Translations under genes and position numbers: made by a program
The notes under the pieces: generated by a model
Told to the model about the DNA's origin: nothing
Seen by the model: only the letters and a program-made list of their open reading frames with translations
The model's database searches: none
In this document: positions 1 through 64,000 of the stretch, one piece after another
Layout: each line of letters starts with the position of its first letter
Position numbering within the stretch: position 1 is the first letter of the stretch
Origin: Frigidibacter mobilis
GTDB taxonomy: Bacteria; Pseudomonadota; Alphaproteobacteria; Rhodobacterales; Rhodobacteraceae
Reading direction: 5' to 3'
DNA length: 64,000 nt
Assembly (NCBI RefSeq): GCF_001620265.1
Contig: NZ_CP012661.1
Coordinates: forward strand, 434,001-498,000

Positions 1-894
1 CGTCTGTCGGTCGTCGTCACGCTGGTCGGCGGCACCATGTTCCTGATGTGGCTGGGCGAGCAGATCACCGCCCGCGGCATCGGCAACGGCATCTCGCTTA
101 TAATCTTCGTCGGCATCGTTGCCGAGATCCCGGCCGCTATGGCTCAGTTCTTCAGCCAGGGCCGCGCCGGCACCATCTCTCCGATCGTCATCATCGGCGT
201 GATCTTGATGGTGGTGGTGACCATTGGTTTCGTGGTGTTCATGGAACGCGCCCTGCGCAAGATCCATATCCAGTATCCGCGCCGTCAGGTGGGGATGAAG
301 GTCTATGACGGTGGGTCGAGCCACCTGCCGATCAAGGTCAACCCGGCGGGCGTGATCCCGGCGATCTTTGCATCGTCGCTGCTGCTGCTGCCGACCACGA
401 TTGCCACCTTCTCGGGTGGGCAGACCGGCCCGGTGATGTCTACCCTGCTGGCCTATTTCGGGCCGGGGCAGCCACTGTACCTGCTGTTCTTCACCGCGAT
501 GATCGTGTTCTTCGCGTATTTCTACACCGCCAACGTCGCCTTCAAGACCGAGGACGTGGCTGACAACCTCAAGAACCAGGGCGGCTTCGTGCCCGGCATC
601 CGGCCCGGCAAGCGTACCGAGGAATATCTCGACTACGTGGTGAACCGTGTTCTGGTGCTGGGGTCGGGCTATCTCGCCCTTGTCTGCCTGATGCCGGAAA
701 TCCTGCGCTCGCAACTGGCGATACCGTTCTACTTCGGGGGGACTTCGGTGCTGATCGTGGTCTCGGTGACGATGGACACGATCAACCAGGTGCAATCGCA
801 TCTGCTGGCTCACCAGTATGAAGGCCTGATCGAAAAATCGCAGCTGCGCGGCAAGAAGCGGCCCGGCACCAAGAAGCCGCCTGCGCGGCGCTAA
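1..894 (+). CDS. secY: Protein translocase subunit SecY (5' partial)
   Basis: SecY forms the membrane channel of the general Sec export pathway. The frame is open from the first base, so the N-terminal part lies outside the window; 297 residues are visible. They contain several long hydrophobic segments and the hallmark cytosolic loops [11 protein letters not shown] and [13 protein letters not shown], which contact SecA and the ribosome. The protein ends in a basic tail ([13 protein letters not shown]). It is followed 22 bases later by adk, the usual spc-operon order in alphaproteobacteria. Assignment is secure; only the start is missing. Confidence 0.97.
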
Positions 895-916
895 CACAGG
901 GCAGGGGGAGCAGCCA

Positions 917-1585
917 ATGGTCAACATCATTCTTCTGGGACCTCCGGGGGCGGGCAAGGGAACGCAAGCGCGCCGCTTGGTGGAGGAGCGCGGGATGGTG
1001 CAGCTGTCCACCGGCGACATGCTGCGCGAGGCACGCACCAGCGGCACCGAGATGGGCAAGCGCGTGGCCGAGGTGATGGACCGCGGCGAGCTTGTAACTG
1101 ACGAGATCGTGATCGGCCTGATCGAAGAGAAGATCGCGGCCGATTCCGACGGTCAGGGCAGTGGCTTCATCTTCGACGGCTTCCCGCGGACCCTGCCGCA
1201 AGCCGATGCGCTTGGCGCGATGCTGAGCCGCAGGGGGCAGCGGCTGGACGCTGTCATCGAAATGCGGGTCGAGGACGAAGCGCTGGTCAGCCGCATCTCC
1301 GGCCGTTTCACGTGCGGAAATTGCGGCGAGGTTTACCATGACCAGACCCGCCCGACCAAGGTCGAGGGAGTCTGCGACGTCTGCGGGTCGACAGATCTGC
1401 GCCGCCGCGCCGATGACAATGCCGAAAGCCTGAAGCAGCGGCTGATGGAGTATTACAAGAAGACTTCGCCGCTGATCGGCTATTACTATGCGCAGGGTGA
1501 TCTGTTCACCGTCGATGGCCTGGCCGAGATCGACGAGGTTGCCGGCAAGATCTCGGAAGTGCTGGCACAATCAGCCAACTCCTGA
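917..1585 (+). CDS. adk: Adenylate kinase, zinc-binding LID type
   Basis: Adenylate kinase interconverts ATP + AMP and 2 ADP in the cytosol. The 222-residue protein has the P-loop GPPGAGKGT at residues 8-16, the AMP-binding STGDMLR segment near residue 31, and FDGFPRT near residue 86. The LID domain carries four cysteines (C133, C136, C153, C156), indicating a structural zinc site rather than the zinc-free enterobacterial form. A GGGGAG ribosome-binding site precedes the ATG. It sits between secY and rpsM and is probably co-transcribed, although a 230-base gap before rpsM could hold a second promoter. Confidence 0.97.
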
Positions 1586-1815
1586 GCCCTCTGTGACCAT
1601 CTGCGCGCCGCACCGCTGATCGAGGCCAGCCGTCTTGACGAGGGTGAAAAATACCTCTAGGTCACGGCGTCTCGCAAGAGAATCGTCTTGATCCGGCGGA
1701 ATTATTTTTTTCCGAATCAGGTAGACCAGATGCGGCCCGGTGGCACGATGCCCACGGGCCTGCGTTGTGAAAAAAGGTTCCGGGGTTACGGAACCGCAAC
1801 GAAAGGACAGAACGC

Positions 1816-2184
1816 GTGGCACGTATTGCTGGCGTAAACATTCCCACATCGAAGCGCGTCCCGATTGCGCTCACCTACATCACCGGCATCGGCAACCATA
1901 CTGCCGAGCAGATCTGCGACGCCGTCGGCATCGACCGCACCCGCCGGGTGAACGAGCTGTCGGACGCCGAAGTTCTGGCCATCCGTGAGCATATCGACGC
2001 GAACATCACCGTGGAAGGCGACCTGCGTCGCGCGACCACGATGAACATCAAGCGTCTGATGGACCTCGGCTGCTACCGCGGCCTGCGTCACCGCAAGAAC
2101 CTGCCGGTTCGCGGCCAGCGCACCCACACCAATGCCCGCACCCGCAAAGGCCCCGCAAAGGCCATCGCCGGCAAGAAGAAGTAA
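1816..2184 (+). CDS. rpsM: 30S ribosomal protein S13
   Basis: S13 sits in the head of the small ribosomal subunit and contacts the P-site tRNA and the large subunit. The 122-residue protein starts with a GTG ([14 protein letters not shown]) preceded by a GAAAGGACAG Shine-Dalgarno region. It has the conserved core [21 protein letters not shown] and a lysine-rich end (GKKK). It opens the alpha-operon segment and is followed after 15 bases by rpsK. Family length and sequence are typical. Confidence 0.98.
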
Positions 2185-2199
2185 GGGGAGGGTTCAGAT

Positions 2200-2589
2200 A
2201 TGGCTCGTGACAAGACCCGCATGAAGCGGAAAGAGCGCAAGAACATCGCCGCCGGCGTTGCGCATGTGAACTCGTCCTTCAACAACACCAAGATCCTGAT
2301 CTCGGACGTGCAGGGCAACGCGATCGCGTGGTCCTCCGCTGGCACGATGGGCTTCAAGGGGTCGCGCAAATCGACCCCCTATGCCGCCCAGATGGCTGCC
2401 GAGGATGCCGGCCGCAAGGCACAGGAACATGGCGTGAAGACGATCGAAGTGGAAGTCCAGGGCCCGGGTTCGGGCCGCGAATCGGCGCTGCGCGCCCTGG
2501 CCGCTGTGGGCTTCAACATCACCTCGATACGCGACGTGACCCCGATTGCCCACAATGGCTGCCGCCCGCCGAAACGCCGCCGGGTCTGA
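2200..2589 (+). CDS. rpsK: 30S ribosomal protein S11
   Basis: S11 is a small-subunit platform protein. The 129-residue product has the typical block [18 protein letters not shown] near the N-terminus and ends with [18 protein letters not shown], the conserved arginine-rich tail. A GGGGAGG ribosome-binding site lies just upstream of the ATG. It is followed by a strong GC-rich hairpin with a T-rich tail before rpoA, so part of the transcription probably stops here. Confidence 0.98.
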
Positions 2590-2603
2590 CAACCAGTTGC
2601 AGG

Positions 2604-2646
2604 CCCGGGCCGCGCGATCCAGCGCGGCCCGGGTTGCTTTCGTTTT
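2604..2646 (+). terminator. Rho-independent terminator or attenuator between rpsK and rpoA
   Basis: A perfect 12-bp stem (2604-2615 with 2622-2633, six-base loop) is followed by a T-rich stretch ending in TTTTT. It lies inside an otherwise continuous ribosomal operon, so it probably reduces read-through into rpoA rather than ending the operon completely. Confidence 0.8.
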
Positions 2647-2706
2647 TATCCTCGGGCGTTCCGGGCAAGCGGACATGGGTCCGGAACAAGTATGGAGGCA
2701 GAACGC

Positions 2707-3723
2707 ATGATCCACAAGAATTGGGCCGAGCTTATCAAGCCCGCACAGCTTGACGTGAAGGCTGGCAACGATCCGGCCCGCAAGGCCACCGTCATCGCCG
2801 AGCCGCTGGAGCGGGGCTTCGGCCTGACGCTTGGCAACGCGCTGCGCCGGGTGCTGCTGTCCTCGCTGCAGGGTGCGGCGATCACCAGTGTGCAGATCGA
2901 CAACGTGCTGCACGAGTTCTCCTCGGTCGCCGGTGTGCGTGAAGACGTTACCGACATCGTGCTGAACCTCAAGGGCGTCGCCCTGCGGATGGACGTGGAA
3001 GGGCCGAAGCGCCTGTCGATCTCGGCCAAGGGCCCGGGCATCGTCACCGCGGGCGATATTTCCGAATCGAACGGCATCGAGGTCCTGAACAAGGACCACG
3101 TCATCTGCCATCTCGACGACGGCGCCGACCTGTTCATGGAACTGACGGTCAACACCGGCAAGGGCTATGTCGCGGCCGACAAGAACCGCCCGGAAGACGC
3201 ACCCATCGGCCTGATCCCGATCGACGCGATCTATTCGCCGGTCAAGAAGGTCAGCTACGAAGTGCAGCCCACCCGCGAGGGCCAGGTGCTGGACTATGAC
3301 AAGCTGACCATCAAGCTGGAAACCGACGGCTCGCTGACCCCCGAAGATGCGGTGGCCTATGCCGCCCGCATCCTGCAGGACCAGCTGGCAGTGTTCGTTA
3401 ACTTCGACGAGCCGGAATCGGCCACCCGCCATGACGTGGAAGACGGGCTGGAGTTCAACCCGCTGCTGCTCAAGAAGGTGGACGAGTTGGAACTGTCGGT
3501 GCGTTCGGCCAACTGCCTGAAGAACGACAACATCGTCTATATCGGCGACCTGATCCAGAAGACCGAAGCCGAGATGCTGCGGACCCCGAACTTCGGCCGC
3601 AAGTCGCTGAACGAGATCAAGGAAGTCCTGTCCTCGATGGGTCTGCACCTTGGCATGGAAGTCGAAGACTGGCCGCCGGAAAACATCGAAGACCTGGCCA
3701 AGCGCTTCGAAGACCAGTTCTGA
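2707..3723 (+). CDS. rpoA: DNA-directed RNA polymerase subunit alpha
   Basis: The alpha subunit nucleates RNA polymerase assembly and contacts upstream DNA and activators through its C-terminal domain. The 338-residue product starts [10 protein letters not shown] chose 2707 rather than an in-frame ATG at 2692 because a GGAGG motif (2694-2698) sits eight bases upstream of 2707. The N-terminal dimerisation domain contains [20 protein letters not shown]. The C-terminal domain contains [14 protein letters not shown] and [14 protein letters not shown], which form the UP-element and regulator-binding helices. A hairpin follows the stop codon. Confidence 0.98.
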
Positions 3724-3736
3724 TCTGGACAATTGC

Positions 3737-3757
3737 GGGGGCCGCTAGATGGCCCCC
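3737..3757 (+). other. Hairpin between rpoA and rplQ
   Basis: A perfect seven-bp stem (3737-3743 with 3751-3757) lies 14 bases after the rpoA stop. No T-tract follows, so it is more likely an mRNA-stabilising or processing hairpin than an intrinsic terminator. Confidence 0.5.
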
Positions 3758-3871
3758 GATACGACAAATGCCCGGACTGCCGGGGAATACTCGGGCCCCA
3801 AGGCCCCAAGGTGAGCCGCCCGAACGCAGGGTGAGCCGGACAAAGCAAAACACACGGATAGGAGACACACC

Positions 3872-4291
3872 ATGCGTCACGCCAGTGGCTACCGCAAACT
3901 GAACCGCACCCACGAACACCGCAAGGCGATGTTCTCGAACATGTGTGGCTCGCTGATCGAACACGAGCAGATCAAGACCACCCTGCCCAAGGCCAAGGAA
4001 CTGCGTCCGATCATCGAGAAGATGATTACCCTTGCCAAGCGCGGCGACCTGCACGCCCGCCGCCAGGCCGCGTCCATGCTCAAGCAGGACAAAGACGTCA
4101 TCAAGCTGTTCGACGTTCTGGCAGCCCGCTACAAGGACCGCGCCGGCGGCTACACCCGTGTGCTGAAGGCGGGCTTCCGCTATGGTGACATGGCCCCGAT
4201 GGCGATCATCGAGTTCGTGGAACGCGACACCTCGGCCAAGGGCGCCGCCGACCGCGCCCGCGTCGAAGCCGAAGAAGTCGCCAACGCCTGA
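3872..4291 (+). CDS. rplQ: 50S ribosomal protein L17
   Basis: L17 lies near the exit of the peptide tunnel on the large subunit. The 139-residue protein starts [20 protein letters not shown], the conserved family N-terminus, after a TAGGAG ribosome-binding site. It has the alphaproteobacterial C-terminal extension ending in EAEEVANA. It is the last gene of the ribosomal operon, closed by the terminator 27 bases downstream. Confidence 0.98.
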
Positions 4292-4317
4292 TCGCGCACG
4301 GCTGAGCAGATAGCAAA

Positions 4318-4351
4318 GACCCCGCCGGTTGGCGGGGTCTTTTGCTTTTTG
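4318..4351 (+). terminator. Rho-independent terminator of the ribosomal operon
   Basis: A perfect nine-bp stem (4318-4326 with 4331-4339, loop GGTT) is followed by TTTTGCTTTTT. It ends the rplQ transcript. The flanking A-rich side is too weak to call it clearly bidirectional. Confidence 0.9.
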
Positions 4352-4375
4352 AGGGCCGATGCCGCGGCAGCTGGC

Positions 4376-4552
4376 TCAGGTGGGCTCGGTGTACAAAGGC
4401 CGTAACTCTCCATCGACCCGGGTCGCAACGCGCTCGATCATCTCGGCAAGCTGAGCATCGCCAACTGCCGTCGCCCCCAGAAATTCCAGCAGATCGCCGC
4501 GGGCGGCATCAGGCAGGCGCATCAGTCTCGTGAACAGGCTTGGATCGATCAT
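4376..4552 (-). CDS. Possible small protein of unknown function
   Basis: A 58-codon frame starts MIDPSLFTRLMRLPD and is convergent with rplQ. It is rich in leucine, alanine and acidic residues and would fold as amphipathic helices. Codon use matches the neighbouring genes, but there is no clear ribosome-binding site and I recognise no family. It lies between the rplQ terminator and the luxR promoter region, so it could equally be chance coding in a regulatory gap. Confidence 0.35.
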   Translation of the reverse strand: MIDPSLFTRLMRLPDAARGDLLEFLGATAVGDAQLAEMIERVATRVDGELRPLYTEPT

Positions 4553-4626
4553 ACGCAAGGGGCGATTCCATGACTTTTGGGCACATTTTGGCATACAATT
4601 TACGGTTGACGGGGTGTCGGGCAACT

Positions 4627-4644
4627 TGTCTAAAAAGACATGTC
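4627..4644. promoter_or_regulatory. Palindromic operator-like site upstream of luxR
   Basis: TGTCT-AAAA-AGACA (4627-4640) is a perfect inverted repeat and overlaps a second palindrome GACATGTC (4637-4644). TGTCTAAA also recurs as a direct repeat (4627 and 4641). The site lies immediately upstream of the likely luxR start. Its size and position fit a lux-box-like autoregulatory site, but this is inference. Confidence 0.5.
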
Positions 4645-4660
4645 TAAAGGATTAACAGAG

Positions 4661-5272
4661 ATGTCCGTCAAGGCGGGAATCGACCTGCAGCTCCAGCATC
4701 TCGCGCGGCTTGCCACGTCGGGGTATTTTGTCGGGCTGCATATCCGCTTTGCCGCGCCGCTGATGCTGTTTCAGACCTACCGGCAGGATTGGAGCGATCA
4801 CTACACCGATAACGGCTATGCCCTGCGCGACCCGATGATCGCCTGGGGGTTTTCCACCACCGGCGTCACCCGGTGGAGCGAGATGGCCGTTCCTGATACG
4901 TTCGGGATCCTCAAGGAGGCAGCCAGCTTCGGATTGGTCTATGGTGCTGCCGTGTCCTGTGGCGCGATATCGTCGCGCACGATCGCCGGGATTGCCCGGT
5001 CTGATCGGGAATTCGCCGATGACGAGCTGACCCGGATCGAGGGGATCGTAGGATCCCTGCATGACATGACCGAGCCACCGGAAAGCCTGACGCTGGCGCA
5101 GATTCAGGCCCTGCGGCTGATCGCGGCAGGAGACAGGCACGCGGCCGCAGCGGCAAAGCTGGGAATTTCGGAAAGTGCGCTCAAAGCCCGCCTCAACGCG
5201 GCCCGGCAGCGACTTCTGGCGCGGACAACTGCCGAAGCGATCCAGCGGGCCAAGGACTACCGCCTGCTCTGA
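4661..5272 (+). CDS. LuxR-family acyl-homoserine-lactone-responsive regulator
   Basis: Predicted quorum-sensing transcription factor of about 203 residues. The N-terminal two thirds match an autoinducer-binding domain (YRQDWSDHYTDNGYALRDPMI, with conserved W, Y and D positions). The C-terminal region, from about LTLAQIQALRLIAAGD, is a LuxR-type helix-turn-helix. I place the start at 4661, where AAAGG lies ten bases upstream. An in-frame ATG at 4640 would add seven residues but overlaps the palindrome. It is followed 70 bases later by the cognate luxI-type synthase. Nothing in the sequence shows which lactone is sensed. Confidence 0.88.
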   Translation: MSVKAGIDLQLQHLARLATSGYFVGLHIRFAAPLMLFQTYRQDWSDHYTDNGYALRDPMIAWGFSTTGVTRWSEMAVPDTFGILKEAASFGLVYGAAVSCGAISSRTIAGIARSDREFADDELTRIEGIVGSLHDMTEPPESLTLAQIQALRLIAAGDRHAAAAAKLGISESALKARLNAARQRLLARTTAEAIQRAKDYRLL

Positions 5273-5342
5273 CGCTTTGCCGTCTCCTCCGAGAGGCTGC
5301 GGGACCACACGGTTCCTCAACCCCAACCTGGAGACTAAGACG

Positions 5343-5930
5343 ATGCAGACCACCACCCTTTCCTTTGCGAACATGCACACCCACGGCGAGTTGCTCGCCA
5401 ATATCCTGCGCGCCAGGCGCCAGTCCTTCATCGTTCAGAACAAATGGGATCTGCCCGAGGCGATGGGTATGGAGTACGATCAGTATGATACCCCCGCTAG
5501 CCGCTGGATCGCGGTGCATCGGTTCGGCGAGGTGCTGGCCGGGATCCGGCTGACGCCGACCACGGCCCGCTGTGGCATCTACAGCTACATGATCCGCGAT
5601 GCACAGCGCGGGTTGCTCGACTCCATCCCGTCGGACCTGCTGTATTACGAGGCGCCGGTTCAGGAAAACGTCTGGGAATCGAGCCGGGTGTTCGTGTCGC
5701 ATACCACGCCGATGAACCTGCGGCGCCGGGTTCACGCGCATCTGATTACCGAGATGACCAAGTCGGCCCGCGACCTTGGGGCAACCAGGGTGCTGGGGCT
5801 GATCCCGGCAAGCTGGCCGCGTTGGGCGGCGCGCTGCGGGCTCGACATGCAGGCGGCCGGCCGCGTGATGAACATCGACGCGCTCGACAACCAATGCGTG
5901 TCGATCGACCTGAGCGCGAACCTTCACTGA
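5343..5930 (+). CDS. Acyl-homoserine-lactone synthase (LuxI family)
   Basis: Predicted to make an N-acyl-homoserine lactone from S-adenosylmethionine and an acyl-carrier-protein substrate. The 195-residue protein carries the family landmarks: an N-terminal R-R-x-x-F (RRQSFIVQNKWDLP), the YDQYDTP segment containing the conserved D-x-x-D/Y positions, and ESSRVFV with the catalytic-core E and R. The start at 5343 follows GGAGACTAAGACG. It lies directly downstream of its luxR partner in the same direction, making a self-contained chromosomal quorum-sensing pair next to the ribosomal operon. Confidence 0.93.
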   Translation: MQTTTLSFANMHTHGELLANILRARRQSFIVQNKWDLPEAMGMEYDQYDTPASRWIAVHRFGEVLAGIRLTPTTARCGIYSYMIRDAQRGLLDSIPSDLLYYEAPVQENVWESSRVFVSHTTPMNLRRRVHAHLITEMTKSARDLGATRVLGLIPASWPRWAARCGLDMQAAGRVMNIDALDNQCVSIDLSANLH

Positions 5931-6020
5931 CCCTCTCGCCGCCCCCGGTTGCAGCTCCGGGGGCGCCGCGATCTCTGCCACCCGCTTTCCCTCGCCCGGC
6001 CGCCGGCGTAGGATACAGGC

Positions 6021-7334
6021 ATGGCCGATCTCTTCGACACCCCTGACACTGCCCCCTCCGGCAAGCCCGCCCCTCGGCCGCTGGCCGACCGTATCCGTCC
6101 GGCCACGATTGCCGACGTGATCGGGCAGGCGCATCTGCTTGGCCCCGACGGGCCGCTGGGGGCGATGCTGGCGGCGGGCTCGCTGTCCTCGCTGATCCTC
6201 TGGGGGCCGCCCGGTGTGGGCAAGACTACCATTGCCCGGCTGCTGGCTGACCGCACCGACCTGCACTTCATCCAGATCAGCGCCATCTTTACCGGCGTGC
6301 CCGACCTGAAGAAGGTGTTCGAGGCCGCCCGCCTGCGCCGCAGTCAGGGCCGCGGCACATTGCTGTTCGTGGACGAGATCCACCGCTTCAACAAGGCGCA
6401 GCAGGACGGCTTCCTGCCCTATATGGAGGATGGCACCATCCTTCTGGTCGGGGCCACCACCGAAAACCCCAGCTTCGAGCTGAATGCCGCGCTGCTCAGC
6501 CGGGCGCAGGTGCTGGTGCTGGAACGGCTGTCGCTGACCGATCTGGAACGGCTCGCGCAGCGCGCCGAACAGGTGCTGGTCCGGCCGCTGCCGCTGACCG
6601 CTCCCGCCCGCGAGGCGTTGCTGGAGATGGCCGATGGCGATGGCAGGGCGCTGCTGAACCTTGTGGAGCAGGTGATGGCCTGGAAGCTCGCCGCCCCGCT
6701 TGATACCGAGGCGCTGGCGGCGCGGCTGATGCGGCGGGCGGCGAAATACGACAAGTCGGGGGATGAGCATTACAACCTCATCTCCGCCCTGCACAAATCG
6801 GTGCGCGGCTCCGATCCCGATGCCGCGCTCTACTGGTTCGCGCGGATGCTGGAGGGGGGCGAGGATCCGCGCTACCTGGCCCGCAGGCTGGTACGGATGT
6901 CCATCGAGGATATTGGCCTGGCCGACCCGCAATGCCAGGCCCATTGCCTGCACGCCTGGGAGGTGTTCGAACGGCTCGGCAGCCCCGAGGGCGAGCTGGC
7001 GCTGGCGCAGGCGGTGATCTACCTCGCGCTCGCGCCCAAGTCGAATGCCGGCTACGTCGCCTACAAGGCCGCCCGGGCCGAAGCGCGGCGCACCGGCTCG
7101 GAGCCGCCGCCCAAGCATATCCTGAACGCGCCGACCAAGCTGATGAAGGGGCAGGGCTATGGCGAGGGCTATGCCTATGACCATGATGCCGAGGACGGCT
7201 TTTCCGGGCAGAACTACTTCCCGGGTACCATGCGCCGCCCGGTGCTGTATCAGCCGGTGGAGCGCGGGTTCGAGCGCGACCTGAAGAAGCGGCTCGACTG
7301 GTTTGCCAAGCTGCGGGAGAAGCGCGGAGGGTGA
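6021..7334 (+). CDS. rarA: Replication-associated recombination protein A (AAA+ ATPase)
   Basis: RarA (MgsA) acts at stalled replication forks, associating with SSB and the clamp-loader fold. The 437-residue protein has Walker A GPPGVGKT at residues 62-69, Walker B LLFVDEIHRFNK near residue 115, sensor-1 GATTENPSFELN, and the C-terminal segment (YLARRLVRMSIEDIGLADP) that forms the tetramer in the family. The ribosome-binding site is weak. The gap from luxI (90 bases) contains GC-rich sequence only. Assignment is firm. Confidence 0.96.
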   Translation: MADLFDTPDTAPSGKPAPRPLADRIRPATIADVIGQAHLLGPDGPLGAMLAAGSLSSLILWGPPGVGKTTIARLLADRTDLHFIQISAIFTGVPDLKKVFEAARLRRSQGRGTLLFVDEIHRFNKAQQDGFLPYMEDGTILLVGATTENPSFELNAALLSRAQVLVLERLSLTDLERLAQRAEQVLVRPLPLTAPAREALLEMADGDGRALLNLVEQVMAWKLAAPLDTEALAARLMRRAAKYDKSGDEHYNLISALHKSVRGSDPDAALYWFARMLEGGEDPRYLARRLVRMSIEDIGLADPQCQAHCLHAWEVFERLGSPEGELALAQAVIYLALAPKSNAGYVAYKAARAEARRTGSEPPPKHILNAPTKLMKGQGYGEGYAYDHDAEDGFSGQNYFPGTMRRPVLYQPVERGFERDLKKRLDWFAKLREKRGG

Positions 7335-7445
7335 TACCTTGCCCAATCCCGCCGAGGCGGCAAGCTAAAGTCCCTTCCATCCGACCTCGCCTCTCTCGCC
7401 CCTTGCCCGGTTGACTTTCCCGACGTTCCACATGACAGAGACGCC

Positions 7446-7823
7446 ATGATCCAGACCCTTTCCCAGGTGGCGCTTGGCGGTGCCCTCGGTGCTTCGGCCC
7501 GCTATCTGACCAATGTCGGCGTGTTGCGGCTGCTCCGCCCCGGTTTCCCCTGGGCGACCATCATCGTGAATGTCGTCGGCTCTTTCCTGATGGGTGTGCT
7601 GGTGATCGCGCTGGCCAAGCTGTTCGGGAACCGTTTCGCGCCTCTGCTGATGACCGGCCTGCTGGGCGGATTTACCACCTTCTCGGCCTTCTCGCTTGAC
7701 GCGGTCACGCTGTGGGAAAGCGGGCGGCCTGAACTGGCCGCCGCCTATGTCGGCGGGTCGGTGCTGCTGTCCATCACGGCGCTCGTCGCCGGTCTCTTCA
7801 TTGCACGCGGGGTATTCGCATGA
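7446..7823 (+). CDS. crcB: Fluoride ion channel CrcB/Fluc
   Basis: A 125-residue, four-helix membrane protein of the Fluc family, which exports fluoride as an antiparallel dimer. Visible landmarks are GGALGASARYL at the N-terminus, VNVVGSFLMG in the second helix (the conserved N and G-S), and GLLGGFTTFSAFS with the phenylalanine track that lines the pore. Its last codons overlap the start of the next gene by four bases (ATGA), so the two are probably translated together. I looked for a fluoride riboswitch upstream and did not find one. Confidence 0.95.
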   Translation: MIQTLSQVALGGALGASARYLTNVGVLRLLRPGFPWATIIVNVVGSFLMGVLVIALAKLFGNRFAPLLMTGLLGGFTTFSAFSLDAVTLWESGRPELAAAYVGGSVLLSITALVAGLFIARGVFA

Positions 7824-8881
7824 GCGGCGTCCAGACCATTGCCGTCGGCGCGGAAGAGGGCGAAACCCGACTTGACCGCTGGCTGCGCAAGAAATTCCCG
7901 CAGGTGACGCAGGGAGCGATCGAGAAGATGTGCCGTACCGGCCAGCTTCGCGTCGATGGCGGCCGCGTCAAGGCCTCCACCCGGCTTGAACCGGGCATGG
8001 AAGTACGCATCCCGCCGCTGCCCGACGCCCCGGCCGAACCCGCGCCGCGCCCGCCGCGCCCGCGCGGCCCCGGTGTGGTAGAGGCGGATGCCGAGATGAT
8101 CCAGTCCTGCGTGCTGTGGAAGGACGAGCATATCATCGCCCTGAACAAACCCGCAGGTCTGCCCAGCCAGGGCGGCTCCGGTCAGGGCGACCGGCATGTC
8201 GACGGGCTGACCGAGGCGCTGATGTTCGGCTACAAGGACCGGCCCAAGCTGGTGCACCGGCTCGACAAGGACACCTCGGGCGTGCTGCTGCTGGCCCGCA
8301 CCGACCGCATCGCCCGGGCCCTGTCCGAGGCGTTCCGCCTGCGCTCCACCCGCAAGATCTACTGGGCCGTCGTCGCCGGCGTCCCCAGCCCGCGCAAGGG
8401 CACCATCCGCTTTGGCCTGGTGAAAGCCGGCGGGCGCGGCCATCTGGGCGAGGGTGAGAAGATGATCGCCGTCCATCCCTCGAAGGTCGACCAGACCGAG
8501 GGCGCCAAGCGTGCCACCACCGATTTCGCCGTGCTCTCCGCGCTGGCGACCCGCGCTGCATGGGTGGCTCTGGTGCCGATCACCGGGCGCACCCACCAGC
8601 TGCGTGCGCATATGGCCGAGATCGGCCACCCGATCATCGGCGATGGCAAGTATGGCGGCTCTGGCCAGGAAAACCTCGGCGATGGCTGGGGCGCGCAACT
8701 GGGCGGCGATATCAGCCGCAAGCTGCACCTGCACGCTCGCCAGATCAGCTTTGACCATCCGATTACCAAGAAGCGCATCACCATTGTCGCGCCGCTGCCG
8801 CCGCATATGGACAAGACCTGGAAGACCCTCGGTTGGCACGAAAACGACGTACCCGCCGATCCGTTCGAGGATGAGGCATGA
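7820..8881 (+). CDS. rluC: RluA-family 23S rRNA pseudouridine synthase (RluC-like)
   Basis: Predicted to convert specific uridines of 23S rRNA to pseudouridine. The 353-residue protein has an N-terminal S4 RNA-binding domain (TRLDRWLRKKFPQVTQGAIE) and the catalytic block HRLDKDTSGVLLLART with the invariant aspartate. The later signature TGRTHQLRAHMAEIGHPIIGD is also present. It overlaps crcB and the following HAD gene by four bases on each side, giving a coupled chain. The RluC symbol rests on family similarity; RluD-like specificity cannot be excluded. Confidence 0.88.
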   Translation: MSGVQTIAVGAEEGETRLDRWLRKKFPQVTQGAIEKMCRTGQLRVDGGRVKASTRLEPGMEVRIPPLPDAPAEPAPRPPRPRGPGVVEADAEMIQSCVLWKDEHIIALNKPAGLPSQGGSGQGDRHVDGLTEALMFGYKDRPKLVHRLDKDTSGVLLLARTDRIARALSEAFRLRSTRKIYWAVVAGVPSPRKGTIRFGLVKAGGRGHLGEGEKMIAVHPSKVDQTEGAKRATTDFAVLSALATRAAWVALVPITGRTHQLRAHMAEIGHPIIGDGKYGGSGQENLGDGWGAQLGGDISRKLHLHARQISFDHPITKKRITIVAPLPPHMDKTWKTLGWHENDVPADPFEDEA

Positions 8882-9549
8882 TCCCCCGCCTTGTCATCTT
8901 TGACGTGGATGGCACGCTGGTGGACAGCCAGCGCCAGATCCACACCTCGATGACCGAGGCCTTCCTGCTGCGCGGCCATGTGGCGCCGGAACTCGCCGCG
9001 GTGTTGGCCATCGTCGGCCTGTCGCTGCCCGAGGCGGTGGCGCGTCTGGCTCCCGACCTGCCCGAAGCAGAGCGCGGCGACATCGTCGCGGGCTACAAGG
9101 CAACCTTCAACGGCCTGCGTGCCGCGGGCATCGCGCCGCTCTACCCGGGCATTGCCGGGGCACTGCAGGCGCTTGCCGCGCGTGACGATCTGCTGCTGGG
9201 GGTCGCCACCGGCAAATCCCGGCGCGGCCTTGTGCATCTGCTGCAGGCCTACGGGATCGAGCACCTGTTCGTCACCCGCCAGGTTGCCGACGATCATCCC
9301 TCCAAGCCGCACCCTTCGATGGTGCTGGCGGCGCTGGCCGAAACCGGCATCGCGCCGCAAGATGCGGTGATGATCGGCGACACCACCTTCGACATGGAAA
9401 TGGCCCGTGCCGCCGGCATCGCCGCGCTTGGCGTCGCCTGGGGCTATCACCCGGCCGATGCGCTGCTGGCAGCTGGGGCGGGGGACGTGATCGCCTCTGC
9501 CGACGATCTGGCGCTGGCGCTGGACGCGCTCTGGGGCGCGGTGGCCTGA
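8878..9549 (+). CDS. HAD-superfamily phosphatase, phosphoglycolate-phosphatase-like
   Basis: A 223-residue HAD hydrolase. Motif I is FDVDGTLVDSQ, with nucleophile and acid aspartates near residues 8 and 10. Motif II is GVATGKSRRG, motif III the lysine in SKPHPSM, and motif IV IGDTTFDMEMA. A helical cap lies between motifs I and II, as in subfamily IA enzymes such as Gph. The substrate is unknown. It starts inside the stop codon of the pseudouridine synthase gene and is followed one base later by the ATP12 gene, so it belongs to one operon. Confidence 0.88.
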   Translation: MIPRLVIFDVDGTLVDSQRQIHTSMTEAFLLRGHVAPELAAVLAIVGLSLPEAVARLAPDLPEAERGDIVAGYKATFNGLRAAGIAPLYPGIAGALQALAARDDLLLGVATGKSRRGLVHLLQAYGIEHLFVTRQVADDHPSKPHPSMVLAALAETGIAPQDAVMIGDTTFDMEMARAAGIAALGVAWGYHPADALLAAGAGDVIASADDLALALDALWGAVA

Positions 9550-9550
9550 C

Positions 9551-10270
9551 ATGGCAGCCTGGGCTCCCAAACGGTTCTGGACCGCTGCCGGCGTGACCGC
9601 CGCCCCGGGCGGCTTTGCCGTCGCGCTTGATGGCCGCCCGGTCAAGACCCCGGCCAAGGCGCCGCTTGTGGTGCCGACCGCAGCCCTTGCGCAGGCGATC
9701 GCGGCGGAGTGGGATGCGCAGGCCAAGGTCGTGGACCCGCGCACCATGCCCGTGACCCGCGCCGCAAATTCCGCCATCGACACCGTCAGCCCCAATCGCA
9801 GCACCGTGCTGGGGATGATCGCGGCCTATGGCGGCAGCGATCTGCTGTGCTACCGCGCCGAATCCCCGCCGCCGCTGATCGCGCGTCAGGTCGCCGCCTG
9901 GGACCCGCTGCTGGACTGGGTGGCCACGGCGCATGGCGCACCGCTGCGCGTGACAGCCGGCATCGTCCATGTCGCGCAGCCGCCCGAAAGCCTGGCCCGG
10001 CTCGATGCCCATCTCGAAACCTTCTCGGATTTCGAGCTTGTCGCCCTGCATGATCTGGTGGCGCTGTCCGGCTCTTTGGTGATCGGCCTCGCCGCCGCCG
10101 CGAACCTTGCGCCGGCAGACGATCTGTGGCGCCTGTCCCGAATCGACGAGGAATTTCAAGCCGAACTCTGGGGCCAGGACGAAGAGGCCGCCGAGCTCGT
10201 GGCCCTCAAGCAGGCCGACTTTCTGCAGGCCCGCGCCTTCCTCGATCTGGCCCGCGATCCCCGTTCCTAG
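9551..10270 (+). CDS. ATP12-family F1F0-ATPase assembly chaperone
   Basis: A 239-residue alphaproteobacterial homologue of mitochondrial ATP12, a chaperone for the F1 alpha subunit. Recognisable segments are KRFWTAAGVTAAPGGFAVALDGRPVKTP at the N-terminus (read as two adjoining blocks), AIAAEWDAQ, and the C-terminal WRLSRIDEEFQAELWGQDEEA block. It is the last gene of the crcB-led chain. The 210-base gap before aapJ presumably carries the aap promoter. Confidence 0.9.
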   Translation: MAAWAPKRFWTAAGVTAAPGGFAVALDGRPVKTPAKAPLVVPTAALAQAIAAEWDAQAKVVDPRTMPVTRAANSAIDTVSPNRSTVLGMIAAYGGSDLLCYRAESPPPLIARQVAAWDPLLDWVATAHGAPLRVTAGIVHVAQPPESLARLDAHLETFSDFELVALHDLVALSGSLVIGLAAAANLAPADDLWRLSRIDEEFQAELWGQDEEAAELVALKQADFLQARAFLDLARDPRS

Positions 10271-10480
10271 GCCGCTGCCTTTCGCCCCCATCTTTCTACG
10301 GCCTGCCCAATCCGTAGGCGGATGCCGCGGAGCTGTGCAGCACGCCCGATGCGCCCTTGACTGGTTAATTCGAATTGGCCCACACTCCCGTCATTGGAGA
10401 GCAATCCCCAAACAAACGCACCCGGAGACAGGGGGCGCAATTTCCCCCCGAATGGGGTGGCAACTCAGGAAGAGGTAAGC

Positions 10481-11503
10481 ATGAAGAATACCGTATTTCT
10501 CGGCGCGCTGGCGGCGGCCGGTCTGGCCTCAGGTCTCGCCTCTGCGGCGACGCTGGATGACGTCAAGGCCCGCGGCGAGCTGAACTGCGGCGTGAACACC
10601 GGCCTCGTGGGCTTCGCCGCTCCGGATGCGAATGGCAACTGGTCGGGCTTCGACGTTGCCATCTGCAAGGCCGTCGCTGCCGCCGTGCTGGGCGACGCCA
10701 GCAAGGTCAAGTATGTGCCGACCACCGGCCAGACCCGCTTTACCGCGCTGGCCTCGGGCGAAGTCGACATCCTGTCGCGCAACACCACCTGGACCTTCTC
10801 GCGCGATGCCGACCTGAAGTTCACCTTCATCGGCGTGAACTACTATGACGGCCAGGGCTTCATGGTGAACAAGTCGCTGGGCGTGACCTCGGCCAAGGAG
10901 CTTGATGGTGCCACCGTCTGCATCCAGACCGGCACCACGACCGAGCTGAACCTCGCCGACTTCTTCAAGACCAACAACATGACCTACTCGCCGGTCACCA
11001 TCGAGACCAACGCCGAAGGCGAGCAGCAATTCCTCGCCGGCGCCTGCGATGCCTACACCACCGACGCGTCGGGCCTTGCCGCCACCCGCGCCGCCTTCGC
11101 CAACCCGGACGACTATGTGATCCTGCCGGAAATCATCTCGAAAGAGCCGCTGGGTCCGCTGGTCCGTCATGGCGATGACCAATGGGCCGACATCACCCGC
11201 TGGGCGATGAACGCGCTGATCGCTGCCGAAGAATACGGCGTCACCTCGGCCAATATCGAGGAACTGTCGAAAGGCACCGAGAACCCCGAGATCAACCGTC
11301 TGCTGGGCGCGGGCGAAGACAACCTCGGCGCGATGATCGGCCTGGAAAAAGACTGGGCCAAGAAGGCCATCATCGGCGCCGGCGGCAACTATGGCGAGAT
11401 CTTCGCCGCCACCATCGGTGAATCCACCCCGATCGGCCTGGCCCGCGGGCTGAACGCACAATGGACCCAAGGCGGCCTGCTCTACACGCCGCCGTTCCGT
11501 TGA
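10481..11503 (+). CDS. aapJ: General L-amino-acid ABC transporter, periplasmic binding protein
   Basis: Periplasmic solute-binding subunit of an Aap-type broad amino-acid importer. The 340-residue precursor starts MKNTVFLGALAAAGLASG, a signal peptide with a likely cleavage site after SAA. It continues with the family-3 binding-protein signature GFDVAICKAVAAAVLGD. The start at 10481 follows AGGAAGAGG; upstream in-frame starts lack a ribosome-binding site. It is followed by a stable hairpin and then by the permease genes, the usual way to express more binding protein than membrane subunits. Confidence 0.94.
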   Translation: MKNTVFLGALAAAGLASGLASAATLDDVKARGELNCGVNTGLVGFAAPDANGNWSGFDVAICKAVAAAVLGDASKVKYVPTTGQTRFTALASGEVDILSRNTTWTFSRDADLKFTFIGVNYYDGQGFMVNKSLGVTSAKELDGATVCIQTGTTTELNLADFFKTNNMTYSPVTIETNAEGEQQFLAGACDAYTTDASGLAATRAAFANPDDYVILPEIISKEPLGPLVRHGDDQWADITRWAMNALIAAEEYGVTSANIEELSKGTENPEINRLLGAGEDNLGAMIGLEKDWAKKAIIGAGGNYGEIFAATIGESTPIGLARGLNAQWTQGGLLYTPPFR

Positions 11504-11516
11504 TCTGAAAGCGACC

Positions 11517-11540
11517 GGGGGGTGCCATCTGGCACCCCCC
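11517..11540 (+). other. Intercistronic hairpin after aapJ
   Basis: A perfect ten-bp stem (11517-11526 with 11531-11540, loop ATCT) lies 13 bases after the aapJ stop and lacks a T-tract. Such hairpins between binding-protein and permease genes usually protect the upstream mRNA and lower downstream expression. Confidence 0.7.
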
Positions 11541-11636
11541 ATTCCAACATCAGGGTGGAAACCGGACCGCAGGGGCACAAAGCCCCGACACACAAGGCCA
11601 AAGGCCGCGCGGCACCGGGATCAGGGGATTATTCAT

Positions 11637-12890
11637 ATGGCAACCGTCTCGGATGCGCCGAAAGCGAGCTTTCGGCTCAGCATGCTCATTTACGACACAC
11701 GCTATCGGTCGATCACCATTCAGGTCGTGGTACTGCTGCTGTTCATGGCCGGCGCAGCCTGGCTGGTGGACAACACCGTGCGCAACCTCGCGGCGCTGGG
11801 CAAGGATTTCAGCTTCGGCTTCCTGTGGAACCGCGCCGGCTACGACATCAATCAGATGCTCGTGCAATATTCCAATGACAGCACGCATGGCCGCGCCATG
11901 CTCATCGGGCTACTGAACACCCTTCTGGTGGCGTTCATGTCCTGTGTGGCGGCGACCGTGCTGGGCGTCATCATCGGCGTGCTGCGGCTGTCGCCGAACT
12001 GGATCATCGGCCGGCTGACGACCGTTTATGTCGAGATGTTCCGCAACATCCCGGTGCTGCTGTGGATCCTGGTGGCCTACGCGGTCTTCACCGAGGTGCT
12101 GCCCGCGCCGAACGCCTTCCGCGGTGACAATCCCACCGCCTCGATGATCCTGTTCGACAGTGTCGCCCTCACCAACCGCTATACCGCCATCCCCGACCCG
12201 ATGTTTGCCCGCTCGCTTGGCAATATCGACGTGGGGCTGTTCCTGGTCAGCCTCGACCTGGTGGCGATCATCGCGGTCATTACCGGCAGCGTGCTGGTGA
12301 ACCGCAAGATCCTCGCCAGCGCCACCGCGGTGCAGAACGCCACCGGCGTGCGCCCGGTGACCTGGTGGAAAAGCATCCTGGTGCTGGTCGCGCCGGTCGT
12401 GCTGCTGCTGCTGGCGCTTGGCTTCCATGCCGAACGCCCGGTGCTGCGCGGCTTCAACTTCACCGGCGGGCTCGATGTGTCGAACTCGCTGATGGCGCTG
12501 TGGCTGGGCCTGACGCTCTACACCGCCGCCTTCATCGCCGAGATTGTCCGCGCCGGCATCGGCGCCGTCTCACGCGGGCAGACAGAGGCAGCCTTCGCCC
12601 TCGGCTTGCGCCCCAACCGCACCATGAGCCTGGTGATCCTGCCGCAGGCGCTGCGGGTGATCGTGCCGCCGCTGATCTCGCAATATCTCAACATCACCAA
12701 GAACTCCTCGCTGGCCATCGCCGTCGGCTACATGGACTTGCGCGGCACCCTGGGCGGCATCACCCTCAACCAGACCGGACGCGAGCTGGAATGCGTGCTG
12801 CTGATGATGCTGATCTACCTGACGATCAGCCTGCTGATCTCGGGCGCGATGAACGTCTACAACAACTCCGTCAAGCTGAAGGAGCGTTGA
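11637..12890 (+). CDS. aapQ: General L-amino-acid ABC transporter permease AapQ
   Basis: Inner-membrane permease of the amino-acid importer; 417 residues with about eight hydrophobic segments. The C-terminal half has the EAA loop typical of the family (QTEAAFALGLRPNRTM), which couples to the ATPase. The segment VEMFRNIPVLLWILV is the conserved family block before the EAA loop. It is two bases upstream of aapM and probably pairs with it as a heterodimeric channel. Confidence 0.94.
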   Translation: MATVSDAPKASFRLSMLIYDTRYRSITIQVVVLLLFMAGAAWLVDNTVRNLAALGKDFSFGFLWNRAGYDINQMLVQYSNDSTHGRAMLIGLLNTLLVAFMSCVAATVLGVIIGVLRLSPNWIIGRLTTVYVEMFRNIPVLLWILVAYAVFTEVLPAPNAFRGDNPTASMILFDSVALTNRYTAIPDPMFARSLGNIDVGLFLVSLDLVAIIAVITGSVLVNRKILASATAVQNATGVRPVTWWKSILVLVAPVVLLLLALGFHAERPVLRGFNFTGGLDVSNSLMALWLGLTLYTAAFIAEIVRAGIGAVSRGQTEAAFALGLRPNRTMSLVILPQALRVIVPPLISQYLNITKNSSLAIAVGYMDLRGTLGGITLNQTGRELECVLLMMLIYLTISLLISGAMNVYNNSVKLKER

Positions 12891-12891
12891 G

Positions 12892-14211
12892 ATGAGCGAT
12901 ACCCACGCGCAAACCGTCGCCTATGTCCGCGAGACCATGCTGCCCCAGGCCACGCCGCCCGTCTCCGAGGTCGGCGCTATCAAATGGCTGCGCGAGAATC
13001 TGTTCTCGGGCGTGCTCAACACCATCCTCACGCTTGTCGGCATCGCCGCGGTGATCTGGGTGGTGCAAGCCGCACTGCCCTGGTTCCTGCACGGGGTCTG
13101 GCGGGCCAATTCCCTATCCGAGTGCCGGCAGATCATCGCCGAGAGCTGGGGCGAGGGCGCGCATGGCGCCTGCTGGGCGGTGATCCGTGAACGCTGGAAC
13201 CAGTTCCTGTTCGGCTTCTACCCGCGCGATCTGTACTGGCGCCCGGTGCTGGCGTTGGCGCTGCTGTTCGTCGCGCTGGCCCCGATCCTGTTCGCCGAAC
13301 TGCCGCGCAAGCTGATCTGGGCCAGTGCGCTCTATCCCGCCGTGGCCTATATCCTGCTCTGGGGCGGTTCGCTCTGGGTGCCGATCTCGGTGATGGCGGG
13401 CTTCGGCGTCGGCTGGCTCGGCCTTGCCATCGCCCGCAGAACTGGCCTGCCCCTGCTGGCGCCGCTGGCTGCGGTGCTGCTGCCGCTGCTGTGGTGGCTG
13501 CTCCTCGCCGGCCCCGCCGCCGGGATGCTGGAACGCGCGGTGCCGCTCTGGGTGCAGGAAGTGCGCTCGGACAAGTTCGGCGGCTTCGTGCTGTCGATCA
13601 CCATCGGCGTCGCCGCCATCGTGCTGTCCCTGCCGCTGGGGGTCGTGCTGGCGCTTGGCCGGCGCTCCGACATGCTGCTGGTCAAGGCGCTGTCGGTGGG
13701 TTTCATCGAGTTCATCCGCGGCGTGCCGCTGATTACCCTGCTGTTCACCGCCTCGCTTCTGCTGAACTACTTCCTGCCGCCGGGCACCAATTTCGACATC
13801 ATCCTGCGCGTCATCATCATGGTCACGCTCTTCGCCGCGGCCTATATCGCCGAGGTGATCCGCGGCGGGCTTGCCGCCCTGCCGCGCGGCCAGTACGAGG
13901 CCGCCGACAGCCTTGGCCTCGACTACTGGAAGTCCATGCAGCTGATCGTGCTGCCGCAGGCGCTGAAGATTTCGATCCCCGGCATCGTCTCCACCTTCAT
14001 CGGCCTGTTCAAGGACACCACGCTGGTGATCTTCGTCGGCCTGCTGGACCCGCTGAAAGGCATCACCGATGCCGTCCGCGCCGCCATCGAATGGAAAGGC
14101 GTCTACTGGGAGCCGTTCATCTTCGTCGGCGCCATCTTCTTCATCTTCAACTTCGGCATGTCGCGCTACTCGATGTATCTCGAGCGCAAGCTGAAACGCG
14201 ACCATCGCTAA
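12892..14211 (+). CDS. aapM: General L-amino-acid ABC transporter permease AapM
   Basis: Second membrane subunit of the importer; 439 residues. The N-terminal half is extended and hydrophobic, as is usual for AapM. The C-terminal half carries [16 protein letters not shown] and the EAA loop [15 protein letters not shown]. The start lies one base after the aapQ stop, and the gene ends 11 bases before aapP, with an AGGAG ribosome-binding site for the latter. It clearly belongs to the same operon. Confidence 0.94.
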
Positions 14212-14222
14212 GGAGCAGCCCG

Positions 14223-15014
14223 ATGTCGGACCCCCAATTCGCGCGTGAGATCGACCGCAGTCATATGCAGGTTTCGGACGAGATCGCCATCCAGATCACC
14301 AACATGAACAAGTGGTTCGGCAGCTTCCATGTGCTGCGGGACATCAACCTGACCGTGATGCGCGGCGAGCGCATCGTGATCGCCGGCCCCTCGGGCTCGG
14401 GCAAGTCCACACTGATCCGCTGCATCAACCGGCTGGAGGAACACCAGTCGGGGCGGATCATCGTCGACGGCACCGAACTGACCAGCGACCTGAAGAACAT
14501 CGACAAGGTGCGCTCCGAGGTCGGCATGGTGTTCCAGCACTTCAACCTGTTCCCGCACCTGACCATCCTCGAGAACCTTACCCTCGCGCCGATCTGGGTC
14601 CGCAAGGTGCCCAAGCGCGAGGCCGAGGAAACCGCGATGTACTTCCTCGAAAAGGTCAAGATCCCCGAGCAGGCGCTGAAATATCCCGGCCAGCTGTCCG
14701 GCGGCCAGCAGCAGCGTGTCGCCATCGCCCGCAGCCTGTGCATGAAGCCGCGGATCATGCTGTTCGACGAACCGACCTCGGCGCTGGACCCCGAGATGAT
14801 CAAGGAAGTGCTCGACACCATGATCGGCCTTGCCGAAGAGGGCATGACGATGATCTGCGTCACCCACGAGATGGGCTTCGCCCAGGCGGTGGCGAACCGG
14901 GTGATCTTCATGGACCAGGGCCAGATTGTCGAGCAGAACGAGCCCTACGAGTTCTTCAACAACCCCAAGAGCGAACGGACCAAGCTGTTCCTCAGCCAGA
15001 TCCTCGGGCACTGA
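14223..15014 (+). CDS. aapP: General L-amino-acid ABC transporter ATP-binding protein AapP
   Basis: Cytosolic ATPase subunit driving the importer; 263 residues. It has Walker [10 protein letters not shown], the Q-loop in [12 protein letters not shown], the ABC signature LSGGQQQR, Walker [13 protein letters not shown] and the switch histidine in VTHEMGFA. The start at 14223 follows AGGAGCAGCCCG. It is the last gene of aapJQMP and is followed by two hairpins that terminate transcription from both sides. Confidence 0.96.
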
Positions 15015-15026
15015 TCGGGGGGGAAG

Positions 15027-15103
15027 CCGGGGGGGCAGCCCCCCGGACCCCCCGGGATATTTCACCCAGCAAGAAGGGGCGGGCCAAGGGCGCGCCCCTT
15101 TTG
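15027..15103. terminator. Two hairpins between convergent aapP and the sixA-like gene
   Basis: The first stem, CCGGGGGG with CCCCCCGG (15027-15034 and 15039-15046), is followed by a second, AAGGGGCG with CGCCCCTT (15074-15081 and 15093-15100), and TTT. They lie in the 93-base gap between the two convergent genes and probably terminate both. Confidence 0.7.
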
Positions 15104-15107
15104 CCTG

Positions 15108-15617
15108 TCAGTCGCGGCCCGAAGGCACGAAGAAATCCAGCGCCGATCCGCGATGCGGTTCGAGGGCGGCCCAGCTGTCGATCTCGAAATCCACCACCAG
15201 CGTGGCGGCGGTCGGGTAGCGGGCGAAATCGGCATGGTGCGGCGGCTCTGCCGGCAGCAGCGCCGCAAAGGCGGCGATCCCCGGGTTATGGCCCAGCATC
15301 ATCACCACCTGCCCGGTGGCTGCCTTCAGCGCCGCCAGCATCGTCTCGGGCTCGGCATGGTAGAGCGCCCGCGCCAGTTCCGGCTCGGGTGCCCCCTCCA
15401 GCCCCAGCGCGGCATAGGTCTGCTGCGTGCGCGCCGCGGTCGAGCACAGCACCTGATCCGGCAGGTAATCGCGCGAGGCGAGCCATTGGCCCAGTTCGGC
15501 CGAGGCGCGCTTGCCGCGCGGGTTCAGCGGGCGGTCATGGTCCGGCATTTCGGCATCGTCCCAGGAGGACTTGGCATGGCGGATCAGGATCAGGCGGCGG
15601 TGTCCATCAGGTGTCAT
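15108..15617 (-). CDS. SixA-type histidine phosphatase
   Basis: A 169-residue histidine-phosphatase-superfamily protein. It begins [19 protein letters not shown], with the catalytic RHA motif followed by the branch-typical K-S-S-W. It has NPRGKRAS near residue 40 and the second catalytic histidine in MLGHNPG. SixA removes phosphate from histidine phosphotransfer domains in E. coli; the target here is unknown. Its ATG overlaps the stop codon of the upstream ferredoxin-like gene by four bases, so the two are co-translated. Confidence 0.85.
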   Translation of the reverse strand: MTPDGHRRLILIRHAKSSWDDAEMPDHDRPLNPRGKRASAELGQWLASRDYLPDQVLCSTAARTQQTYAALGLEGAPEPELARALYHAEPETMLAALKAATGQVVMMLGHNPGIAAFAALLPAEPPHHADFARYPTAATLVVDFEIDSWAALEPHRGSALDFFVPSGRD

Positions 15618-16267
15618 CGGTGAAAAAGCCTCATGTGATAGGCCGATTGGACCTGCAGCCTTGCATGAGCGGCACTCACGGGGCAAGCCCGGCGCACGGC
15701 GCAGCCACAATCGAGGCAATCTGCCCCACCCGGCCCCGACAGGAACTCATGGCAGGCCGGCACGTCATAGCCCGCCCCGGTGAGTGCCCCGGCGGGGCAG
15801 GCGGCCAGGCAGGGGCGCGCGGCGCAGGTCTCGCAGGGGGCCTTCGCCGGGGGCGCGGGCAGCGCCAGCCGCTCGCGCAGCGCAATCGCCCCGCGATAGG
15901 AGGCGAAGAGCCCCATCTCCTCATGCAGCAGAAACACCACCGGTGAGGTCCAGGCCCGGCCCGACCGCAGGGCCCAGGCCTGGAACGGCCGCCAGGGCGG
16001 CCCGCCAAAGGGGAAATAGGCCTTGCCGTGCAGCGCACAGGCCAACCCGCCGATCACCCGCCGTGACCAGCGGTCGATCGGGTCCGCCCGCCCGTCCAGC
16101 CATTCCGGTTGCGCCGTCATATGCGCCCAGAAGCCCGGCTCGGCCGGCGAGAGCAGCAGCAGCGTGCCGGTCCCCTCGGGCAGCCCGTCCCCCGGCCCCG
16201 GATGGAACGCCCCCGACACCGCGAGCGCATGGCCCGCCGCCCGGCCCGCGATCCCGTCCAGCGTCAC
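15614..16267 (-). CDS. Ferredoxin-like protein with two 4Fe-4S cluster motifs
   Basis: A 217-residue protein whose C-terminal third has two iron-sulfur cysteine clusters: [14 protein letters not shown] and [13 protein letters not shown]. The N-terminal part resembles epoxyqueuosine-reductase-like proteins but is much shorter than QueG and lacks its cobalamin-binding part. The function is unknown; a redox role is likely. It overlaps argB upstream and the SixA-like gene downstream by four bases each, so the three form one translationally coupled unit. Confidence 0.7.
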
Positions 16268-17157
16268 TTCACCCGCGGCTTCACCCGCGGCTCGGTCGAG
16301 CGGATCAGGCTGCCCGCGCCATGTTCGGTGAACAGCTCCAGCAGGCAGGCATTGGGCACGCGGCCATCGAGGATCACCACCGCCCGCACGCCTTCTTCCA
16401 GCGCCTTCAGTGCGGTCTCTGCCTTGGGGATCATCCCGCCGGCGATCACGCCGCTGGCGATCATCTCCTCCACTTCGCCCGGCGTCATCGCGGTGACGAT
16501 GTCGCCGGCGGCGTTCTTCACCCCCGACACATCGGTCAGCAGCAGCAGCCGGTCGGCCTGCAGCGCCCCGGCAATCGCCCCCGCCGCAGTATCGCCATTC
16601 ACGTTGAAGGTCTCGTTCGGGCCCATCCCCGTCGCCACCGGCGCCACCACCGGGATGATCCCGGCGGCGAAGAGATCGCGTAGTACCTGCACGTTCATTT
16701 CCACCGGCTTGCCGACGAAGCCCAGTTCCGGGTCATCGGCGACGCAGACCATCATGTCATCGTCCTTGCCAGACAGCCCCACCGCCCGGCCGCCCTCATC
16801 CATGATCGCCTGCACGATGCGCTTGTTCACGAGCCCGGTCAGCACCATCTCGACCACTTCGACCGTGGCCTTGTCCGTCACCCGCTTGCCGCGCAGGAAC
16901 TTCGATTCGATCCCCAGCTTGCCCAGAAGGTCATTTATCATCGGCCCGCCGCCATGCACCACGACCGGGTTCACTCCAACCTGCCGCATCAGCACCACGT
17001 CGCGGGCGAAATCGGCCATCGCCTCCTCGTCGCCCATCGCATTGCCGCCGAACTTCACGACGACGATCGAGCCCGCATAGCGTTGCAGATAGGGAAGCGC
17101 CTCGGAAAGGGTCCGGGCGGTGGCGATCCAGTCACGGTTCATGGTCTGCTTTCTCAT
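16264..17157 (-). CDS. argB: Acetylglutamate kinase
   Basis: Second step of arginine biosynthesis: phosphorylation of N-acetylglutamate. The 297-residue protein has VVKFGGNAM near the N-terminus (phosphate-binding glycines), [11 protein letters not shown] (substrate binding) and a nucleotide-binding block around [18 protein letters not shown] chose 17157 because a GGAG lies nine bases upstream; an in-frame ATG at 17142 is the alternative. The N-terminal helix before the kinase core fits the arginine-inhibited hexameric form. Confidence 0.95.
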
Positions 17158-17302
17158 CTGGCAAGGCTCCGGGGATTGCTGGCGAAGTGTTAGACATATC
17201 ATGCGCCCCTGCCAAGGCCGGGGTGCCATCACCGGCGTGCCGTTGCCTTCGGCGGGAAAACGGCTAGGTTCGCCTCGAACGGCAGAGAGGGTGAGACCGG
17301 AT

Positions 17303-18043
17303 ATGGCACGCACAGGCGAACAGAAGGTGATGCTGCTGACCGGGGCCAGCCGGGGCATCGGCCATGCCACCGTGAAGCGCTTCGCGCGTGAGGGCTGGCG
17401 GGTGCTGACCTGCTCGCGCCACGCCTTCCCCGAGGGTTGCCCCTGGGGCGGCGGGCGCGAGGATCACATCCAGATCGACCTTGCCGACCCCGCCGACACC
17501 ATCAACGTCATCGAGGTGATCCGCGAGAAGCTGGACGGTCGGCTTGACGCGCTGGTCAACAATGCCGGCATCTCGCCCAAGGGGCCCGGCGGGGCCCGGC
17601 TCTCGACCCTCTCCACCGACCTGATGACCTGGGGCCATGTGTTCCACGTCAACTTCTTCGCGCCCATCGTGCTCGCCCGCGGCTTCAAGGATGAACTGTC
17701 GGCCGCCAAGGGCGCGGTGGTCAACGTCACCTCCATCGCCGGCGCCCGGGTTCACCCCTTCGCCGGCGCCGCCTATGCGACATCGAAGGCCGCGCTGGCC
17801 GCGCTGACGCGCGAGATGGCGCATGACTTCGGCCCGCTGGGGGTGCGCGTGAACGCGATTGCGCCTGGTGAGATCGAGACCTCGATCCTCTCCCCCGGCA
17901 CCGAGAAGATCGTGGAGACCCTGCCGCTGCGCCGCCTGGGCCAACCCAGCGAGGTGGCCGACGTGATCTGGTTCCTGTGCTCGGATCAGGCCAGCTACGT
18001 CACCGGGACCGAGATCGAGGTCAACGCCGGCCAGCACGTCTGA
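17303..18043 (+). CDS. Short-chain dehydrogenase/reductase
   Basis: A 246-residue NAD(P)-dependent oxidoreductase. The nucleotide-binding motif [10 protein letters not shown] starts near residue 13. The active-site triad is visible as NVTSIAGAR (Ser) and YATSKAALA (Tyr and Lys), and NNAG is present. The PG motif follows as [11 protein letters not shown]. The substrate cannot be predicted. It is divergent from argB with about 145 bases between, and stands alone. The start at 17303 is the first ATG in the family-consistent region. Confidence 0.87.
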
Positions 18044-18114
18044 AGGCCGCCTGTCGGATTGGGGCAGGGGGCTTTGGCCGCCTATCGCACCCGGGTTCCC
18101 GAGCGTTTCAGTTT

Positions 18115-18129
18115 ACATATGGCATATGT
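18115..18129. repeat. Perfect 15-bp palindrome with adjoining short repeats
   Basis: ACATATG-G-CATATGT is a perfect inverted repeat in an AT-rich patch between two convergent genes. Just downstream TATGGGGTCC and TATGGAGTCC repeat. It is not a GC-rich terminator and its function is unknown. Confidence 0.5.
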
Positions 18130-18183
18130 ATGGGGTCCGTATGGAGTCCACATGCGCCGAATTGGCTGCGCAGCCCGCCCCGC

Positions 18184-18834
18184 TCACTCCAGCGTGGCGA
18201 TGATCGCGCGCAGGGTTTCGATGCCGTCGCCCTTCTCCGAGCTGGTCATCACAAGTTCGGGATAGGCCGCCGGATGCTTGGCCAGTGCGCCCCGCACCTG
18301 TGCCAGGATTCGCTGCTGCTCGACCTTGCCGACCTTGTCGGCCTTGGTCAGCACCACCTGGAACGCCACCGCGGACCTGTCCAGCAGCTGCATGATCTCT
18401 TCATCCACCGCCTTCACCCCGTGCCGCGTGTCGATCAGCACAAAGGCCCGCCGCAGCGTCTGGCGCCCCGACAGATACGCCTTCAGCAGCCGCTGCCACT
18501 TCTCCACCACCGCCACCGGCGCCTCGGCATAGCCATAGCCCGGAAGGTCGACCAGATACTGGTCGCCGGCGGTGAAGTAGTTGATTTCCTGCGTCCGACC
18601 CGGTGTGTTCGAGGCGCGGGCAAGGTTCTTGCGGCCAGTCAAGGCATTGATAAGGCTGGACTTGCCGACGTTGGAGCGGCCAGCGAAGCACACCTCCATC
18701 CGGTCGGCAGGGGGCAGGCCGTCCATCGCCACGACGCCCTTCAGAAAGTCGATCTCGCCGGCAAACATCAGCCGGCCCTTCTCGCGCGCCTCGTCCGACG
18801 GTTCGGGGGAAAGCGGGAAACCCAGCTGCATCAC
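18184..18834 (-). CDS. engB: Ribosome-biogenesis GTPase EngB (YsxC/YihA)
   Basis: Essential GTPase for large-subunit assembly. The 216-residue protein has G1 GRSNVGKSSL, G3 DLPGYGYAEA, G4 TKADKVG, and the G2 region NTPGRTQEIN. The start codon overlaps the end of the MOSC gene by four bases. It is the last gene of the rpmH-rnpA-yidD-ttcA ... yidC-MOSC-engB minus-strand cluster, an arrangement common in this order apart from the EAL gene inserted before yidC. Confidence 0.95.
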   Translation of the reverse strand: MMQLGFPLSPEPSDEAREKGRLMFAGEIDFLKGVVAMDGLPPADRMEVCFAGRSNVGKSSLINALTGRKNLARASNTPGRTQEINYFTAGDQYLVDLPGYGYAEAPVAVVEKWQRLLKAYLSGRQTLRRAFVLIDTRHGVKAVDEEIMQLLDRSAVAFQVVLTKADKVGKVEQQRILAQVRGALAKHPAAYPELVMTSSEKGDGIETLRAIIATLE

Positions 18835-19583
18835 AGCACCTCTATCCTGTCGCCCGGCGCGATGCGCCCCGGCGAAATCACTACGGCGTAAACGCCAAAA
18901 TCCTGCGCCCCGACCACAGCCCGCAGCCCGGCCAGCGTATCGGCATCGACCTTGCCCGTCGCGGGGTTGGCCGTGGTCGCCTTGCAGCGCCCGATCCGCT
19001 CTTCGACCCGTAGCAGCGCTGCACCGATGCGCACCTCACGCCCGATCCAGTTCAGTTCCGCGAAGGGTTCAAACCCCTCCAGCCACAGATTGCCACGCCA
19101 GCGGTGGATCGACAGGTCCACCCCCATATGCTGGGCAAGCGCGGCATTGGAGCTCAAACTGTTGAGAGAAATCGACGGGAACTCGCTATCCGTCATCCCC
19201 CGCCCCGGCGCCGAAACCAGCGCCACCGGCCGAAAATCCCCCTCCGGGCTGATCGGCGCCAGCCACTCGATCAGCGCCGCGCCCTCACTCTCAGGCCGGA
19301 ACTCCAGCGGTGCAAGCGCAGGATGCGTCAACCGCATCACCCTCGCCGCCTCGTCATACCGCGCCTCGATGGCCATCAGCGCGGGGGTGCGCGCTCCGCG
19401 CTGGAACTGGCTGCAGGGGGTCCATCCTGGCGCATCGGCATCGAACTTCGAGCGCCCATGCGCCACCGCCCAGTGCCGGTCCCAGGGTAGGCACGCCCCC
19501 GCAGAAAGCAGCACGGACGCGAGAGCCTCGCGTCCGTGTGCCTTGATCGGGTGGCGGAAGATATGGGCCAGCGTGCCGGTCAT
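18831..19583 (-). CDS. MOSC-domain protein
   Basis: A 250-residue MOSC protein. MOSC domains transfer or carry sulfur for molybdenum-cofactor-linked chemistry. The N-terminal beta-barrel part starts MTGTLAHIFRHPIKAHG, and the core has the conserved cysteine in RIGRCKATTANPATG, where the sulfur would be carried. The start codon overlaps the yidC stop by four bases; a longer upstream frame would run into yidC and is unlikely. The real substrate is unknown. Confidence 0.88.
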   Translation of the reverse strand: MTGTLAHIFRHPIKAHGREALASVLLSAGACLPWDRHWAVAHGRSKFDADAPGWTPCSQFQRGARTPALMAIEARYDEAARVMRLTHPALAPLEFRPESEGAALIEWLAPISPEGDFRPVALVSAPGRGMTDSEFPSISLNSLSSNAALAQHMGVDLSIHRWRGNLWLEGFEPFAELNWIGREVRIGAALLRVEERIGRCKATTANPATGKVDADTLAGLRAVVGAQDFGVYAVVISPGRIAPGDRIEVL

Positions 19584-21481
19584 GCCTTCGGGCCAGGCTT
19601 CCGCGATTTGTCCGTCTTTGCAGGGACTTCGGGCTTGGCTGCCGCTGCTTTCGCCGCCTCCGCCTTTGCCGCCGCCTTCTTCTTGCTGAAGCCCGAGGCA
19701 ATGTTGCCGAAAAGATCCGGCCTGTGCCCGTGCATCGACATGATGAGGTATTGCTGCATGAAGGTGATGGTGTTGTTCGCAATCCAGTACAGCACCAACC
19801 CCGAGGCAAAGCCGCCCAGCATGAACATGAACACCCAAGGCATCCAGGCAAAGATCATCTGCTGCGTCGGGTCGGTCGGTGCCGGGTTCAGCTTTTGCTG
19901 GAACCACATCGAGATACCCAGCAGGATCGGCAGGATCCCCAGCGAGAAGATGAAGAACAGCGAGCCATGCTCGGGTGTCGCAAAGGGCAGCAGGCCGAAC
20001 AGGTTGAGGATCGACGACGGATCGGGCGCGGAAAGGTCACGGATCCAGCCGATCCAGGGCGCGTGGCGCAGCTCCAGCGTGACGAAGATCACCTTGTAAA
20101 GAGAGAAGAAAATCGGGATCTGCAGGAAGATAGGCAGGCAGCCCGAGGCCGGGTTGACCTTTTCTTTCTTGTAGAGCGCCATCATCTCCTGCTGGAACTT
20201 GGCCTTGTCCTCGCCGGTCTTTTCCTTCAGCTTTTCGACTTCGGGCTGCAGCTCCTTCATCTTCGCCATCGAGATGTAGGATTTGCGCGCCAGCGGGAAC
20301 ACCATTGCCTTGATTATCAGCGTCAGCAGGATGATCGACCAGCCCATGTTGCCGATGAAGCCATGCAGCCAGTGCAGCAGCATGAAGATCGGCTTGGTCA
20401 GGAAGAAGAACCAGCCCCAGTCGATGGAATCGACGAAGCGGTCGATCCCGACATCGTTCTGGTAGTGGCGGATCGTCTCCCACTCCTTGGCGCCGGCAAA
20501 CAGCATGGTCTGCACCTCGGCGGTGGCACCCGGTGCCACCTCCATCACCGGCAGGCGTGATTCGGTCTGGTAGATCTCGGCGCCCGGCACGTATTTCACC
20601 ACCGAGGTGAAGGCCTGTCCGGGCATCGGGGCCAGCGTCGTCATCCAGTACTTGTCGGTGAAGCCGATCCAGCCGTTTTCGGTGACTTCCGCCACCTCGG
20701 CATTGCCGGACTCGCGCTCGATCCGTTCCAGATCGGGCAGGTTCTTGTAGTCCATTTCTTGCAGCGCACCGTCTGTCATGCGCACCACGCCTTCATGCAG
20801 AACCCAGATCTTCTGGGTCTGCGGCTTGCCGTGGCGTGCGACGATGCCATAGGGGGCCATGCGCACGGCCGCATCGGTCGCGTTGCTGACCGATTGGGTT
20901 ACGGTGAAGAGGTAGTTGTCATCGACCGTGACCACTCGGCGGAAAGTCAGCCCGGCGCCATTGTCCCAGGCCAGCGTCACCGGCGTGGCTGGGGTCAGCG
21001 TCTCGCCGCTCTCCACCGACCAGACGGTGCGCGCATCGGGCACAGCGCCCGCGGCAAGCCCGCCCGCAGGGGCCCAGCCGTAGACGGCATAATAGGGCTG
21101 CGGCGCATTCGGTCCGCTGCCGCCCACCGGCGAGAGCAGGCGCACCAGCCCCGAGCCAGGCTCAAGCGTATCCTTGTAATCCTTCATCGACAGATCGTCG
21201 ATGCGTCCGCCGGCCAGCGACAGCGAGCCGGTCAGCCGCGGTGTGTCGATAGAAACGCGCGGCGCCGCAGCGGCTTCGGTGGCGGCGGCAGCCGCCTCGG
21301 CCACTGCCGGCGCATCGCCCGGCACCGCCGGGGGGGTGCCGCCATCGGCCTGCGTTGCCACGGCCACGGGTGTGGTCGGGTCCGCCGGCGGTACCGCCGG
21401 TGCGAAGACCGTGTACCAGACCAGGATCACCACGAAGGAGAGCACGGTCGCCAGAATGAGATTCTTGTTCTGATTATCCAT
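19580..21481 (-). CDS. yidC: Membrane protein insertase YidC
   Basis: Inserts proteins into the inner membrane, alone or with SecYEG. The 633-residue protein starts MDNQNKNLILATVLSFVVI (first membrane anchor). A large periplasmic domain follows, with an alanine-rich linker near residues 60-95. The conserved hydrophobic core begins GWGWFFFLTKPIF and includes KLKEKTGEDKAKFQQEM and NPASGCLPIFLQIPIF, with the positively charged groove. The C-terminus is basic (KKKAAAKAEAAK). Length is normal for gram-negative YidC. Confidence 0.97.
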   Translation of the reverse strand: MDNQNKNLILATVLSFVVILVWYTVFAPAVPPADPTTPVAVATQADGGTPPAVPGDAPAVAEAAAAATEAAAAPRVSIDTPRLTGSLSLAGGRIDDLSMKDYKDTLEPGSGLVRLLSPVGGSGPNAPQPYYAVYGWAPAGGLAAGAVPDARTVWSVESGETLTPATPVTLAWDNGAGLTFRRVVTVDDNYLFTVTQSVSNATDAAVRMAPYGIVARHGKPQTQKIWVLHEGVVRMTDGALQEMDYKNLPDLERIERESGNAEVAEVTENGWIGFTDKYWMTTLAPMPGQAFTSVVKYVPGAEIYQTESRLPVMEVAPGATAEVQTMLFAGAKEWETIRHYQNDVGIDRFVDSIDWGWFFFLTKPIFMLLHWLHGFIGNMGWSIILLTLIIKAMVFPLARKSYISMAKMKELQPEVEKLKEKTGEDKAKFQQEMMALYKKEKVNPASGCLPIFLQIPIFFSLYKVIFVTLELRHAPWIGWIRDLSAPDPSSILNLFGLLPFATPEHGSLFFIFSLGILPILLGISMWFQQKLNPAPTDPTQQMIFAWMPWVFMFMLGGFASGLVLYWIANNTITFMQQYLIMSMHGHRPDLFGNIASGFSKKKAAAKAEAAKAAAAKPEVPAKTDKSRKPGPKA

Positions 21482-22119
21482 CAGGGAGACACCGCCAGTG
21501 CTGCCAAGGTTCGGGGAGGTTCAACAGAAGGGGGCGACAAAGGTCAAGTGGTTTCGCGGAAACGACCAGCTGCGGGTGATGATGGGGCTTGGCCAGTGGC
21601 GGATGTGTTGGCGCGGAGCAGACTCACGCATCGGCCCCGGGATGAGGTCGGCCGGATCCGCCCCCGGGAGGGGGCGCTGACGGCATCGGGAGCGTCTATG
21701 CCGACATGGGTAAGCCCGCGCGGTTGCCGTGGCATCCGGGCTGTCATCGCGCGGAGTTTCCATCATAAGTCTGTCTGCCCAAGCCCCGCCCGTGCCGGAG
21801 ATGACCCGCAGAGAGGCAGTCTAGTGGCACAGTGGGCAACGGCCACACGGGCGCAGGCGAGCCTGGCGGTGCTTGCGGCAAGATGCGGGAGGATCACCTC
21901 CTTGCTGGCCGTCCTCTCGGGCGGAGTTTCCCCGGCGAGGGGCCCTGGGCCATTTGACTCCCACGGCAGGAACCCTGCTGGCGCCCGAGCTCCTGCCACA
22001 TCGGTGCGCCGTCACCGTGTTGTCAGCAGCGTCCGTGGATCGCTCCGCCGATCCGGGGCCTGTCGTACAGTCCTGCCTCAACCGGGTGGTTCTGGCAGCC
22101 CGATTTTGCGGCCAACTCT
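21482..22119. other. 638-base gap between yidC and the EAL-domain gene
   Basis: I see no gene, tRNA or clear promoter here. Frames on both strands are proline- and arginine-rich and look like chance open frames of GC-rich DNA. Near 21659-21679 there is a short GC-rich hairpin (CCGCCCCCGGGAGGGGGCG region). It presumably holds the yidC promoter close to 21482. Confidence 0.4.
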
Positions 22120-23670
22120 TCACCCCGTTCGGCGGCCGATGCGGGGTGGATGCGTAAGTTTCGCCCGGTGGCGTGACAGCCACGTTAGCGACGCATCCAA
22201 TGGCATCGGCCGGGCGATGCTGAAGCCCTGAACATGCCCGCAGCCCAGCTGTGCCAGCAGCGCATGTTCTCCGGTGGTCTCTACGCCTTCGGCCAGCGTC
22301 TGCAGTTCCAGCCGCTCTGCCATCGACAGGATGGCCGCCACCATCCGCTGCTGCGAGGGATCGATGTCCACCCGGGTCACGAAGCTGCGGTCTATTTTTA
22401 GGCGATGCACCTCGAAGCGGCGGATATTGGCGATCGAGGCATGGCCGGTGCCGAAATCGTCAAGGTCGATGCCGCACCCCAGCCGGGCCAGCGCTGCGAT
22501 ATTGCGCACGATGGCCTCGTTGCCGGTATCGGCAACAACCGATTCCAGGATCTCCACCGTCAGTCGCCGCGGTGCCAGTTCGAACCGGTCCAGTTCCCAT
22601 CTGATCCGGTCGGCAAGCCGGGGGTTGCGCAGGTCCTCTCTCGAAAAGTTGACGGCGACCACGGGCACCGACAGGCCGGCCTTGTCCCAGCTGCGAACCG
22701 CGCTCAGCGCCTGGAACAGCATGACCTCGCTCAACCGGGCCGACAGCCCGGCGTCCTGCATGACCGCAATGAAATCGGATGGTGGCAGAACTCCACGCTC
22801 GGGGTGTAGCCATCGGGCCAGCGCCTCGAAGCCCGAAACCTCTCCGGTGTCGGTGGACAGCTGCGGCTGGAAATACGCGACGATCTGTCCTGCCTCGAGG
22901 GCCGCCGCCGCCTCGGCCGCCAATGCGTCGCGGGCGATGCTCGCGCGCTGCAACTCGGCGGAGTAGGCCCGGATCGACCCGGGGCCTTGCTGACGCGCCT
23001 CTTCAAGGGCGGCTTCGGCGGCGCGCAGAAGCGACTCGCCCGTGCCCTGAGGGGCCCGGTTTTCCAGGCAAAAGCCCACAGAAACACGGATGTAGAGCGT
23101 GCGGGCTTCGATAGCCAGTGGCCGTTCCGCTGCGGCCTGCAGCCGCGCCGCGATCTGGCCGAGGCTTTCCAGATCGGTGTGACGTACCGTGCCGAGGGTC
23201 ACGGCAAATCGGGCGCCGTCCAGGCGCATCACCTGGTCGTGGTCGCGCAGGGTGCCCTGCAACCGCTCCGCAATGCGGCGCAGAACCTGGGTCCAGGCGG
23301 CATGGTCGTGCCGTTCCAGCAACTGTTCTGCCTCCTCAAGACACAGGACAAGGCAGCCGGTCGTGGTCCCGTCCTGCCGGCAGGTGGCTAGGGCGCAGTC
23401 CAGCGTCGTGACGGCGGTGTCGCGCAGCGGTAGGCCGGTGACATGATCGTGCCCCGGTGGGCAGGCGGTGCCCTGAAAGGCCGGGTCGGCGCGTGCGATG
23501 GCAACGGCTATCGGCAGCACCAGAGCCGCGGCCAGCAGCGCACCATCGCTGCCGAACCAGAAGGGTGCCAGCATCATCGCAGGAACGAAAGCCAGCATCT
23601 CGGGCCGGCGCAGCCGAGACGCAATCCGCATTGCCAACCCCGTTGCCGCCTTCGGGCCCCTGTCTGCCAT
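22120..23670 (-). CDS. EAL-domain c-di-GMP phosphodiesterase with degenerate GGDEF domain
   Basis: A 516-residue protein with two short hydrophobic N-terminal segments (residues about 23-60). A GGDEF-like domain follows (TGLPLRD ... RLDGARFAV), in which the catalytic GGDEF is replaced by LDGAR, so it should not make c-di-GMP. The C-terminal EAL domain retains EAL (GFEALARW), NFS, VEILES, DDFGTGHAS, LKIDRSF and AEGVET, the metal and catalytic residues of an active phosphodiesterase. I place the start at 23670 (MADRGPK), after a GGGGGGCAGG stretch. It interrupts the usual ttcA-yidC neighbourhood. Confidence 0.88.
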   Translation of the reverse strand: MADRGPKAATGLAMRIASRLRRPEMLAFVPAMMLAPFWFGSDGALLAAALVLPIAVAIARADPAFQGTACPPGHDHVTGLPLRDTAVTTLDCALATCRQDGTTTGCLVLCLEEAEQLLERHDHAAWTQVLRRIAERLQGTLRDHDQVMRLDGARFAVTLGTVRHTDLESLGQIAARLQAAAERPLAIEARTLYIRVSVGFCLENRAPQGTGESLLRAAEAALEEARQQGPGSIRAYSAELQRASIARDALAAEAAAALEAGQIVAYFQPQLSTDTGEVSGFEALARWLHPERGVLPPSDFIAVMQDAGLSARLSEVMLFQALSAVRSWDKAGLSVPVVAVNFSREDLRNPRLADRIRWELDRFELAPRRLTVEILESVVADTGNEAIVRNIAALARLGCGIDLDDFGTGHASIANIRRFEVHRLKIDRSFVTRVDIDPSQQRMVAAILSMAERLELQTLAEGVETTGEHALLAQLGCGHVQGFSIARPMPLDASLTWLSRHRAKLTHPPRIGRRTG

Positions 23671-23747
23671 GTTGCCTGCCCCCCAAGGTCCAGGCGCCGT
23701 CAGGCGCCTCTCTGCGGCAAGATTAGGCAAGGACTGTCAGCGCGAGG

Positions 23748-24629
23748 TTAATCGGGATCGACCAATTGCGGAGGATTCCCCGATGTGCTGGCGGTTTTGG
23801 GGCCCGGTGCGCGGGCCAGTCCCAGAAAATCGAAGATCGACGGGTCCAGCAGATGCGAGGGGCGCGTGTTCATCAGCGAGCGGAACATCACCTGCCGGCG
23901 CCCGGGGCTGCGCGCCTCCCAGCCATCGAGGATCTGCTTGACCTGCTGGCGCTGCAGCCCGTCCTGGCTGCCGCACAGATCGCAGGGGATGATCGGATAG
24001 GCCATCGCCGTGGCGAACTTCTCGCAATCGGCTTCGGCCACGAAGGCAAGCGGTCGATAGACGAACAGGTCCCCGTCCTCGTTCAGCAGCTTCGGCGGCA
24101 TCGTCGCCAGCCGGCCACCGTGGAAGAGGTTCATGAAGAACGTCTCGAGGATGTCGTCGCGGTGATGGCCCAGAACCACCGCCGAGCACCCCTCTTCCCG
24201 CGCAATCCGGTAGAGGTTGCCGCGCCGCAGCCGCGAGCAAAGCGCGCAATAGGTGCGCCCCGCGGGTACCTTGTCCATCACGATGGAGTAGGTGTCCTGA
24301 TACTCGATCCGGTGCGGCACGCCCATCTTTGCCAGAAACTCCGGCAGCACCGTCGCGGGAAAGCCGGGCTGGCCCTGATCGAGGTTGCAGGCCAAAAGGT
24401 CCACCGGCAGCAGCCCGCGCCATTGCAACTCATGCAGCACGGCCAGCAGCGTGTAGCTGTCCTTGCCGCCCGACAGGCAGACCAGCCAGCGGGCACCGCG
24501 CTCGATCATGCCATAGGTCTCGATCGCCTCGCGCACCTCGCGCACGAGGCGCTTGCGCAGCTTCTTGAACTCGGTGCTTGCCGGCGCGCCGTGGAACAGC
24601 GGGTGGATGTCGTCGTGATCGTCCAGCAT
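23748..24629 (-). CDS. ttcA: tRNA 2-thiocytidine synthetase TtcA
   Basis: Thiolates cytidine 32 of tRNA. The 293-residue protein has the PP-loop motif [10 protein letters not shown] near residue 54. It also has the cysteine pair in [11 protein letters not shown] and another in [10 protein letters not shown], which hold the iron-sulfur cluster and act in catalysis. [14 protein letters not shown] is the conserved family block. I chose 24629 (MLDDHDD) as start, four bases after the yidD stop. It is part of the rpmH cluster. Confidence 0.95.
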
Positions 24630-24633
24630 GGGG

Positions 24634-24882
24634 CTAGTCCTGCGTGGGGGCTTCGGGCCGGGCGGGCGGAACCGGGTCATAGCCTTCGCCGCCCCAGGGA
24701 TGGCAGCGGCAGATCCGATGCGCGGCCAGATAGCCGCCCTTCACCCCGCCATGCAGGCGCAGGGCGTCCAGCGCGTATTCCGAGCAGGTGGGCTGAAACC
24801 GGCAGGACCGCCCGACCCAGGGGCTGAGCACCAGCCGGTAGGCCCGCACCGGCAGCGACAGGAGGTAGGCAAGCGGCGTCAT
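24634..24882 (-). CDS. yidD: Membrane protein insertion efficiency factor YidD
   Basis: An 82-residue small membrane-associated protein that helps YidC-dependent insertion. The conserved block [20 protein letters not shown] and [18 protein letters not shown] are both visible, with the family cysteines. Its ATG overlaps the rnpA stop by four bases. The gene order rpmH-rnpA-yidD is standard; here ttcA follows after four bases. Confidence 0.95.
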
Positions 24883-25421
24883 CGGCGGTGGTCCTTCGGC
24901 GGCTCCCGGACAGGTCCGCCGGGATCGGGCGCGCGGGAATTGCCGCGCGGGGCGGGGGCGGCGTGGATCTGCGTCAGGGCGCGGGCCAGGTCGGCCAGCA
25001 GATCGGCAAACAGCCGGTCCGCGGTGGCCCCGGGGCGTCCTACCAGGACATAGTCCCATCCGGCCCGGCCTGCCAGCGGCAGTACCGCGCGGGCGATCTC
25101 GCGCAGGCGGCGCTTGGCGCGGTTGCGGGCCACGGCATTGCCGATCTTCTTGGAGCAGGTATAGCCGATGCGGATCAGATCCGGCGGGGCGGGTTCATCC
25201 GCGCGCCGCTGCCGGGCCTGCAGCAGGAAGCCGGGCGCGCCCTGCCGCCGCGCCTGTGCTGCGCGCAGGAAATCGGGCCGGCGGGCCAGAACCTCGATCT
25301 GCACCGGACTCTGCACGGGGGCCTCGATCTGCACAGTCGCATCCTCCGGGCAAACGGAAACCGCCGGTTGCGGCCCCGGTTTCCGATCCTGTGGATCGGG
25401 GACGGGCGCGACCGGCGGCAT
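24879..25421 (-). CDS. rnpA: Ribonuclease P protein component
   Basis: Protein subunit of RNase P, which trims tRNA 5' leaders. The core contains [23 protein letters not shown], the RNR signature. With the ATG at 25421 (ribosome-binding site AAGGCAGGACAG) the product is 180 residues, longer than the usual 110-130, with a proline-rich extension at each end. The N-terminal extension contains a 30-base direct repeat (CCTCGATCTGCAC on the plus strand near 25292 and 25322). A later GTG inside the extension is possible as a start. Confidence 0.88.
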
Positions 25422-25447
25422 AATCTGTCCTGCCTTGCGGCGGGAGA

Positions 25448-25582
25448 TCAGGCGCTGAGCGACTTGCGGCCCTGAGCGCGCCGGGCGTTCAGGATGCGGC
25501 GGCCGCCCTTGGTCGCCATGCGCGCACGAAAGCCGTGGCGGCGCTTGCGGACAAGGTTCGACGGTTGATAGGTGCGCTTCAT
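25448..25582 (-). CDS. rpmH: 50S ribosomal protein L34
   Basis: A 44-residue ribosomal protein beginning [20 protein letters not shown] and ending AQGRKSLSA, a near-perfect family match. It is the first gene of the minus-strand cluster and lies 26 bases upstream of rnpA. The promoter should lie in 25583-25700, although I cannot point to clear -35 and -10 boxes. Confidence 0.98.
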
Positions 25583-25814
25583 CGCGGTAACTCCGGTTCG
25601 GGCAGCGCGAGACCCTTTCGGGATTCGAGCGCCGTGTCATTCGAAGCCCGTCCTTTAGAGGGCGATGCCGGGCAAGTCAACGCGCCGGGGTGGATTTTTT
25701 GCTGCCGGGCGGCTCTGCAGGCAATCGGACCGCTGCATCAACCCCGCGTGAAGCCACTGGCAGCATGCCCCTGCAGCGCGCATGGTGGCGGTCAGGCAAT
25801 TTCAGGAGTGGCGC

Positions 25815-26546
25815 GTGACCGGAGGGCAGCAGGGCAAGACGGGGCGCCGCAACGCTCGGCTGGCGGTTCTGGCGGGGCTTGCGGTGCTGGCAGTGGCGGG
25901 CGCGCTGTTGCTGGGTGACAGGATCGGCCTGGATGCGCTGGCGGACCGGCGGCAAGAGCTGATCGGCTTTCGCGATTCTCATTACGGGCTGACGGTGGCG
26001 GGGTTCATGGCGGTCTATGCCGGGATCGTCAGCCTGTCGCTGCCCGGCGCCACGGTAATGACGCTGACGGGCGGCCTGCTGTTCGGGGTGTTCCCCGGCA
26101 CCTTCATCAACGCGGGTGCGGCGGGGACGGGGGCGGTGGCGCTGTTCCTGCTGGCGCGCTGGGGCGCGGGCAATGCGGCAGAGCGGCTGGCCGCAGCTGG
26201 CCCCGCGGCCCACCGGCTGATGGCCGGGCTGCGGCAGAACGAATGGTCGGTGCTGTTCGTGATGCGGCTGGTGCCGCTGGTGCCGTTCTTCGTGACCAAC
26301 CTTGCCGCGGCGACCCTTGCCGTGCGCCTGCACCGCTTCGTCATCTCCACCTTCCTGGGCATCTTGCCGGGGGCCTGGGTCTATACCTCGGTCGGCGCCG
26401 GTCTGGGCGAGGTGTTCGCGGCGGGCGGTCAACCGGACCTGGGCGCGATCTTCCGGCCGGGCGTGCTGATCCCGCTGCTGGCGCTGGCCGCGCTGGCAGC
26501 CCTGCCGATGCTGCTGCGCGCCCGCCGGAAAGGAGATGCCGCATGA
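25815..26546 (+). CDS. TVP38/TMEM64-family membrane protein
   Basis: A 243-residue inner-membrane protein of the TVP38/TMEM64 (SNARE-associated, DedA-related) group. Hydrophobic segments start near residues 16, 55, 85 and 160. The family block SLPGATVMTLTGGLLFG and the later MRLVPLVPFFVTNLAA are visible. The GTG at 25815 has an AGGAG six bases upstream and is preferred over an upstream in-frame ATG. Its last bases overlap the following flavin reductase gene (ATGA), a pairing common in this family. The physiological role is unknown. Confidence 0.85.
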   Translation: MTGGQQGKTGRRNARLAVLAGLAVLAVAGALLLGDRIGLDALADRRQELIGFRDSHYGLTVAGFMAVYAGIVSLSLPGATVMTLTGGLLFGVFPGTFINAGAAGTGAVALFLLARWGAGNAAERLAAAGPAAHRLMAGLRQNEWSVLFVMRLVPLVPFFVTNLAAATLAVRLHRFVISTFLGILPGAWVYTSVGAGLGEVFAAGGQPDLGAIFRPGVLIPLLALAALAALPMLLRARRKGDAA

Positions 26547-27961
26547 CTGCCCGGATCAAGGCCGACCTCTGCATCATCGGCGCCGGGTCTGGCGGACTGT
26601 CGGTTGCCGCAGGCGCCGCGCAGATGGGCGCGCGGGTGGTGCTGGTCGAGGGCGCGGCAATGGGCGGCGATTGCCTCAATGTCGGCTGCGTGCCCTCCAA
26701 GGCGCTGCTGGCCGCCGCCGCGCGGGCGCAGACGGTGCGGGCAGGGGGCATGGGCGTGGCAGGGATGGAGCCGCAGGTGGATTACGCCGCCGCAATGGCC
26801 CATGTCTCTGCGACCATTGCCACCATTGCCCCGCATGACAGCCAGCAGCGGTTCGAGGGCCTTGGCGTGCAGGTCATCCGCGCCTGGGGCCGCTTCGTCG
26901 GCCCCGATGCGCTGGAGGCCGGGGGCGTGCTGATCGCCGCCCGCCGTTTCGTGATCGCCACCGGCTCGCGCCCCGCGGTGCCGGGCATACCAGGGCTGAA
27001 GGGGGTGCCGTTCCTGACCAACGAGACGCTGTGGGCGCTGCGCGAGCTGCCAGAGCATCTGCTGGTGCTGGGGGGCGGCCCGCTGGGGATGGAGATGGCA
27101 CAGGCGCATCGCAGGCTTGGCGCGCGCGTCACGGTGCTGGATGGCGGCGCCGCGCTTGGCCGCGACGATCTCGAGGCCGCGGCGGTGGTGTTGGCGGCCC
27201 TGCGCGCCGAAGGGGTGGAGATCGTCGAGCGGGTGGAGATCACCCGCGCCGTGGGCCGCGCCGGCGCGATCACCTTGCAGGCCGGGGATGGGCGGGTCTT
27301 CGAGGGCTCGCATCTACTGGTCGCCACTGGCCGTGCGCCCAATGTCGAGCGGCTGAACCTGCCCGCTGCCGGGGTTCGCAGCGATGCGCGTGGGGTTCTC
27401 ACCGACAGCCGCCTGCGCAGCAGCAACGGCCGCATTTTCGCCATCGGCGATATCGCCGGGCGCGGGCAGTTCACCCATCTGGCGGGCTATCATGCCGGGC
27501 TGGTGGTGAGGCAGGCGCTGTTCGGGTTGCCCGCGCGGCTGCGGGACGATCACATCCCCCGCACCACCTATACCGACCCCGGCCTTGCGCAGGTTGGCCT
27601 GACCGAGGCGGAGGCCCGCAAGCAACATGGCGACAGGATCACGGTCGTGAAGGTGCCGGTGTCGGGCAATGACCGGGCGCTCGCGCAGGGGCACCGGGAC
27701 GGGTTCGTGAAGCTGATCGTGCACCGGGGCCGTGCCCTGGGCGTGACCATCGCCGCGCCGGAGGCGGGCGAGATCATCGCGCCTTTCGTGCTCGGCATCG
27801 CGGCGCGGCTCAAACTTTCTGCCTACACGTCGGCGGTTTACCCCTATCCGACCCTTTCGGAGCTTTCAAAGCGCGCGGCGAGCGCCTATTTCTCGCCCAA
27901 GCTCTTCGAAAACCCTTGGGTGAAGCGGGGGGTGCGGCTGACCCAGCGGCTGCTGCCCTGA
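26543..27961 (+). CDS. FAD-dependent pyridine nucleotide-disulfide oxidoreductase (class I)
   Basis: A 472-residue flavoprotein with an N-terminal FAD site (IIGAGSGGLSVAAGAA), the redox-active pair GGDCLNVGCVPSKALL, an NAD(P)-binding GGGPLGMEMAQ, and the C-terminal dimerisation domain. It resembles mercuric-reductase and dihydrolipoamide-dehydrogenase relatives. It lacks an N-terminal heavy-metal domain and the C-terminal cysteine pair of MerA, so a mercury role is unlikely. It overlaps the TVP38 gene by four bases. Its substrate is unknown; a linked membrane redox role is inference. Confidence 0.88.
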   Translation: MTARIKADLCIIGAGSGGLSVAAGAAQMGARVVLVEGAAMGGDCLNVGCVPSKALLAAAARAQTVRAGGMGVAGMEPQVDYAAAMAHVSATIATIAPHDSQQRFEGLGVQVIRAWGRFVGPDALEAGGVLIAARRFVIATGSRPAVPGIPGLKGVPFLTNETLWALRELPEHLLVLGGGPLGMEMAQAHRRLGARVTVLDGGAALGRDDLEAAAVVLAALRAEGVEIVERVEITRAVGRAGAITLQAGDGRVFEGSHLLVATGRAPNVERLNLPAAGVRSDARGVLTDSRLRSSNGRIFAIGDIAGRGQFTHLAGYHAGLVVRQALFGLPARLRDDHIPRTTYTDPGLAQVGLTEAEARKQHGDRITVVKVPVSGNDRALAQGHRDGFVKLIVHRGRALGVTIAAPEAGEIIAPFVLGIAARLKLSAYTSAVYPYPTLSELSKRAASAYFSPKLFENPWVKRGVRLTQRLLP

Positions 27962-27995
27962 CGACCCAGCCAAGAGGCGAGGCCAAAGGCGAGGA

Positions 27996-29411
27996 ATGGC
28001 GCGCGCGCGTTTCCTGAACACACTTTCGGGTCGGTTCCTGATGCTGACGACGGTGTTCGTCATGCTGGCCGAAGTGCTGATCTTCGTTCCCTCGGTGTCG
28101 CGCTTCCGCGAGGACTATCTGAGGCTGCGGCTGGAGCGGGCACAGATCGCCTCGCTGGCGCTTCTCGCCTCGGATGACATGATCTCGGAGGATCTGGAGC
28201 GCGAGCTTCTGGAGAACGCCGGCGTGTTCAACGTGGTTCTGCGCCGGGACGAGATGCGCCAGCTGGTGCTGTCCTCGCCGATCCCGAGCCCCGTCGATGC
28301 CAGCTATGACCTGCGCGAGCCCACGCGCCTCAGCCTGATCCGCGGGGCCTTTGCCGATCTCACCGACAGCCGGAACCGGGTGATCCGGGTCATCGGCCAG
28401 CCGGTGCGGCAGGCGGGCCTGTTGATCGAGGTGACCATCGAAAGCGGCCCGATGCGGCGCGAGATGATCGAATATGGCTTGCGGATCCTCAGCTTCTCGG
28501 CGGTGATCTCGGTTCTGACGGCAATCTTGCTGTTTCTGGCGGTTCAGCGGCTGCTGGTCGCGCCGATCCGACGGGTGGTGGCGCATATGTCCTCCTATGC
28601 CGAGGCTCCCGAGGATGCGCGGCGCGTCATCGAACCCACGGCGCGGGTGGTCGAACTGCGCGAGGCCGAGGATGCGCTGCAGAGCCTGCAGACCCAGCTG
28701 ACCGGCGCGCTGCGGCAGAAGGAGCGGCTGGCCCAGCTTGGCGGTGCGGTCGCCAAGATCAGCCACGACCTGCGCAACATCCTGACCACGGCGCAGCTCT
28801 TCGCCGACCGGATGGAGATCTCCGAAGATCCGGCGGTGAAACGGGCGGCACCCAAGCTGGTCAACTCCATCGCCCGGGCGGTGAATCTGTGCGAGAGCAC
28901 GCTGACCTTCGGCCGCGCCGAGGAGCCGCCGCCGCGGCTGGCGCGGTTCATGCTGGCGGGCCTCGTGACCGAGGTGCTGGAGGGCGAGCGCCCGGCGGCC
29001 GAGGCGGGCGAGATCGAGTTCGTCACCGACGTGGCCCCGAACCTGACCATCCGCGCCGATTCCGAGCAACTGCACCGGGTGCTGCTGAACCTGGTGCGCA
29101 ACGCCCGGCAGGCAATTGAGGCGACCAAGAAGGCCGGCACGGTCGAGGTGGGCGCGGGCGAGGATGACGGCTTCTGGTGGATCCGCGTCGGCGATACCGG
29201 CCCCGGCCTGCCCGAGCGCGCCAAGGCCCACCTGTTCCAGCCCTTCCAGGGCGGCACTCGCAAGGGGGGCACCGGGCTTGGCCTTGCCATCTCGGCCGAA
29301 CTGGTGCGTGGCCACGGCGGCCGGCTGGAACTGGTGCGGTCGGATGAAGAGGGCACCGAGTTCATGATCCGCCTGCCAAAGACCGTGACCCATGCCGAGG
29401 CCGCCGCCTGA
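27996..29411 (+). CDS. Sensor histidine kinase
   Basis: A 471-residue membrane sensor kinase. There is one membrane segment near residues 13-33 and another near 165-188, with a periplasmic sensor domain between them, then a HAMP-like linker. The H-box is KISHDLRNIL; the N-box is LLNLVRNARQAIE and the G-box GGTGLGLAISAEL. No response regulator gene lies beside it here. It is the last chromosomal protein gene before tRNA-Arg and the inserted element. Confidence 0.9.
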   Translation: MARARFLNTLSGRFLMLTTVFVMLAEVLIFVPSVSRFREDYLRLRLERAQIASLALLASDDMISEDLERELLENAGVFNVVLRRDEMRQLVLSSPIPSPVDASYDLREPTRLSLIRGAFADLTDSRNRVIRVIGQPVRQAGLLIEVTIESGPMRREMIEYGLRILSFSAVISVLTAILLFLAVQRLLVAPIRRVVAHMSSYAEAPEDARRVIEPTARVVELREAEDALQSLQTQLTGALRQKERLAQLGGAVAKISHDLRNILTTAQLFADRMEISEDPAVKRAAPKLVNSIARAVNLCESTLTFGRAEEPPPRLARFMLAGLVTEVLEGERPAAEAGEIEFVTDVAPNLTIRADSEQLHRVLLNLVRNARQAIEATKKAGTVEVGAGEDDGFWWIRVGDTGPGLPERAKAHLFQPFQGGTRKGGTGLGLAISAELVRGHGGRLELVRSDEEGTEFMIRLPKTVTHAEAAA

Positions 29412-29502
29412 GGGTGGGCCAAGTTTCGGCGCGCTGCAGAAGATAGCTGCGTTTTCGCCCTTGCATGTCCGCGCCGCCCTCGCTAAATGCCTCTTCCACG
29501 GC

Positions 29503-29579
29503 GCACCCGTAGCTCAGCTGGATAGAGCACCAGACTACGAATCTGGGGGTCAGGAGTTCGAATCTCTTCGGGTGCGCCA
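29503..29579 (+). tRNA. tRNA-Arg (anticodon ACG)
   Basis: A 77-base tRNA with acceptor stem GCACCCG/CGGGTGC, discriminator G and an encoded CCA. The D arm is GCTC..GAGC, the anticodon stem CCAGA/TCTGG with loop CTACGAA (anticodon ACG at loop positions 3-5), and the T loop TTCGAAT. Its 3' half is also the insertion site of the mobile element that starts here, and the element restores a complete tRNA. Confidence 0.97.
29550..29579. other. Candidate attL: tRNA-Arg 3' end overlapped by recombinase coding sequence
   Basis: The last nine codons and stop of the serine recombinase (WRTRRDSNS) lie antisense to the 3' end of tRNA-Arg. The boundary between chromosome and element therefore falls in or just after this segment. 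The exact core and the matching attR, which should repeat part of this tRNA end, lie outside what I can see. Confidence 0.6.
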
Positions 29580-31208
29580 TTTCAGAACAGAACTATGAAC
29601 GCCGAACGCCGCAGTTTCTACGCTCGAAGCGGCGACCAGCGTTCGCAGTAATTCCGACTTTGATCCCATGATGCGAACCTCGTCGTCGGCAACCTCGACG
29701 CGCTGCGCCAGGGCGCGCAGGTGGTCGCGGCGATAGCCGCCAGCATCAAGCCGCATCCGTTCACGTGCCTTGCGGGCAAACCCCTTTAGCATGTCGGGGC
29801 TGACACCTTGATTGCCTGAACTGTCGAGCGCGAGCTGCGTGCGCTCCGCATCGGCGGCGGCCTGATCCCGCAACGCCTTGAGACCCGCCATCCGCTCCTT
29901 CGCCATCGCGTCGTCCTTGTCGATCATGCCCGCTTCGATGGCGTCAAAGAGACGGCCGAGCCGCTGGTCGGTTTCGGTGATTCGCCTGTGAAGCTCGGCA
30001 AGATGCTCGCGACGGCGCTCGGTGCGCTCCTGCCGGCGGTCGATGACGCTGGCGAGGATGGCTTCCAGCCGCTTGGGCTGGAGCAAACGATCCCCGATAT
30101 GATCGGCGACAAGATGGTCCAGCTTGTCCATCGGGATCGTGCGGCCTTTGCAGCCGGTCTTACCCTGCCGCGCCTTGGTCGAGCAGGTGTAATAGCGATA
30201 TGTCGCGCCCGTGCTGCCTCGGCCGGTGCGAAGCGTCATTGCGCCTCCGCACTTGGCGCAGAAGCAGATGCCGGTCAGCAGCGTCGGGCCGCTGGAGACG
30301 CGCGACGGCGTTACCATAGGATTGCGGGATTTCAGGCGGGCTTGCACCGCGTCGAACACCTCGCGCTCGATCAAGGGCGGCACCGCCATGATGGCGACCT
30401 CACTCTCCGGCTTCTTCTCCCGGTCCTTGTGCGAGCGCGTGTTGAACCTGTGTTCGCCGATATAGGTCGTGCGGGTCAGGATGGCATGGATTTGCGCTAG
30501 CCCCCAGCGCCCGCCGTCGCGGGTGAAGAAGCGGCGCCCGTTGAGGTAGGTAGCGATGGCCTTGACGCCCATCGCGCCGGACGTGCCGTCGCCTTCAAGA
30601 AACAGGCGGTAGATCAGCCGCACGGTGTCGGCGTGGAGCGGGTCGATCTCCAGTTTCTTCTTGATCTTCGATCCGCGTTGCTCGGCCGCGACGATGCGAT
30701 AGCCGATTGGCGGCCGTGCACCGTTCCAGAAGCCTTGCCGCGCATTTTCGTTCATGGCGCGCAGGACGTGTTTGGCGTTCTCCTTCGACTGGTATTCGTC
30801 GAACAGCGCCATGATCTGCCGCATCATCTGGTGCATGGGATCGTCGCCCATCTCCTGCGTTATGGAGACCAGCTTGACCCCGTTCCTCGCCAGCTTGCGA
30901 ACGTAGAACTCCATCTCGAAGTGATCGCGGAAGAAGCGCGAGAAGCTATGAACCACGACAATATCGAACGGCGCGGGCTTGGACGTGCCCGCCTCAATCA
31001 TGCGCTGAAACTCGGGGCGTTTGTCGTTGGTGGCGGTTGCACCCGGTTCAACATAAGTCTCAACGAGCTGGTAGCCGCGTTGTTCGCAATAGGCTTCGCC
31101 CTGCCGCTTCTGATCGGGAATGGAAATATCATGCTCGGCCTGTCGAGCAGTAGAGACGCGCAGGTAGAGCGCGGCGCGAGCGGTTATGGTTCGGCTGTGC
31201 ATGTTCAT
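29550..31208 (-). CDS. Large serine recombinase (integrase of the element)
   Basis: A 552-residue serine recombinase predicted to insert and excise the element. The N-terminal resolvase domain starts RAALYLRVSTARQAEHDIS, with the catalytic serine in RVST. A recombinase domain follows, then a zinc ribbon (CFCAKCGGAM ... YYTCSTKARQGKTGC) and a long coiled coil (near residues 385-450). The last codons are read from the tRNA-Arg 3' end. Its ATG overlaps the stop of the upstream antitoxin-like gene by four bases, placing it last in a coupled four-gene operon. Tyrosine integrases are the commoner choice for tRNA sites. Confidence 0.92.
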   Translation of the reverse strand: MNMHSRTITARAALYLRVSTARQAEHDISIPDQKRQGEAYCEQRGYQLVETYVEPGATATNDKRPEFQRMIEAGTSKPAPFDIVVVHSFSRFFRDHFEMEFYVRKLARNGVKLVSITQEMGDDPMHQMMRQIMALFDEYQSKENAKHVLRAMNENARQGFWNGARPPIGYRIVAAEQRGSKIKKKLEIDPLHADTVRLIYRLFLEGDGTSGAMGVKAIATYLNGRRFFTRDGGRWGLAQIHAILTRTTYIGEHRFNTRSHKDREKKPESEVAIMAVPPLIEREVFDAVQARLKSRNPMVTPSRVSSGPTLLTGICFCAKCGGAMTLRTGRGSTGATYRYYTCSTKARQGKTGCKGRTIPMDKLDHLVADHIGDRLLQPKRLEAILASVIDRRQERTERRREHLAELHRRITETDQRLGRLFDAIEAGMIDKDDAMAKERMAGLKALRDQAAADAERTQLALDSSGNQGVSPDMLKGFARKARERMRLDAGGYRRDHLRALAQRVEVADDEVRIMGSKSELLRTLVAASSVETAAFGVHSSVLKWRTRRDSNS

Positions 31209-31603
31209 GGTCGGCCTCCCGAAGCCTTCCTCGGTTTGGCGCGGTCGATCAGCGGCAACGCCAATTCCACGCGGTCATGCACCACCTTGGGCGCGAGCTT
31301 GCGGCCGTGGCCCGGCTCAAACCGCACAAGGCCGTAGCTCTCCATGGTTTTCAGGGTGCGTGACAGATTGGAGCCGGCCCGGCCGGTGATTTCCGCCAGT
31401 TCTTCCAGCGATGCCGGGGCCTTCTCGGCGATGACGCGAAGCAACTCGCGGTTCCCGGCCGACAGCACCTTGGCGAAGGATTCGGTCGAGGTGAACCACA
31501 CCTTCGGGTCGCCGGGCGCGGGCTTTTCCTCGCCCTTGGCAATTCGCATGGTGCGGGCCTTCATTTCTTCATAGTCGGCAATCCCGACTTTCAATGTGGT
31601 CAT
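31205..31603 (-). CDS. TumA-like antitoxin (HVO_A0114-type winged-helix DNA-binding protein)
   Basis: A 132-residue protein. Its middle (LLRVIAEKAPASLEELAEITGRAG ... LSRTLKTMESYGLVRF, read in two parts) is a MarR-like winged helix. It resembles the DNA-binding antitoxin partner of TumE toxins, a pair described near resolvase genes in Tn3-family elements. The toxin-like gene ends in its start codon (CTATGA overlap), and its own stop overlaps the recombinase start. If the toxin is truncated this gene may now serve only as a repressor of the operon. The family call is from memory and moderate. Confidence 0.6.
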   Translation of the reverse strand: MTTLKVGIADYEEMKARTMRIAKGEEKPAPGDPKVWFTSTESFAKVLSAGNRELLRVIAEKAPASLEELAEITGRAGSNLSRTLKTMESYGLVRFEPGHGRKLAPKVVHDRVELALPLIDRAKPRKASGGRP

Positions 31604-31953
31604 AGGGCACCTCGCTCCTTCAAAACCGCGTCCACCGCCTGCCAGAAGTCGGCCAACAGCGTGGCCGCATCCTCTTAGGCGTAAGGCTTCACGGTCTGGA
31701 GGCGGTGCCGATGGTCCATCGGCTCGCCCCTCCTGCCTCCGCCAACGGGATGGGCGTTATCGAAGCCGACCAGCCGTTCGCCCGAAGGCCCGTGAAGCGT
31801 GAGCGAATAATCGAGGCCGTGCGGCTTTTCCGGCGATGCCGGAACGCGGGTGACGACAAACTTCACCCAATAGCCGCCTTCGGGATCGACAAAGAGCATC
31901 TGTCCGTCGAGGTCCAGAAGCGTGTCGAGGCCGGGATCACGATGCCCGCTCAC
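31600..31953 (-). pseudogene. TumE-like toxin with in-frame premature stop
   Basis: A DUF6516/TumE-like frame: VKFVVTRVPASPEKPHGLDY, SLTLHGPSGERLVGFDNAHP and DHRHR are family landmarks. After 92 residues (KPYA) a TAA at 31675-31677 stops translation. The same frame then continues EDAATLLADFWQAVDAVLKERGAL to a TGA overlapping the antitoxin ATG. The continuation matches the usual family C-terminus, so one substitution (for example TAC or TAT to TAA) most simply explains the break. The four-base overlaps with both neighbours are intact. A 92-residue product may still be made. Confidence 0.65.
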
Positions 31954-32267
31954 GCCTTTTTCCTATCAGTTTGTGATAGGAAATGCAAGCCATCATCCGG
32001 CTTTCTCGGGTTCAAGAGTTCATCGAAAACATCGCCGAACCAACGCTCGAACACGTCAATCTCGGCCTCGCTGACGGGAATATCCACGGGCCAATCGTCG
32101 GTGACACGCATTCTCTGCCCATTCGGTGCAAGAAGTGGCGCATCGCGTGCTCGCGCTCGGCCGTCCAGCGCTGGATCGTCCGCGTAGTCGAACAGATCGT
32201 CGGGAAGTGGTTCGGGGATCGACTGCCGTGGTCGCCCTTTGCGGGCGCGGCGACGCTCTGCGCACAT
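31950..32267 (-). CDS. Conserved element protein of unknown function
   Basis: A 105-residue protein that I do not recognise. It has a basic N-terminus (MCAERRRARKGRPRQ), an acidic middle (PDDLFDYADDPALDG) and an aromatic C-terminal patch (FERWFGDVFDELL). It is the first gene of the operon that runs through the toxin/antitoxin pair to the recombinase, overlapping the toxin gene by four bases. Its promoter region carries the 47-bp block shared with the rdfS/rep operon. Confidence 0.6.
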   Translation of the reverse strand: MCAERRRARKGRPRQSIPEPLPDDLFDYADDPALDGRARARDAPLLAPNGQRMRVTDDWPVDIPVSEAEIDVFERWFGDVFDELLNPRKPDDGLHFLSQTDRKKA

Positions 32268-32339
32268 GGAATCCTCCTTGGTCCGGTGTGGATTCCGGCG
32301 CGCTCAAGGCCCCGGAATTAAGCGAACGATGGAGGGCAG

Positions 32340-32386
32340 TCGGCGGCCTGTAGCGTGCCGCATTTGCGTCTATGCGCTGGCGGCAC
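32340..32386 (-). promoter_or_regulatory. Shared 47-bp element, copy A (upstream of the recombinase operon)
   Basis: This block matches 55536-55582 at 43 of 47 bases. Its core is a palindrome with arms GTGCCGC (32355-32361) and GCGGCAC (32380-32386). It lies 73-119 bases upstream of the first gene (start 32267) of the operon that ends with the serine recombinase. The conservation, orientation and distance suggest a common operator or promoter. Confidence 0.7.
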
Positions 32387-32502
32387 TCCCGAGGTGCTGC
32401 TGACGCCAGTTGCGGCCTTTCGTGGAACGTCAGGTCGGGCGTAGGGTGTCGCAGAAATCAGACGCGAACTTGTCCGCCTAATCGTGAGTTGTGCGATGAC
32501 AT

Positions 32503-33369
32503 CTACTGTTTGGGATGTGACCAACCAAGATTCATTGCAGCAGCCGACAGCAGGATTGCACCCGCTCCAGCAAACTGCATGAGGTTCATCTTCTGGTCGA
32601 ATGCCAACCAGTCCACGATGATCGCGACAACCGGATAAATAAACGAGAGAATCCCGACGAGGCTAGTCGGCAGTTTTTGGAGCGCTCCATACAGCAATGT
32701 GGACATCACCGCCGTATGCACGACGCCGATGGTCAGTAGCATCGCCCATGAGGTCGCACCCGCCGGTCTGCCGGCGAAAGGCAGGAGCATGATTGCTCCT
32801 ACACTGAGTTGAATAAGGACGATCAAATGGGGCGGAACGCCCTTCAACTTTTTCGCAATCAGCGCTGCCGCCGCATAAAAGAAAGCGGCCCCGAGGGCCA
32901 TCAGAACACCGATGGAAAAGTCAGGCGAGTCCGCCCCCGACACGGATCGGCCAAGCACGATGCCAAGCATGCCCGCGAAGCTGAGCACTAGCCAACCCAG
33001 CTTGTTCAGCGTGAGCCGTTCGCCAAGCAACAAGACACCGAGCCCCACGAGCATGAAGGGCTGGGTATGGTAGATAACCGTCGCCACGGAGATCGAAGCA
33101 TAGGCATAGGCCCCGAACAGAAAGCTCCAGTTCAGCGCGAGTGCGACGCCACCTAGGACGATCCATGCGAATTGACGTCGATTGAAAACATCGCGTCGGA
33201 GAAATCCAAGCATCGCGCAAACGATCAGCATGGCAGCCGAGCCGAACAGGCATCGCCAGAATACGGCTGCGGATGGCGCGAGACCGGACTGGATGGCGAA
33301 CCATCCGACCGTGCCTGAAATCGTCATGGCGAGCGTCATTTCCGCCACGCCGCGTTTGTGCGTGTTCAT
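32503..33369 (-). CDS. EamA-family (DMT) exporter
   Basis: A 288-residue transporter with about ten hydrophobic helices in two repeated EamA halves; conserved segments include FWRCLFGSAAML and GVLLLGERLT. It probably exports a small metabolite. It is divergent from an XRE-cupin regulator 83 bases away, a usual pairing for such exporters, and both have lower GC and different codon use from the flanking transfer genes. I read it as cargo inserted between the recombinase operon and the trb block. The reading frame is intact. Confidence 0.85.
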   Translation of the reverse strand: MNTHKRGVAEMTLAMTISGTVGWFAIQSGLAPSAAVFWRCLFGSAAMLIVCAMLGFLRRDVFNRRQFAWIVLGGVALALNWSFLFGAYAYASISVATVIYHTQPFMLVGLGVLLLGERLTLNKLGWLVLSFAGMLGIVLGRSVSGADSPDFSIGVLMALGAAFFYAAAALIAKKLKGVPPHLIVLIQLSVGAIMLLPFAGRPAGATSWAMLLTIGVVHTAVMSTLLYGALQKLPTSLVGILSFIYPVVAIIVDWLAFDQKMNLMQFAGAGAILLSAAAMNLGWSHPKQ

Positions 33370-33384
33370 ACTAGCTCCGTATGA

Positions 33385-33415
33385 TATAGTGAACGCTAGA
33401 GCGGTATAATGAACG
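33385..33415. promoter_or_regulatory. Repeated operator-like motif in the EamA/XRE divergent region
   Basis: TATAGTGAACG (33385-33395) and TATAATGAACG (33405-33415) repeat with a 20-base spacing, about two helical turns. TATAAT in the second copy could also be the -10 box of the regulator gene. The pair probably binds the XRE-cupin protein. Confidence 0.5.
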
Positions 33416-33452
33416 AGTGAAGACCGTCCGTCAAAAAGAACAAGTGGATTCT

Positions 33453-34042
33453 ATGATGAACGATGACCCGAGTAGCGGAAGTCCCCTAAGTCCGTCCCCG
33501 TCGCCCATCCACTATCTTGCCAACTCCCTTCGTCGTGAGCGCGAGAGAGCTACGCTGTCTGTCAGCGAACTTGCGAAACGATCAGGGCTGGCGAAGTCCA
33601 CTCTGTCCCAGCTTGAAGCCGGAAACGGGAACCCAAGCCTTGAAACCTTGTGGGCATTGGCGATGACGCTGGCATAGCGGTCAGTCGCCTGATCGGCGAA
33701 GCACGCCCGTCGGTTCAGATCATCCGGGCTGGCGAGGGCAATGCGACAGTTTCCAATAGCGGCCGCTACGCTGCCACCCTCCTGTCGGCATGTCCTGCCA
33801 ACGCGATGCGGGACATATACCGGATCGTGGTTCAACCCGGCGAACCCTATGTGTCGAGGGCCCATGGCATTGGCACGATAGAGCATGTCATCCTCGCCAC
33901 CGGCAGCGCTAGGATTGGCCCCGAGGGGAACGCCGTCATCCTGCGGCCAGGGGATTACGTGAGCTACCCGGCTGACACCTCGCATGTTTTCGAGGCGACG
34001 GAAGCCGACACGCTCGCGATCATGATGATCGAGAATACCTGA
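33453..34042 (+). pseudogene. XRE-cupin transcriptional regulator, broken by a one-base loss
   Basis: The first part has a helix-turn-helix (SVSELAKRSGLAKSTLSQLE) and ends prematurely at LAMTLA. The second part resumes in another frame with VSRLIGEARPSVQII and a cupin sensor domain (GTIEHVILATGSARIGP, RPGDYVSYPADTSHVF). Adding one G at the GG of 33671-33672 joins them exactly (AMTL-GIAVSRLIGE) into one 196-residue protein. It would regulate the divergent EamA exporter. An upstream GTG at 33417 is an alternative start. It may be a true mutation or a sequence error. Confidence 0.75.
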
Positions 34043-34307
34043 GCGGCCATGTCGCCGTCATGACTGCATTTCTATGAGTTGGCGTTCGGCTCGCTGCCCG
34101 CCGAGCCTTGGCGAACCCGCGATCCGTGGCGATGAACCGCTCCAGCATGGGCACGATTAGCTTGGTGGGATCGGTGACGGGCCTGCCGGTTTCACGGGTC
34201 AGCACCTCGGCATAATCTATCAGATCGCGGTTGAGCGTTGCGGGCAGCTCCAGCGTGACCTTCACGGGCTTGTCGTCCGGCAGCGGGCCGAGTTTCAGCT
34301 TGGTCAT
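34020..34307 (-). CDS. DUF2274 protein, 3' end overlapping cargo
   Basis: A 95-residue protein starting MTKLKLGPLPDDKPVKVTLE, the DUF2274 pattern found directly downstream of trbI in this ICE family; it is likely a ribbon-helix-helix-like protein. The part to about FAKARRAA is conserved. The tail (PTHRNAVMTATWPLRYSRSS) runs 23 bases into the 3' end of the convergent regulator, so the native end was probably replaced when the EamA/XRE cargo came in. It starts two bases after trbI, so it is co-expressed. Confidence 0.7.
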   Translation of the reverse strand: MTKLKLGPLPDDKPVKVTLELPATLNRDLIDYAEVLTRETGRPVTDPTKLIVPMLERFIATDRGFAKARRAASRTPTHRNAVMTATWPLRYSRSS

Positions 34308-34309
34308 GG

Positions 34310-35437
34310 TCAACCTCCTGCCGGCTCGAACACAAGGTCGCGGGTAACGATGATCCTGACTGGGAAACCGGGCCGGATGGTCAGCGTCGGCGCAACCTGC
34401 AACTGCCGCTGGACGATCTGCTGGCCTGCCTGATTGACCGTATCCTGCGCCCCGTCTCGGATAGCTCGAACAAGCCGGTCCTCGTCGCTCGTCGCCAGCT
34501 CCGTGCCGACTGCGAGCAGCGTGGATAACCCTGCGGCCTTCATCAGATCCCACCAATGATAATCGACGCCATCCTCAAGGCCGGCATAGCCGCTGGCGTC
34601 CGCGCCCGGCAGGCGCTCAAGGACGATGGAACGGCCACCGGGAAGGATCAGGCGATTCCACACCAAGAGCACCCTGCGCTGGCCGAAGGTCACGCCATCA
34701 TCGTATTGACCGATGATGCGCGTTCCCTGCGGGATCAGGAGCAGCGAGCCGGTCGGGCTGTCATAGACGTTCTCCGTCACCTGCGCGGTGATCTGGCCGG
34801 GCAAGTCGGAACGGATGCCGGTGATGAGCGCGGCCGGGATCACGGCCCCGGCCTGAAGGATGTAGGGCGATGCCGGCGGCGCGACGCGATCCGGCGCGAC
34901 GGTCTGCCGGTCCACGGGTCCATTGAGGAAAGCCGCGTGCCGGTCCTGCGTCGCGGGCTGTCCACCAAGGCCAAGACCGGCAAGGCCGGGTATGGCCGTC
35001 CCTGCCGGCGCTCCCGTGCGCGGGGCGGACTGGAAGAACACATTGCTCAAGCGCGCGGCTTCTTCCTCGGCGCGGCGGCGTTCTTCCTCGGGATCGACGG
35101 CGGGCGTCGCCATGACGGGCGGCACGACTGGTTGTCCCCGGTTCTGCGCGTCGAGAATGGGTCGGCCCAAATCTCCCGGCAGCGCGGGGCCGAGCACCGG
35201 CCCGCTATAGTCGCTCGGCAGGCCCGCCAGCCCATCGATAGTTTGCCGGTTGTTGGTCGAATAGAGTTCTTCGCCTCCCGGCCCTGCATCGCGGGTCTGG
35301 AGTGCGTAGATCAGCGCGCCGCCGATGCCGAGCAAGGCGACAGCGCCGACGCCTGCCAGCATCTTGCGAGATAGGCGCGTGACACGGGGCGTTTCAGCGC
35401 GCAGGCGCATGGGGGCGGCGGTATCGGTATCGCTCAT
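34310..35437 (-). CDS. trbI: Conjugal transfer protein TrbI (VirB10-like)
   Basis: A 375-residue envelope-spanning component of the type IV secretion channel. There is a short cytoplasmic N-terminus, one membrane helix (GVGAVALLGIGGALIYAL), and a proline-rich linker near residues 70-150. The VirB10/TrbI C-terminal beta-barrel has PYILQAGAVIPAALITGI and GSLLLIPQGTRIIGQYD, and the block after it is standard. The start overlaps the trbG stop by four bases. Confidence 0.94.
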   Translation of the reverse strand: MSDTDTAAPMRLRAETPRVTRLSRKMLAGVGAVALLGIGGALIYALQTRDAGPGGEELYSTNNRQTIDGLAGLPSDYSGPVLGPALPGDLGRPILDAQNRGQPVVPPVMATPAVDPEEERRRAEEEAARLSNVFFQSAPRTGAPAGTAIPGLAGLGLGGQPATQDRHAAFLNGPVDRQTVAPDRVAPPASPYILQAGAVIPAALITGIRSDLPGQITAQVTENVYDSPTGSLLLIPQGTRIIGQYDDGVTFGQRRVLLVWNRLILPGGRSIVLERLPGADASGYAGLEDGVDYHWWDLMKAAGLSTLLAVGTELATSDEDRLVRAIRDGAQDTVNQAGQQIVQRQLQVAPTLTIRPGFPVRIIVTRDLVFEPAGG

Positions 35438-36435
35438 GAGGACGATCCTCCCGTGGTCGTGCTGGCTGGTTCTGCTGCGGCCTGCGTCGGGTTGGTGCGA
35501 ACGATCCTGATGACCTGCTGGCGATTGCCGCTGCCAAGGCGCAGCTCGGCCGCGCCGAACAGGCGGTCCACGATCAAGACGTTCTGGTGGACTCGGCTGT
35601 TGACGATCTGCGGTTCGCCATTGGAGCCGAGCACGAAGATCGGCGGCATCTCGCCCTGCACGATCCCGGCCGGGAAGACGACATAGACGCGCCGTCCATC
35701 GTCGAACACGGAAACCGGCCGCCATGGCGGGCTGTCGCCCTGCACCTGCAACGCGTAGCGACAGTTCCGCGCAGCCTCGGGCGGGATGATTGGCGCGGCC
35801 GGGACGGTCTGGCGCTGGCCTGCTGGCGGCGCGGGATAGGCCCATGCCACGGCGGGCATGTAGAGCGATTCCCGCGCGCGCAGCTCGAGCATGTAAGTGC
35901 GCCGGTCGGTGGTGACGACAAGGTTGGTCGAAATGTCCGGCCGCGTCGGCTTCACGAGAATATGGACGCGGCGGTTTGCACCGCTGCCGCTCTCGGTGTC
36001 GCCGATGATCCAGCGGGCGGTGTCGCCGGCCGCGATCGGCCCTGCACCTGTCAGGCTCTCGCCCGGTTCCAGCGCAATGGTCGTGATCTGCCCGACTGCG
36101 GCATAGACCTGATAGAGCGCGCCTTCCGACCAAGGATATATCTGGATGGCGTTGTAGTAGCCTTCGCGGCGCGGCTCGACGCGGGCGGCGGCATTGGCGT
36201 TCTCGACGCGGCCGGTCGGCGTGCCTGCGGCGGTGCCGCCGCGCGCCACGGTCCATGCCGGGGGCACATGCAACGGCCGGGGCGGGTCGTCGGCTGCTGC
36301 CGCCTGCACGGTCGGCAGCGGCGGCACGCTGGCGTCGTAGCTGAATTGCGGCGTCCGGTTGGTGGCGCAGCCTGCGAGCATGGTGGCCGAAAGCAGCATG
36401 GCCGCGATTGCCGGAGTGCGGGTGATGGTCCTCAT
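35434..36435 (-). CDS. trbG: Conjugal transfer protein TrbG (VirB9-like)
   Basis: A 333-residue periplasmic and outer-membrane core component. It has a lipoprotein-like signal peptide (ATMLAGCATN, with a lipobox cysteine near residue 24). Family segments are YPWSEGALYQVYAAVGQIT, LEPGE, WIIGD, and the C-terminal VFDDGRRVYVVFP and IVDRLFGAAELRLG. Four-base overlaps with trbF and trbI mark tight coupling in the trb operon. Confidence 0.94.
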   Translation of the reverse strand: MRTITRTPAIAAMLLSATMLAGCATNRTPQFSYDASVPPLPTVQAAAADDPPRPLHVPPAWTVARGGTAAGTPTGRVENANAAARVEPRREGYYNAIQIYPWSEGALYQVYAAVGQITTIALEPGESLTGAGPIAAGDTARWIIGDTESGSGANRRVHILVKPTRPDISTNLVVTTDRRTYMLELRARESLYMPAVAWAYPAPPAGQRQTVPAAPIIPPEAARNCRYALQVQGDSPPWRPVSVFDDGRRVYVVFPAGIVQGEMPPIFVLGSNGEPQIVNSRVHQNVLIVDRLFGAAELRLGSGNRQQVIRIVRTNPTQAAAEPASTTTGGSSS

Positions 36436-37121
36436 TGGCTCATCTCCCGCGACCACGAAATTGCATTGACGTAGATTCCCAGCGGATTGGCGCGCAGACG
36501 CTCGGCGTCGCGCGGCGGCTGGATGACGATGGTGAGGATGGCCGTCCATCGTTCTGTGCTGGAAAGCTGGCCGTTCTCGAAATGGCGCTCGGTCCACGCG
36601 ACGCGGAAGCTGTTGGGGGACGCCCGGATGACGCTCGACACTTCGACGGCGATCTGCTGGCGGCCGACCTTGGTGAAGGGATCGTTGGCGCGGGCGTAAT
36701 CGTTGAGCGCCGCCGCGCCGCGATCTGTGGTCCACTCATAGGCTCGAAGCCAGTTCTGGCGGACAATGATCGCGTCGGCCGGGATCGCGCGCACCTGCTC
36801 GATGAATCGGCCGAGATGGAAAGCAATCTGCGGATCGGTCGGCCGATAGTCGGCGTTGGCAGGCGCGACGGTCTGCGCCTGACCGAGATTGTCCACTTGC
36901 ACCACCCAAGGCACCACGGTTCCGCGTGCGGACTGCCAGACCAGCGCGGATGCGAAGCCGGCCGACAGGATCAGCGAGCCGAAGGCCATGTAGCGCCAGT
37001 TCCTCGCCTGCACACGGGCCGAGCCGATACGCTCGTCCCATGCCTGCGCGGCCTTCTGATAGGGCGTCTCGGGTTCCGGCGATTTGCCGTAGTGGGTGGC
37101 TGGTCGTTTGAAGATGCTCAT
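36432..37121 (-). CDS. trbF: Conjugal transfer protein TrbF (VirB8-like)
   Basis: A 229-residue inner-membrane nucleating component of the mating channel. It has a short cytoplasmic part, one helix (MAFGSLILSAGFASALVW) and a VirB8-like periplasmic domain with FIEQVRAIPAD and NPFTKVGRQ. The C-terminal part ends NPLGIYVNAISWSREMSQ. It overlaps trbL and trbG by four bases each. Confidence 0.94.
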   Translation of the reverse strand: MSIFKRPATHYGKSPEPETPYQKAAQAWDERIGSARVQARNWRYMAFGSLILSAGFASALVWQSARGTVVPWVVQVDNLGQAQTVAPANADYRPTDPQIAFHLGRFIEQVRAIPADAIIVRQNWLRAYEWTTDRGAAALNDYARANDPFTKVGRQQIAVEVSSVIRASPNSFRVAWTERHFENGQLSSTERWTAILTIVIQPPRDAERLRANPLGIYVNAISWSREMSQ

Positions 37122-38503
37122 GAGCGGTCACTTTCGGAAAGGTTGACGGAGGAACCGGAGCCATGGCTGTCGCCGGAGCGGACGGCATGGGCGGTCATGG
37201 TGGTGCCGTGGTTGAGGGCCTGCCGGCGCTGCATCCGCTGCGCCCATGCCGGAGGGCCGCCCGCCGGGCCGGATGGAGCGGCTGCGGGATCAGCACTCGC
37301 ACCGCCGACCGTGCCCATGGTCGAGCTGCCGCCAGTCGCGCCGAAGCCAGCCTTTGCGCCAGCGGAGAAGCTGGACTTGACGCTTTCGCCTGCTTGCGAT
37401 GCTGCGCTGGAGGCCGCGCGCTTGAGCGGCGAGATAGCGGCCGAGCCTGCCGCTCGGGCGACGCCGCCGAGGCCGGAGGCAACGCCCGCCGCCCCGGTCT
37501 GGCCGAGCGAGCCGAGGCTATAGGCAGCGGTCGCCGCGCCCGCGGCGGTCGCGCCTCCCCGAACGGCCGCGGCTCCACCGGACAGGGCAGCAGCGCCGCC
37601 CTTCGCGGCAAGCATGGCCCCACCGCCAGCCGCCGCACCGCCCGCAAGCACCATGCCGCCGGCAGCGAGGCCGGTGCCCACGGCTGCGCCCGCGCCAAGC
37701 TGCGGGCCGCCCGAGACGATGCCGTTGGCGATGCCGGGGCCGAAGATGCCGAGGCCGAGCAGCGACAGCGCGGCGAGCACAATCGCCATAGCGTCGTCGA
37801 TGGTCGGGGTTGCCCCGCCGAAACCGGCCGTGAATTGCGAAAACAAGGTGCTGCCGATGCCGATGATGACGGCGAGAACCAGAACCTTGATGCCGGACGA
37901 CACCACGTTGCCGAGCACCTTTTCGGCCATGAACGCGGTCTTGCCGAACAAGCCGAAGGGAATCAGCACGAAGCCGGCGAGCGTCACCAACTTGAACTCG
38001 ATCAGCGTGACAAATAGCTGGATGGCGAGGATGAAGAAGGCCAGCACCACCAGCGCCCATGCGAACAGCAGGCAAGCGATCTGGATGAAGTTCTCGAAGA
38101 ACGCGATCCAGCCCATCAGGTCAGAAATCGAGTCGAGCAGCGGGCGGCCGGCGTCAAGGCCGGTCTGCGCGACGCGGCCCGGCCGCATCAGATCGGTGAC
38201 GGAAAAGCCGGTGCCCGACGCCATCAGGCCGAGGCCGGCGAAGCTCTCGAAGACGATGCGGGTGAGGTTGTTCCAATTGCCGATGATGTAGGCGAAGACG
38301 CCGACGAATAGCGTCTTCTTCACCAGCCGCGCGATAATGTCGTCATCCGCGCCCCATGCCCAAAACAGCGCGGCGAGAGTCACGTCGATGACGATCAACG
38401 TGGTGGCGATGAAGGCGACCTCGCCGCCGAGCAGGCCGAACCCGCTGTCGATGTAGGAGGTGAAGACCCCGAGGAAATTGTCGATGACGCCCGTGTTGCC
38501 CAT
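37118..38503 (-). CDS. trbL: Conjugal transfer protein TrbL (VirB6-like)
   Basis: A 461-residue polytopic inner-membrane protein with six or more helices in the first 260 residues. A long low-complexity tail rich in glycine, alanine and serine follows (residues about 260-440), typical of TrbL. The N-terminal block NTGVIDNFLGVFTSYIDSGF is conserved. It sits between the trbK-like gene and trbF. Confidence 0.93.
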   Translation of the reverse strand: MGNTGVIDNFLGVFTSYIDSGFGLLGGEVAFIATTLIVIDVTLAALFWAWGADDDIIARLVKKTLFVGVFAYIIGNWNNLTRIVFESFAGLGLMASGTGFSVTDLMRPGRVAQTGLDAGRPLLDSISDLMGWIAFFENFIQIACLLFAWALVVLAFFILAIQLFVTLIEFKLVTLAGFVLIPFGLFGKTAFMAEKVLGNVVSSGIKVLVLAVIIGIGSTLFSQFTAGFGGATPTIDDAMAIVLAALSLLGLGIFGPGIANGIVSGGPQLGAGAAVGTGLAAGGMVLAGGAAAGGGAMLAAKGGAAALSGGAAAVRGGATAAGAATAAYSLGSLGQTGAAGVASGLGGVARAAGSAAISPLKRAASSAASQAGESVKSSFSAGAKAGFGATGGSSTMGTVGGASADPAAAPSGPAGGPPAWAQRMQRRQALNHGTTMTAHAVRSGDSHGSGSSVNLSESDRS

Positions 38504-38505
38504 GG

Positions 38506-38772
38506 TCAGCGCGCCTCGCTGCGGTCGCGGCCGAGGAAGCGGTCGCGGGATTCAGCCCATGCGGCGAGGCAGCCGGCATCGCTGGCGGCAGCCTCGCCGA
38601 GCTGCTGGCAGCGGCGCAGGGTTTCGCGCAGGGGATCGGCCGGGGGCTGGAAGGCCGGCGCAGGGGGCGGCGCGGAAGGTTCATCCTTCCGCGCCATGTC
38701 TATTGCGGTCGCCGTGACAGCGATGGCGATGAACACCACGGCCCCGAGCCGGGCCAGCATCTTGCCGTCCAT
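38506..38772 (-). CDS. trbK: TrbK-like putative entry-exclusion protein
   Basis: An 88-residue protein with one N-terminal membrane helix (LGAVVFIAIAVTATAI), a proline-rich spacer (PSAPPPAPAFQPP) and a small cysteine-containing C-terminal domain (RRCQQLGEAAASDAGCLAAW). Position between trbJ and trbL and this pattern match the 'TrbK-alt' proteins of such elements, thought to limit redundant transfer between like cells. Sequence similarity to plasmid RP4 TrbK is not visible to me. Confidence 0.75.
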   Translation of the reverse strand: MDGKMLARLGAVVFIAIAVTATAIDMARKDEPSAPPPAPAFQPPADPLRETLRRCQQLGEAAASDAGCLAAWAESRDRFLGRDRSEAR

Positions 38773-38786
38773 GGCGAGCCTCCCGG

Positions 38787-39563
38787 TCAGTTGTTGCCGT
38801 TGTTGAACATCTGCGCCTTGCCCGGCTGATAACCGCTGCCCGGCGTCAGAAACCGCTCACGCTGGATGCGGCCCTGTTCGGCAGCGGTCGCGCGCTCTGC
38901 CTCGGTGAGCGCGTCCGCCCGGCCATTGGCCGAGATGACCGCGATCAGGTCGGAAAGCTGCTGCGACTGGAGGGCGAGAAGCTGGTTGCCGGCCTGCGTG
39001 GCCTGCAGCGCCCCGGTCGCGCCCTGACTCTGGCCGACCAGCGCGGCCATCTCGGCGCGGTTGGTGTCTATATTGCCGACCGCGCCCGCCTGCACCCGCA
39101 TCGCGTCCTGCAAGCCGCCGACCGTGTTTTCCCAACGGCCGCGCGCATTGGCGACCAGTTGGGCGTCGGTCGCCGATAGCGAGACATTGCCATATTGCTG
39201 CTGGAACGCTTGGTCGATCTGGCCGACCTCGAAGGCGATGTTCTGCGCTTGGCCGAGAAGCTGCTGCGTGCGCTGGACGTTCTGCTGGAGCTGCTGGAGC
39301 GAGCTATGCGGCAGGCTCGCAAGGTTGCGGGCCTGATTGATGAGCATCTGCGCCTCGTTCTGGAGGCTGGTGATCTGGTTATTGATCTGCTCCAGCGTGC
39401 GGGCGGCCGTAAGCACGTTCTGCGCGTAGTTGCTCGGATCATAGACGATGCGGCCGAAGCCGAATTGCGCATGGGCCGGGCTTGCCAGCATGGGCGAAAG
39501 CGCGACAGGCACGGCGAGCGCCAGCGCAAGGGCCGAGGCCCCGACGATCTTGGGATAGGTCAT
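38787..39563 (-). CDS. trbJ: Conjugal transfer protein TrbJ (VirB5-like)
   Basis: A 258-residue secreted, mostly helical pilus-associated protein. The signal peptide ends near SPAHAQF. The mature part has YDPSNYAQNVLTAARTLEQI and a glutamine-rich coiled coil (LQQLQQNVQRTQQLLGQAQ). The ATG at 39563 follows AGGAGATTATTCC. It overlaps the trbE stop by four bases. Confidence 0.93.
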   Translation of the reverse strand: MTYPKIVGASALALALAVPVALSPMLASPAHAQFGFGRIVYDPSNYAQNVLTAARTLEQINNQITSLQNEAQMLINQARNLASLPHSSLQQLQQNVQRTQQLLGQAQNIAFEVGQIDQAFQQQYGNVSLSATDAQLVANARGRWENTVGGLQDAMRVQAGAVGNIDTNRAEMAALVGQSQGATGALQATQAGNQLLALQSQQLSDLIAVISANGRADALTEAERATAAEQGRIQRERFLTPGSGYQPGKAQMFNNGNN

Positions 39564-42052
39564 GGAATAATCTCCTGTGTGGGGTGGGTATCGAGCCGGG
39601 CCGGCGCGGCGGATTCCGGCCGGTCGGCAAGATTGGTGAGGTTCGGGATCAGGTCGGCCGCCCACTCGACGCCGCGATGGCGTAGCCAGCCGGCGAGGAA
39701 ACCGGCGCGGCCGTGCTCAGCATGGATGCGCGCGATTTCGGTCTGGTCGGATTTGGAGGATGCGGCGCAGAGCGCGAGGCCGACTTCGGATAGGCCAAGC
39801 TCAAACAGGCGATTGCCCCTGCGGCTTTGGCAGTAATAATCCCGCTTGGGCGTGGCCCGTGCGAGGATTTCGATCTGCCTGTCATTGAGGCCGAAGCGGC
39901 GATAGATGGCCGTGATCTGCGGCTCGATGGCCCGCTCGTTCGGCAGCAAGAGTCGCGTCGGGCAGCTCTCGATAATCGCGGGCGCGATGTTGCTGCCGTC
40001 GATGTCGGACAGGCTTTGCGTGGCGAAGATGACCGATGCGTTTTTCTTGCGCAGCGTTTTCAGCCATTCGCGGAGCTGGCCGGCGAAACCCTCGTCGTCC
40101 AGCGCAAGCCAGCCTTCATCTATGATGAGCAGCGTCGGCCGCCCGTCGAGCCGGTCGCCGATGCGATGGAACAGATAAGCGAGCACGGCCGGGGCCGCGC
40201 CGGTCCCGACAAGGCCCTCGATCTCGAACGCCTGCACGTCCGCCGATCCCAAATGCTCTGTCTCGGCGTCGAGCAGCCGGCCATAGGCCCCACCGACGCA
40301 GAACGGCCGGAGCGCCTGTTTCAGATCGTTGGATTGCAGCAGGACCGCAAGGCCGGTGATCGTGCGTTCTTCGACCGGCGCGGAGGCGAGCGAAGTCAGC
40401 GCCGTCCAAAGATGCTCCTTCACCTCGGGCGTGATGGCGATGCCTTCGCGCATGAGGATGGCGGCAATCCAGTCCGCCGCCCATGCGCGTTCATAGGTGT
40501 CGTGGATGCGGGCAAGTGGCTGGAGCGAGACGGACGCCTCGTCTCCTTCCGTGAGGCCACCGCCCAAATCGTGCCAATCCCCGCCCATGGCGAGCGCGGC
40601 GGCGCGGATGCTGCCGCCGAAGTCGAAGGCGAAAACCTGCGATCCCGCGTAGCGCCGGAACTGCAAGGCCATGAGCGCCAGCAGCACGGATTTGCCCGCG
40701 CCCGTGGGGCCGACGACAAGGGTGTGGCCTACGTCGCCGACATGGAGACTTAGCCGGAACGGGGTTGAGCCTTCGGTCTTTCCAAAGAGCAAAGGGGGCG
40801 CACCGAAATGCTCGTCCCGTTCCGGCCCCGCCCACACCGCCGAAAGCGGGATCATGTGGGCGAGATTCAAAGTGCTGATAGGCGGCTGGCGGACATTCGC
40901 GTAGGCGTGTCCGGGCAGGCTGCCGAGCCATGCGTCAACCGCGTTGACGCTCTCGGGCATGGCGGTGAAGTCGCGGCCCTGAACGATCTTCTCGACCAGG
41001 CGCAGCTTCTCGTCGGCAAGGCGCGGGTCGGCATCCCAAACGGTGACGGTTGCCGTGACATAGGCCATGCCCGCCACGTCCGCCCCAAGCTCCTGCAACG
41101 CCATGTCGGCGTCGAGCGCCTTGTTCGCGGCGTCGGTGTCCACAAGCGCGGACGCCTCGTTCGTCATCACCTCTTTCAGAATCGCGGCGACGCTCTTGCG
41201 CTTGGCGAACCACTGGCGACGGATGCGGGTCAGCAGCCGGGTCGCATCTGTCTTGTCGAGCAGGATCGCCCGCGTGCTCCAGCGATACGGGAACGGCAGC
41301 CGGTTCATGTCGTCGAGCAGGCCCGGCGTCGTCGCGGTCGGGAATCCCACGATGGTCAGGACGCGCAGATGTGCGTCGCCAAGGCGCGGCTCCAGCCCGC
41401 CGGTCAACGGCTGGTCGGCGAGCAGCGCGTCGAGGTGCATCGGCACCTCCGGCACGCGCACGCGATGCCGATTGGTCGAGATGGTGGAATGGAGATAGGT
41501 CAGCGTCGCGCCGTCATCCATCCAACGGCACTCGGGCGTGAAACCGTCGAGCAGCGCCAGCACGCGGTCGGTGCGGTCGATGAAGCCGCGCAGCAGTTCC
41601 CACGGGTCCACGCCGGTTTTCTCGCGACCCTCATAGAGCCATGCTTCAGCGCGGGCGGCCTCCTCGGCCGGAGGGAGCCAGAGGAAGGTGAGGAAGTAGC
41701 CCGACACGAAATGCGCGTCCGCTTCCTCGAAACCGGCTTTCCGCTCGGCATCGACCAGCGCCGACGCGGGATCGGGAAAGGTGCTGTCGGGATAGGTCGC
41801 GGCTTCGCTGCGCTGTGCCTCGACGAAGATGCTCCAGCCGGAGCCGAGACGGCGCACGGCGTTGTTGATGCGGCCGGCGACGGCGACCAGCTCGGCCGCT
41901 ACGGCGGAATCCAGATCGGGACCGCGAAACTTCGCCGTCCTCTGAAAACTCCCGTCCTTGTTCAGGACGACGCCCGAGCCGACCAGCGCGGCCCATGGCA
42001 GATAGTCGGCGAGCCGGGATGCGGTGCGGCGGTATTCTGCAAGGTTCATCAT
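39560..42052 (-). CDS. trbE: Conjugal transfer ATPase TrbE (VirB4-like)
   Basis: An 830-residue ATPase powering pilus assembly and substrate transfer. The N-terminal CagE/TrbE region (MMNLAEYRRTASRLADYLPW) is followed by Walker A VVGPTGAGKSVLL near residue 450. Walker B LLIIDEGWLAL lies near residue 645, and VIFATQSLSDI beyond it. Two adjacent ATGs make the exact start 42052 or 42049. The gene is uninterrupted, which matters because several cargo genes nearby are broken. Confidence 0.95.
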   Translation of the reverse strand: MMNLAEYRRTASRLADYLPWAALVGSGVVLNKDGSFQRTAKFRGPDLDSAVAAELVAVAGRINNAVRRLGSGWSIFVEAQRSEAATYPDSTFPDPASALVDAERKAGFEEADAHFVSGYFLTFLWLPPAEEAARAEAWLYEGREKTGVDPWELLRGFIDRTDRVLALLDGFTPECRWMDDGATLTYLHSTISTNRHRVRVPEVPMHLDALLADQPLTGGLEPRLGDAHLRVLTIVGFPTATTPGLLDDMNRLPFPYRWSTRAILLDKTDATRLLTRIRRQWFAKRKSVAAILKEVMTNEASALVDTDAANKALDADMALQELGADVAGMAYVTATVTVWDADPRLADEKLRLVEKIVQGRDFTAMPESVNAVDAWLGSLPGHAYANVRQPPISTLNLAHMIPLSAVWAGPERDEHFGAPPLLFGKTEGSTPFRLSLHVGDVGHTLVVGPTGAGKSVLLALMALQFRRYAGSQVFAFDFGGSIRAAALAMGGDWHDLGGGLTEGDEASVSLQPLARIHDTYERAWAADWIAAILMREGIAITPEVKEHLWTALTSLASAPVEERTITGLAVLLQSNDLKQALRPFCVGGAYGRLLDAETEHLGSADVQAFEIEGLVGTGAAPAVLAYLFHRIGDRLDGRPTLLIIDEGWLALDDEGFAGQLREWLKTLRKKNASVIFATQSLSDIDGSNIAPAIIESCPTRLLLPNERAIEPQITAIYRRFGLNDRQIEILARATPKRDYYCQSRRGNRLFELGLSEVGLALCAASSKSDQTEIARIHAEHGRAGFLAGWLRHRGVEWAADLIPNLTNLADRPESAAPARLDTHPTQEIIP

Positions 42053-42062
42053 AGCCGCGCCC

Positions 42063-42344
42063 TCACACCGACAGAAAAACCGGGATGCGGATATGCCGGC
42101 GTCCGACCTCGACGAATTGGGGATCGCGCTTGGCCGCCCATACGGCCGCAAAATGGCCGATGGCCCAGATGGCGATGCCGACCAGCCAAAGGCGCAGGCC
42201 GAGGCCCACGGCCCCGGCCAGCGTCCCGTTCATGATGGCGATGGCGCGCGGTGCGCCGCCGAGCAAAATGTGCTCGGTCAGCGCCCGGTGGACCGGGATA
42301 GAGAATCCCGGCACCGCGTCGAGTTGTTCGAGGCCGCCCGCCAT
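42063..42344 (-). CDS. trbD: Conjugal transfer protein TrbD (VirB3-like)
   Basis: A 93-residue inner-membrane protein, VirB3-like: PGFSIPVHRALTEHILLGGAPR, then a helix (GAVGLGLRLWLVGIAIWAIG) and a basic end. The start is one base inside the trbC stop. It lies between trbC and trbE as expected. Confidence 0.92.
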   Translation of the reverse strand: MAGGLEQLDAVPGFSIPVHRALTEHILLGGAPRAIAIMNGTLAGAVGLGLRLWLVGIAIWAIGHFAAVWAAKRDPQFVEVGRRHIRIPVFLSV

Positions 42345-42676
42345 CAAACGAGCGCCCCGCCGCCGAACGAGAAGAACGACAGGAAGAACGAGCTGGCCGC
42401 AAAGGCGATGGAGAGACCGAATACGATCTGGATCAGGCGACGGAAGCCGCCGCTGGTGTCGCCGAACGCGAGGGTCAGGCCGGTCACGATGATGATGATG
42501 ACGGCGATGATCTTGGCGACCGGCCCCTCGATGGACTGGAGGATTTGCTGCAAGGGCTGTTCCCATGGCATCGACGAACCGGACGCATGGGCGGCCGGGG
42601 CGAGCATGAGGCTAATGGCAAGGGTGGATGCGGCGGTCGCGGCGAAGCGATAGCCGCGCGTGAGCGTGCGGATCAT
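42344..42676 (-). CDS. trbC: Conjugal transfer protein TrbC (VirB2-like pilin)
   Basis: A 110-residue prepilin with a signal sequence (SLMLAPAAHASGSS, likely cut near AHA) and two hydrophobic helices (PVAKIIAVIIIIVTGLTLAF; IVFGLSIAFAASSFFLSFF) joined by GDTSGGFRR. It is the major pilus subunit of the mating channel. The start overlaps the trbB stop. Confidence 0.94.
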   Translation of the reverse strand: MIRTLTRGYRFAATAASTLAISLMLAPAAHASGSSMPWEQPLQQILQSIEGPVAKIIAVIIIIVTGLTLAFGDTSGGFRRLIQIVFGLSIAFAASSFFLSFFSFGGGALV

Positions 42677-43668
42677 GAAGATTCTCCTGTGCTGGTGGGG
42701 ATTGCCGAAGGGATGGGATGCGTGATGCGGTAGTCGCCGTCCGGCCCCAGCCCCTCGACGCGGGCAAGCTCGGCCAGCCGGCGCGCGGAACCGCGCCCGG
42801 AAAGGACGGCAACAAGGTCGATAGTCTCGGCGATCAGCGCGCGCGGGACCGTGACCACAGCCTCTTGGATGAGCTGTTCAAGGCGACGAAGCGCGCCGAT
42901 GCCGGTGCCGGCGTGAATGGTGCCGATCCCGCCCGGATGCCCTGTTCCCCATGCTTTGAGCAGGTCGAGGGCTTCCGATCCGCGCACCTCGCCGATGGGG
43001 ATGCGGTCGGGTCGCAGGCGCAGCGAGGACCGCACAAGGTCCGACAGGCTGGCGACGCCATCCTTGGTGCGCAGCGCCACCAGATTGGGCGCGGCACATT
43101 GAAGCTCGCGGGTGTCCTCGATGATGACGACGCGATCCCCGCTCTTGGCAACTTCTGCCAAGAGCGCGTTGGTCAGCGTGGTCTTGCCGGTCGAGGTGCC
43201 GCCGGCGACAAGGATGTTGGCGCGGGAGGAAACGGCCGCGCGTAGGCTCAAAGCCTGATCGGCAGACATGATGCCCGCCGCCACATAGTCGTCGAGGCTG
43301 AACACGATGCTGGCCGGCTTGCGTATGGCAAAGGTCGGGGCGGCGACCACGGGCGGCAGCAGGCCCTCGAACCTCTCCCCGCTCTCGGGCAGCTCGGCCG
43401 AGACGCGCGGGCTGCGGGCATGAACCTCTGCGCCGACATGATGCGCGACCAACCGCACGATGCGTTCGCCATCGGCGGCGGACAGGCGCTCGCCCGTGTC
43501 GGAAAGCCCTTCGGATAGCCGGTCCACCCAAAGGCGGCCGTCCGGGTTCAACATCACCTCGACCACGGCCGGGTCTTCGAGCAGCTGGGCAATGGCGGGG
43601 CCGAGCGCCGTGCGCAACATGCGCGCGCCACGCCGGATCGCTTCCTGTCTGTGGTGGTTGGTTGTCAT
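42673..43668 (-). CDS. trbB: Conjugal transfer ATPase TrbB (VirB11-like)
   Basis: A 331-residue hexameric traffic ATPase. Walker A is [12 protein letters not shown], with the VirB11-typical [12 protein letters not shown] and the Walker B region [10 protein letters not shown]. It is the first gene of the trb operon, which runs trbB-C-D-E-J-K-L-F-G-I-DUF2274 with overlaps or small gaps. The 146 bases upstream hold a motif shared with the traG upstream region. Confidence 0.95.
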
Positions 43669-43787
43669 GTCGGCCCCGGCTTTTGGCGGGGACGCAACAG
43701 GCGGACCCCGGATCGGGGTCGATTAAGAAAGCCCGGAATTGGGCCGGTTCAACAAGTATCTAAGCGGCGGCGGCAATCGGCGGCGAA

Positions 43788-43807
43788 CGGCGGTAAATAG
43801 GATGGGT
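43788..43807 (-). promoter_or_regulatory. 20-bp motif shared with the traG upstream region (trbB copy)
   Basis: This 20-base motif (core AAATAGGA on the plus strand) matches 46373-46392 at 18 of 20 positions. It lies 120 bases upstream of trbB, eight bases after the CopG-like gene's stop. It is probably a regulator or polymerase site controlling the mating genes together. Confidence 0.55.
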
Positions 43808-43814
43808 CCGAATC

Positions 43815-44276
43815 TTACTCTTGATCGCCGTTGCTCTCGGATTTATCCGGCAACGGATCGTCGGGAAGTGAGTCGAGGTCGCGCGACAGCTCTTTGAGGA
43901 ACCGGTCGCCCGTCGCCAGACGCCGACCGAGGGTTTGCATGAAGCCCTCGAACCGTTCTGCGCCCTTTGCGCGGGCGGCGGATTGCGCGGCCCCCGAAAG
44001 CGGCGGCGTGATGGTCAGCCAGAAATGGATGAACTGCGCGACCGTTTCGCCGAGAACGGCGAGGTCCAGGTCGAGCGTGTCTATTTGGCGGCCGAGCTTG
44101 TCCAGGCGGCGCGACATGGCTGCTTCAAGCTGATCGGCGGAATCGCCGGACAGGTAGGACATGACCGCCGCCTCCACGATGGCGGATTTCGAGACCTTGC
44201 GGCGCAGCGCCAGCGACTCGATCTGCGGCATAAGCGCGGGGTCGAAATAGAGATTCAGGCGGGTTCTGGTGGTCAT
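43815..44276 (-). CDS. CopG-like ribbon-helix-helix protein
   Basis: A 153-residue protein. The N-terminal MTTRTRLNLYFDPALMPQIE and VSKSAIVEAAVMSYL form a ribbon-helix-helix DNA-binding unit. A coiled-coil-like region and an acidic end follow (DDPLPDKSESNGDQE). It lies 10 bases downstream of traG and just before trbB, its standard place in this ICE family. It may regulate the mating genes or help at the oriT. An upstream start at 44306 is possible, but 44276 fits the family. Confidence 0.8.
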   Translation of the reverse strand: MTTRTRLNLYFDPALMPQIESLALRRKVSKSAIVEAAVMSYLSGDSADQLEAAMSRRLDKLGRQIDTLDLDLAVLGETVAQFIHFWLTITPPLSGAAQSAARAKGAERFEGFMQTLGRRLATGDRFLKELSRDLDSLPDDPLPDKSESNGDQE

Positions 44277-44286
44277 GGGCGTGTCC

Positions 44287-46272
44287 TTACAGTTCGATTC
44301 CGTCATCGGGGTTCATGGAAACCTGCCGCGCGACCGTCCTCATGCGCTGGCGCATGGCGCGGGCCTTGGCTGCGTCAACATCCGGTTCGTCGTCCAGAAA
44401 CTCGAACTCCTGCGCGGGCGACGGAGGCGGCACGACGATTTCCTCATGCTCGGGCAATTCCGGCTCGCGGCGGATACCGGCATTGGCCGGATCGCCTTCT
44501 TCGCTATTTCCAGCTACGGCCGTTGTGCTGTCCTTCGTAACAACGACGCGGCTCGACCAGTCGTCGGATGCTGTCTCGGTCGCTGGAGCGGATGGCAACT
44601 CGGGCGGCGGCAGGATGCGTTCATGCAACCGCCCATCCTCGAAATACCGCGCCTTCTTCGCCCGGATCGGCGGGGTGCCAGCGACCATGACGATCTCGTC
44701 GGCAGGCGGTAACTGCATGATCTCGCCAGGCGTCATCAATGGCCGCGCCGTCTCCTGCCGCGAGACCATCAGGTGGCCGAGCCATGGCGCGAGACGATGC
44801 CCGGCATAGTTGGTGGAATCGCGTAACTCCGTCGCCGTGCCGAGGGAGTCCGACACGCGCTTGGCCGTGCGCTCGTCGTTGGTGGCGAAGGCGATGCGGA
44901 CATGGCAGTTGTCGAGGATCGAATTGTTCGGCCCATAGGCGCGCTCGATCTGATTGAGGCTTTGCGCGATCAGGAAGGACTTGAGGCCGTAGCCGGCCAT
45001 GAAGGCGAGCGCCGATTCAAAGAAATCCAGCCTGCCGAGCGCCGGAAACTCGTCCAGCATCAACAGCAGCCGATGGCGCTTGGCCGAAGTGGTCAGTTCC
45101 TCGGTCAACCGCCTGCCGATCTGGTTGAGGATCAGGCGGATAAGCGGCTTCGTCCGATTGATGTCGGATGGCGGCACCACAAGGTAGAGGCTGACGGGCT
45201 GGCCGCTGCCCACAAGATCGGCAATGCGCCAGTCGCAGCGCGCCGTCACCCGCGCCACCACGGGATCGCGGTACAGGCCGAGAAACGACATGGCGGTGCT
45301 GAGCACACCCGACCGTTCGTTCTCGGACTTGTTCAACAGTTCGCGCGCCGATGAGGCGATGACGGGATGAACGCCGGCCTCACCGAGATGCGGCGTGTCC
45401 ATCATGGCGCGCAAGGTCGCCTCTACCGGGCGGCGGGGGTCGGACAGGAAGTTGGCAACACCGGCCAGCGTCTTGTCGGATTCGGCATAGAGGACGTGCA
45501 GGATCGCGCCGACAAGCAGGCTGTGGCTGGTCTTTTCCCAATGGTTGCGCTTGTCGAGGCTACCTTCGGGGTCGACCAGAATATCCGCGATGTTCTGCAC
45601 GTCGCGGACTTCCCATTCGCCCTGCCGCACCTCCAGTAGCGGGTTGTAGGCCGATGATCTGGCGTTGGTGGGATCGAACAGCAGGACGCGGCCGTGCTTC
45701 GCCCGGAAGCCGGCCGTAAGCGTCCAGTTCTCGCCCTTAATGTCATGGACGATGCAGCTTCCCGGCCAGGTCAGCAGCGTCGGCACGACAAGGCCGACGC
45801 CCTTGCCGCTCCGGGTCGGGGCGAAGCACAGCACATGCTCGGGGCCGTCATGGCGCAGATAGTCGCGTTCGTAGCGGCCAAGGACAGCGCCATCGGGACC
45901 GAGCAAACCAGCGGCACGAATTTCGTGATCTTCGGCCCATCGCGCCGATCCGTATGTGGCGACGTTGCGCGCTTCCCGCGCCCGGATGATCGACATGAAG
46001 ATGGCGGCGGCGATGGCGAGGAAGCCGCCCGATACCGCGATGATGCCGCCCTCGACAAAGATCGAAGGCGCATAGGCATCGAAGGAAAACCACCACCAGA
46101 AGAAGGCGGGCGGATGATAGACCGGCAGGCCCGCCAGCTCGAACCATGGTGCGCCAAGCTGCGGCTGGAAGCCGAGGCGGAACGCCGTCCATTGCGTCGC
46201 TGCCCACACCATCACCAGAACGATGGTGAAGACGACAGCGATTTGACCCCAAAGGATTCGGCCTCCGCGCAA
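44287..46272 (-). CDS. traG: Type IV secretion coupling protein TraG/VirD4
   Basis: A 661-residue coupling ATPase that delivers the relaxase-DNA complex to the channel. Three N-terminal hydrophobic segments fall in the first 100 residues. Walker A is in FAPTRSGKGVGLVVPTLL and Walker B in LLMLDEFPALGRLDFFE; the later IAFATNDERTAKRVSD is also conserved. The C-terminal 130 residues are low complexity. A regulatory motif lies about 100 bases upstream of its start. Confidence 0.95.
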   Translation of the reverse strand: MRGGRILWGQIAVVFTIVLVMVWAATQWTAFRLGFQPQLGAPWFELAGLPVYHPPAFFWWWFSFDAYAPSIFVEGGIIAVSGGFLAIAAAIFMSIIRAREARNVATYGSARWAEDHEIRAAGLLGPDGAVLGRYERDYLRHDGPEHVLCFAPTRSGKGVGLVVPTLLTWPGSCIVHDIKGENWTLTAGFRAKHGRVLLFDPTNARSSAYNPLLEVRQGEWEVRDVQNIADILVDPEGSLDKRNHWEKTSHSLLVGAILHVLYAESDKTLAGVANFLSDPRRPVEATLRAMMDTPHLGEAGVHPVIASSARELLNKSENERSGVLSTAMSFLGLYRDPVVARVTARCDWRIADLVGSGQPVSLYLVVPPSDINRTKPLIRLILNQIGRRLTEELTTSAKRHRLLLMLDEFPALGRLDFFESALAFMAGYGLKSFLIAQSLNQIERAYGPNNSILDNCHVRIAFATNDERTAKRVSDSLGTATELRDSTNYAGHRLAPWLGHLMVSRQETARPLMTPGEIMQLPPADEIVMVAGTPPIRAKKARYFEDGRLHERILPPPELPSAPATETASDDWSSRVVVTKDSTTAVAGNSEEGDPANAGIRREPELPEHEEIVVPPPSPAQEFEFLDDEPDVDAAKARAMRQRMRTVARQVSMNPDDGIEL

Positions 46273-46372
46273 TGCAGGCTCCAGTCGGCAAAAGAGACGG
46301 AGCCGATCAGAGAGTAGGCAAAACCGGGACGGGCAACAGGAAAGAGGATGCCGGAGGGCTGCCGGATACTAT

Positions 46373-46392
46373 CGGCGGCAAATAGGACGGGT
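46373..46392 (-). promoter_or_regulatory. 20-bp motif shared with the trbB upstream region (traG copy)
   Basis: This copy (core AAATAGGA) is 101 bases upstream of traG. The 180-base gap between traG and the LysR gene presumably holds the traG promoter. Confidence 0.55.
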
Positions 46393-46453
46393 TGCCTGGG
46401 GGTCGTCGTTGCTGGTGCCTGTGCTGGCTGGTGGAAACGAATCGCGGCGAAAG

Positions 46454-47395
46454 TCAGTCGGTGCGGACGATCCGGCCCATGTCGCTGGCGAGGTTGAGCA
46501 GGTTGCGAAGCGCCGCGCTGCGGTTGGAGGGCGACCAAATTGCCGAGAACGTGATCGGCTCCGGCTCGTCGGCGAACGGCAGGAAGACGACACCTGACGT
46601 TGGCAGCAGCGACGTGGCCGCCCCAACGATGGTGATGCCGAACCCCTGTCCGACCATGGATAACAGGGTGCCACGCCCCACGTCGAAACGCAGGATCGAC
46701 GGCGCAGGCCAGCATCCGGCAAGGCGTAGCACGATATGGTCATGGACCTGCGGACCCGTGCCGCCATGGCGGACAAGGAAAGCCTCGCCGACCAGATCGG
46801 CCCAAGTGATTGCCGACTGTCCGGCGAGGCGATGCCTATCAGGCAGCACGGCCACCAGCGGTTCGGTCCAGATCGGGCGGGAATTGCAGTCGGGCAGCTC
46901 GGGTGTGCCGGCCACGAATACTATGTCGAGCATGTCGGCGCGAAGCTGCATCACGGTATCGCGGGCCGTGCCCTCGGTGATTTCGACCTCGATGCCGGGG
47001 TGGTCTTCCCGAAACCGCCCGATCAGCTCGGCGAGGAAGCTGCGCGGGATCAGGGCATGGATGCCGATACGAAGCCGGCCGCACTCGCCCACCGCCGCCA
47101 TGCTTGCGGTCTTCACCGCATGGTCGAGTTGATCGACGCCGGCCGCGATCCGCTCGACGAAGTGGCGTCCGGCTTCGGTCAACCGGACGCCGCGCGCATG
47201 GCGCTCGAACAGGAGGATGCCAAGGTCTTCTTCCAGCGTCTTCACGCGGGCGCTGACGCTGGATTGGGCCACGCCGAGCGCATTGGCAGCGTGGCGGAAG
47301 TTCAAATACTCGGCGACGGCAAGCGTCTGGATCAGTGATGCGAGGGGGATGCGCGACCCGAGCATGGTCGGCACTTTCCATTGACGATCAATCAT
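46454..47395 (-). CDS. LysR-family transcriptional regulator
   Basis: A 313-residue regulator. The N-terminal helix-turn-helix (RHAANALGVAQSSVSARVKTLE) is followed by a LysR effector domain (LRIGIHALIPRSFLAELIG ... VGQGFGITIVG). It is on the same strand as traG and as the MFS gene upstream of it, with only 23 bases from the latter's stop. It may be a cargo regulator or control the element; related elements often have a LysR gene beside traG. An internal ATG (MLGSR) is another possible start. Confidence 0.85.
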   Translation of the reverse strand: MIDRQWKVPTMLGSRIPLASLIQTLAVAEYLNFRHAANALGVAQSSVSARVKTLEEDLGILLFERHARGVRLTEAGRHFVERIAAGVDQLDHAVKTASMAAVGECGRLRIGIHALIPRSFLAELIGRFREDHPGIEVEITEGTARDTVMQLRADMLDIVFVAGTPELPDCNSRPIWTEPLVAVLPDRHRLAGQSAITWADLVGEAFLVRHGGTGPQVHDHIVLRLAGCWPAPSILRFDVGRGTLLSMVGQGFGITIVGAATSLLPTSGVVFLPFADEPEPITFSAIWSPSNRSAALRNLLNLASDMGRIVRTD

Positions 47396-47418
47396 AGGTG
47401 CTGATCGCCGCCGCATTG

Positions 47419-48659
47419 CTACCCGCGCGCTGGATTTGGCTTTAGCGGGACCGGCCCTCCAGAATTACGGACAAGTATCGTCGATACCGCGCCAATCAGA
47501 AGCAGGATCGCGGCCGACCAGAAAGCCGCCGAGTAGCTTCCCGTCTCAACCCGCAAATAGCCGCCGAGATACACGGCGATAGCCGCAAGTATTTGATGCA
47601 GAAACCATGCGGTGCCGAGGATGCTGCCCATGGCGTTCGCGCCGAACAGGTCGCCGATCAAGCCGGTCTTCAATGGGATGATCGGCATGGACGATACGCC
47701 ATAGATGAGGGCGAACGCATAGAGGTGCCACACCTCTGTAGAGACTGCGAGGAAGGCAAGGGAGAGTGCGCGGACTAGATAAAGGCCAATCAGCAGGTTC
47801 TTCTTGCCAACCCGTCCAGCCAACTGCCCGCACGCCCACATAGAAATCGCGCTTGCACCAGCGGCAAGGCCGAGAACCTGCCCGCCTGTGGAAAGGTCTG
47901 CCCAAGATCGACGGCGAAACGCGGCAGGTGGATCACAACAAGATAGAGGGAATATCCGCAAGTGACGAAGGCGAATGTCGCAGCCCAAAAATCAGAGTTG
48001 CGAATTGCCTGCGAAAGCGATGCGGACTTGGGCGGGGTGAAGGTGGAAAGCTGGTCGCCATCCGGTGCTTGATTGATCTTGTCTGGAGAACTTTGAGTGA
48101 CGAACAGGACCAGAGGGACGATCACCACGATCATTAACATGCCGAGCACAAGGAACGCGCCGCGAAAGCCAGAAGTGACGATAAGCCATCCGGCGAGCGG
48201 AAGAAAAACAAGCTGGCCGATATTCATGCCCATGGCGCTTTGGGCCAGCATCCGCGCTCGCCCCCGGACATACCATCGAGCGACTAGGACCGAATTGGCC
48301 ATTGACCCGCAGCCAGCAAAACCAATCGCGGCAAGGATTCCGTAGTAGAAATAAAACTCCCAGATTGTTGAAATGGTCGATGACAGCAGAAAGGCGATTC
48401 CCATCAGCGCGGCACTTGCCACGATGACGGGCTTTGGGCCGAAGCGGTCGATCATTCTCCCCATGAGAGGCTGAAAGATGCCCCATACGATCATGTTGAG
48501 GGCTGCCGCTGAACTCAACGTCGCGAGTCCCCATCCGAACTCTTGGGCCAAGGGCGCGAAAAACTGGCCGCCGCTAAGATTGAGGCCAAACGCTCCCATC
48601 AGAGTGATGAAGGCGATGGCGACTATCCATGGTCCGTGGAAATGTTGCGCGTTCTGCAT
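47419..48659 (-). pseudogene. MFS transporter, broken by a one-base loss
   Basis: The first part starts MQNAQHFHGPWIVAIAFIT and has the MFS loop MGRMIDRFGPKPV. It runs through six or more helices to HLPRFAVDLGQTF, then continues out of frame to nonsense. The remaining six helices are in another frame, starting STGGQVLGLAAGASAI. Adding one T to the TTT run (plus strand AAA at 47892-47894) joins them into a 413-residue transporter of normal length. It is preceded by a TetR operator. Substrate unknown; the pattern resembles monocarboxylate-type transporters. Confidence 0.8.
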
Positions 48660-48673
48660 GTTCGCTCCATATA

Positions 48674-48691
48674 CTACCGACCACCCGGTAG
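48674..48691. promoter_or_regulatory. TetR-type operator, MFS side
   Basis: CTACC-N8-GGTAG, a perfect five-base inverted repeat, 15 bases upstream of the MFS start. The same half-sites and spacing recur upstream of tetR at 49267-49284, so the regulator probably binds both. Confidence 0.7.
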
Positions 48692-48706
48692 GTTTTGAGA
48701 GTAAAT

Positions 48707-49257
48707 TTATGGAAGCATCTTGATGCTCGTATCAAGCGCCCGGCGAAGATGTTGGGGTCGTTGTAAAGGCGCATCATCATGATCGCGCCTTGGACGTGGG
48801 CGACTGAATCGAAGGCCAGATCGCGCGCCTTGCCTGCTCCATGTTCGGGGGTTAGCAGATGCGCGATTGCTTTCGCCCAATCGTCAAAATACGAACGCAA
48901 CGGCTCTTGAAAACGTGGCGCACGCTCCGTCAGCGCCAGCGTGAAATTGCCTAGCAAGCATCCGCCTTCCCGACCGTTGAAATAGCCGAACGTCGCCTCG
49001 CAAAGCGCATAGAGCCTCTGCTTGGCGTCGGTGTCGTTGCTGTAGGCGATGGCGAAGATGTGTTCGCGGAAATGGTCGTGGATGCGCTCGATGGCGGCGA
49101 GGACCAGCCCATCCTTTTCGGGGAAGTGGTGATAGAGACTGGCCTTGCGGATTCCGCAGGCATCCGCGATCTGGGCCATCGACGTATCGTCGTAGCCACC
49201 GATGCGGAAAAGTCCGGTGGCACGTTTTACAATCTCATCACGCTCAATCTTTGCCAT
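48707..49257 (-). pseudogene. TetR-family repressor with a frameshifted C-terminus
   Basis: The N-terminal TetR helix-turn-helix (FRIGGYDDTSMAQIADACGI, then RKASLYHHFPEKDGL) and ligand domain are intact to NDPNIFAG. After that the frame runs past the expected end into MFS upstream sequence. Adding one G to the GGG run (plus strand CCC at 48739-48741) gives the natural end ALDTSIKMLP and a 183-residue protein. The DNA-binding part should still fold, so the shifted product may remain functional. The ATG at 49257 has an AGGA seven bases upstream. Confidence 0.7.
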
Positions 49258-49266
49258 AACCAAATC

Positions 49267-49284
49267 CTACCGTGCGGCAGGTAG
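49267..49284. promoter_or_regulatory. TetR-type operator, tetR side
   Basis: CTACC-N8-GGTAG, 10 bases upstream of the tetR ATG and overlapping its ribosome-binding region, which suggests autorepression. It matches the operator near the MFS start in half-sites and spacing. Confidence 0.7.
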
Positions 49285-49334
49285 CCTAGCAGTTTGCTGG
49301 GATACTTCAACATGAGATTCACGGATGGATATGG

Positions 49335-51389
49335 CTAAAAGCTCAACCCCCTCTGCCGGCCCAACTGCCACGACACCGATCCGCCCTGCACGACGCCCAT
49401 GACTTCGCGGCCAAGCTGGCGGTCGATGACCGGCCGCCACGGGACAAGCGTGAACTCATGGGATTTCTCGACCACGGCGAACTTGCCACTGGATAGCTGC
49501 ACGGTCCCGGTGAACTTGCCGCTGACGTTCTCGCCGTCCGTGGCGGCGCGGAACGGCAACCCTTTGCTCTCGGCCATCTCTGCGCCAACGCGAGCAACCT
49601 CCCGCTCGCGCAAGGTGGCGAGAAGGCTGCGCCGATAGAAGATGCGACCGTCCCGCGCTCTGCTGGCGTCGCCCTGTTCGATATGATGCTCACGGCGCTG
49701 GTCCATCGCCTCACGCACCTGCTGGCCGAAGCCGGTCGGGGCAAGGTCGGCCGTTTCGCCATGCACCAATCGCCGGTCCAGCCAGGTCGCGCCATCCGAA
49801 CCGATCTGCTTGCCTAGATCGACCGGGGAAAGGACGCGAACGCTGGCCTGCCGGTCACGGCCAGCGTCATAGGCGGCTGCACGGCTGACCAGATCATCGG
49901 GGATGCGCCATTGGTCGCTGTCGATCCGCTCGACGATCTCGGCGCGGCGCAATGCCTCCAGCCGGCGGACATGAGCATCGACATAGCCCTCATAGTCGCC
50001 GCCCGGAACGCGGCCTTCGAACTTGGCCTGCTCCAGATGGCGGCTCGGCCGATAGATGCCGTCCTCTGCAATTGCTGTGATGGTGCGGTCGGACGGGCGA
50101 GCCGTCGCCTCGGCCGGGCCGATCTGGATGACGCTGCCGATGCGGGCATCCTCCAGCCGCTCGGGCGCGATGCCGGCGATATGGTGCATGCGGCCGTCGA
50201 TCCCATCCACCACGATTGTCAGGTTCTCGCCCAACTCGTCGGACAGGTGCTTGTCCACGACACGGCCGACGATGGGCGTGTCGGGCGCTCCGTCATGGAT
50301 TTGGAAGCTCATGGGGTCGCGTTCGCCGCCTTGCGGGCCGAGCGCCTTCTGCATGGTGCGGATAATGTCGCCACGCTCGCCCAACTCGCGCAGGGCCGGC
50401 TCCATGTCCTTGCTCAATTCCCAAACGGCGGGCGCGTGCTCGGTCGCCAGTCCCATCTTCTCCAGCTTGCCGAGACGGCGCAGGCGTAGCGTCCGCTCGA
50501 ACTGCCGCCTCGGCTCTGCCGGTTCATGGCGCAGGTCGAGGAAACGGGCATCGGCTTCCTCGGCCATGGCGCGGTCGATGCGGGTGAAACGGTCTTGGTC
50601 GATTTCGGCGGACAGCTTGCGGGTCTGCTCGATCTCGGTCACAGGGCCGAGTTCCAGACTGGCAAGCTCGCTGGCGCGCTCGCGCAGACCGGCGGAAAGA
50701 TAGTCGCCGTTGATGACTAGATCCCCGCCCATATCATCGTGGCCGTTGACGATGACATGTACATGGGGATGGCCGGTGTTGTAGTGATTGACGGCAACCC
50801 AATCGAGTTTGGTGCCGAGGTCGGCTTCCACCTGCTTCATGAAATCGCGGGTGTAGGCCGTAAGGTCCGACAGCTCCGCGCCGTCCTCGGGCGAGACGAT
50901 GAACCTGAACTGGTGGCGGTCGTCCTTGCCGCGATCAAGGAAGGCGTCGCCATCGGCGCGGTCTTCGGTCGCCGAATAGAGCCGGCCCCGCTCGCCGTCG
51001 CGTGACGTGCCGTCGCGTTGGACATAGCGCAGATGCGCGCGGGCACGGCCTCCCTTCCATGCGGCCCTGACGCTGCGCTGCTTGACGATGACGCGGCGGC
51101 TGCCCGGCTGGCGATGATGCCAGTTGCCGGATATGTTCCGGGCGCGCACGAAGCTCGCGCCCCGGCCGCGCTTCACGCCCTTGCCGCTGGCGACCGCGGC
51201 ACGGGAACGGCCCGGCGATGACGGACGGGCGGATGACGGCATGGAAGGGTCGCGGGAGGCTGCCGCCTGATGCTGGCGGGTGATCTTCTTGACCTGCGTG
51301 AAAAAGCTCTTGGGTCTCCCAGCCTTCGGCGTGTCGGATCGGATGCGGCCGGGCTTCGGTCGGAAGCGGTTTTCGTCGTCGGCGCTCAA
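49335..51389 (-). CDS. Relaxase (DUF3363 / RlxS-like)
   Basis: A 684-residue relaxase that should nick at oriT and pilot the DNA into the recipient. The basic N-terminus (residues 1-100) is followed by the relaxase core with HYNTGHPHVHVIVNG, the histidine triad that holds the metal. The catalytic tyrosine is probably one of those upstream of the triad, such as in HLRYVQRDG or DLTAYTRDF. The C-terminal half is DUF3363. It is the RlxS-type relaxase used by ICEMlSymR7A-like elements. The candidate oriT lies directly upstream. Confidence 0.93.
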   Translation of the reverse strand: MSADDENRFRPKPGRIRSDTPKAGRPKSFFTQVKKITRQHQAAASRDPSMPSSARPSSPGRSRAAVASGKGVKRGRGASFVRARNISGNWHHRQPGSRRVIVKQRSVRAAWKGGRARAHLRYVQRDGTSRDGERGRLYSATEDRADGDAFLDRGKDDRHQFRFIVSPEDGAELSDLTAYTRDFMKQVEADLGTKLDWVAVNHYNTGHPHVHVIVNGHDDMGGDLVINGDYLSAGLRERASELASLELGPVTEIEQTRKLSAEIDQDRFTRIDRAMAEEADARFLDLRHEPAEPRRQFERTLRLRRLGKLEKMGLATEHAPAVWELSKDMEPALRELGERGDIIRTMQKALGPQGGERDPMSFQIHDGAPDTPIVGRVVDKHLSDELGENLTIVVDGIDGRMHHIAGIAPERLEDARIGSVIQIGPAEATARPSDRTITAIAEDGIYRPSRHLEQAKFEGRVPGGDYEGYVDAHVRRLEALRRAEIVERIDSDQWRIPDDLVSRAAAYDAGRDRQASVRVLSPVDLGKQIGSDGATWLDRRLVHGETADLAPTGFGQQVREAMDQRREHHIEQGDASRARDGRIFYRRSLLATLREREVARVGAEMAESKGLPFRAATDGENVSGKFTGTVQLSSGKFAVVEKSHEFTLVPWRPVIDRQLGREVMGVVQGGSVSWQLGRQRGLSF

Positions 51390-51436
51390 GGGCGCGCCTC
51401 CGGCCGAAACTGCCGGAAAACGGCCGATCTGCGCCT

Positions 51437-51512
51437 ATGGTGCTGCTCAAAACCCTGCAAAGCCAAGGCTTTGCGCGAAATCGCGGCACGCGGCCCCTCA
51501 AAACCATGGTGC
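51437..51512. other. Candidate origin of transfer (oriT)
   Basis: In the 313-base gap upstream of the relaxase gene, two adjoining inverted repeats (GCAAAGCC-AA-GGCTTTGC, 51457-51474; CGCGA-AA-TCGCG, 51474-51485) are flanked by two direct copies of CTCAAAACC (51446-51454 and 51497-51505) and of ATGGTGC (51437 and 51506). This packing of repeats next to a relaxase gene is what an oriT looks like. No exact known nic consensus is present; CCCTGC at 51453-51458 is the nearest to the RP4 site. Confidence 0.55.
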
Positions 51513-51702
51513 CGGAACTGGCCACCTAACCAGTGTGCAGACAACAATAATTTCCAGAAGCGGCCCGATATGGTGCCGTCTTCTTTAATCTTGCCCTCCG
51601 CCCTTTCTGTCTTTTCTGCCCTTCCCGCCGGGAATCCAGCCGGGCGCAAACCTGCCGGACTGGATGCCGAAATCAGCGCCGCCGAGCGCGGGAACGCCGC
51701 CC

Positions 51703-52635
51703 TCATGGCGTTTCTCCATCGCTGGCGCTCGCCACGAAAATGCTGCCGTCCTGCGACTCCGCACGGGCGTGGTCGCGCGCCGGAACGGCAGCGCGGCCGT
51801 CGCCTGTTTGCACCACGGACGGGGGCGCGGCGGCAGCTCGCGTGTCGTCCGGCCGCATGACGAACAGCGGTGCCTCGCGCCAGTCGGGCTGCGGTGCCGG
51901 TGGTTGCAACGGCGCATCCGATGGAGCCGCGCCGCCAAGGATCGGGGCAAGCGCGGCGACATAGGCGCGTGTCTCGGCGGGAAGCGGGCGGCCCGTCGCG
52001 CGGTGCTCGTCATAGCGGCCGGGGCCGGCGTTATAGGCCGCAAGCATCGCCGCGACATTGCCGTAGCGGTCGAACATCTCGCGCAGGTAGGCCGTGCCTG
52101 CGAGGATATTGTCGCGCGGGTCGTAGGGATCGCGGCCGAGGCCATGGCGGACGCGCAGGCCCGCCCATGTGTCGGGCATGACCTGCATCAATCCCATCGC
52201 CCCGGCCGACGAAATCGCACGCACGTCGCCCGCGCTCTCGGCGCGCAGCACGGCGCGAATCCAGTGCTCGGGGATGCCGAAACGCTGCGACGCCTCGGAG
52301 ATGTGCGCCGCAAAGGGATGGGCTGCGGCCGGGCGCTCGACCGGCACGGACTGCGCGACAGCGACGCCCGATCCGATGCAGACTGAAAGCGCCCCCGCCA
52401 GCAGCAGGATGGCACAATGCCATGCCGGCCTGTCTCCGCTTCGCCGCCAGCCTGCCAGCGTGCTCGCTGCGGTCAAGGGCAAGGCGCAAGCGCCGGCCGA
52501 TGGCCGCCCCTGACCTTCGCTGTGCGCGCCGGCCGTCTGGTCGCCGAGCGGGACGAAGGGATGCGACGGCTTTTCCGCGAACAAAGGGATGCCGATCTTT
52601 GACCGGGTGGCGGGCCGGACGCGCGCGGCCGTCAT
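51703..52635 (-). CDS. Lytic transglycosylase (VirB1/TrbN-like)
   Basis: A 310-residue periplasmic enzyme that opens peptidoglycan for the conjugation channel. The long N-terminal region precedes a membrane or signal segment (ILLLAGALSVCIGSGVAVAQS). The catalytic domain follows, with the glutamate in VLRAESAGD, then SSAGAMGLMQVMPDTW and AYNAGPGRYDE, the SLT hallmarks. A variable proline-rich tail closes it. It overlaps the DUF736 stop by four bases. The downstream gap holds the candidate oriT. Confidence 0.9.
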   Translation of the reverse strand: MTAARVRPATRSKIGIPLFAEKPSHPFVPLGDQTAGAHSEGQGRPSAGACALPLTAASTLAGWRRSGDRPAWHCAILLLAGALSVCIGSGVAVAQSVPVERPAAAHPFAAHISEASQRFGIPEHWIRAVLRAESAGDVRAISSAGAMGLMQVMPDTWAGLRVRHGLGRDPYDPRDNILAGTAYLREMFDRYGNVAAMLAAYNAGPGRYDEHRATGRPLPAETRAYVAALAPILGGAAPSDAPLQPPAPQPDWREAPLFVMRPDDTRAAAAPPSVVQTGDGRAAVPARDHARAESQDGSIFVASASDGETP

Positions 52636-52967
52636 TCCTCATCCTCGATCTTCCGGGCGTGCTTCCAACGCAGGGTCCAGACCGATGGATCATCGTTGGA
52701 CTGGAACAGCTTGGCGCGGATCGGGAACGGGAAGATTGGCCCCCCCAATCGCATCGACACGAACTCGCCAGCGTTCTCGCTGGAGTCTTTCCATGCGGGG
52801 CCGGCGTCCGGGCCGTCCTCGCTATCGAGACGCACGCGATAGTCGGGCGCGTTTTTCACGTCGCTCGCTTTGGCCGGGACGATGAACAGCTTTTCGTGGA
52901 GGCCGAACGAATGAAGCTCCCCGGCATAGCCGGTTTCGGTGCGGGTGAAGGTGCCTATTTCTGCCAT
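52632..52967 (-). CDS. DUF736 protein
   Basis: A 111-residue protein starting MAEIGTFTRTETGYAGELHS, the DUF736 pattern found next to traF and the transglycosylase in conjugative elements of alphaproteobacteria. Function unknown. A GGAGATTTCCC stretch upstream serves as the ribosome-binding site. It overlaps the following gene by four bases, so it belongs to the same transfer-processing operon. Confidence 0.85.
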   Translation of the reverse strand: MAEIGTFTRTETGYAGELHSFGLHEKLFIVPAKASDVKNAPDYRVRLDSEDGPDAGPAWKDSSENAGEFVSMRLGGPIFPFPIRAKLFQSNDDPSVWTLRWKHARKIEDEE

Positions 52968-53002
52968 GGGAAATCTCCTGCGATTGGTTTCGGGGGGCGG
53001 TT

Positions 53003-53548
53003 TCAGTGCGTCGGCGCGCGCCACTCGTAGCGGCCGACGCCTTCCTCATCGGTCCAGAGCGGGACCGCTCGGCCGATGACGGAAGCTGCGGGGATGGGTC
53101 CGAAATACCGGCCGTCGAGGCTGTCGCGGACCTCCCAATTCATGAGGAAAAGCTGGCCGTCGCCGATGACGCGGCAACCCTGCCAGCCGGGCAGATCGCG
53201 GCCGAGGCTGTCGCGCTCCAGCGCATCGCCCATCTCGATCCCGTCAACCGTGATCGTGCGGCCGGTGCGGCAAACCCGCTGCCCCGGCAGGCCGAGGACG
53301 CGCTTCAACAGCGGAACGCCTCGCGCGATATAGCCGCGCTCGACCATGAAAGCGGCGAGCGGTTCGGGCGGCATGACGGCGACCAGCTCCGGCACGTCGA
53401 TCCGCTCGGCCGGCTCGACGGTGTAGAATCCGACCGGTGCGCTGGCGGTGGCGTTCCATATGAGTTTCGTCGGTGTCTTGACCGCGCTTGCGGCGGCGAT
53501 GCCGATCACCGCCAGCGCCGTCACCGTGAGGGTGCGGCGGCGCGTCAT
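53003..53548 (-). CDS. traF: TraF-like S26 signal peptidase
   Basis: A 181-residue membrane-anchored peptidase that matures the pilin. There is one N-terminal helix (TVTALAVIGIAAASAV). The S26 catalytic serine is in TASAPVGFYTVEP and the general-base lysine in GVPLLKRVLGLPG; GWQGCRVIGDGQLFLMNWEV is the second conserved region. It overlaps the DUF2840 stop by four bases. Confidence 0.92.
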   Translation of the reverse strand: MTRRRTLTVTALAVIGIAAASAVKTPTKLIWNATASAPVGFYTVEPAERIDVPELVAVMPPEPLAAFMVERGYIARGVPLLKRVLGLPGQRVCRTGRTITVDGIEMGDALERDSLGRDLPGWQGCRVIGDGQLFLMNWEVRDSLDGRYFGPIPAASVIGRAVPLWTDEEGVGRYEWRAPTH

Positions 53549-54063
53549 GGCTCGATCCTTCGACGGTGAAGCCAAGCGGCATGTCGCTCGGGCGTGTAGG
53601 CGTGCGGTTCCAGATTGGCGGTCAAACGGTTGTGGACGTGCCGCCAGTGATCCGGCGAGGCGTCGGCCGGATCGAGGCCGAGCGCATCCACGGCGTCGAT
53701 AGCTACAAGCGCACGCTGCACCTTGGGCCAGCCGTCGAGGCGCAACAGGATTTCGCCACCGGGGCGCACGAAGGGCAATGTCTGGAACGGCTCACCGCGC
53801 CCGATGGCGCGCACAATGTCGATGCGCGAAACAACCGTGCCATGCTCACCAGATGCCCAACGGACGAAGGCAAAGACGCTGCCCGGCGCGAAGCCGACGA
53901 CGCTGCGGCGGCGGTCGATGATCTGCTCGTAGCTCTTGCGGCCGAAGCGTATCCAGTGTTCGACCTTGCGTTTCTCGAAGGTCAACTCGACCAATGTGGT
54001 GAAGGGCGCAGGCCCGTCCGGCAGCGGACGGCCGTGCGCGCTGCGGTGGGCGCGACGGGTCAT
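53545..54063 (-). CDS. DUF2840 protein
   Basis: A 172-residue protein with the DUF2840 pattern: VELTFEKRKVEHWIRFGRKS, then FAPGSVFAFVRWASGEHGTV and GGEILLRLDGWPKVQ. It is a conserved transfer-module protein of unknown role. In related elements a parA gene normally lies between rep and this gene; here only 58 bases separate them and no ParA is visible. Confidence 0.85.
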   Translation of the reverse strand: MTRRAHRSAHGRPLPDGPAPFTTLVELTFEKRKVEHWIRFGRKSYEQIIDRRRSVVGFAPGSVFAFVRWASGEHGTVVSRIDIVRAIGRGEPFQTLPFVRPGGEILLRLDGWPKVQRALVAIDAVDALGLDPADASPDHWRHVHNRLTANLEPHAYTPERHAAWLHRRRIEP

Positions 54064-54121
54064 TGTTCGTCTCCGGGGATGTGCTGGGGGCTGCGCGGGC
54101 GCATCGTGTCGAGCGCGGCCG

Positions 54122-55198
54122 TCATGGCTCGCCACTTCGGGCAGAACCGGCACCACGCTTCGCCTGCGCGCGCGTCAAAGAAAAAGAGTTAGATTCTCTG
54201 TTAGATAAGTTAGCGGTCGGATTCCGCCTTTCAGGCCAAAGAGTTAGCTGCGGTTCGTGCGCCTGATCTGCCGATAGTGCTGCGCCTGATGTGCCGATAC
54301 CCCGTGCGCCTGATCTGCCGATGGCATTAACAGGGTTATCAACAGTGCCTGTTGATGAGCTTTCGGGGCGGATGCGCAGCAGTTCGCGGCCGTCTTGCCG
54401 CTCGATCTGGAGCAGGTAGCCGGGAAGTTGCTGGCGGGCCGCGATCCGGCGCAGGTCGAGCGCAAAGTCGGACGGCCGTGCGAGGCTGCCGGATTTCTGG
54501 TGAAGGTGTACGACCTCGAAAATCCAGCCGTGGCGCTGGTGGCCGGCGTGCTTTCTGGCGACGCGGTAAAGCCATCGCTCTATGCCGCCAGTCAGCCGGA
54601 AATAGGCCGGGTCGATGGTCAGGACCAGCGAGCGGTCAATGACGCTGTTGTAGAACCATTCGGGCAGGACGAACTCCATGCCCTCGACGCGGCCGGCGCG
54701 CGTCGTCATTTCCTCCCACTCGTTGATCCATGAGAATTGCCGGCGACGCCAATGCGGGCCGTTGCGGATGGTGGTTGCAATGACGGTCGATTGCAGCCGC
54801 GCCAGCGCGGCTTTCAGAAGCCGATATTGGTGATTGCCGGTCGGCCGCCCGATGGCGCGCAAAAGATGGTAGGGCGTAAACCGGACAAAGCGCGACGTGG
54901 TGTGGCCGTTGTTCTCGGCCGCGACGATCTGCGAGGCCGCCCATATTAGCACATCGGCGTCCCAAATGGTCGCCATGCCGTGCTCGGGCATCCCGAACAC
55001 CTGCACCTCTATGTCGGCGGCCTTGTAGAGAATTGGCTTGCTGCGCGGGGTCTTCGCCAGCGAGAAGAACGGCCGTTCCATCAAGTCGCGCTGGTCGCGC
55101 GGCGGCGCGTCGCCCGTTGCGACCACAAAGGGGTCTAGTCGGCTGCGCTCGCTGCCCTCGCCCGGCAACGCGGGGTCGTGATCGTCCTCGCGCAGCAT
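54122..55198 (-). CDS. Plasmid-type replication initiator protein (RepA-like)
   Basis: A 358-residue protein of the replication-initiator family found on conjugative elements of this group. The core runs from ERPFFSLAKTPRSKPILY through TPYHLLRAIGRPTGNHQY, and the C-terminal half includes RWLYRVARKHAGHQRHGWIF. The last 90 residues are variable and overlap three iteron-like repeats. The start directly follows the stop of the RdfS-like gene (TAGATG). It suggests the element can replicate as a circle before transfer. Confidence 0.85.
   Translation of the reverse strand: MLREDDHDPALPGEGSERSRLDPFVVATGDAPPRDQRDLMERPFFSLAKTPRSKPILYKAADIEVQVFGMPEHGMATIWDADVLIWAASQIVAAENNGHTTSRFVRFTPYHLLRAIGRPTGNHQYRLLKAALARLQSTVIATTIRNGPHWRRRQFSWINEWEEMTTRAGRVEGMEFVLPEWFYNSVIDRSLVLTIDPAYFRLTGGIERWLYRVARKHAGHQRHGWIFEVVHLHQKSGSLARPSDFALDLRRIAARQQLPGYLLQIERQDGRELLRIRPESSSTGTVDNPVNAIGRSGARGIGTSGAALSADQAHEPQLTLWPERRNPTANLSNRESNSFSLTRAQAKRGAGSARSGEP
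54258..54355. repeat. Iteron-like repeats and possible origin in the rep 3' end
   Basis: An 18-base unit (TGCGCCTGAT-S-TGCCGAT) occurs three times at 54258, 54281 and 54305, spaced 23 and 24 bases, about two helical turns. Next to it are a DnaA-box-like TTATCAACA (54336-54344) and a perfect repeat TCAACAG-TGC-CTGTTGA (54339-54355). The 23/24 spacing puts the third copy in another coding frame, so the DNA, not the protein, seems to be what is conserved. Confidence 0.6.
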
Positions 55199-55468
55199 CT
55201 AGCAGTCGCCCCGTTCTTCGGGCGTGAGGGGACGCGCGGGAAAGACGGTGCCGGCGGTCTTTTCGCGGGTGGATTTGCGCTCGCCCGCCGCGCTCCAGTC
55301 TTCCAGATCGCGGACGGTGTAGAGGACGCGACCGCCGACCTTGCGATAGGTCGGGCCGGTGCCATAGGTGCGATGCTTCTCAAGGGTGCGGATGGATATG
55401 CCAAGGAAGCGCGCGGCTTCCTTGGTGCGCAGCAGGCGCGGCGGCAGGCCCGCAAGCGGGTTGGGCAT
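55199..55468 (-). CDS. AlpA/RdfS-like excisionase or regulator
   Basis: An 89-residue protein with a MerR-like winged helix (LLRTKEAARFLGISIRTLEKH) and a charged tail. In ICEMlSymR7A the small protein RdfS, of this type, directs excision and controls transfer genes. Here the gene also heads the operon leading to rep, DUF2840, traF and the relaxase. The strong ribosome-binding site GGAGGTGATCC precedes the ATG. Its upstream region carries the 47-bp block shared with the recombinase operon. Confidence 0.75.
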   Translation of the reverse strand: MPNPLAGLPPRLLRTKEAARFLGISIRTLEKHRTYGTGPTYRKVGGRVLYTVRDLEDWSAAGERKSTREKTAGTVFPARPLTPEERGDC

Positions 55469-55535
55469 GGATCACCTCCAGTCGGGATTGGGCTGCCGGG
55501 GGCGGCAGCGGACCGTGGCGAAACATGGCGAGGGA

Positions 55536-55582
55536 TCGGCGGCGCGTAGCGTGCCGCATTTGCGCCTATGCGCTAGCGGCAC
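55536..55582 (-). promoter_or_regulatory. Shared 47-bp element, copy B (upstream of the RdfS-like gene)
   Basis: This block matches 32340-32386 at 43 of 47 bases; the palindromic arms GTGCCGC (55551-55557) and GCGGCAC (55576-55582) are identical in both. It lies 68-114 bases upstream of the gene starting at 55468, in the same orientation and at nearly the same distance as copy A to its operon. Confidence 0.7.
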
Positions 55583-55735
55583 CCCCCTTCGGGGCGGCGC
55601 GGCTAATAGTTGAGGGATTTCAGCGGCTCATCGCCTGCCGCATTGAATAGGCGAAGACATTCGCACGCGGTTCGGCTAAGAATGTGGGTGGAGCAGACGC
55701 GCTGCTCTGGGGCGTCGAAACCCCTCTGTTACCGG

Positions 55736-55807
55736 TTGGTGCCGGCCGTGACGGCACCAAACTCCTTGACCTTATGGTCGGGGAGCCTGTGGCGTATACA
55801 ACAGGCT
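55736..55807. repeat. Two palindromes in the divergent control region
   Basis: TTGGTGCCG-N7-CGGCACCAA (55736-55760) and AGCCTGT-N10-ACAGGCT (55784-55807, loop holding TATACA) lie in the 462-base divergent gap between the RdfS-like gene and the QseM-like gene. They could be operators or leader structures of the DUF2285 gene. I see no other gene in this gap. Confidence 0.55.
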
Positions 55808-55930
55808 TTCCGAGCTAAAGGCCATGGGGCCGTGTAACAGCGGTTTCGAACTCCCCGATCACCAAGAGTCAGAGAGAATCGTTTGCGGGGGCGCACCGCA
55901 GACAAAGCCTCTCGGATGCGGGGAATGACT

Positions 55931-56218
55931 ATGCGGGTTCCCGTCGAACTCGATCCCGATGTGGACGATGAAGCGCCGACCGGCGACACCATAACCGTCT
56001 ATGATGAACGGCATTACGTCACCTATCTGCGTTTGCTGGATGCAAAGGCCGAGGGCGCGGACTGGAAAGAAGTCGCGCGAATCGTGCTTCACCGTGATCC
56101 GGTCGCTGAGGAACTGCGGACCCGCCGTTGCTGGCAAAGTCATCTCGAACGCGCGCAATGGCTATCGCGTGAGGGCTATCGGAAGATTCTGGAGCAGGCG
56201 GCAGCCAATAAGGCGTGA
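55931..56218 (+). CDS. Stand-alone DUF2285 protein (QseM-like)
   Basis: A 95-residue protein consisting mainly of one DUF2285 domain (TVYDERHYVTYLRLLDAKAEG ... WKEVARIVLH, QSHLERAQWLS). In ICEMlSymR7A the small DUF2285 protein QseM blocks the activators TraR and FseA. Size, domain and position next to the rdfS-like gene and the DUF6499/DUF2285 pair fit that role. I chose the start at 55931, which has GGGGA seven bases upstream. No TraR-like gene is visible in the element part shown. Confidence 0.7.
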   Translation: MRVPVELDPDVDDEAPTGDTITVYDERHYVTYLRLLDAKAEGADWKEVARIVLHRDPVAEELRTRRCWQSHLERAQWLSREGYRKILEQAAANKA

Positions 56219-56234
56219 GGGCCACGCCTCCCGA

Positions 56235-56864
56235 TCAACGCTTGCCGGGCTTGATCGGGTAGTGAAGCAGCAGGCGATAGCCGCCGCGCATCATTTTGAT
56301 ACCGTGCGCGACCAGGCGGCGGGCCTTGTTCTTGCGCGGATCGTTCTCAAAATCTTCCTTGGTGCCGCGAAAGCCGAGCAGGACTTCGGCGATGGTGCGA
56401 TAGCTCTCGCCGCGCAGCCGGGCGTCGAGAGCGCGCAGGGACAGGATATGCCATTGCCGGAGCTGGGCGGGAACAACCCGGAAGTCGGCACCGGGCGCGC
56501 GGCCGTTGAGGGACCGCCAAAGGCGGCGGGCGGCGTGGGCGCGCAACTCCAGAAAGGAATCCATCGGAAGGGCGACGGCATAAAATGCGGCGGCGTCTGG
56601 CACCGACTCGGGTAGCCAGAATTGATGTGCGACGCCATCCAGCTGCCAGATGCCGTGCCAGCCATCGGAAGCACGGCGCAGGTCGAGGCCGTCGAGATGG
56701 GCCAGCGTCAATATCGGTTCGGTGTCGTCGTCCCCATGCGCGACCGGCGACAGCATCACGGCTTGCGGTTGAAGGCTCGGACTCCAGATCGGTGCCGGCT
56801 GGTCATGCGGCGCGTCGGGGTCGCACGGAAAATCGTAAACCCCAGCGATCCGCGAACGCATCAA
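56235..56864 (-). CDS. DUF2285 protein, C-terminal part of an FseA-like activator
   Basis: A frame of 209 residues with DUF2285 features (PMDSFLELRAHAARRLWRSL, then QRQWHILSLRALDARLRG-type helices and a YRTIAEVLLGF segment). It overlaps the DUF6499 frame by 62 bases in the +1 frame. The true fused reading begins after RWGLRF with PCDPDAPHDQPAPIW. On its own it has a possible ATG at 56864 but no good ribosome-binding site, so it may be made only by frameshift. The arrangement equals msi172-msi171 of ICEMlSymR7A. Confidence 0.75.
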   Translation of the reverse strand: MMRSRIAGVYDFPCDPDAPHDQPAPIWSPSLQPQAVMLSPVAHGDDDTEPILTLAHLDGLDLRRASDGWHGIWQLDGVAHQFWLPESVPDAAAFYAVALPMDSFLELRAHAARRLWRSLNGRAPGADFRVVPAQLRQWHILSLRALDARLRGESYRTIAEVLLGFRGTKEDFENDPRKNKARRLVAHGIKMMRGGYRLLLHYPIKPGKR

Positions 56865-57015
56865 GGTCGGGGCCGGACGATCCCCCGGTCACGATGGTCT
56901 GGAAGTCCTGACGATAATCGCCATTGCGGCGCAGATATTCCCAAGCGAAACCAGCGGCAGGGATGTATTTTGTGTGCCCGTATGCCGCCGGAGACCGCCA
57001 ATCGATGCTGAGCAT
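56803..57015 (-). CDS. DUF6499 protein, N-terminal part of an FseA-like activator
   Basis: A 70-residue frame starting MLSIDWRSPAAYGHTKYIPA and running through FAWEYLRRNGDYRQDF and FADRWGLRF, the DUF6499 pattern. It stops at 56803. A +1 slip at TTT-TCC (skipping the T at 56829) gives RWGLRF-PCDP and carries translation into the DUF2285 frame. In the R7A element this programmed +1 shift makes FseA, the activator of rdfS. If no shift occurs, this short protein is the product. Confidence 0.75.
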   Translation of the reverse strand: MLSIDWRSPAAYGHTKYIPAAGFAWEYLRRNGDYRQDFQTIVTGGSSGPDLDAFADRWGLRFSVRPRRAA

Positions 57016-57089
57016 GGCGTCACCTCCCCAAGCCGGGATGCTGGGCAGCGCCCGGCAAAAAGAGGTTCAAGGATCACTGGAAATATAGA

Positions 57090-57119
57090 AGCCGCTCAAA
57101 GCAGATACCTTGAGCGGCT
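57090..57119 (-). other. Leader hairpin upstream of the DUF6499 gene
   Basis: A perfect ten-bp stem (AGCCGCTCAA with TTGAGCGGCT, ten-base loop) lies 75 bases before the DUF6499 start on its transcribed side. It could be an attenuator or a terminator of the ardA transcript; the tail is only moderately T-rich. Confidence 0.5.
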
Positions 57120-57171
57120 AAGCCGATCATTTTTGGTGTTTTTGGCTTGGCGACAGCCGGTGATTCCGCGA

Positions 57172-57199
57172 TGCCTGTCCCTATGAGCACGGACAGGCA
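57172..57199 (-). other. Hairpin just after ardA
   Basis: A perfect nine-bp stem (TGCCTGTCC with GGACAGGCA, ten-base loop) lies 10 bases after the restored ardA stop. No T-tract follows. It may protect or end the ardA message. Confidence 0.5.
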
Positions 57200-57208
57200 G
57201 TCATGTTC

Positions 57209-57735
57209 TCATCTGCTGGAAAACACATGCACCTCGCCGTGCCCGGTTTCGATGGTGAAAAGGTCGCCGCTCAACTCGGCGTCGTGCGCCATCGCCTGCC
57301 AATCGACATAGTAGCGCAGCGCCTCGGAATAGTGATGCTCTCGTTGGTCAGTTCCTCCATATAATCGGCGAGACTGGCAAACTGACCATGATAGCAGTCC
57401 TGCAAGGCGGTTTCGGCTTGGTCTATGTCGCCGCTGAACTGCTCCAATAGGCCCGCGCCGAGTGCGCCATGCTCTGCGATTACAGCGGCCATCCGCGCCA
57501 CGCTGTCGATGCCGGCATACTCGGAGATGCTGACGCCCTCGAAGCCCTCATAGTCGTGAATGGCGTATTCCTCCGCCTCCGTGACAGGTGAACGGGCAAG
57601 CATCGCGGCAATCTGGTCCCTGATCTGGTCGACGTCCTGATCCGCGTCGATCCAAGCCCCATGCAGATAGCCATTGTTGTAGGCGGCAAGGCAGGCGACA
57701 TAGATGCGGAGATTGCTGTCGGATATGTTGGTCAT
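57209..57735 (-). pseudogene. ardA: Antirestriction protein ArdA, broken by a one-base loss
   Basis: ArdA mimics DNA and blocks type I restriction enzymes when DNA enters a new cell. The first 130 residues match the family (IYVACLAAYNNGYLHGAWID, acidic core, SISEYAGIDSVARMAAVI) to NESITIP. After that the frame is lost. With one G added (CCGAG to CCGGAG, plus strand near 57325) it continues EALRYYVDWQAMAHDAELSG to an end at VHVFSSR, the expected C-terminus. The visible product would be 154 residues with a wrong tail. Confidence 0.82.
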
Positions 57736-58150
57736 GTCTCTGATCCTCGGGTCTGAAGGTCAGCGAAGCGGAACGCCGCGCCTGATCTTCTGGCCGTCGC
57801 CGAGACTGGGGGGTGCAAGGCGCAGGGGCGGCCGGGACGGAGGGGGATCACCCGGCCTGCACGAAACGGAGGAACGATGTGGAGGAAGGCTGGGGAGACC
57901 GTCCCGGCCGAGCGTTAGCGATCCCTTGCGCCGCGCGGGGGGCAGCACCCCAAGCAACTCGCCCGGTGTGAGCTGTAGCGGGAGGCGGGCAGAAAGCTGG
58001 ACCAGGATGTGCAAAGCCGCTGAACCTAGAATCCGAGCATCCTGATCGCCGTTTTTGTTATTATGTCGCGATATCGTTGGTATCGCTTAGGAATTGATCA
58101 TCAGCCATACTAACCGAATCGGTCCCCAAAGAGACTGGCGAGAGGCGCGC
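57736..58150. other. Gap between ardA and the Sir2 gene
   Basis: I see no gene here. The left 280 bases are GC-rich with open frames that look like chance. The right part turns AT-rich (TTTTTGTTATTATG near 58053-58066), followed by a short inverted repeat GCGATA-N7-TATCGC, and probably holds the promoter of the Sir2-HerA operon. Confidence 0.45.
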
Positions 58151-59188
58151 TTGGACATTCATGAGCTTAAACTGCTGTTGCAACAGCATCTTACAGACGG
58201 CCTAGTAACGGTTGTCGGCTCGGGTCTGTCATGTGCGGAAGGGCTGCCGGGTATGGGCGAATTAGCTACCCATCTCGATGCGACTGTGACAGCAGGCTTG
58301 GCGGCAGCGGAGGTAGATCGGTGGAACGACATTTCACCGCTTCTGCCGACCAAGGGCCTCGAAGCGGCTCTACTGGAAGTGCCACCGACGACAGGACTGG
58401 AAGTCGCAATCGTTGCGCGCACGGCTGAACTGATCGCTATGCGTGAGCGCCAAATCGTTGCTGGAGTTTTCACGCGGACCCGCACGCTTCGTTTTACCGG
58501 GCTTGTCAAGCACTTGTTAAAACCTCATACGGGGCTTCCGGTCGTTACCACCAACTATGATCGTTTGGTTGAGGTCGCCGTGGAAGAAGCAGGCCTCGGC
58601 GTCGATACGTTGTTCGTCGGCCATTTTGCAGGTGAGTTGAACGAGCAGGAAAGCCGCTTGAGCTTCTGCCGGGAGGTGACGCTGAAAGGCGGACGAGCAC
58701 AATATCGTTATCGTCCGCGCGCCAATATCTTCAAACCTCATGGCAGTCTCGATTGGTATCACCGCGACGGGAAGCCCGTACGCTACTCTGGCGATCTCGA
58801 TCTACCGCGGCTCATCATCACGCCGGGGTTGAACAAGTTTCGCAACGGCTACGAAAGTCCGTTCGACCGCCATCGGGAACGGGCAAATTCGGCGATCGAC
58901 CGTGCCAGCCGCTTTCTCGTGATCGGCTATGGCTTTAACGACGATCACCTGGAAACTCACCTTACGCCCCGTATCCGCAGTGGCGTGCCCACGCTCCTTT
59001 TGACCTACGGACTCTCGGATAACGCCGTGAAGCTCGTAAACGAGTGCGGCAATGTCATCGCGATTCAGCGCGCCGAACAAGCAGGCGTTTCCGGCTCTGG
59101 CGTCTTTGTCGCCGGCGTCGAGACATTCTTTCCCGGTCTAGACCTGTGGGATCTGGGCTCATTCGTTGCAGAGGTGCTTGAACCATGA
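58151..59188 (+). CDS. Sir2-family defence NADase (SIR2-like)
   Basis: A 345-residue SIR2-like protein: VVGSGLSCAEGLPGM (nucleotide-binding), VVTTNYDRLVE with the catalytic N-D pair, FKPHGSLDW with the catalytic histidine, and FLVIGYGFNDDHL. Paired with HerA it forms the Sir2-HerA antiphage system, in which NAD is destroyed on infection. The TTG start at 58151 has AGAGG five bases upstream and gives the family-typical LDIHELK beginning; an upstream TTG at 58094 is less likely. It overlaps herA by four bases. Confidence 0.85.
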   Translation: MDIHELKLLLQQHLTDGLVTVVGSGLSCAEGLPGMGELATHLDATVTAGLAAAEVDRWNDISPLLPTKGLEAALLEVPPTTGLEVAIVARTAELIAMRERQIVAGVFTRTRTLRFTGLVKHLLKPHTGLPVVTTNYDRLVEVAVEEAGLGVDTLFVGHFAGELNEQESRLSFCREVTLKGGRAQYRYRPRANIFKPHGSLDWYHRDGKPVRYSGDLDLPRLIITPGLNKFRNGYESPFDRHRERANSAIDRASRFLVIGYGFNDDHLETHLTPRIRSGVPTLLLTYGLSDNAVKLVNECGNVIAIQRAEQAGVSGSGVFVAGVETFFPGLDLWDLGSFVAEVLEP

Positions 59189-60938
59189 CTGAAGCCGCTC
59201 TCCAATTTGCTGACGAGGATAAAATCGGACGCGTCGCGTCGGTCGATACCAGCCGTGTTGCGATCGATGTGACGAACTCCGTTCTGCTCACGCGGATCGG
59301 CATCGGACAGCTCATCGCCATTCGCGGCGCGACGGAGCGCGAATATCTCATCGCCATGACCGAGCGCGTCACCCGCAGCGTCAGGGAGGAATTGCCCGGC
59401 CCGGACGATGAAGATGCCGATGGCGGGCTTTTGGCGGCGGTGCCGACCGACCTGATCCAAGGCGTGTTGATTGGGACATTCAGAACGGTGGAGGGTGATC
59501 GTAGGAATACCTTCAAGCGCGGTGCCGATAGCTTTCCGCAAATCGATAGAGACTGCTTCGTCATCGAAGGCGGGAACCTTCAACGCTTCATGGGCATCCT
59601 CGGAGCCGGTTTCTCCGCCGATGAAAGGCTCAAGCTCGGCACGTTCGTCGCGGATCGCACGGCCGACGCGATTGCCAGTGGCGACAAGTTCTTCCAGCGC
59701 CACGCAGCAATTCTCGGTAGTACTGGATCAGGTAAAAGCTGGGCGGTTGCGCTGATCCTTGAACGGGCCGCGAAGCTAAAATTTCCGAACATCATCGTGT
59801 TCGACATGCATGGCGAATATGCCCCTTGGCGGACAAAGCGAATGGAGGATTTGCCACGCGCTTCCGCATTGCTGGTCCCGGCGATCTGGAAAATCCGGGC
59901 GACGACACGCTATTCCTGCCGTACTGGCTGCTTAATCGCGATGAAATGCTGTCGATGATCCTCGATCGCAGCGACCAGAACGCCCCCAATCAGGCGTCAC
60001 GGTTCACTCTGCATGTCCGCTCTCTAAAAGGACAGACCCTCGACGCCGAGGGTAAGGCAAACATCAAGAAAACATACACCGTCGATTCACCGATACCCTA
60101 CGATGTGAAACAATTGGTCGGGCTTCTGAACACAGACAACACCACAAAAGGCGTTGGTAAGACTGGACCGGTGAAGGGGGAATGGGAGGACAAGCTGACG
60201 CGGTTCCTGTCGCGCCTCGAAGCAAAGCTGGACGATCGTCGCTACGGTTTCATGTTCGCACCGCCGCCCGCTGCGATGAAATACGACTGGCTTGCAGCGC
60301 AGGTGCTCAAGCTGCTGCAATCTGGCGATGACACTGGCATCAAGGTTATCGACTTCTCTGAAGTGCCCGCCGACGTGCTCCCCGTAGTGACAGGGACGCT
60401 GGCGAGGCTACTTTATGATGTTCAGTTCTGGATGAGCGGGAAGACCCGGACGCCGGTTACGCTGCTCTGCGACGAGGCGCATCTTTATCTTCCGGTTCGC
60501 GATGACGCTGACGCGGTCCAGCGTCAAGCCCTCGGATCATTCGAGCGGATCGCCAAAGAAGGCCGTAAATACGGCTTCTCGCTGTTGGTGGTGAGCCAGC
60601 GCCCGTCGGATGTCAGCCGGACGATCCTGAGCCAGTGCAATAATTTCTTGGCTCTGCGCCTGACGAATGAAACCGATCAGGGCGTCATCAAGCGCCTGAT
60701 GCCGGATTCGCTGGCGGGGCTGACGAGCATTTTGCCGTTACTTGATACGGGTGAGGCGCTGTTGTTGGGTGATGCGGTTCTTCTACCAACGCGGATCAAG
60801 CTCGATATGCCCAAAGTGGCACCCGATAGCGCTACGCGGGATTTCTGGAAGGAATGGGGATCTGCCAAACCGGATGATGCGGCCATCGCGTCGGCTATCG
60901 AATGCCTGCGGGGCAATCTCGAAACGGCTGATTTGTAA
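59185..60938 (+). pseudogene. herA: HerA ATPase of the Sir2-HerA system, broken by a one-base loss
   Basis: The N-terminal HAS-barrel region is followed by Walker A AILGSTGSGKSW near residue 177 and FDMHGEYAP. There the frame is lost. The frame +1 continues LADKANGGFATRFRIAG with Walker B VTLLCDEAHLYLP, FSLLVVSQRPSDVS and a normal end. One added C in the CCCC run (59822-59825) rejoins them into a 584-residue protein. As written, the Walker B half is not translated from the main start. HerA and Sir2 form a complex in this system, so a true frameshift would disable it. Confidence 0.85.
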
Positions 60939-63900
60939 TCATGAAGGTACAGGCACTGCCTTGGCCAGAGCCATATCTGTCGCCGACAGTAAAAACAACG
61001 CGCTGACACGGGCTTCAATACGTTCGCGCAGCGCGACCGCGTTGCGCTCATGGAGCGTTTTCTGGCGCGGTGTGCGTGCCGCCAGTATGGCATCGTTGGC
61101 GTCGATCAGCTGACGAACCAGCGTTTCAATCTCGGTGCGCTGCACCAGCGTCGCCGGCGGAATCGGCAGATGCTCGATGAACTGCTTGCCGTGAGAATAG
61201 TAACCGCCCCGGAAGGGGCTTGTGTGCGTCCTGACCATCGCTTCGCTCAGGGGATGATGCAGCACCGCCAGCAGGAAGAAATTGCTTTCCGGTGCGCCGT
61301 CCTGCGGGCGGATCATGTAATACGGGCCGTTCCCGCCGCCAGTCATCATGATGTTGCTTTCGTCGTAAGCATAGCGGGCTTCGAGCGAGAGAATGGGAAG
61401 GATGATCTTCGGGCTGTCGAACTTCGTCAGGCTTTGGGAGCGGCCAAATTGGTAGAATTGCCGATCGGCGGCGGTGCCGCCGACGACATTGCGGCGCTCC
61501 AGTTCGGCCCTCCGCGCCGTCAGATACGCGAAGCACACGGGGAAGCGCCGCGCCATGTCTGCCGGTTGGATCAGCCGGGCCGTGGTGCGGGCAGCATGGA
61601 CGATCTCATAAGGGAAGATCATCCATGCGTTCGCTTCGGCCCGTGTAAAGGGATAGAGCTTGGCATCATGCAGGCAGGGCCGGAGAATGCCGCGCTCGAT
61701 CGGCCAGTCCCTGCCGTCCCATCGTAGCGTTACCGTGTCGGCCGTCTCGGCCGCCGCGCGGAAAATATAGATCGGATCGGCGCTGGTCTGGACGCCGACG
61801 AAGATTTCCGCCGCGTTCCCCAGCTCGCGGCCGCAGGCCGCCCGCACACGCGCGAACAGCGCGCGCGTGTCGTCGTCCGCGAACTGCCAAGGATCATCCG
61901 TCAGTTCGGCCGCCGGCAGCACATTCCGGGGGCCCGGCGTCCCGTAGCGCCACGGCTCCAGAGCCTCGACGCGCTCCACCATCACATCGGCCTTGCCCTG
62001 CCGGTCGAGGATCAGCAGGCAGGTGTAATTCGCCGCCTGCCGCCCGAAGACCTGCTGCACGCCGAAATGCACGATCTCTTCAAGGATATGGTTGGCCGTC
62101 ACTAGATGGCGGAGCGCACGCCCTGCCTGAATCGTCATGAATTTGTGCGGGATGATGACGCCAAGCCGCCCGTCCGGTCGGACAAGAGACAAGGACCGCT
62201 CGATAAACAGCGCATACTTGTCGAAATTGTCCTGCCGCGCTGTCGTGTAGGGCGAGGCGGCGTTTTGATAGAAAGCGGCTTCTTCCGGGGAATACGCCTG
62301 CATGTTCTGGATGCGGATATAGGGCGGGTTCCCCACGATCACGTCAAACCCGCCCCGCGCCGTTTCGGCGGGGAACTCGTCGGCCCACGAGAATGGGTTG
62401 ACCTTCTCCAGCAACTGGGCCGGCAGCGCACCCCGCGCGGCCGTCCATTCCGCTTGACTGACGAGGCTGTTGCCCGCCCGCAGCGTTCCGTCCAGCTCCG
62501 GAAGGGCCGGCGTGCCAGTGCGCCCAACGTAATCGCGGAGACCGGCCGCGCCTTCGTCCTCGATCAGCTTCAAGAGAAGGCTGAAGCGGGCCACCTCTAC
62601 GGCATTGGCATCAATGTCCACGCCTCGGACATGGGCAAGCAGAATGCGGCGCTTTTCCTCGAAGGTGAGCCGCCACAGTCCTGCCCCGGCTTCGTAGATC
62701 GTCCGACCGACATGCGCCGCGCGGTCGTTGGCCTGATACCAAGCCAGATAATGGTCGGTCAGGAACTCGAACACCGAGAGCAGGAAGATGCCGGAGCCGC
62801 AGCAAATGTCGGCAACCGTGAACACCGCCAGATCGGTCGGGGCCTTGCCGGCGAGGCGCGGGCCAAGCGTGCGCTGAACGATGGCGTCAACGATGTAGCG
62901 GGGCGTCGGCACCACGCCACCGCTTTCCCGGACTTCCGGCTTGCTGGAGATCTCGACCGCGCCGGCAGCGTCGATCGTGATGATCTCGCCCAGGAACTGC
63001 TCGTAAATTTCACCAAGCACTTCGGTTTCGACCACGGCGAAGGTATATGGACTCTGCGGATAATATAGCTCGTTGATGATCCCGCTCAGCACATCATCGC
63101 TTACGCGGACGCCCAGCCGGGCGTCATCGAGAAGCCGGAACAGGCCGGAATCGTAGAAGGCATCCGCTCGCCGCAGCTCCGCCAGTAAGGCATTGAAACT
63201 GCCGTCGCCGGCAGCGAGGTCGCGCAGGGTTTCATAGCGTTCAATGTCGCGGTCTTCACAGATGCGCAGGAATACGATCCGCAAAAGAAAAAGCTGCACC
63301 GCATAGGTAAGTTCTTCCGGCGAGAGGCCGGGCGTGTTGCAGTGAATGTCCTGCGCCAGCCGCTCGCGCCACGAACGCACCTGGCGGAGGAAGAAATCGT
63401 CGAACTGTTCCGCCCCATGGCGCGTCACATCGACGGAGAAACGCCGGTCGAAATCACCCGAATAGACCGCCGCGCGGGAGAGCAGCGGCCACAGCTCGTC
63501 AAAGCGAGCCTCGAGCTCGTCGTAGCGCACCAGCAGAATGCGCGCGACATTCGCTTCGTCGGTCAGGTCGGGCTTGGGCTTACAGTCATAGACCGCAAGT
63601 TGATGGAAGTTGGTCAGCACCGCGATCGGCAGGCTGGCGGAATATCCGTAACGCCGCGTCTGAAACGCCGCGTCCCGGTTGCGGTCGATATGGATGCTCG
63701 GCTTTTTGGCTTCGACGAACAGCTTGCGTTGGCGGGCAAGGCGCAGTTCATAGTCCGGCTTCTTGGAGAGCCGCTCTTCGCCAACCTCAACCGTGGCCTC
63801 TTCAATGACTTCCCGCAGGCCAAGAGGCTGGCCAGCCGCATTGTGCACGTCCCATCCGAACGCCGCGAGTAATGGCGTGATGAAGTCGGTGCGGGCCTGC

Positions 63901-64000
63901 GTCTCGTTATAGACGGCGCGCAGATAGTCTGCTTCGTTGCGCCTGAAGCTCTGAACCAGCTCGCCGACCCGAGCGCGCGCGGCTGCCTTCAGGTCTGGAC
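60939..64000 (-). CDS. Type IIG-like restriction-modification enzyme (5' partial)
   Basis: A fused nuclease and adenine methyltransferase of at least 1019 residues; the coding frame stays open to the window edge. Its N-terminus has YNETQARTDFITPLLAAFGW. A PD-(D/E)xK nuclease core follows (KKPDYELRL ... LFVEAKKPS), then methyltransferase motif I (VADICCGSGIFLLSV) and motif IV NPPY (VIVGNPPYIRIQ). A C-terminal target-recognition region ends with LIDANDAILAARTP. It belongs to the Eco57I-like family. It is convergent with herA with no gap. The start beyond the edge is unknown. Confidence 0.88.
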   Translation of the reverse strand, partial: PDLKAAARARVGELVQSFRRNEADYLRAVYNETQARTDFITPLLAAFGWDVHNAAGQPLGLREVIEEATVEVGEERLSKKPDYELRLARQRKLFVEAKKPSIHIDRNRDAAFQTRRYGYSASLPIAVLTNFHQLAVYDCKPKPDLTDEANVARILLVRYDELEARFDELWPLLSRAAVYSGDFDRRFSVDVTRHGAEQFDDFFLRQVRSWRERLAQDIHCNTPGLSPEELTYAVQLFLLRIVFLRICEDRDIERYETLRDLAAGDGSFNALLAELRRADAFYDSGLFRLLDDARLGVRVSDDVLSGIINELYYPQSPYTFAVVETEVLGEIYEQFLGEIITIDAAGAVEISSKPEVRESGGVVPTPRYIVDAIVQRTLGPRLAGKAPTDLAVFTVADICCGSGIFLLSVFEFLTDHYLAWYQANDRAAHVGRTIYEAGAGLWRLTFEEKRRILLAHVRGVDIDANAVEVARFSLLLKLIEDEGAAGLRDYVGRTGTPALPELDGTLRAGNSLVSQAEWTAARGALPAQLLEKVNPFSWADEFPAETARGGFDVIVGNPPYIRIQNMQAYSPEEAAFYQNAASPYTTARQDNFDKYALFIERSLSLVRPDGRLGVIIPHKFMTIQAGRALRHLVTANHILEEIVHFGVQQVFGRQAANYTCLLILDRQGKADVMVERVEALEPWRYGTPGPRNVLPAAELTDDPWQFADDDTRALFARVRAACGRELGNAAEIFVGVQTSADPIYIFRAAAETADTVTLRWDGRDWPIERGILRPCLHDAKLYPFTRAEANAWMIFPYEIVHAARTTARLIQPADMARRFPVCFAYLTARRAELERRNVVGGTAADRQFYQFGRSQSLTKFDSPKIILPILSLEARYAYDESNIMMTGGGNGPYYMIRPQDGAPESNFFLLAVLHHPLSEAMVRTHTSPFRGGYYSHGKQFIEHLPIPPATLVQRTEIETLVRQLIDANDAILAARTPRQKTLHERNAVALRERIEARVSALFLLSATDMALAKAVPVPS

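Follow-up and report, generated by a model that had tools for sequence, protein, structure and literature searches.

A predicted FseA-type promoter unit precedes both the rdfS-transfer operon and the serine recombinase operon of an integrative element in Frigidibacter mobilis

We found that an integrative element of Frigidibacter mobilis carries the same predicted promoter unit twice, and a single FseA-type activator probably switches on both the operon for excision, replication and transfer and the integration module directly. The observations behind this reading are the two copies, their common core promoter, their placement across genomes, the match to a published box geometry and the association with FseA type. 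Because the same promoter switch lies ahead of both gene sets, one master regulator probably activates both before the element moves, and excision, replication and transfer would begin together. The window, that is, the whole stretch of DNA analysed, comprises 64,000 nt of F. mobilis (NZ_CP012661.1, positions 434,001-498,000, forward strand).

The two stretches that the initial annotation had singled out as a shared block, 32340-32386 and 55536-55582, indeed have the same orientation and are identical at 43 of their 47 bases, and the next-best match to either copy in the whole window, on both strands, is 27/47. Pairs of at least 43/47 are expected by chance only about 1e-10 times, and in 20 Markov-simulated windows the best match of the block was 30/47. 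As had been described, the blocks lie shortly upstream of the start codons of the two leading genes (32267 and 55468), beginning 119 and 114 bp and ending 72 and 67 bp ahead of them. The arms GTGCCGC and GCGGCAC had been placed 32 bases apart; 32 bp proved to be their total span, and the gap between them is 18 bp. The common unit exceeds 47 bp, since it runs from a 32-bp inverted repeat through a candidate -35 and a 17-bp spacer to a candidate -10, so that both copies read palindrome, GCTAC[A/G], 17 bp and CATNNT. The parts are as follows.

32355..32386, minus strand: FseA-type box of copy A, a 32-bp inverted repeat, assigned by sequence comparison and by the geometry of PMC10359603
32384-32379 and 32362-32357, minus strand: predicted FseA-box hexamers of copy A, 16 bp apart
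32354-32349, minus strand: candidate -35 of copy A, GCTACA, common to copy B and other copies
32331-32326, minus strand: candidate -10 of copy A, CATCGT, after the 17-bp spacer (whole core 32326..32354)
55551..55582, minus strand: FseA-type box of copy B, a 32-bp repeat
55580-55575 and 55558-55553, minus strand: predicted hexamers of copy B, 16 bp apart
55550-55545, minus strand: candidate -35 of copy B, GCTACG, from sequence comparison
55527-55522, minus strand: candidate -10 of copy B, CATGTT, after the 17-bp spacer (whole core 55522..55550)

The box hexamers read GCCGC[C/T]-N16-TGCGGC, with 5 of 6 arm positions complementary, and on the rdfS side the box is accompanied by a -35/-10-like pair at 17-bp spacing. 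The -35 consensus is TTGACA, to which GCTAC[A/G] is a weak match. A matrix scan of the window scored the two copies at 57.1 and 54.5 and revealed no further weaker sites, the third-best score (-12.2) being the palindrome read on the opposite strand.

The contents of both operons are those originally proposed: a 105-aa protein without family (U105), a TumE-like protein, its winged-helix partner and the serine recombinase behind copy A, and an rdfS-like gene, rep (RPA), DUF2840, S26 peptidase, DUF736, transglycosylase and relaxase behind copy B.

29503-29579, plus strand: tRNA-Arg, overlapped by the 3' end of the serine recombinase gene
29550..31208, minus strand: large serine recombinase (Pfam Resolvase/Recombinase/Zn_ribbon)
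31205..31603, minus strand: TumA-like winged-helix partner, HVO_A0114 family (Pfam PF25212, 9.2e-21)
31675..31953, minus strand: TumE-like toxin gene (Pfam PF20126, 6.8e-6)
31950..32267, minus strand: U105, 105 aa, first gene of the recombinase operon
34310-36256 (TrbI) to 42673-43668 (trbB-like T2SSE), minus strand: trb cluster
44287-46272, minus strand: TraG-like coupling protein, within 34310..46272
49335-51389, minus strand: relaxase with DUF3363 (this and the next four genes are parts of 49335..54156)
51703-52635, minus strand: transglycosylase
52632-53024, minus strand: DUF736 gene
53003-53575, minus strand: S26 peptidase/TraF-like
53545-54156, minus strand: DUF2840 gene
54122..55198, minus strand: replication initiator, RPA family (Pfam PF10134, 2.3e-81)
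55199..55468, minus strand: rdfS homologue (HTH_17), first gene of the second operon

The rdfS homologue matches the solved R7A RdfS (8dgl, E 7.7e-10), and together with traF, transglycosylase, relaxase, traG and trb it completes the gene set of an R7A-like ICE. One boundary of the element appears to lie at tRNA-Arg; for the other, right end no repeat was found, as the 3' segment of tRNA-Arg has a single occurrence in the genome when as many as 3 mismatches are allowed. The element also encodes a DUF6499-DUF2285 FseA next to copy B.

55925..56218, plus strand: lone DUF2285 (RovC_DNA-bd) protein, a QseM-like candidate antiactivator (Pfam PF10074, 1.2e-7)
56235..57015, minus strand: FseA-like activator in two overlapping ORFs, with an AWEYLRRN motif
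56803-57015, minus strand: its DUF6499-type part (PF20109, 6e-24)
56235-56864, minus strand: its DUF2285 part (PF10074, 1.1e-28)

Among 20 rdfS copies with 2.2 kb of upstream sequence, FseA was found upstream in 17 and QseM in all 20; at the other three loci (L015, L046, L058), no FseA was detected within 2.6 kb upstream. Box type tracks FseA type, the box type of the window occurring with close FseA relatives and other types with distant ones (L191, the site of a third ICE, counts as one site in this comparison). The identity of RdfS and QseM likewise splits by box type, so the FseA association is explicable by shared ancestry.

The published FseA box measures 28 bp, with hexamers 15-16 bp apart and centres about 22 bp apart; in ICEMlSymR7A it is an inverted repeat with a central CG directly upstream of the PrdfS -35 (PMC10359603). 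The boxes described here share its 28-bp length, 16-bp spacing and central CG, copy B lies ahead of the rdfS operon next to a candidate -35, and the element likewise encodes its FseA in split form and a DUF2285 protein that stands alone. However, the arm sequence differs, with agreement confined to geometry and central CG: we recovered the R7A-type box as GGCGAA-N16-TTCGCC, upstream of an RdfS that matches the R7A fragment at 100% identity, and the block itself was not found in R7A-like and other plasmid rdfS promoters (18-21 of 32 matches). From published geometry, matching neighbourhood and the agreement of FseA type with box type, the earlier proposal of an FseA-like regulator appears well placed. 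Unlike ICEMlSymR7A, the element repeats the box, together with its core promoter, ahead of the integration module. The third ICE, in the same genome, carries an R7A-like box and a distant FseA, and no second box copy at an integration module was found in the 100 kb examined.

RdfS, or the rep protein, might bind the block, so that PrdfS is autoregulated and the recombinase promoter is activated in an R7A-like cascade, which we consider unlikely. According to the available text of the reports, RdfS of R7A occupies PrdfS and increases the activity of PintS by about 53% (PMC11963761), and in a tripartite ICE RdfS activates rdfG and rdfM (PMC5882170); RdfS identity, as noted, also tracks box type. 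Yet a consensus motif for RdfS sites was not identified there (PMC11963761), whereas the block is strictly conserved, and a long-spaced palindrome adjoining the -35 is the FseA signature. In the same two sources, intS stands at 2.85, which we read as a fold change, versus 20-58-fold for the rdfS operon (PMC5882170, PMC11963761). As far as they describe the cascade, excision and transfer are coordinated from FseA there as well, but recombination genes are reached via RdfS, whereas the second box of the present element points to control that is direct and parallel.

Across genomes we counted 126 distinct copies (L176 is the same site as L054 and counted once), 56 of which precede rdfS, 65 the recombinase operon or its remains, and 3 an AlpA-type gene that has a tyrosine integrase next to it, with 2 unassigned. 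The expectation that the block always sits ahead of the two operons in related ICEs is borne out by 121/126 copies. Where rdfS and recombinase copies share a contig, order and strand are alike in 29/29 pairs listed by hand, 21.0-45.6 kb apart; this list leaves out an extra opposite-strand recombinase copy in G387, and the rdfS and AlpA copies of G411, which lie on one contig 124 kb apart in reverse order. Of the 51 recombinase modules that the block precedes, 49 encode U105 and 49 a TumA-like protein. The latter count, with its place in the operon, would suit a TumA-like winged-helix protein, or another element regulator, binding the palindrome and controlling both operons; however, the block also precedes the AlpA-type gene, where TumA had no match, and R7A-type rdfS promoters share the geometry, so this seems very unlikely. 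The divergent U105-recombinase modules L178, L179 and L181 have no block, indicating that the recombinase is usable without it.

By comparing the two promoter classes, we found an identity of 0.96 in the repeat and 0.99 in GCTAC, then 0.60 over the following 18 bp and 0.93 in the -10 region, with flanks at 0.27 (-20 to -4) and 0.27-0.31 (past +80). Most substitutions among 82 distinct sequences lie between the arms, at positions 7-22, as expected if the box spacer matters little. In 19 within-element pairs, the two boxes were no more alike than shuffled ones (1.21 vs 1.13 differences), which gives no evidence of co-variation. The return of conservation at the -10, past a variable spacer, is promoter-like and makes it highly improbable that the block serves chiefly as a recombination site for module exchange or multimer resolution with an incidental promoter position. 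The modules downstream of the second copy do vary by exchange, and in L056 the fseA/qseM side is joined to the recombinase side across a single box, but homologous recombination over 60 bp could produce L056 without a dedicated site. An ordinary dispersed repeat, named beforehand as the refuting outcome, is almost certainly not the explanation: a genome may hold several copies, up to 7 in G385, but 124/126 copies precede three related gene sets, and in a sample of 384 other genomes from the whole class only 1 carries a copy.

According to the preferred reading, direct control by one FseA-type activator, the block would be an activator-dependent promoter module in two copies, each with an FseA-type box, 2 bases, the -35, a 17-bp spacer and the -10. 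The FseA-like protein that the element encodes in two ORFs would bind each box as a dimer and activate rdfS-rep-DUF2840-traF and onward to the transfer genes, as well as the integration module U105-TumE-TumA-serine recombinase. The excision factor, replication initiator, transfer genes, recombinase and toxin pair would then be induced at the same time, presumably in those cells that have overcome the QseM-like antiactivator. An extra recombinase promoter may exist, because a newly entered recipient needs the recombinase, perhaps before FseA is made. The repeated promoter may place both gene sets under one activator in parallel, not in cascade, which suggests a way for integration modules that differ in chemistry to be swapped while control is kept.

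The backbone order rdfS, rep, DUF2840, traF, relaxase, traG, trb resembles that of Tn4371/R7A-like ICEs in the available text of PMC8627217. The Mesorhizobium survey in the same text lists tyrosine recombinases in 73 elements and serine recombinases in 6 (five IMEs, one ICE), unlike the present clade, which mostly couples the backbone to a serine recombinase module.

A broader proposal, which we consider less likely than not, is that in this ICE clade FseA governs a single-input regulon of two promoters, the second a conserved socket for recombination modules, with U105 as the RDF of the recombinase group and the toxin pair guarding the excised element. A second FseA-type promoter, or its use as such a socket, was not found in the literature searched. 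The socket, with the trb cluster on one side and the attachment site on the other, would take up whole modules, mostly U105-TumE-TumA-serine recombinase and otherwise an AlpA-type excisionase gene with a tyrosine integrase; the U105 part of the proposal draws on analogy with AlpA.

From its genomic association, U105 is a candidate directionality factor for one group of large serine recombinases. It has no family in Pfam, NCBIfam or PHROGs, is small with a basic N-terminus, and is retained in modules that lack the toxin pair or have a different one. An AlphaFold2 model from 18 sequences was of low confidence overall (mean pLDDT 65.8, pTM 0.28), with one confident helix at about residues 67-85. 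As in the TumE-TumA toxin-antitoxin described in the available text of PMC10584680, the TumE domain (DUF6516) adjoins a DNA-binding partner gene, and the TumA-like protein is by gene position a putative antitoxin; unlike that system, the pair sits in a recombinase operon with the toxin gene upstream of its partner. The TumE-like match scores 26.4 bits against a cutoff of 23.4, and the ORF in the window is shorter than most relatives.

The initial annotation had described two copies of a 47-bp block in the same orientation, a claim that our comparison bore out:

32340-32386, ahead of a minus-strand operon: recombinase copy, followed by genes for the 105-aa protein U105, a TumE-like protein, its TumA-like winged-helix partner and the large serine recombinase
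55536-55582, ahead of a minus-strand operon: rdfS copy, followed by rdfS, rep and transfer genes

The copies agree at 43 of 47 bases; the next-best match elsewhere in the window reaches at most 27/47, and chance alone would give about 1e-10 pairs this similar. Their common sequence extends beyond the block through GCTAC[A/G], 17 bp and CATNNT. Two further copies, 21.6 kb apart, lie in a second element of the same kind in this genome.

A survey of named genomes with a degenerate pattern matched 79 stretches (81 rows in one listing, which counts in the second pair of this genome), and in a local protein comparison 36 of these precede an rdfS homologue and 41 the recombinase operon or what is left of it; the other 2, L008 and L085, were unassigned at this step. 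A second survey, allowing at most 3 mismatches, covered the 59 genomes behind the named loci (that of L037 left out), with inexact matches fetched. Together with a few extra loci, the surveys gave 127 rows (66 recombinase, 56 rdfS, 3 AlpA and 2 other), of which one was a duplicate, leaving 126 sites and 65 recombinase sites. Thus, the association with the two operons extends to related ICEs at 121 of 126 sites, and 3 more precede an AlpA-type gene; because all copies were found through similarity to one consensus, very different boxes would escape detection. The remaining classes are as follows:

L008, L136, L241: AlpA-type copies
L085: 451-bp contig end, rdfS-like by eye
L255: metagenome contig with no recognised gene

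Of 384 other genomes sampled evenly across the class, 1 carried the block and none matched a reversed control pattern.

We compared the two promoter classes position by position (41 and 40 distinct sequences, with unrelated downstream genes). Between-class identity is 0.27 from -20 to -4, 0.74 over the last four bases before the repeat, 0.96 across the 32-bp inverted repeat (the box) and 0.99 in GCTAC; it drops to 0.60 over the following 18 bp, recovers to 0.93 at the -10 region and then declines through 0.49 immediately behind it to 0.27-0.31 farther on. Among 82 distinct 66-mers, substitutions within positions 1-37 fall at 2, 7-22, 26 and 35, mostly at 16-19, and a plasmid copy with only 27/32 matches keeps both repeat arms intact.

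The FseA-box repeat was reportedly first proposed in a 2015 paper. According to PMC10359603, FseA of ICEMlSymR7A (R7A) binds a 28-bp inverted repeat beside the -35 of PrdfS; the two hexamers are separated by 16 bp (15 or 16 bp across the family), and single changes between them are without effect. Upstream of rdfS in Mesorhizobium loci whose RdfS is identical to the R7A fragment we found GGCGAA-N16-TTCGCC, and it is from these loci, not from the published sequence figure, that our R7A-type box is derived. The block holds GCCGC[C/T]-N16-TGCGGC, which resembles the R7A-type box in length, spacing and central CG but differs in its arms. The FseA-like activator of the window (56235-57015) is divided over two overlapping ORFs, like FseA of R7A, whose ORFs are joined by a +1 programmed frameshift (PMC10359603); a T-rich stretch at the overlap, picked by eye, may be the frameshift site.

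Box type was then set against protein identity in 27 selected loci, to which the two other ICEs of this genome were added. An FseA match came from 12 of the 17 block-bearing sets (29-32 of 32 positions), with 74-94% identity to the FseA of the window (the 94% spans only 48 residues), and from 6 of the 12 sets lacking the block (18-21 of 32 positions; one site is counted twice among them), with 27-39% identity. RdfS identity also divides by box type (80-99% versus 46-67%), so ancestry alone could explain the FseA association; the gap between box types is wider for FseA. The third ICE of this genome carries GGCGAT-N16-TTCGCC at rdfS, with an FseA match of only 2.8e-9. In the surrounding 100 kb, a single further site matches this pattern; it lies within a transposase-like ORF (so named by eye) on the opposite strand, and none was found at an integration module.

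In 29 same-contig pairs, the recombinase copy lies downstream of the rdfS copy on the same strand, at 21.0-45.6 kb (median 26.0). Where at least 2.2 kb upstream was available, rdfS copies were preceded by the candidate antiactivator gene qseM (20/20) and fseA (17/20), and recombinase copies by trbI and a DUF2274 gene (23/24 each). These counts give the usual order as fseA, qseM, box, rdfS, rep, transfer genes, trb, box, integration module and attachment site; the window also has an EamA gene between trbI and the second box.

An FseA dimer probably activates the rdfS and integration-module promoters simultaneously. In the R7A family, control of the recombination genes passes through RdfS: RdfS raises PintS by about 53% (PMC11963761), and in a tripartite ICE the rdfS operon rises 20-58-fold and intS is listed at 2.85, which we read as a fold change (PMC5882170). 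In the window element, by contrast, a separate box precedes the integration module, and control should therefore be direct. A search by title or abstract, with most subscription papers outside it, returned no report of a second FseA-controlled promoter. The toxin pair would be made when the element is excised, and we infer that it protects the excised form. The TumE-like ORF of the window (31675-31953) has only 95 codons stop to stop, compared with 118 in 11/40 and 120 in 25/40 relatives, and this copy of the toxin may therefore be inactive.

The module behind the second box is exchangeable, being either the serine module or an AlpA gene beside a tyrosine integrase. The latter, a third module type behind the box, pairs an AlpA-type gene with the gene of a 418-aa tyrosine integrase in convergent orientation:

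L008:1595-3128
L136:2415-3671

The guaA gene adjoins the L136 integrase and is a likely attachment site. Among recombinase copies with 3 kb downstream, the recombinase was present in 51/51, U105 and TumA in 49/51 each and TumE in 44/51; both copies without U105 (L019, L071) are remnant modules with the block beside only a partial recombinase gene. U105 also stays near the recombinase in three divergent modules that lack the block (L178, L179, L181); L178 has a different toxin-antitoxin-like pair (named by eye), and in L179, whose recombinase gene has one internal stop, no such pair was seen. As a steady partner of the recombinase, U105 is proposed, with modest confidence, as its directionality factor; structure prediction for U105 gave a low-confidence model. 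The recombinase genes of the two block-bearing elements of this genome end at different tRNA genes, tRNA-Arg (29503-29579) and tRNA-Ser (L005:13575-13664), and related recombinases thus seem to target different tRNAs.

In an Ancylobacter polymorphus locus (L056:1-8000), a single box separates FseA and QseM genes from the recombinase module. The locus looks like what a deletion by recombination between two boxes would leave: as expected for that, the right flank is of recombinase type (0.76 versus 0.30), the left 25 bases being non-diagnostic, and the only RdfS match in the genome at 1e-8, 64% identical, is on another contig.

The window element also carries LysR regulator and MFS transporter ORFs (46454-48659, the latter as two overlapping ORFs) between the relaxase and TraG genes. 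Farther along the window, past ArdA (57271-57735), lies a likely defence cluster (58094-63848) that may or may not belong to the element: SIR2-domain and HerA-like genes, then an Eco57I-type methylase.
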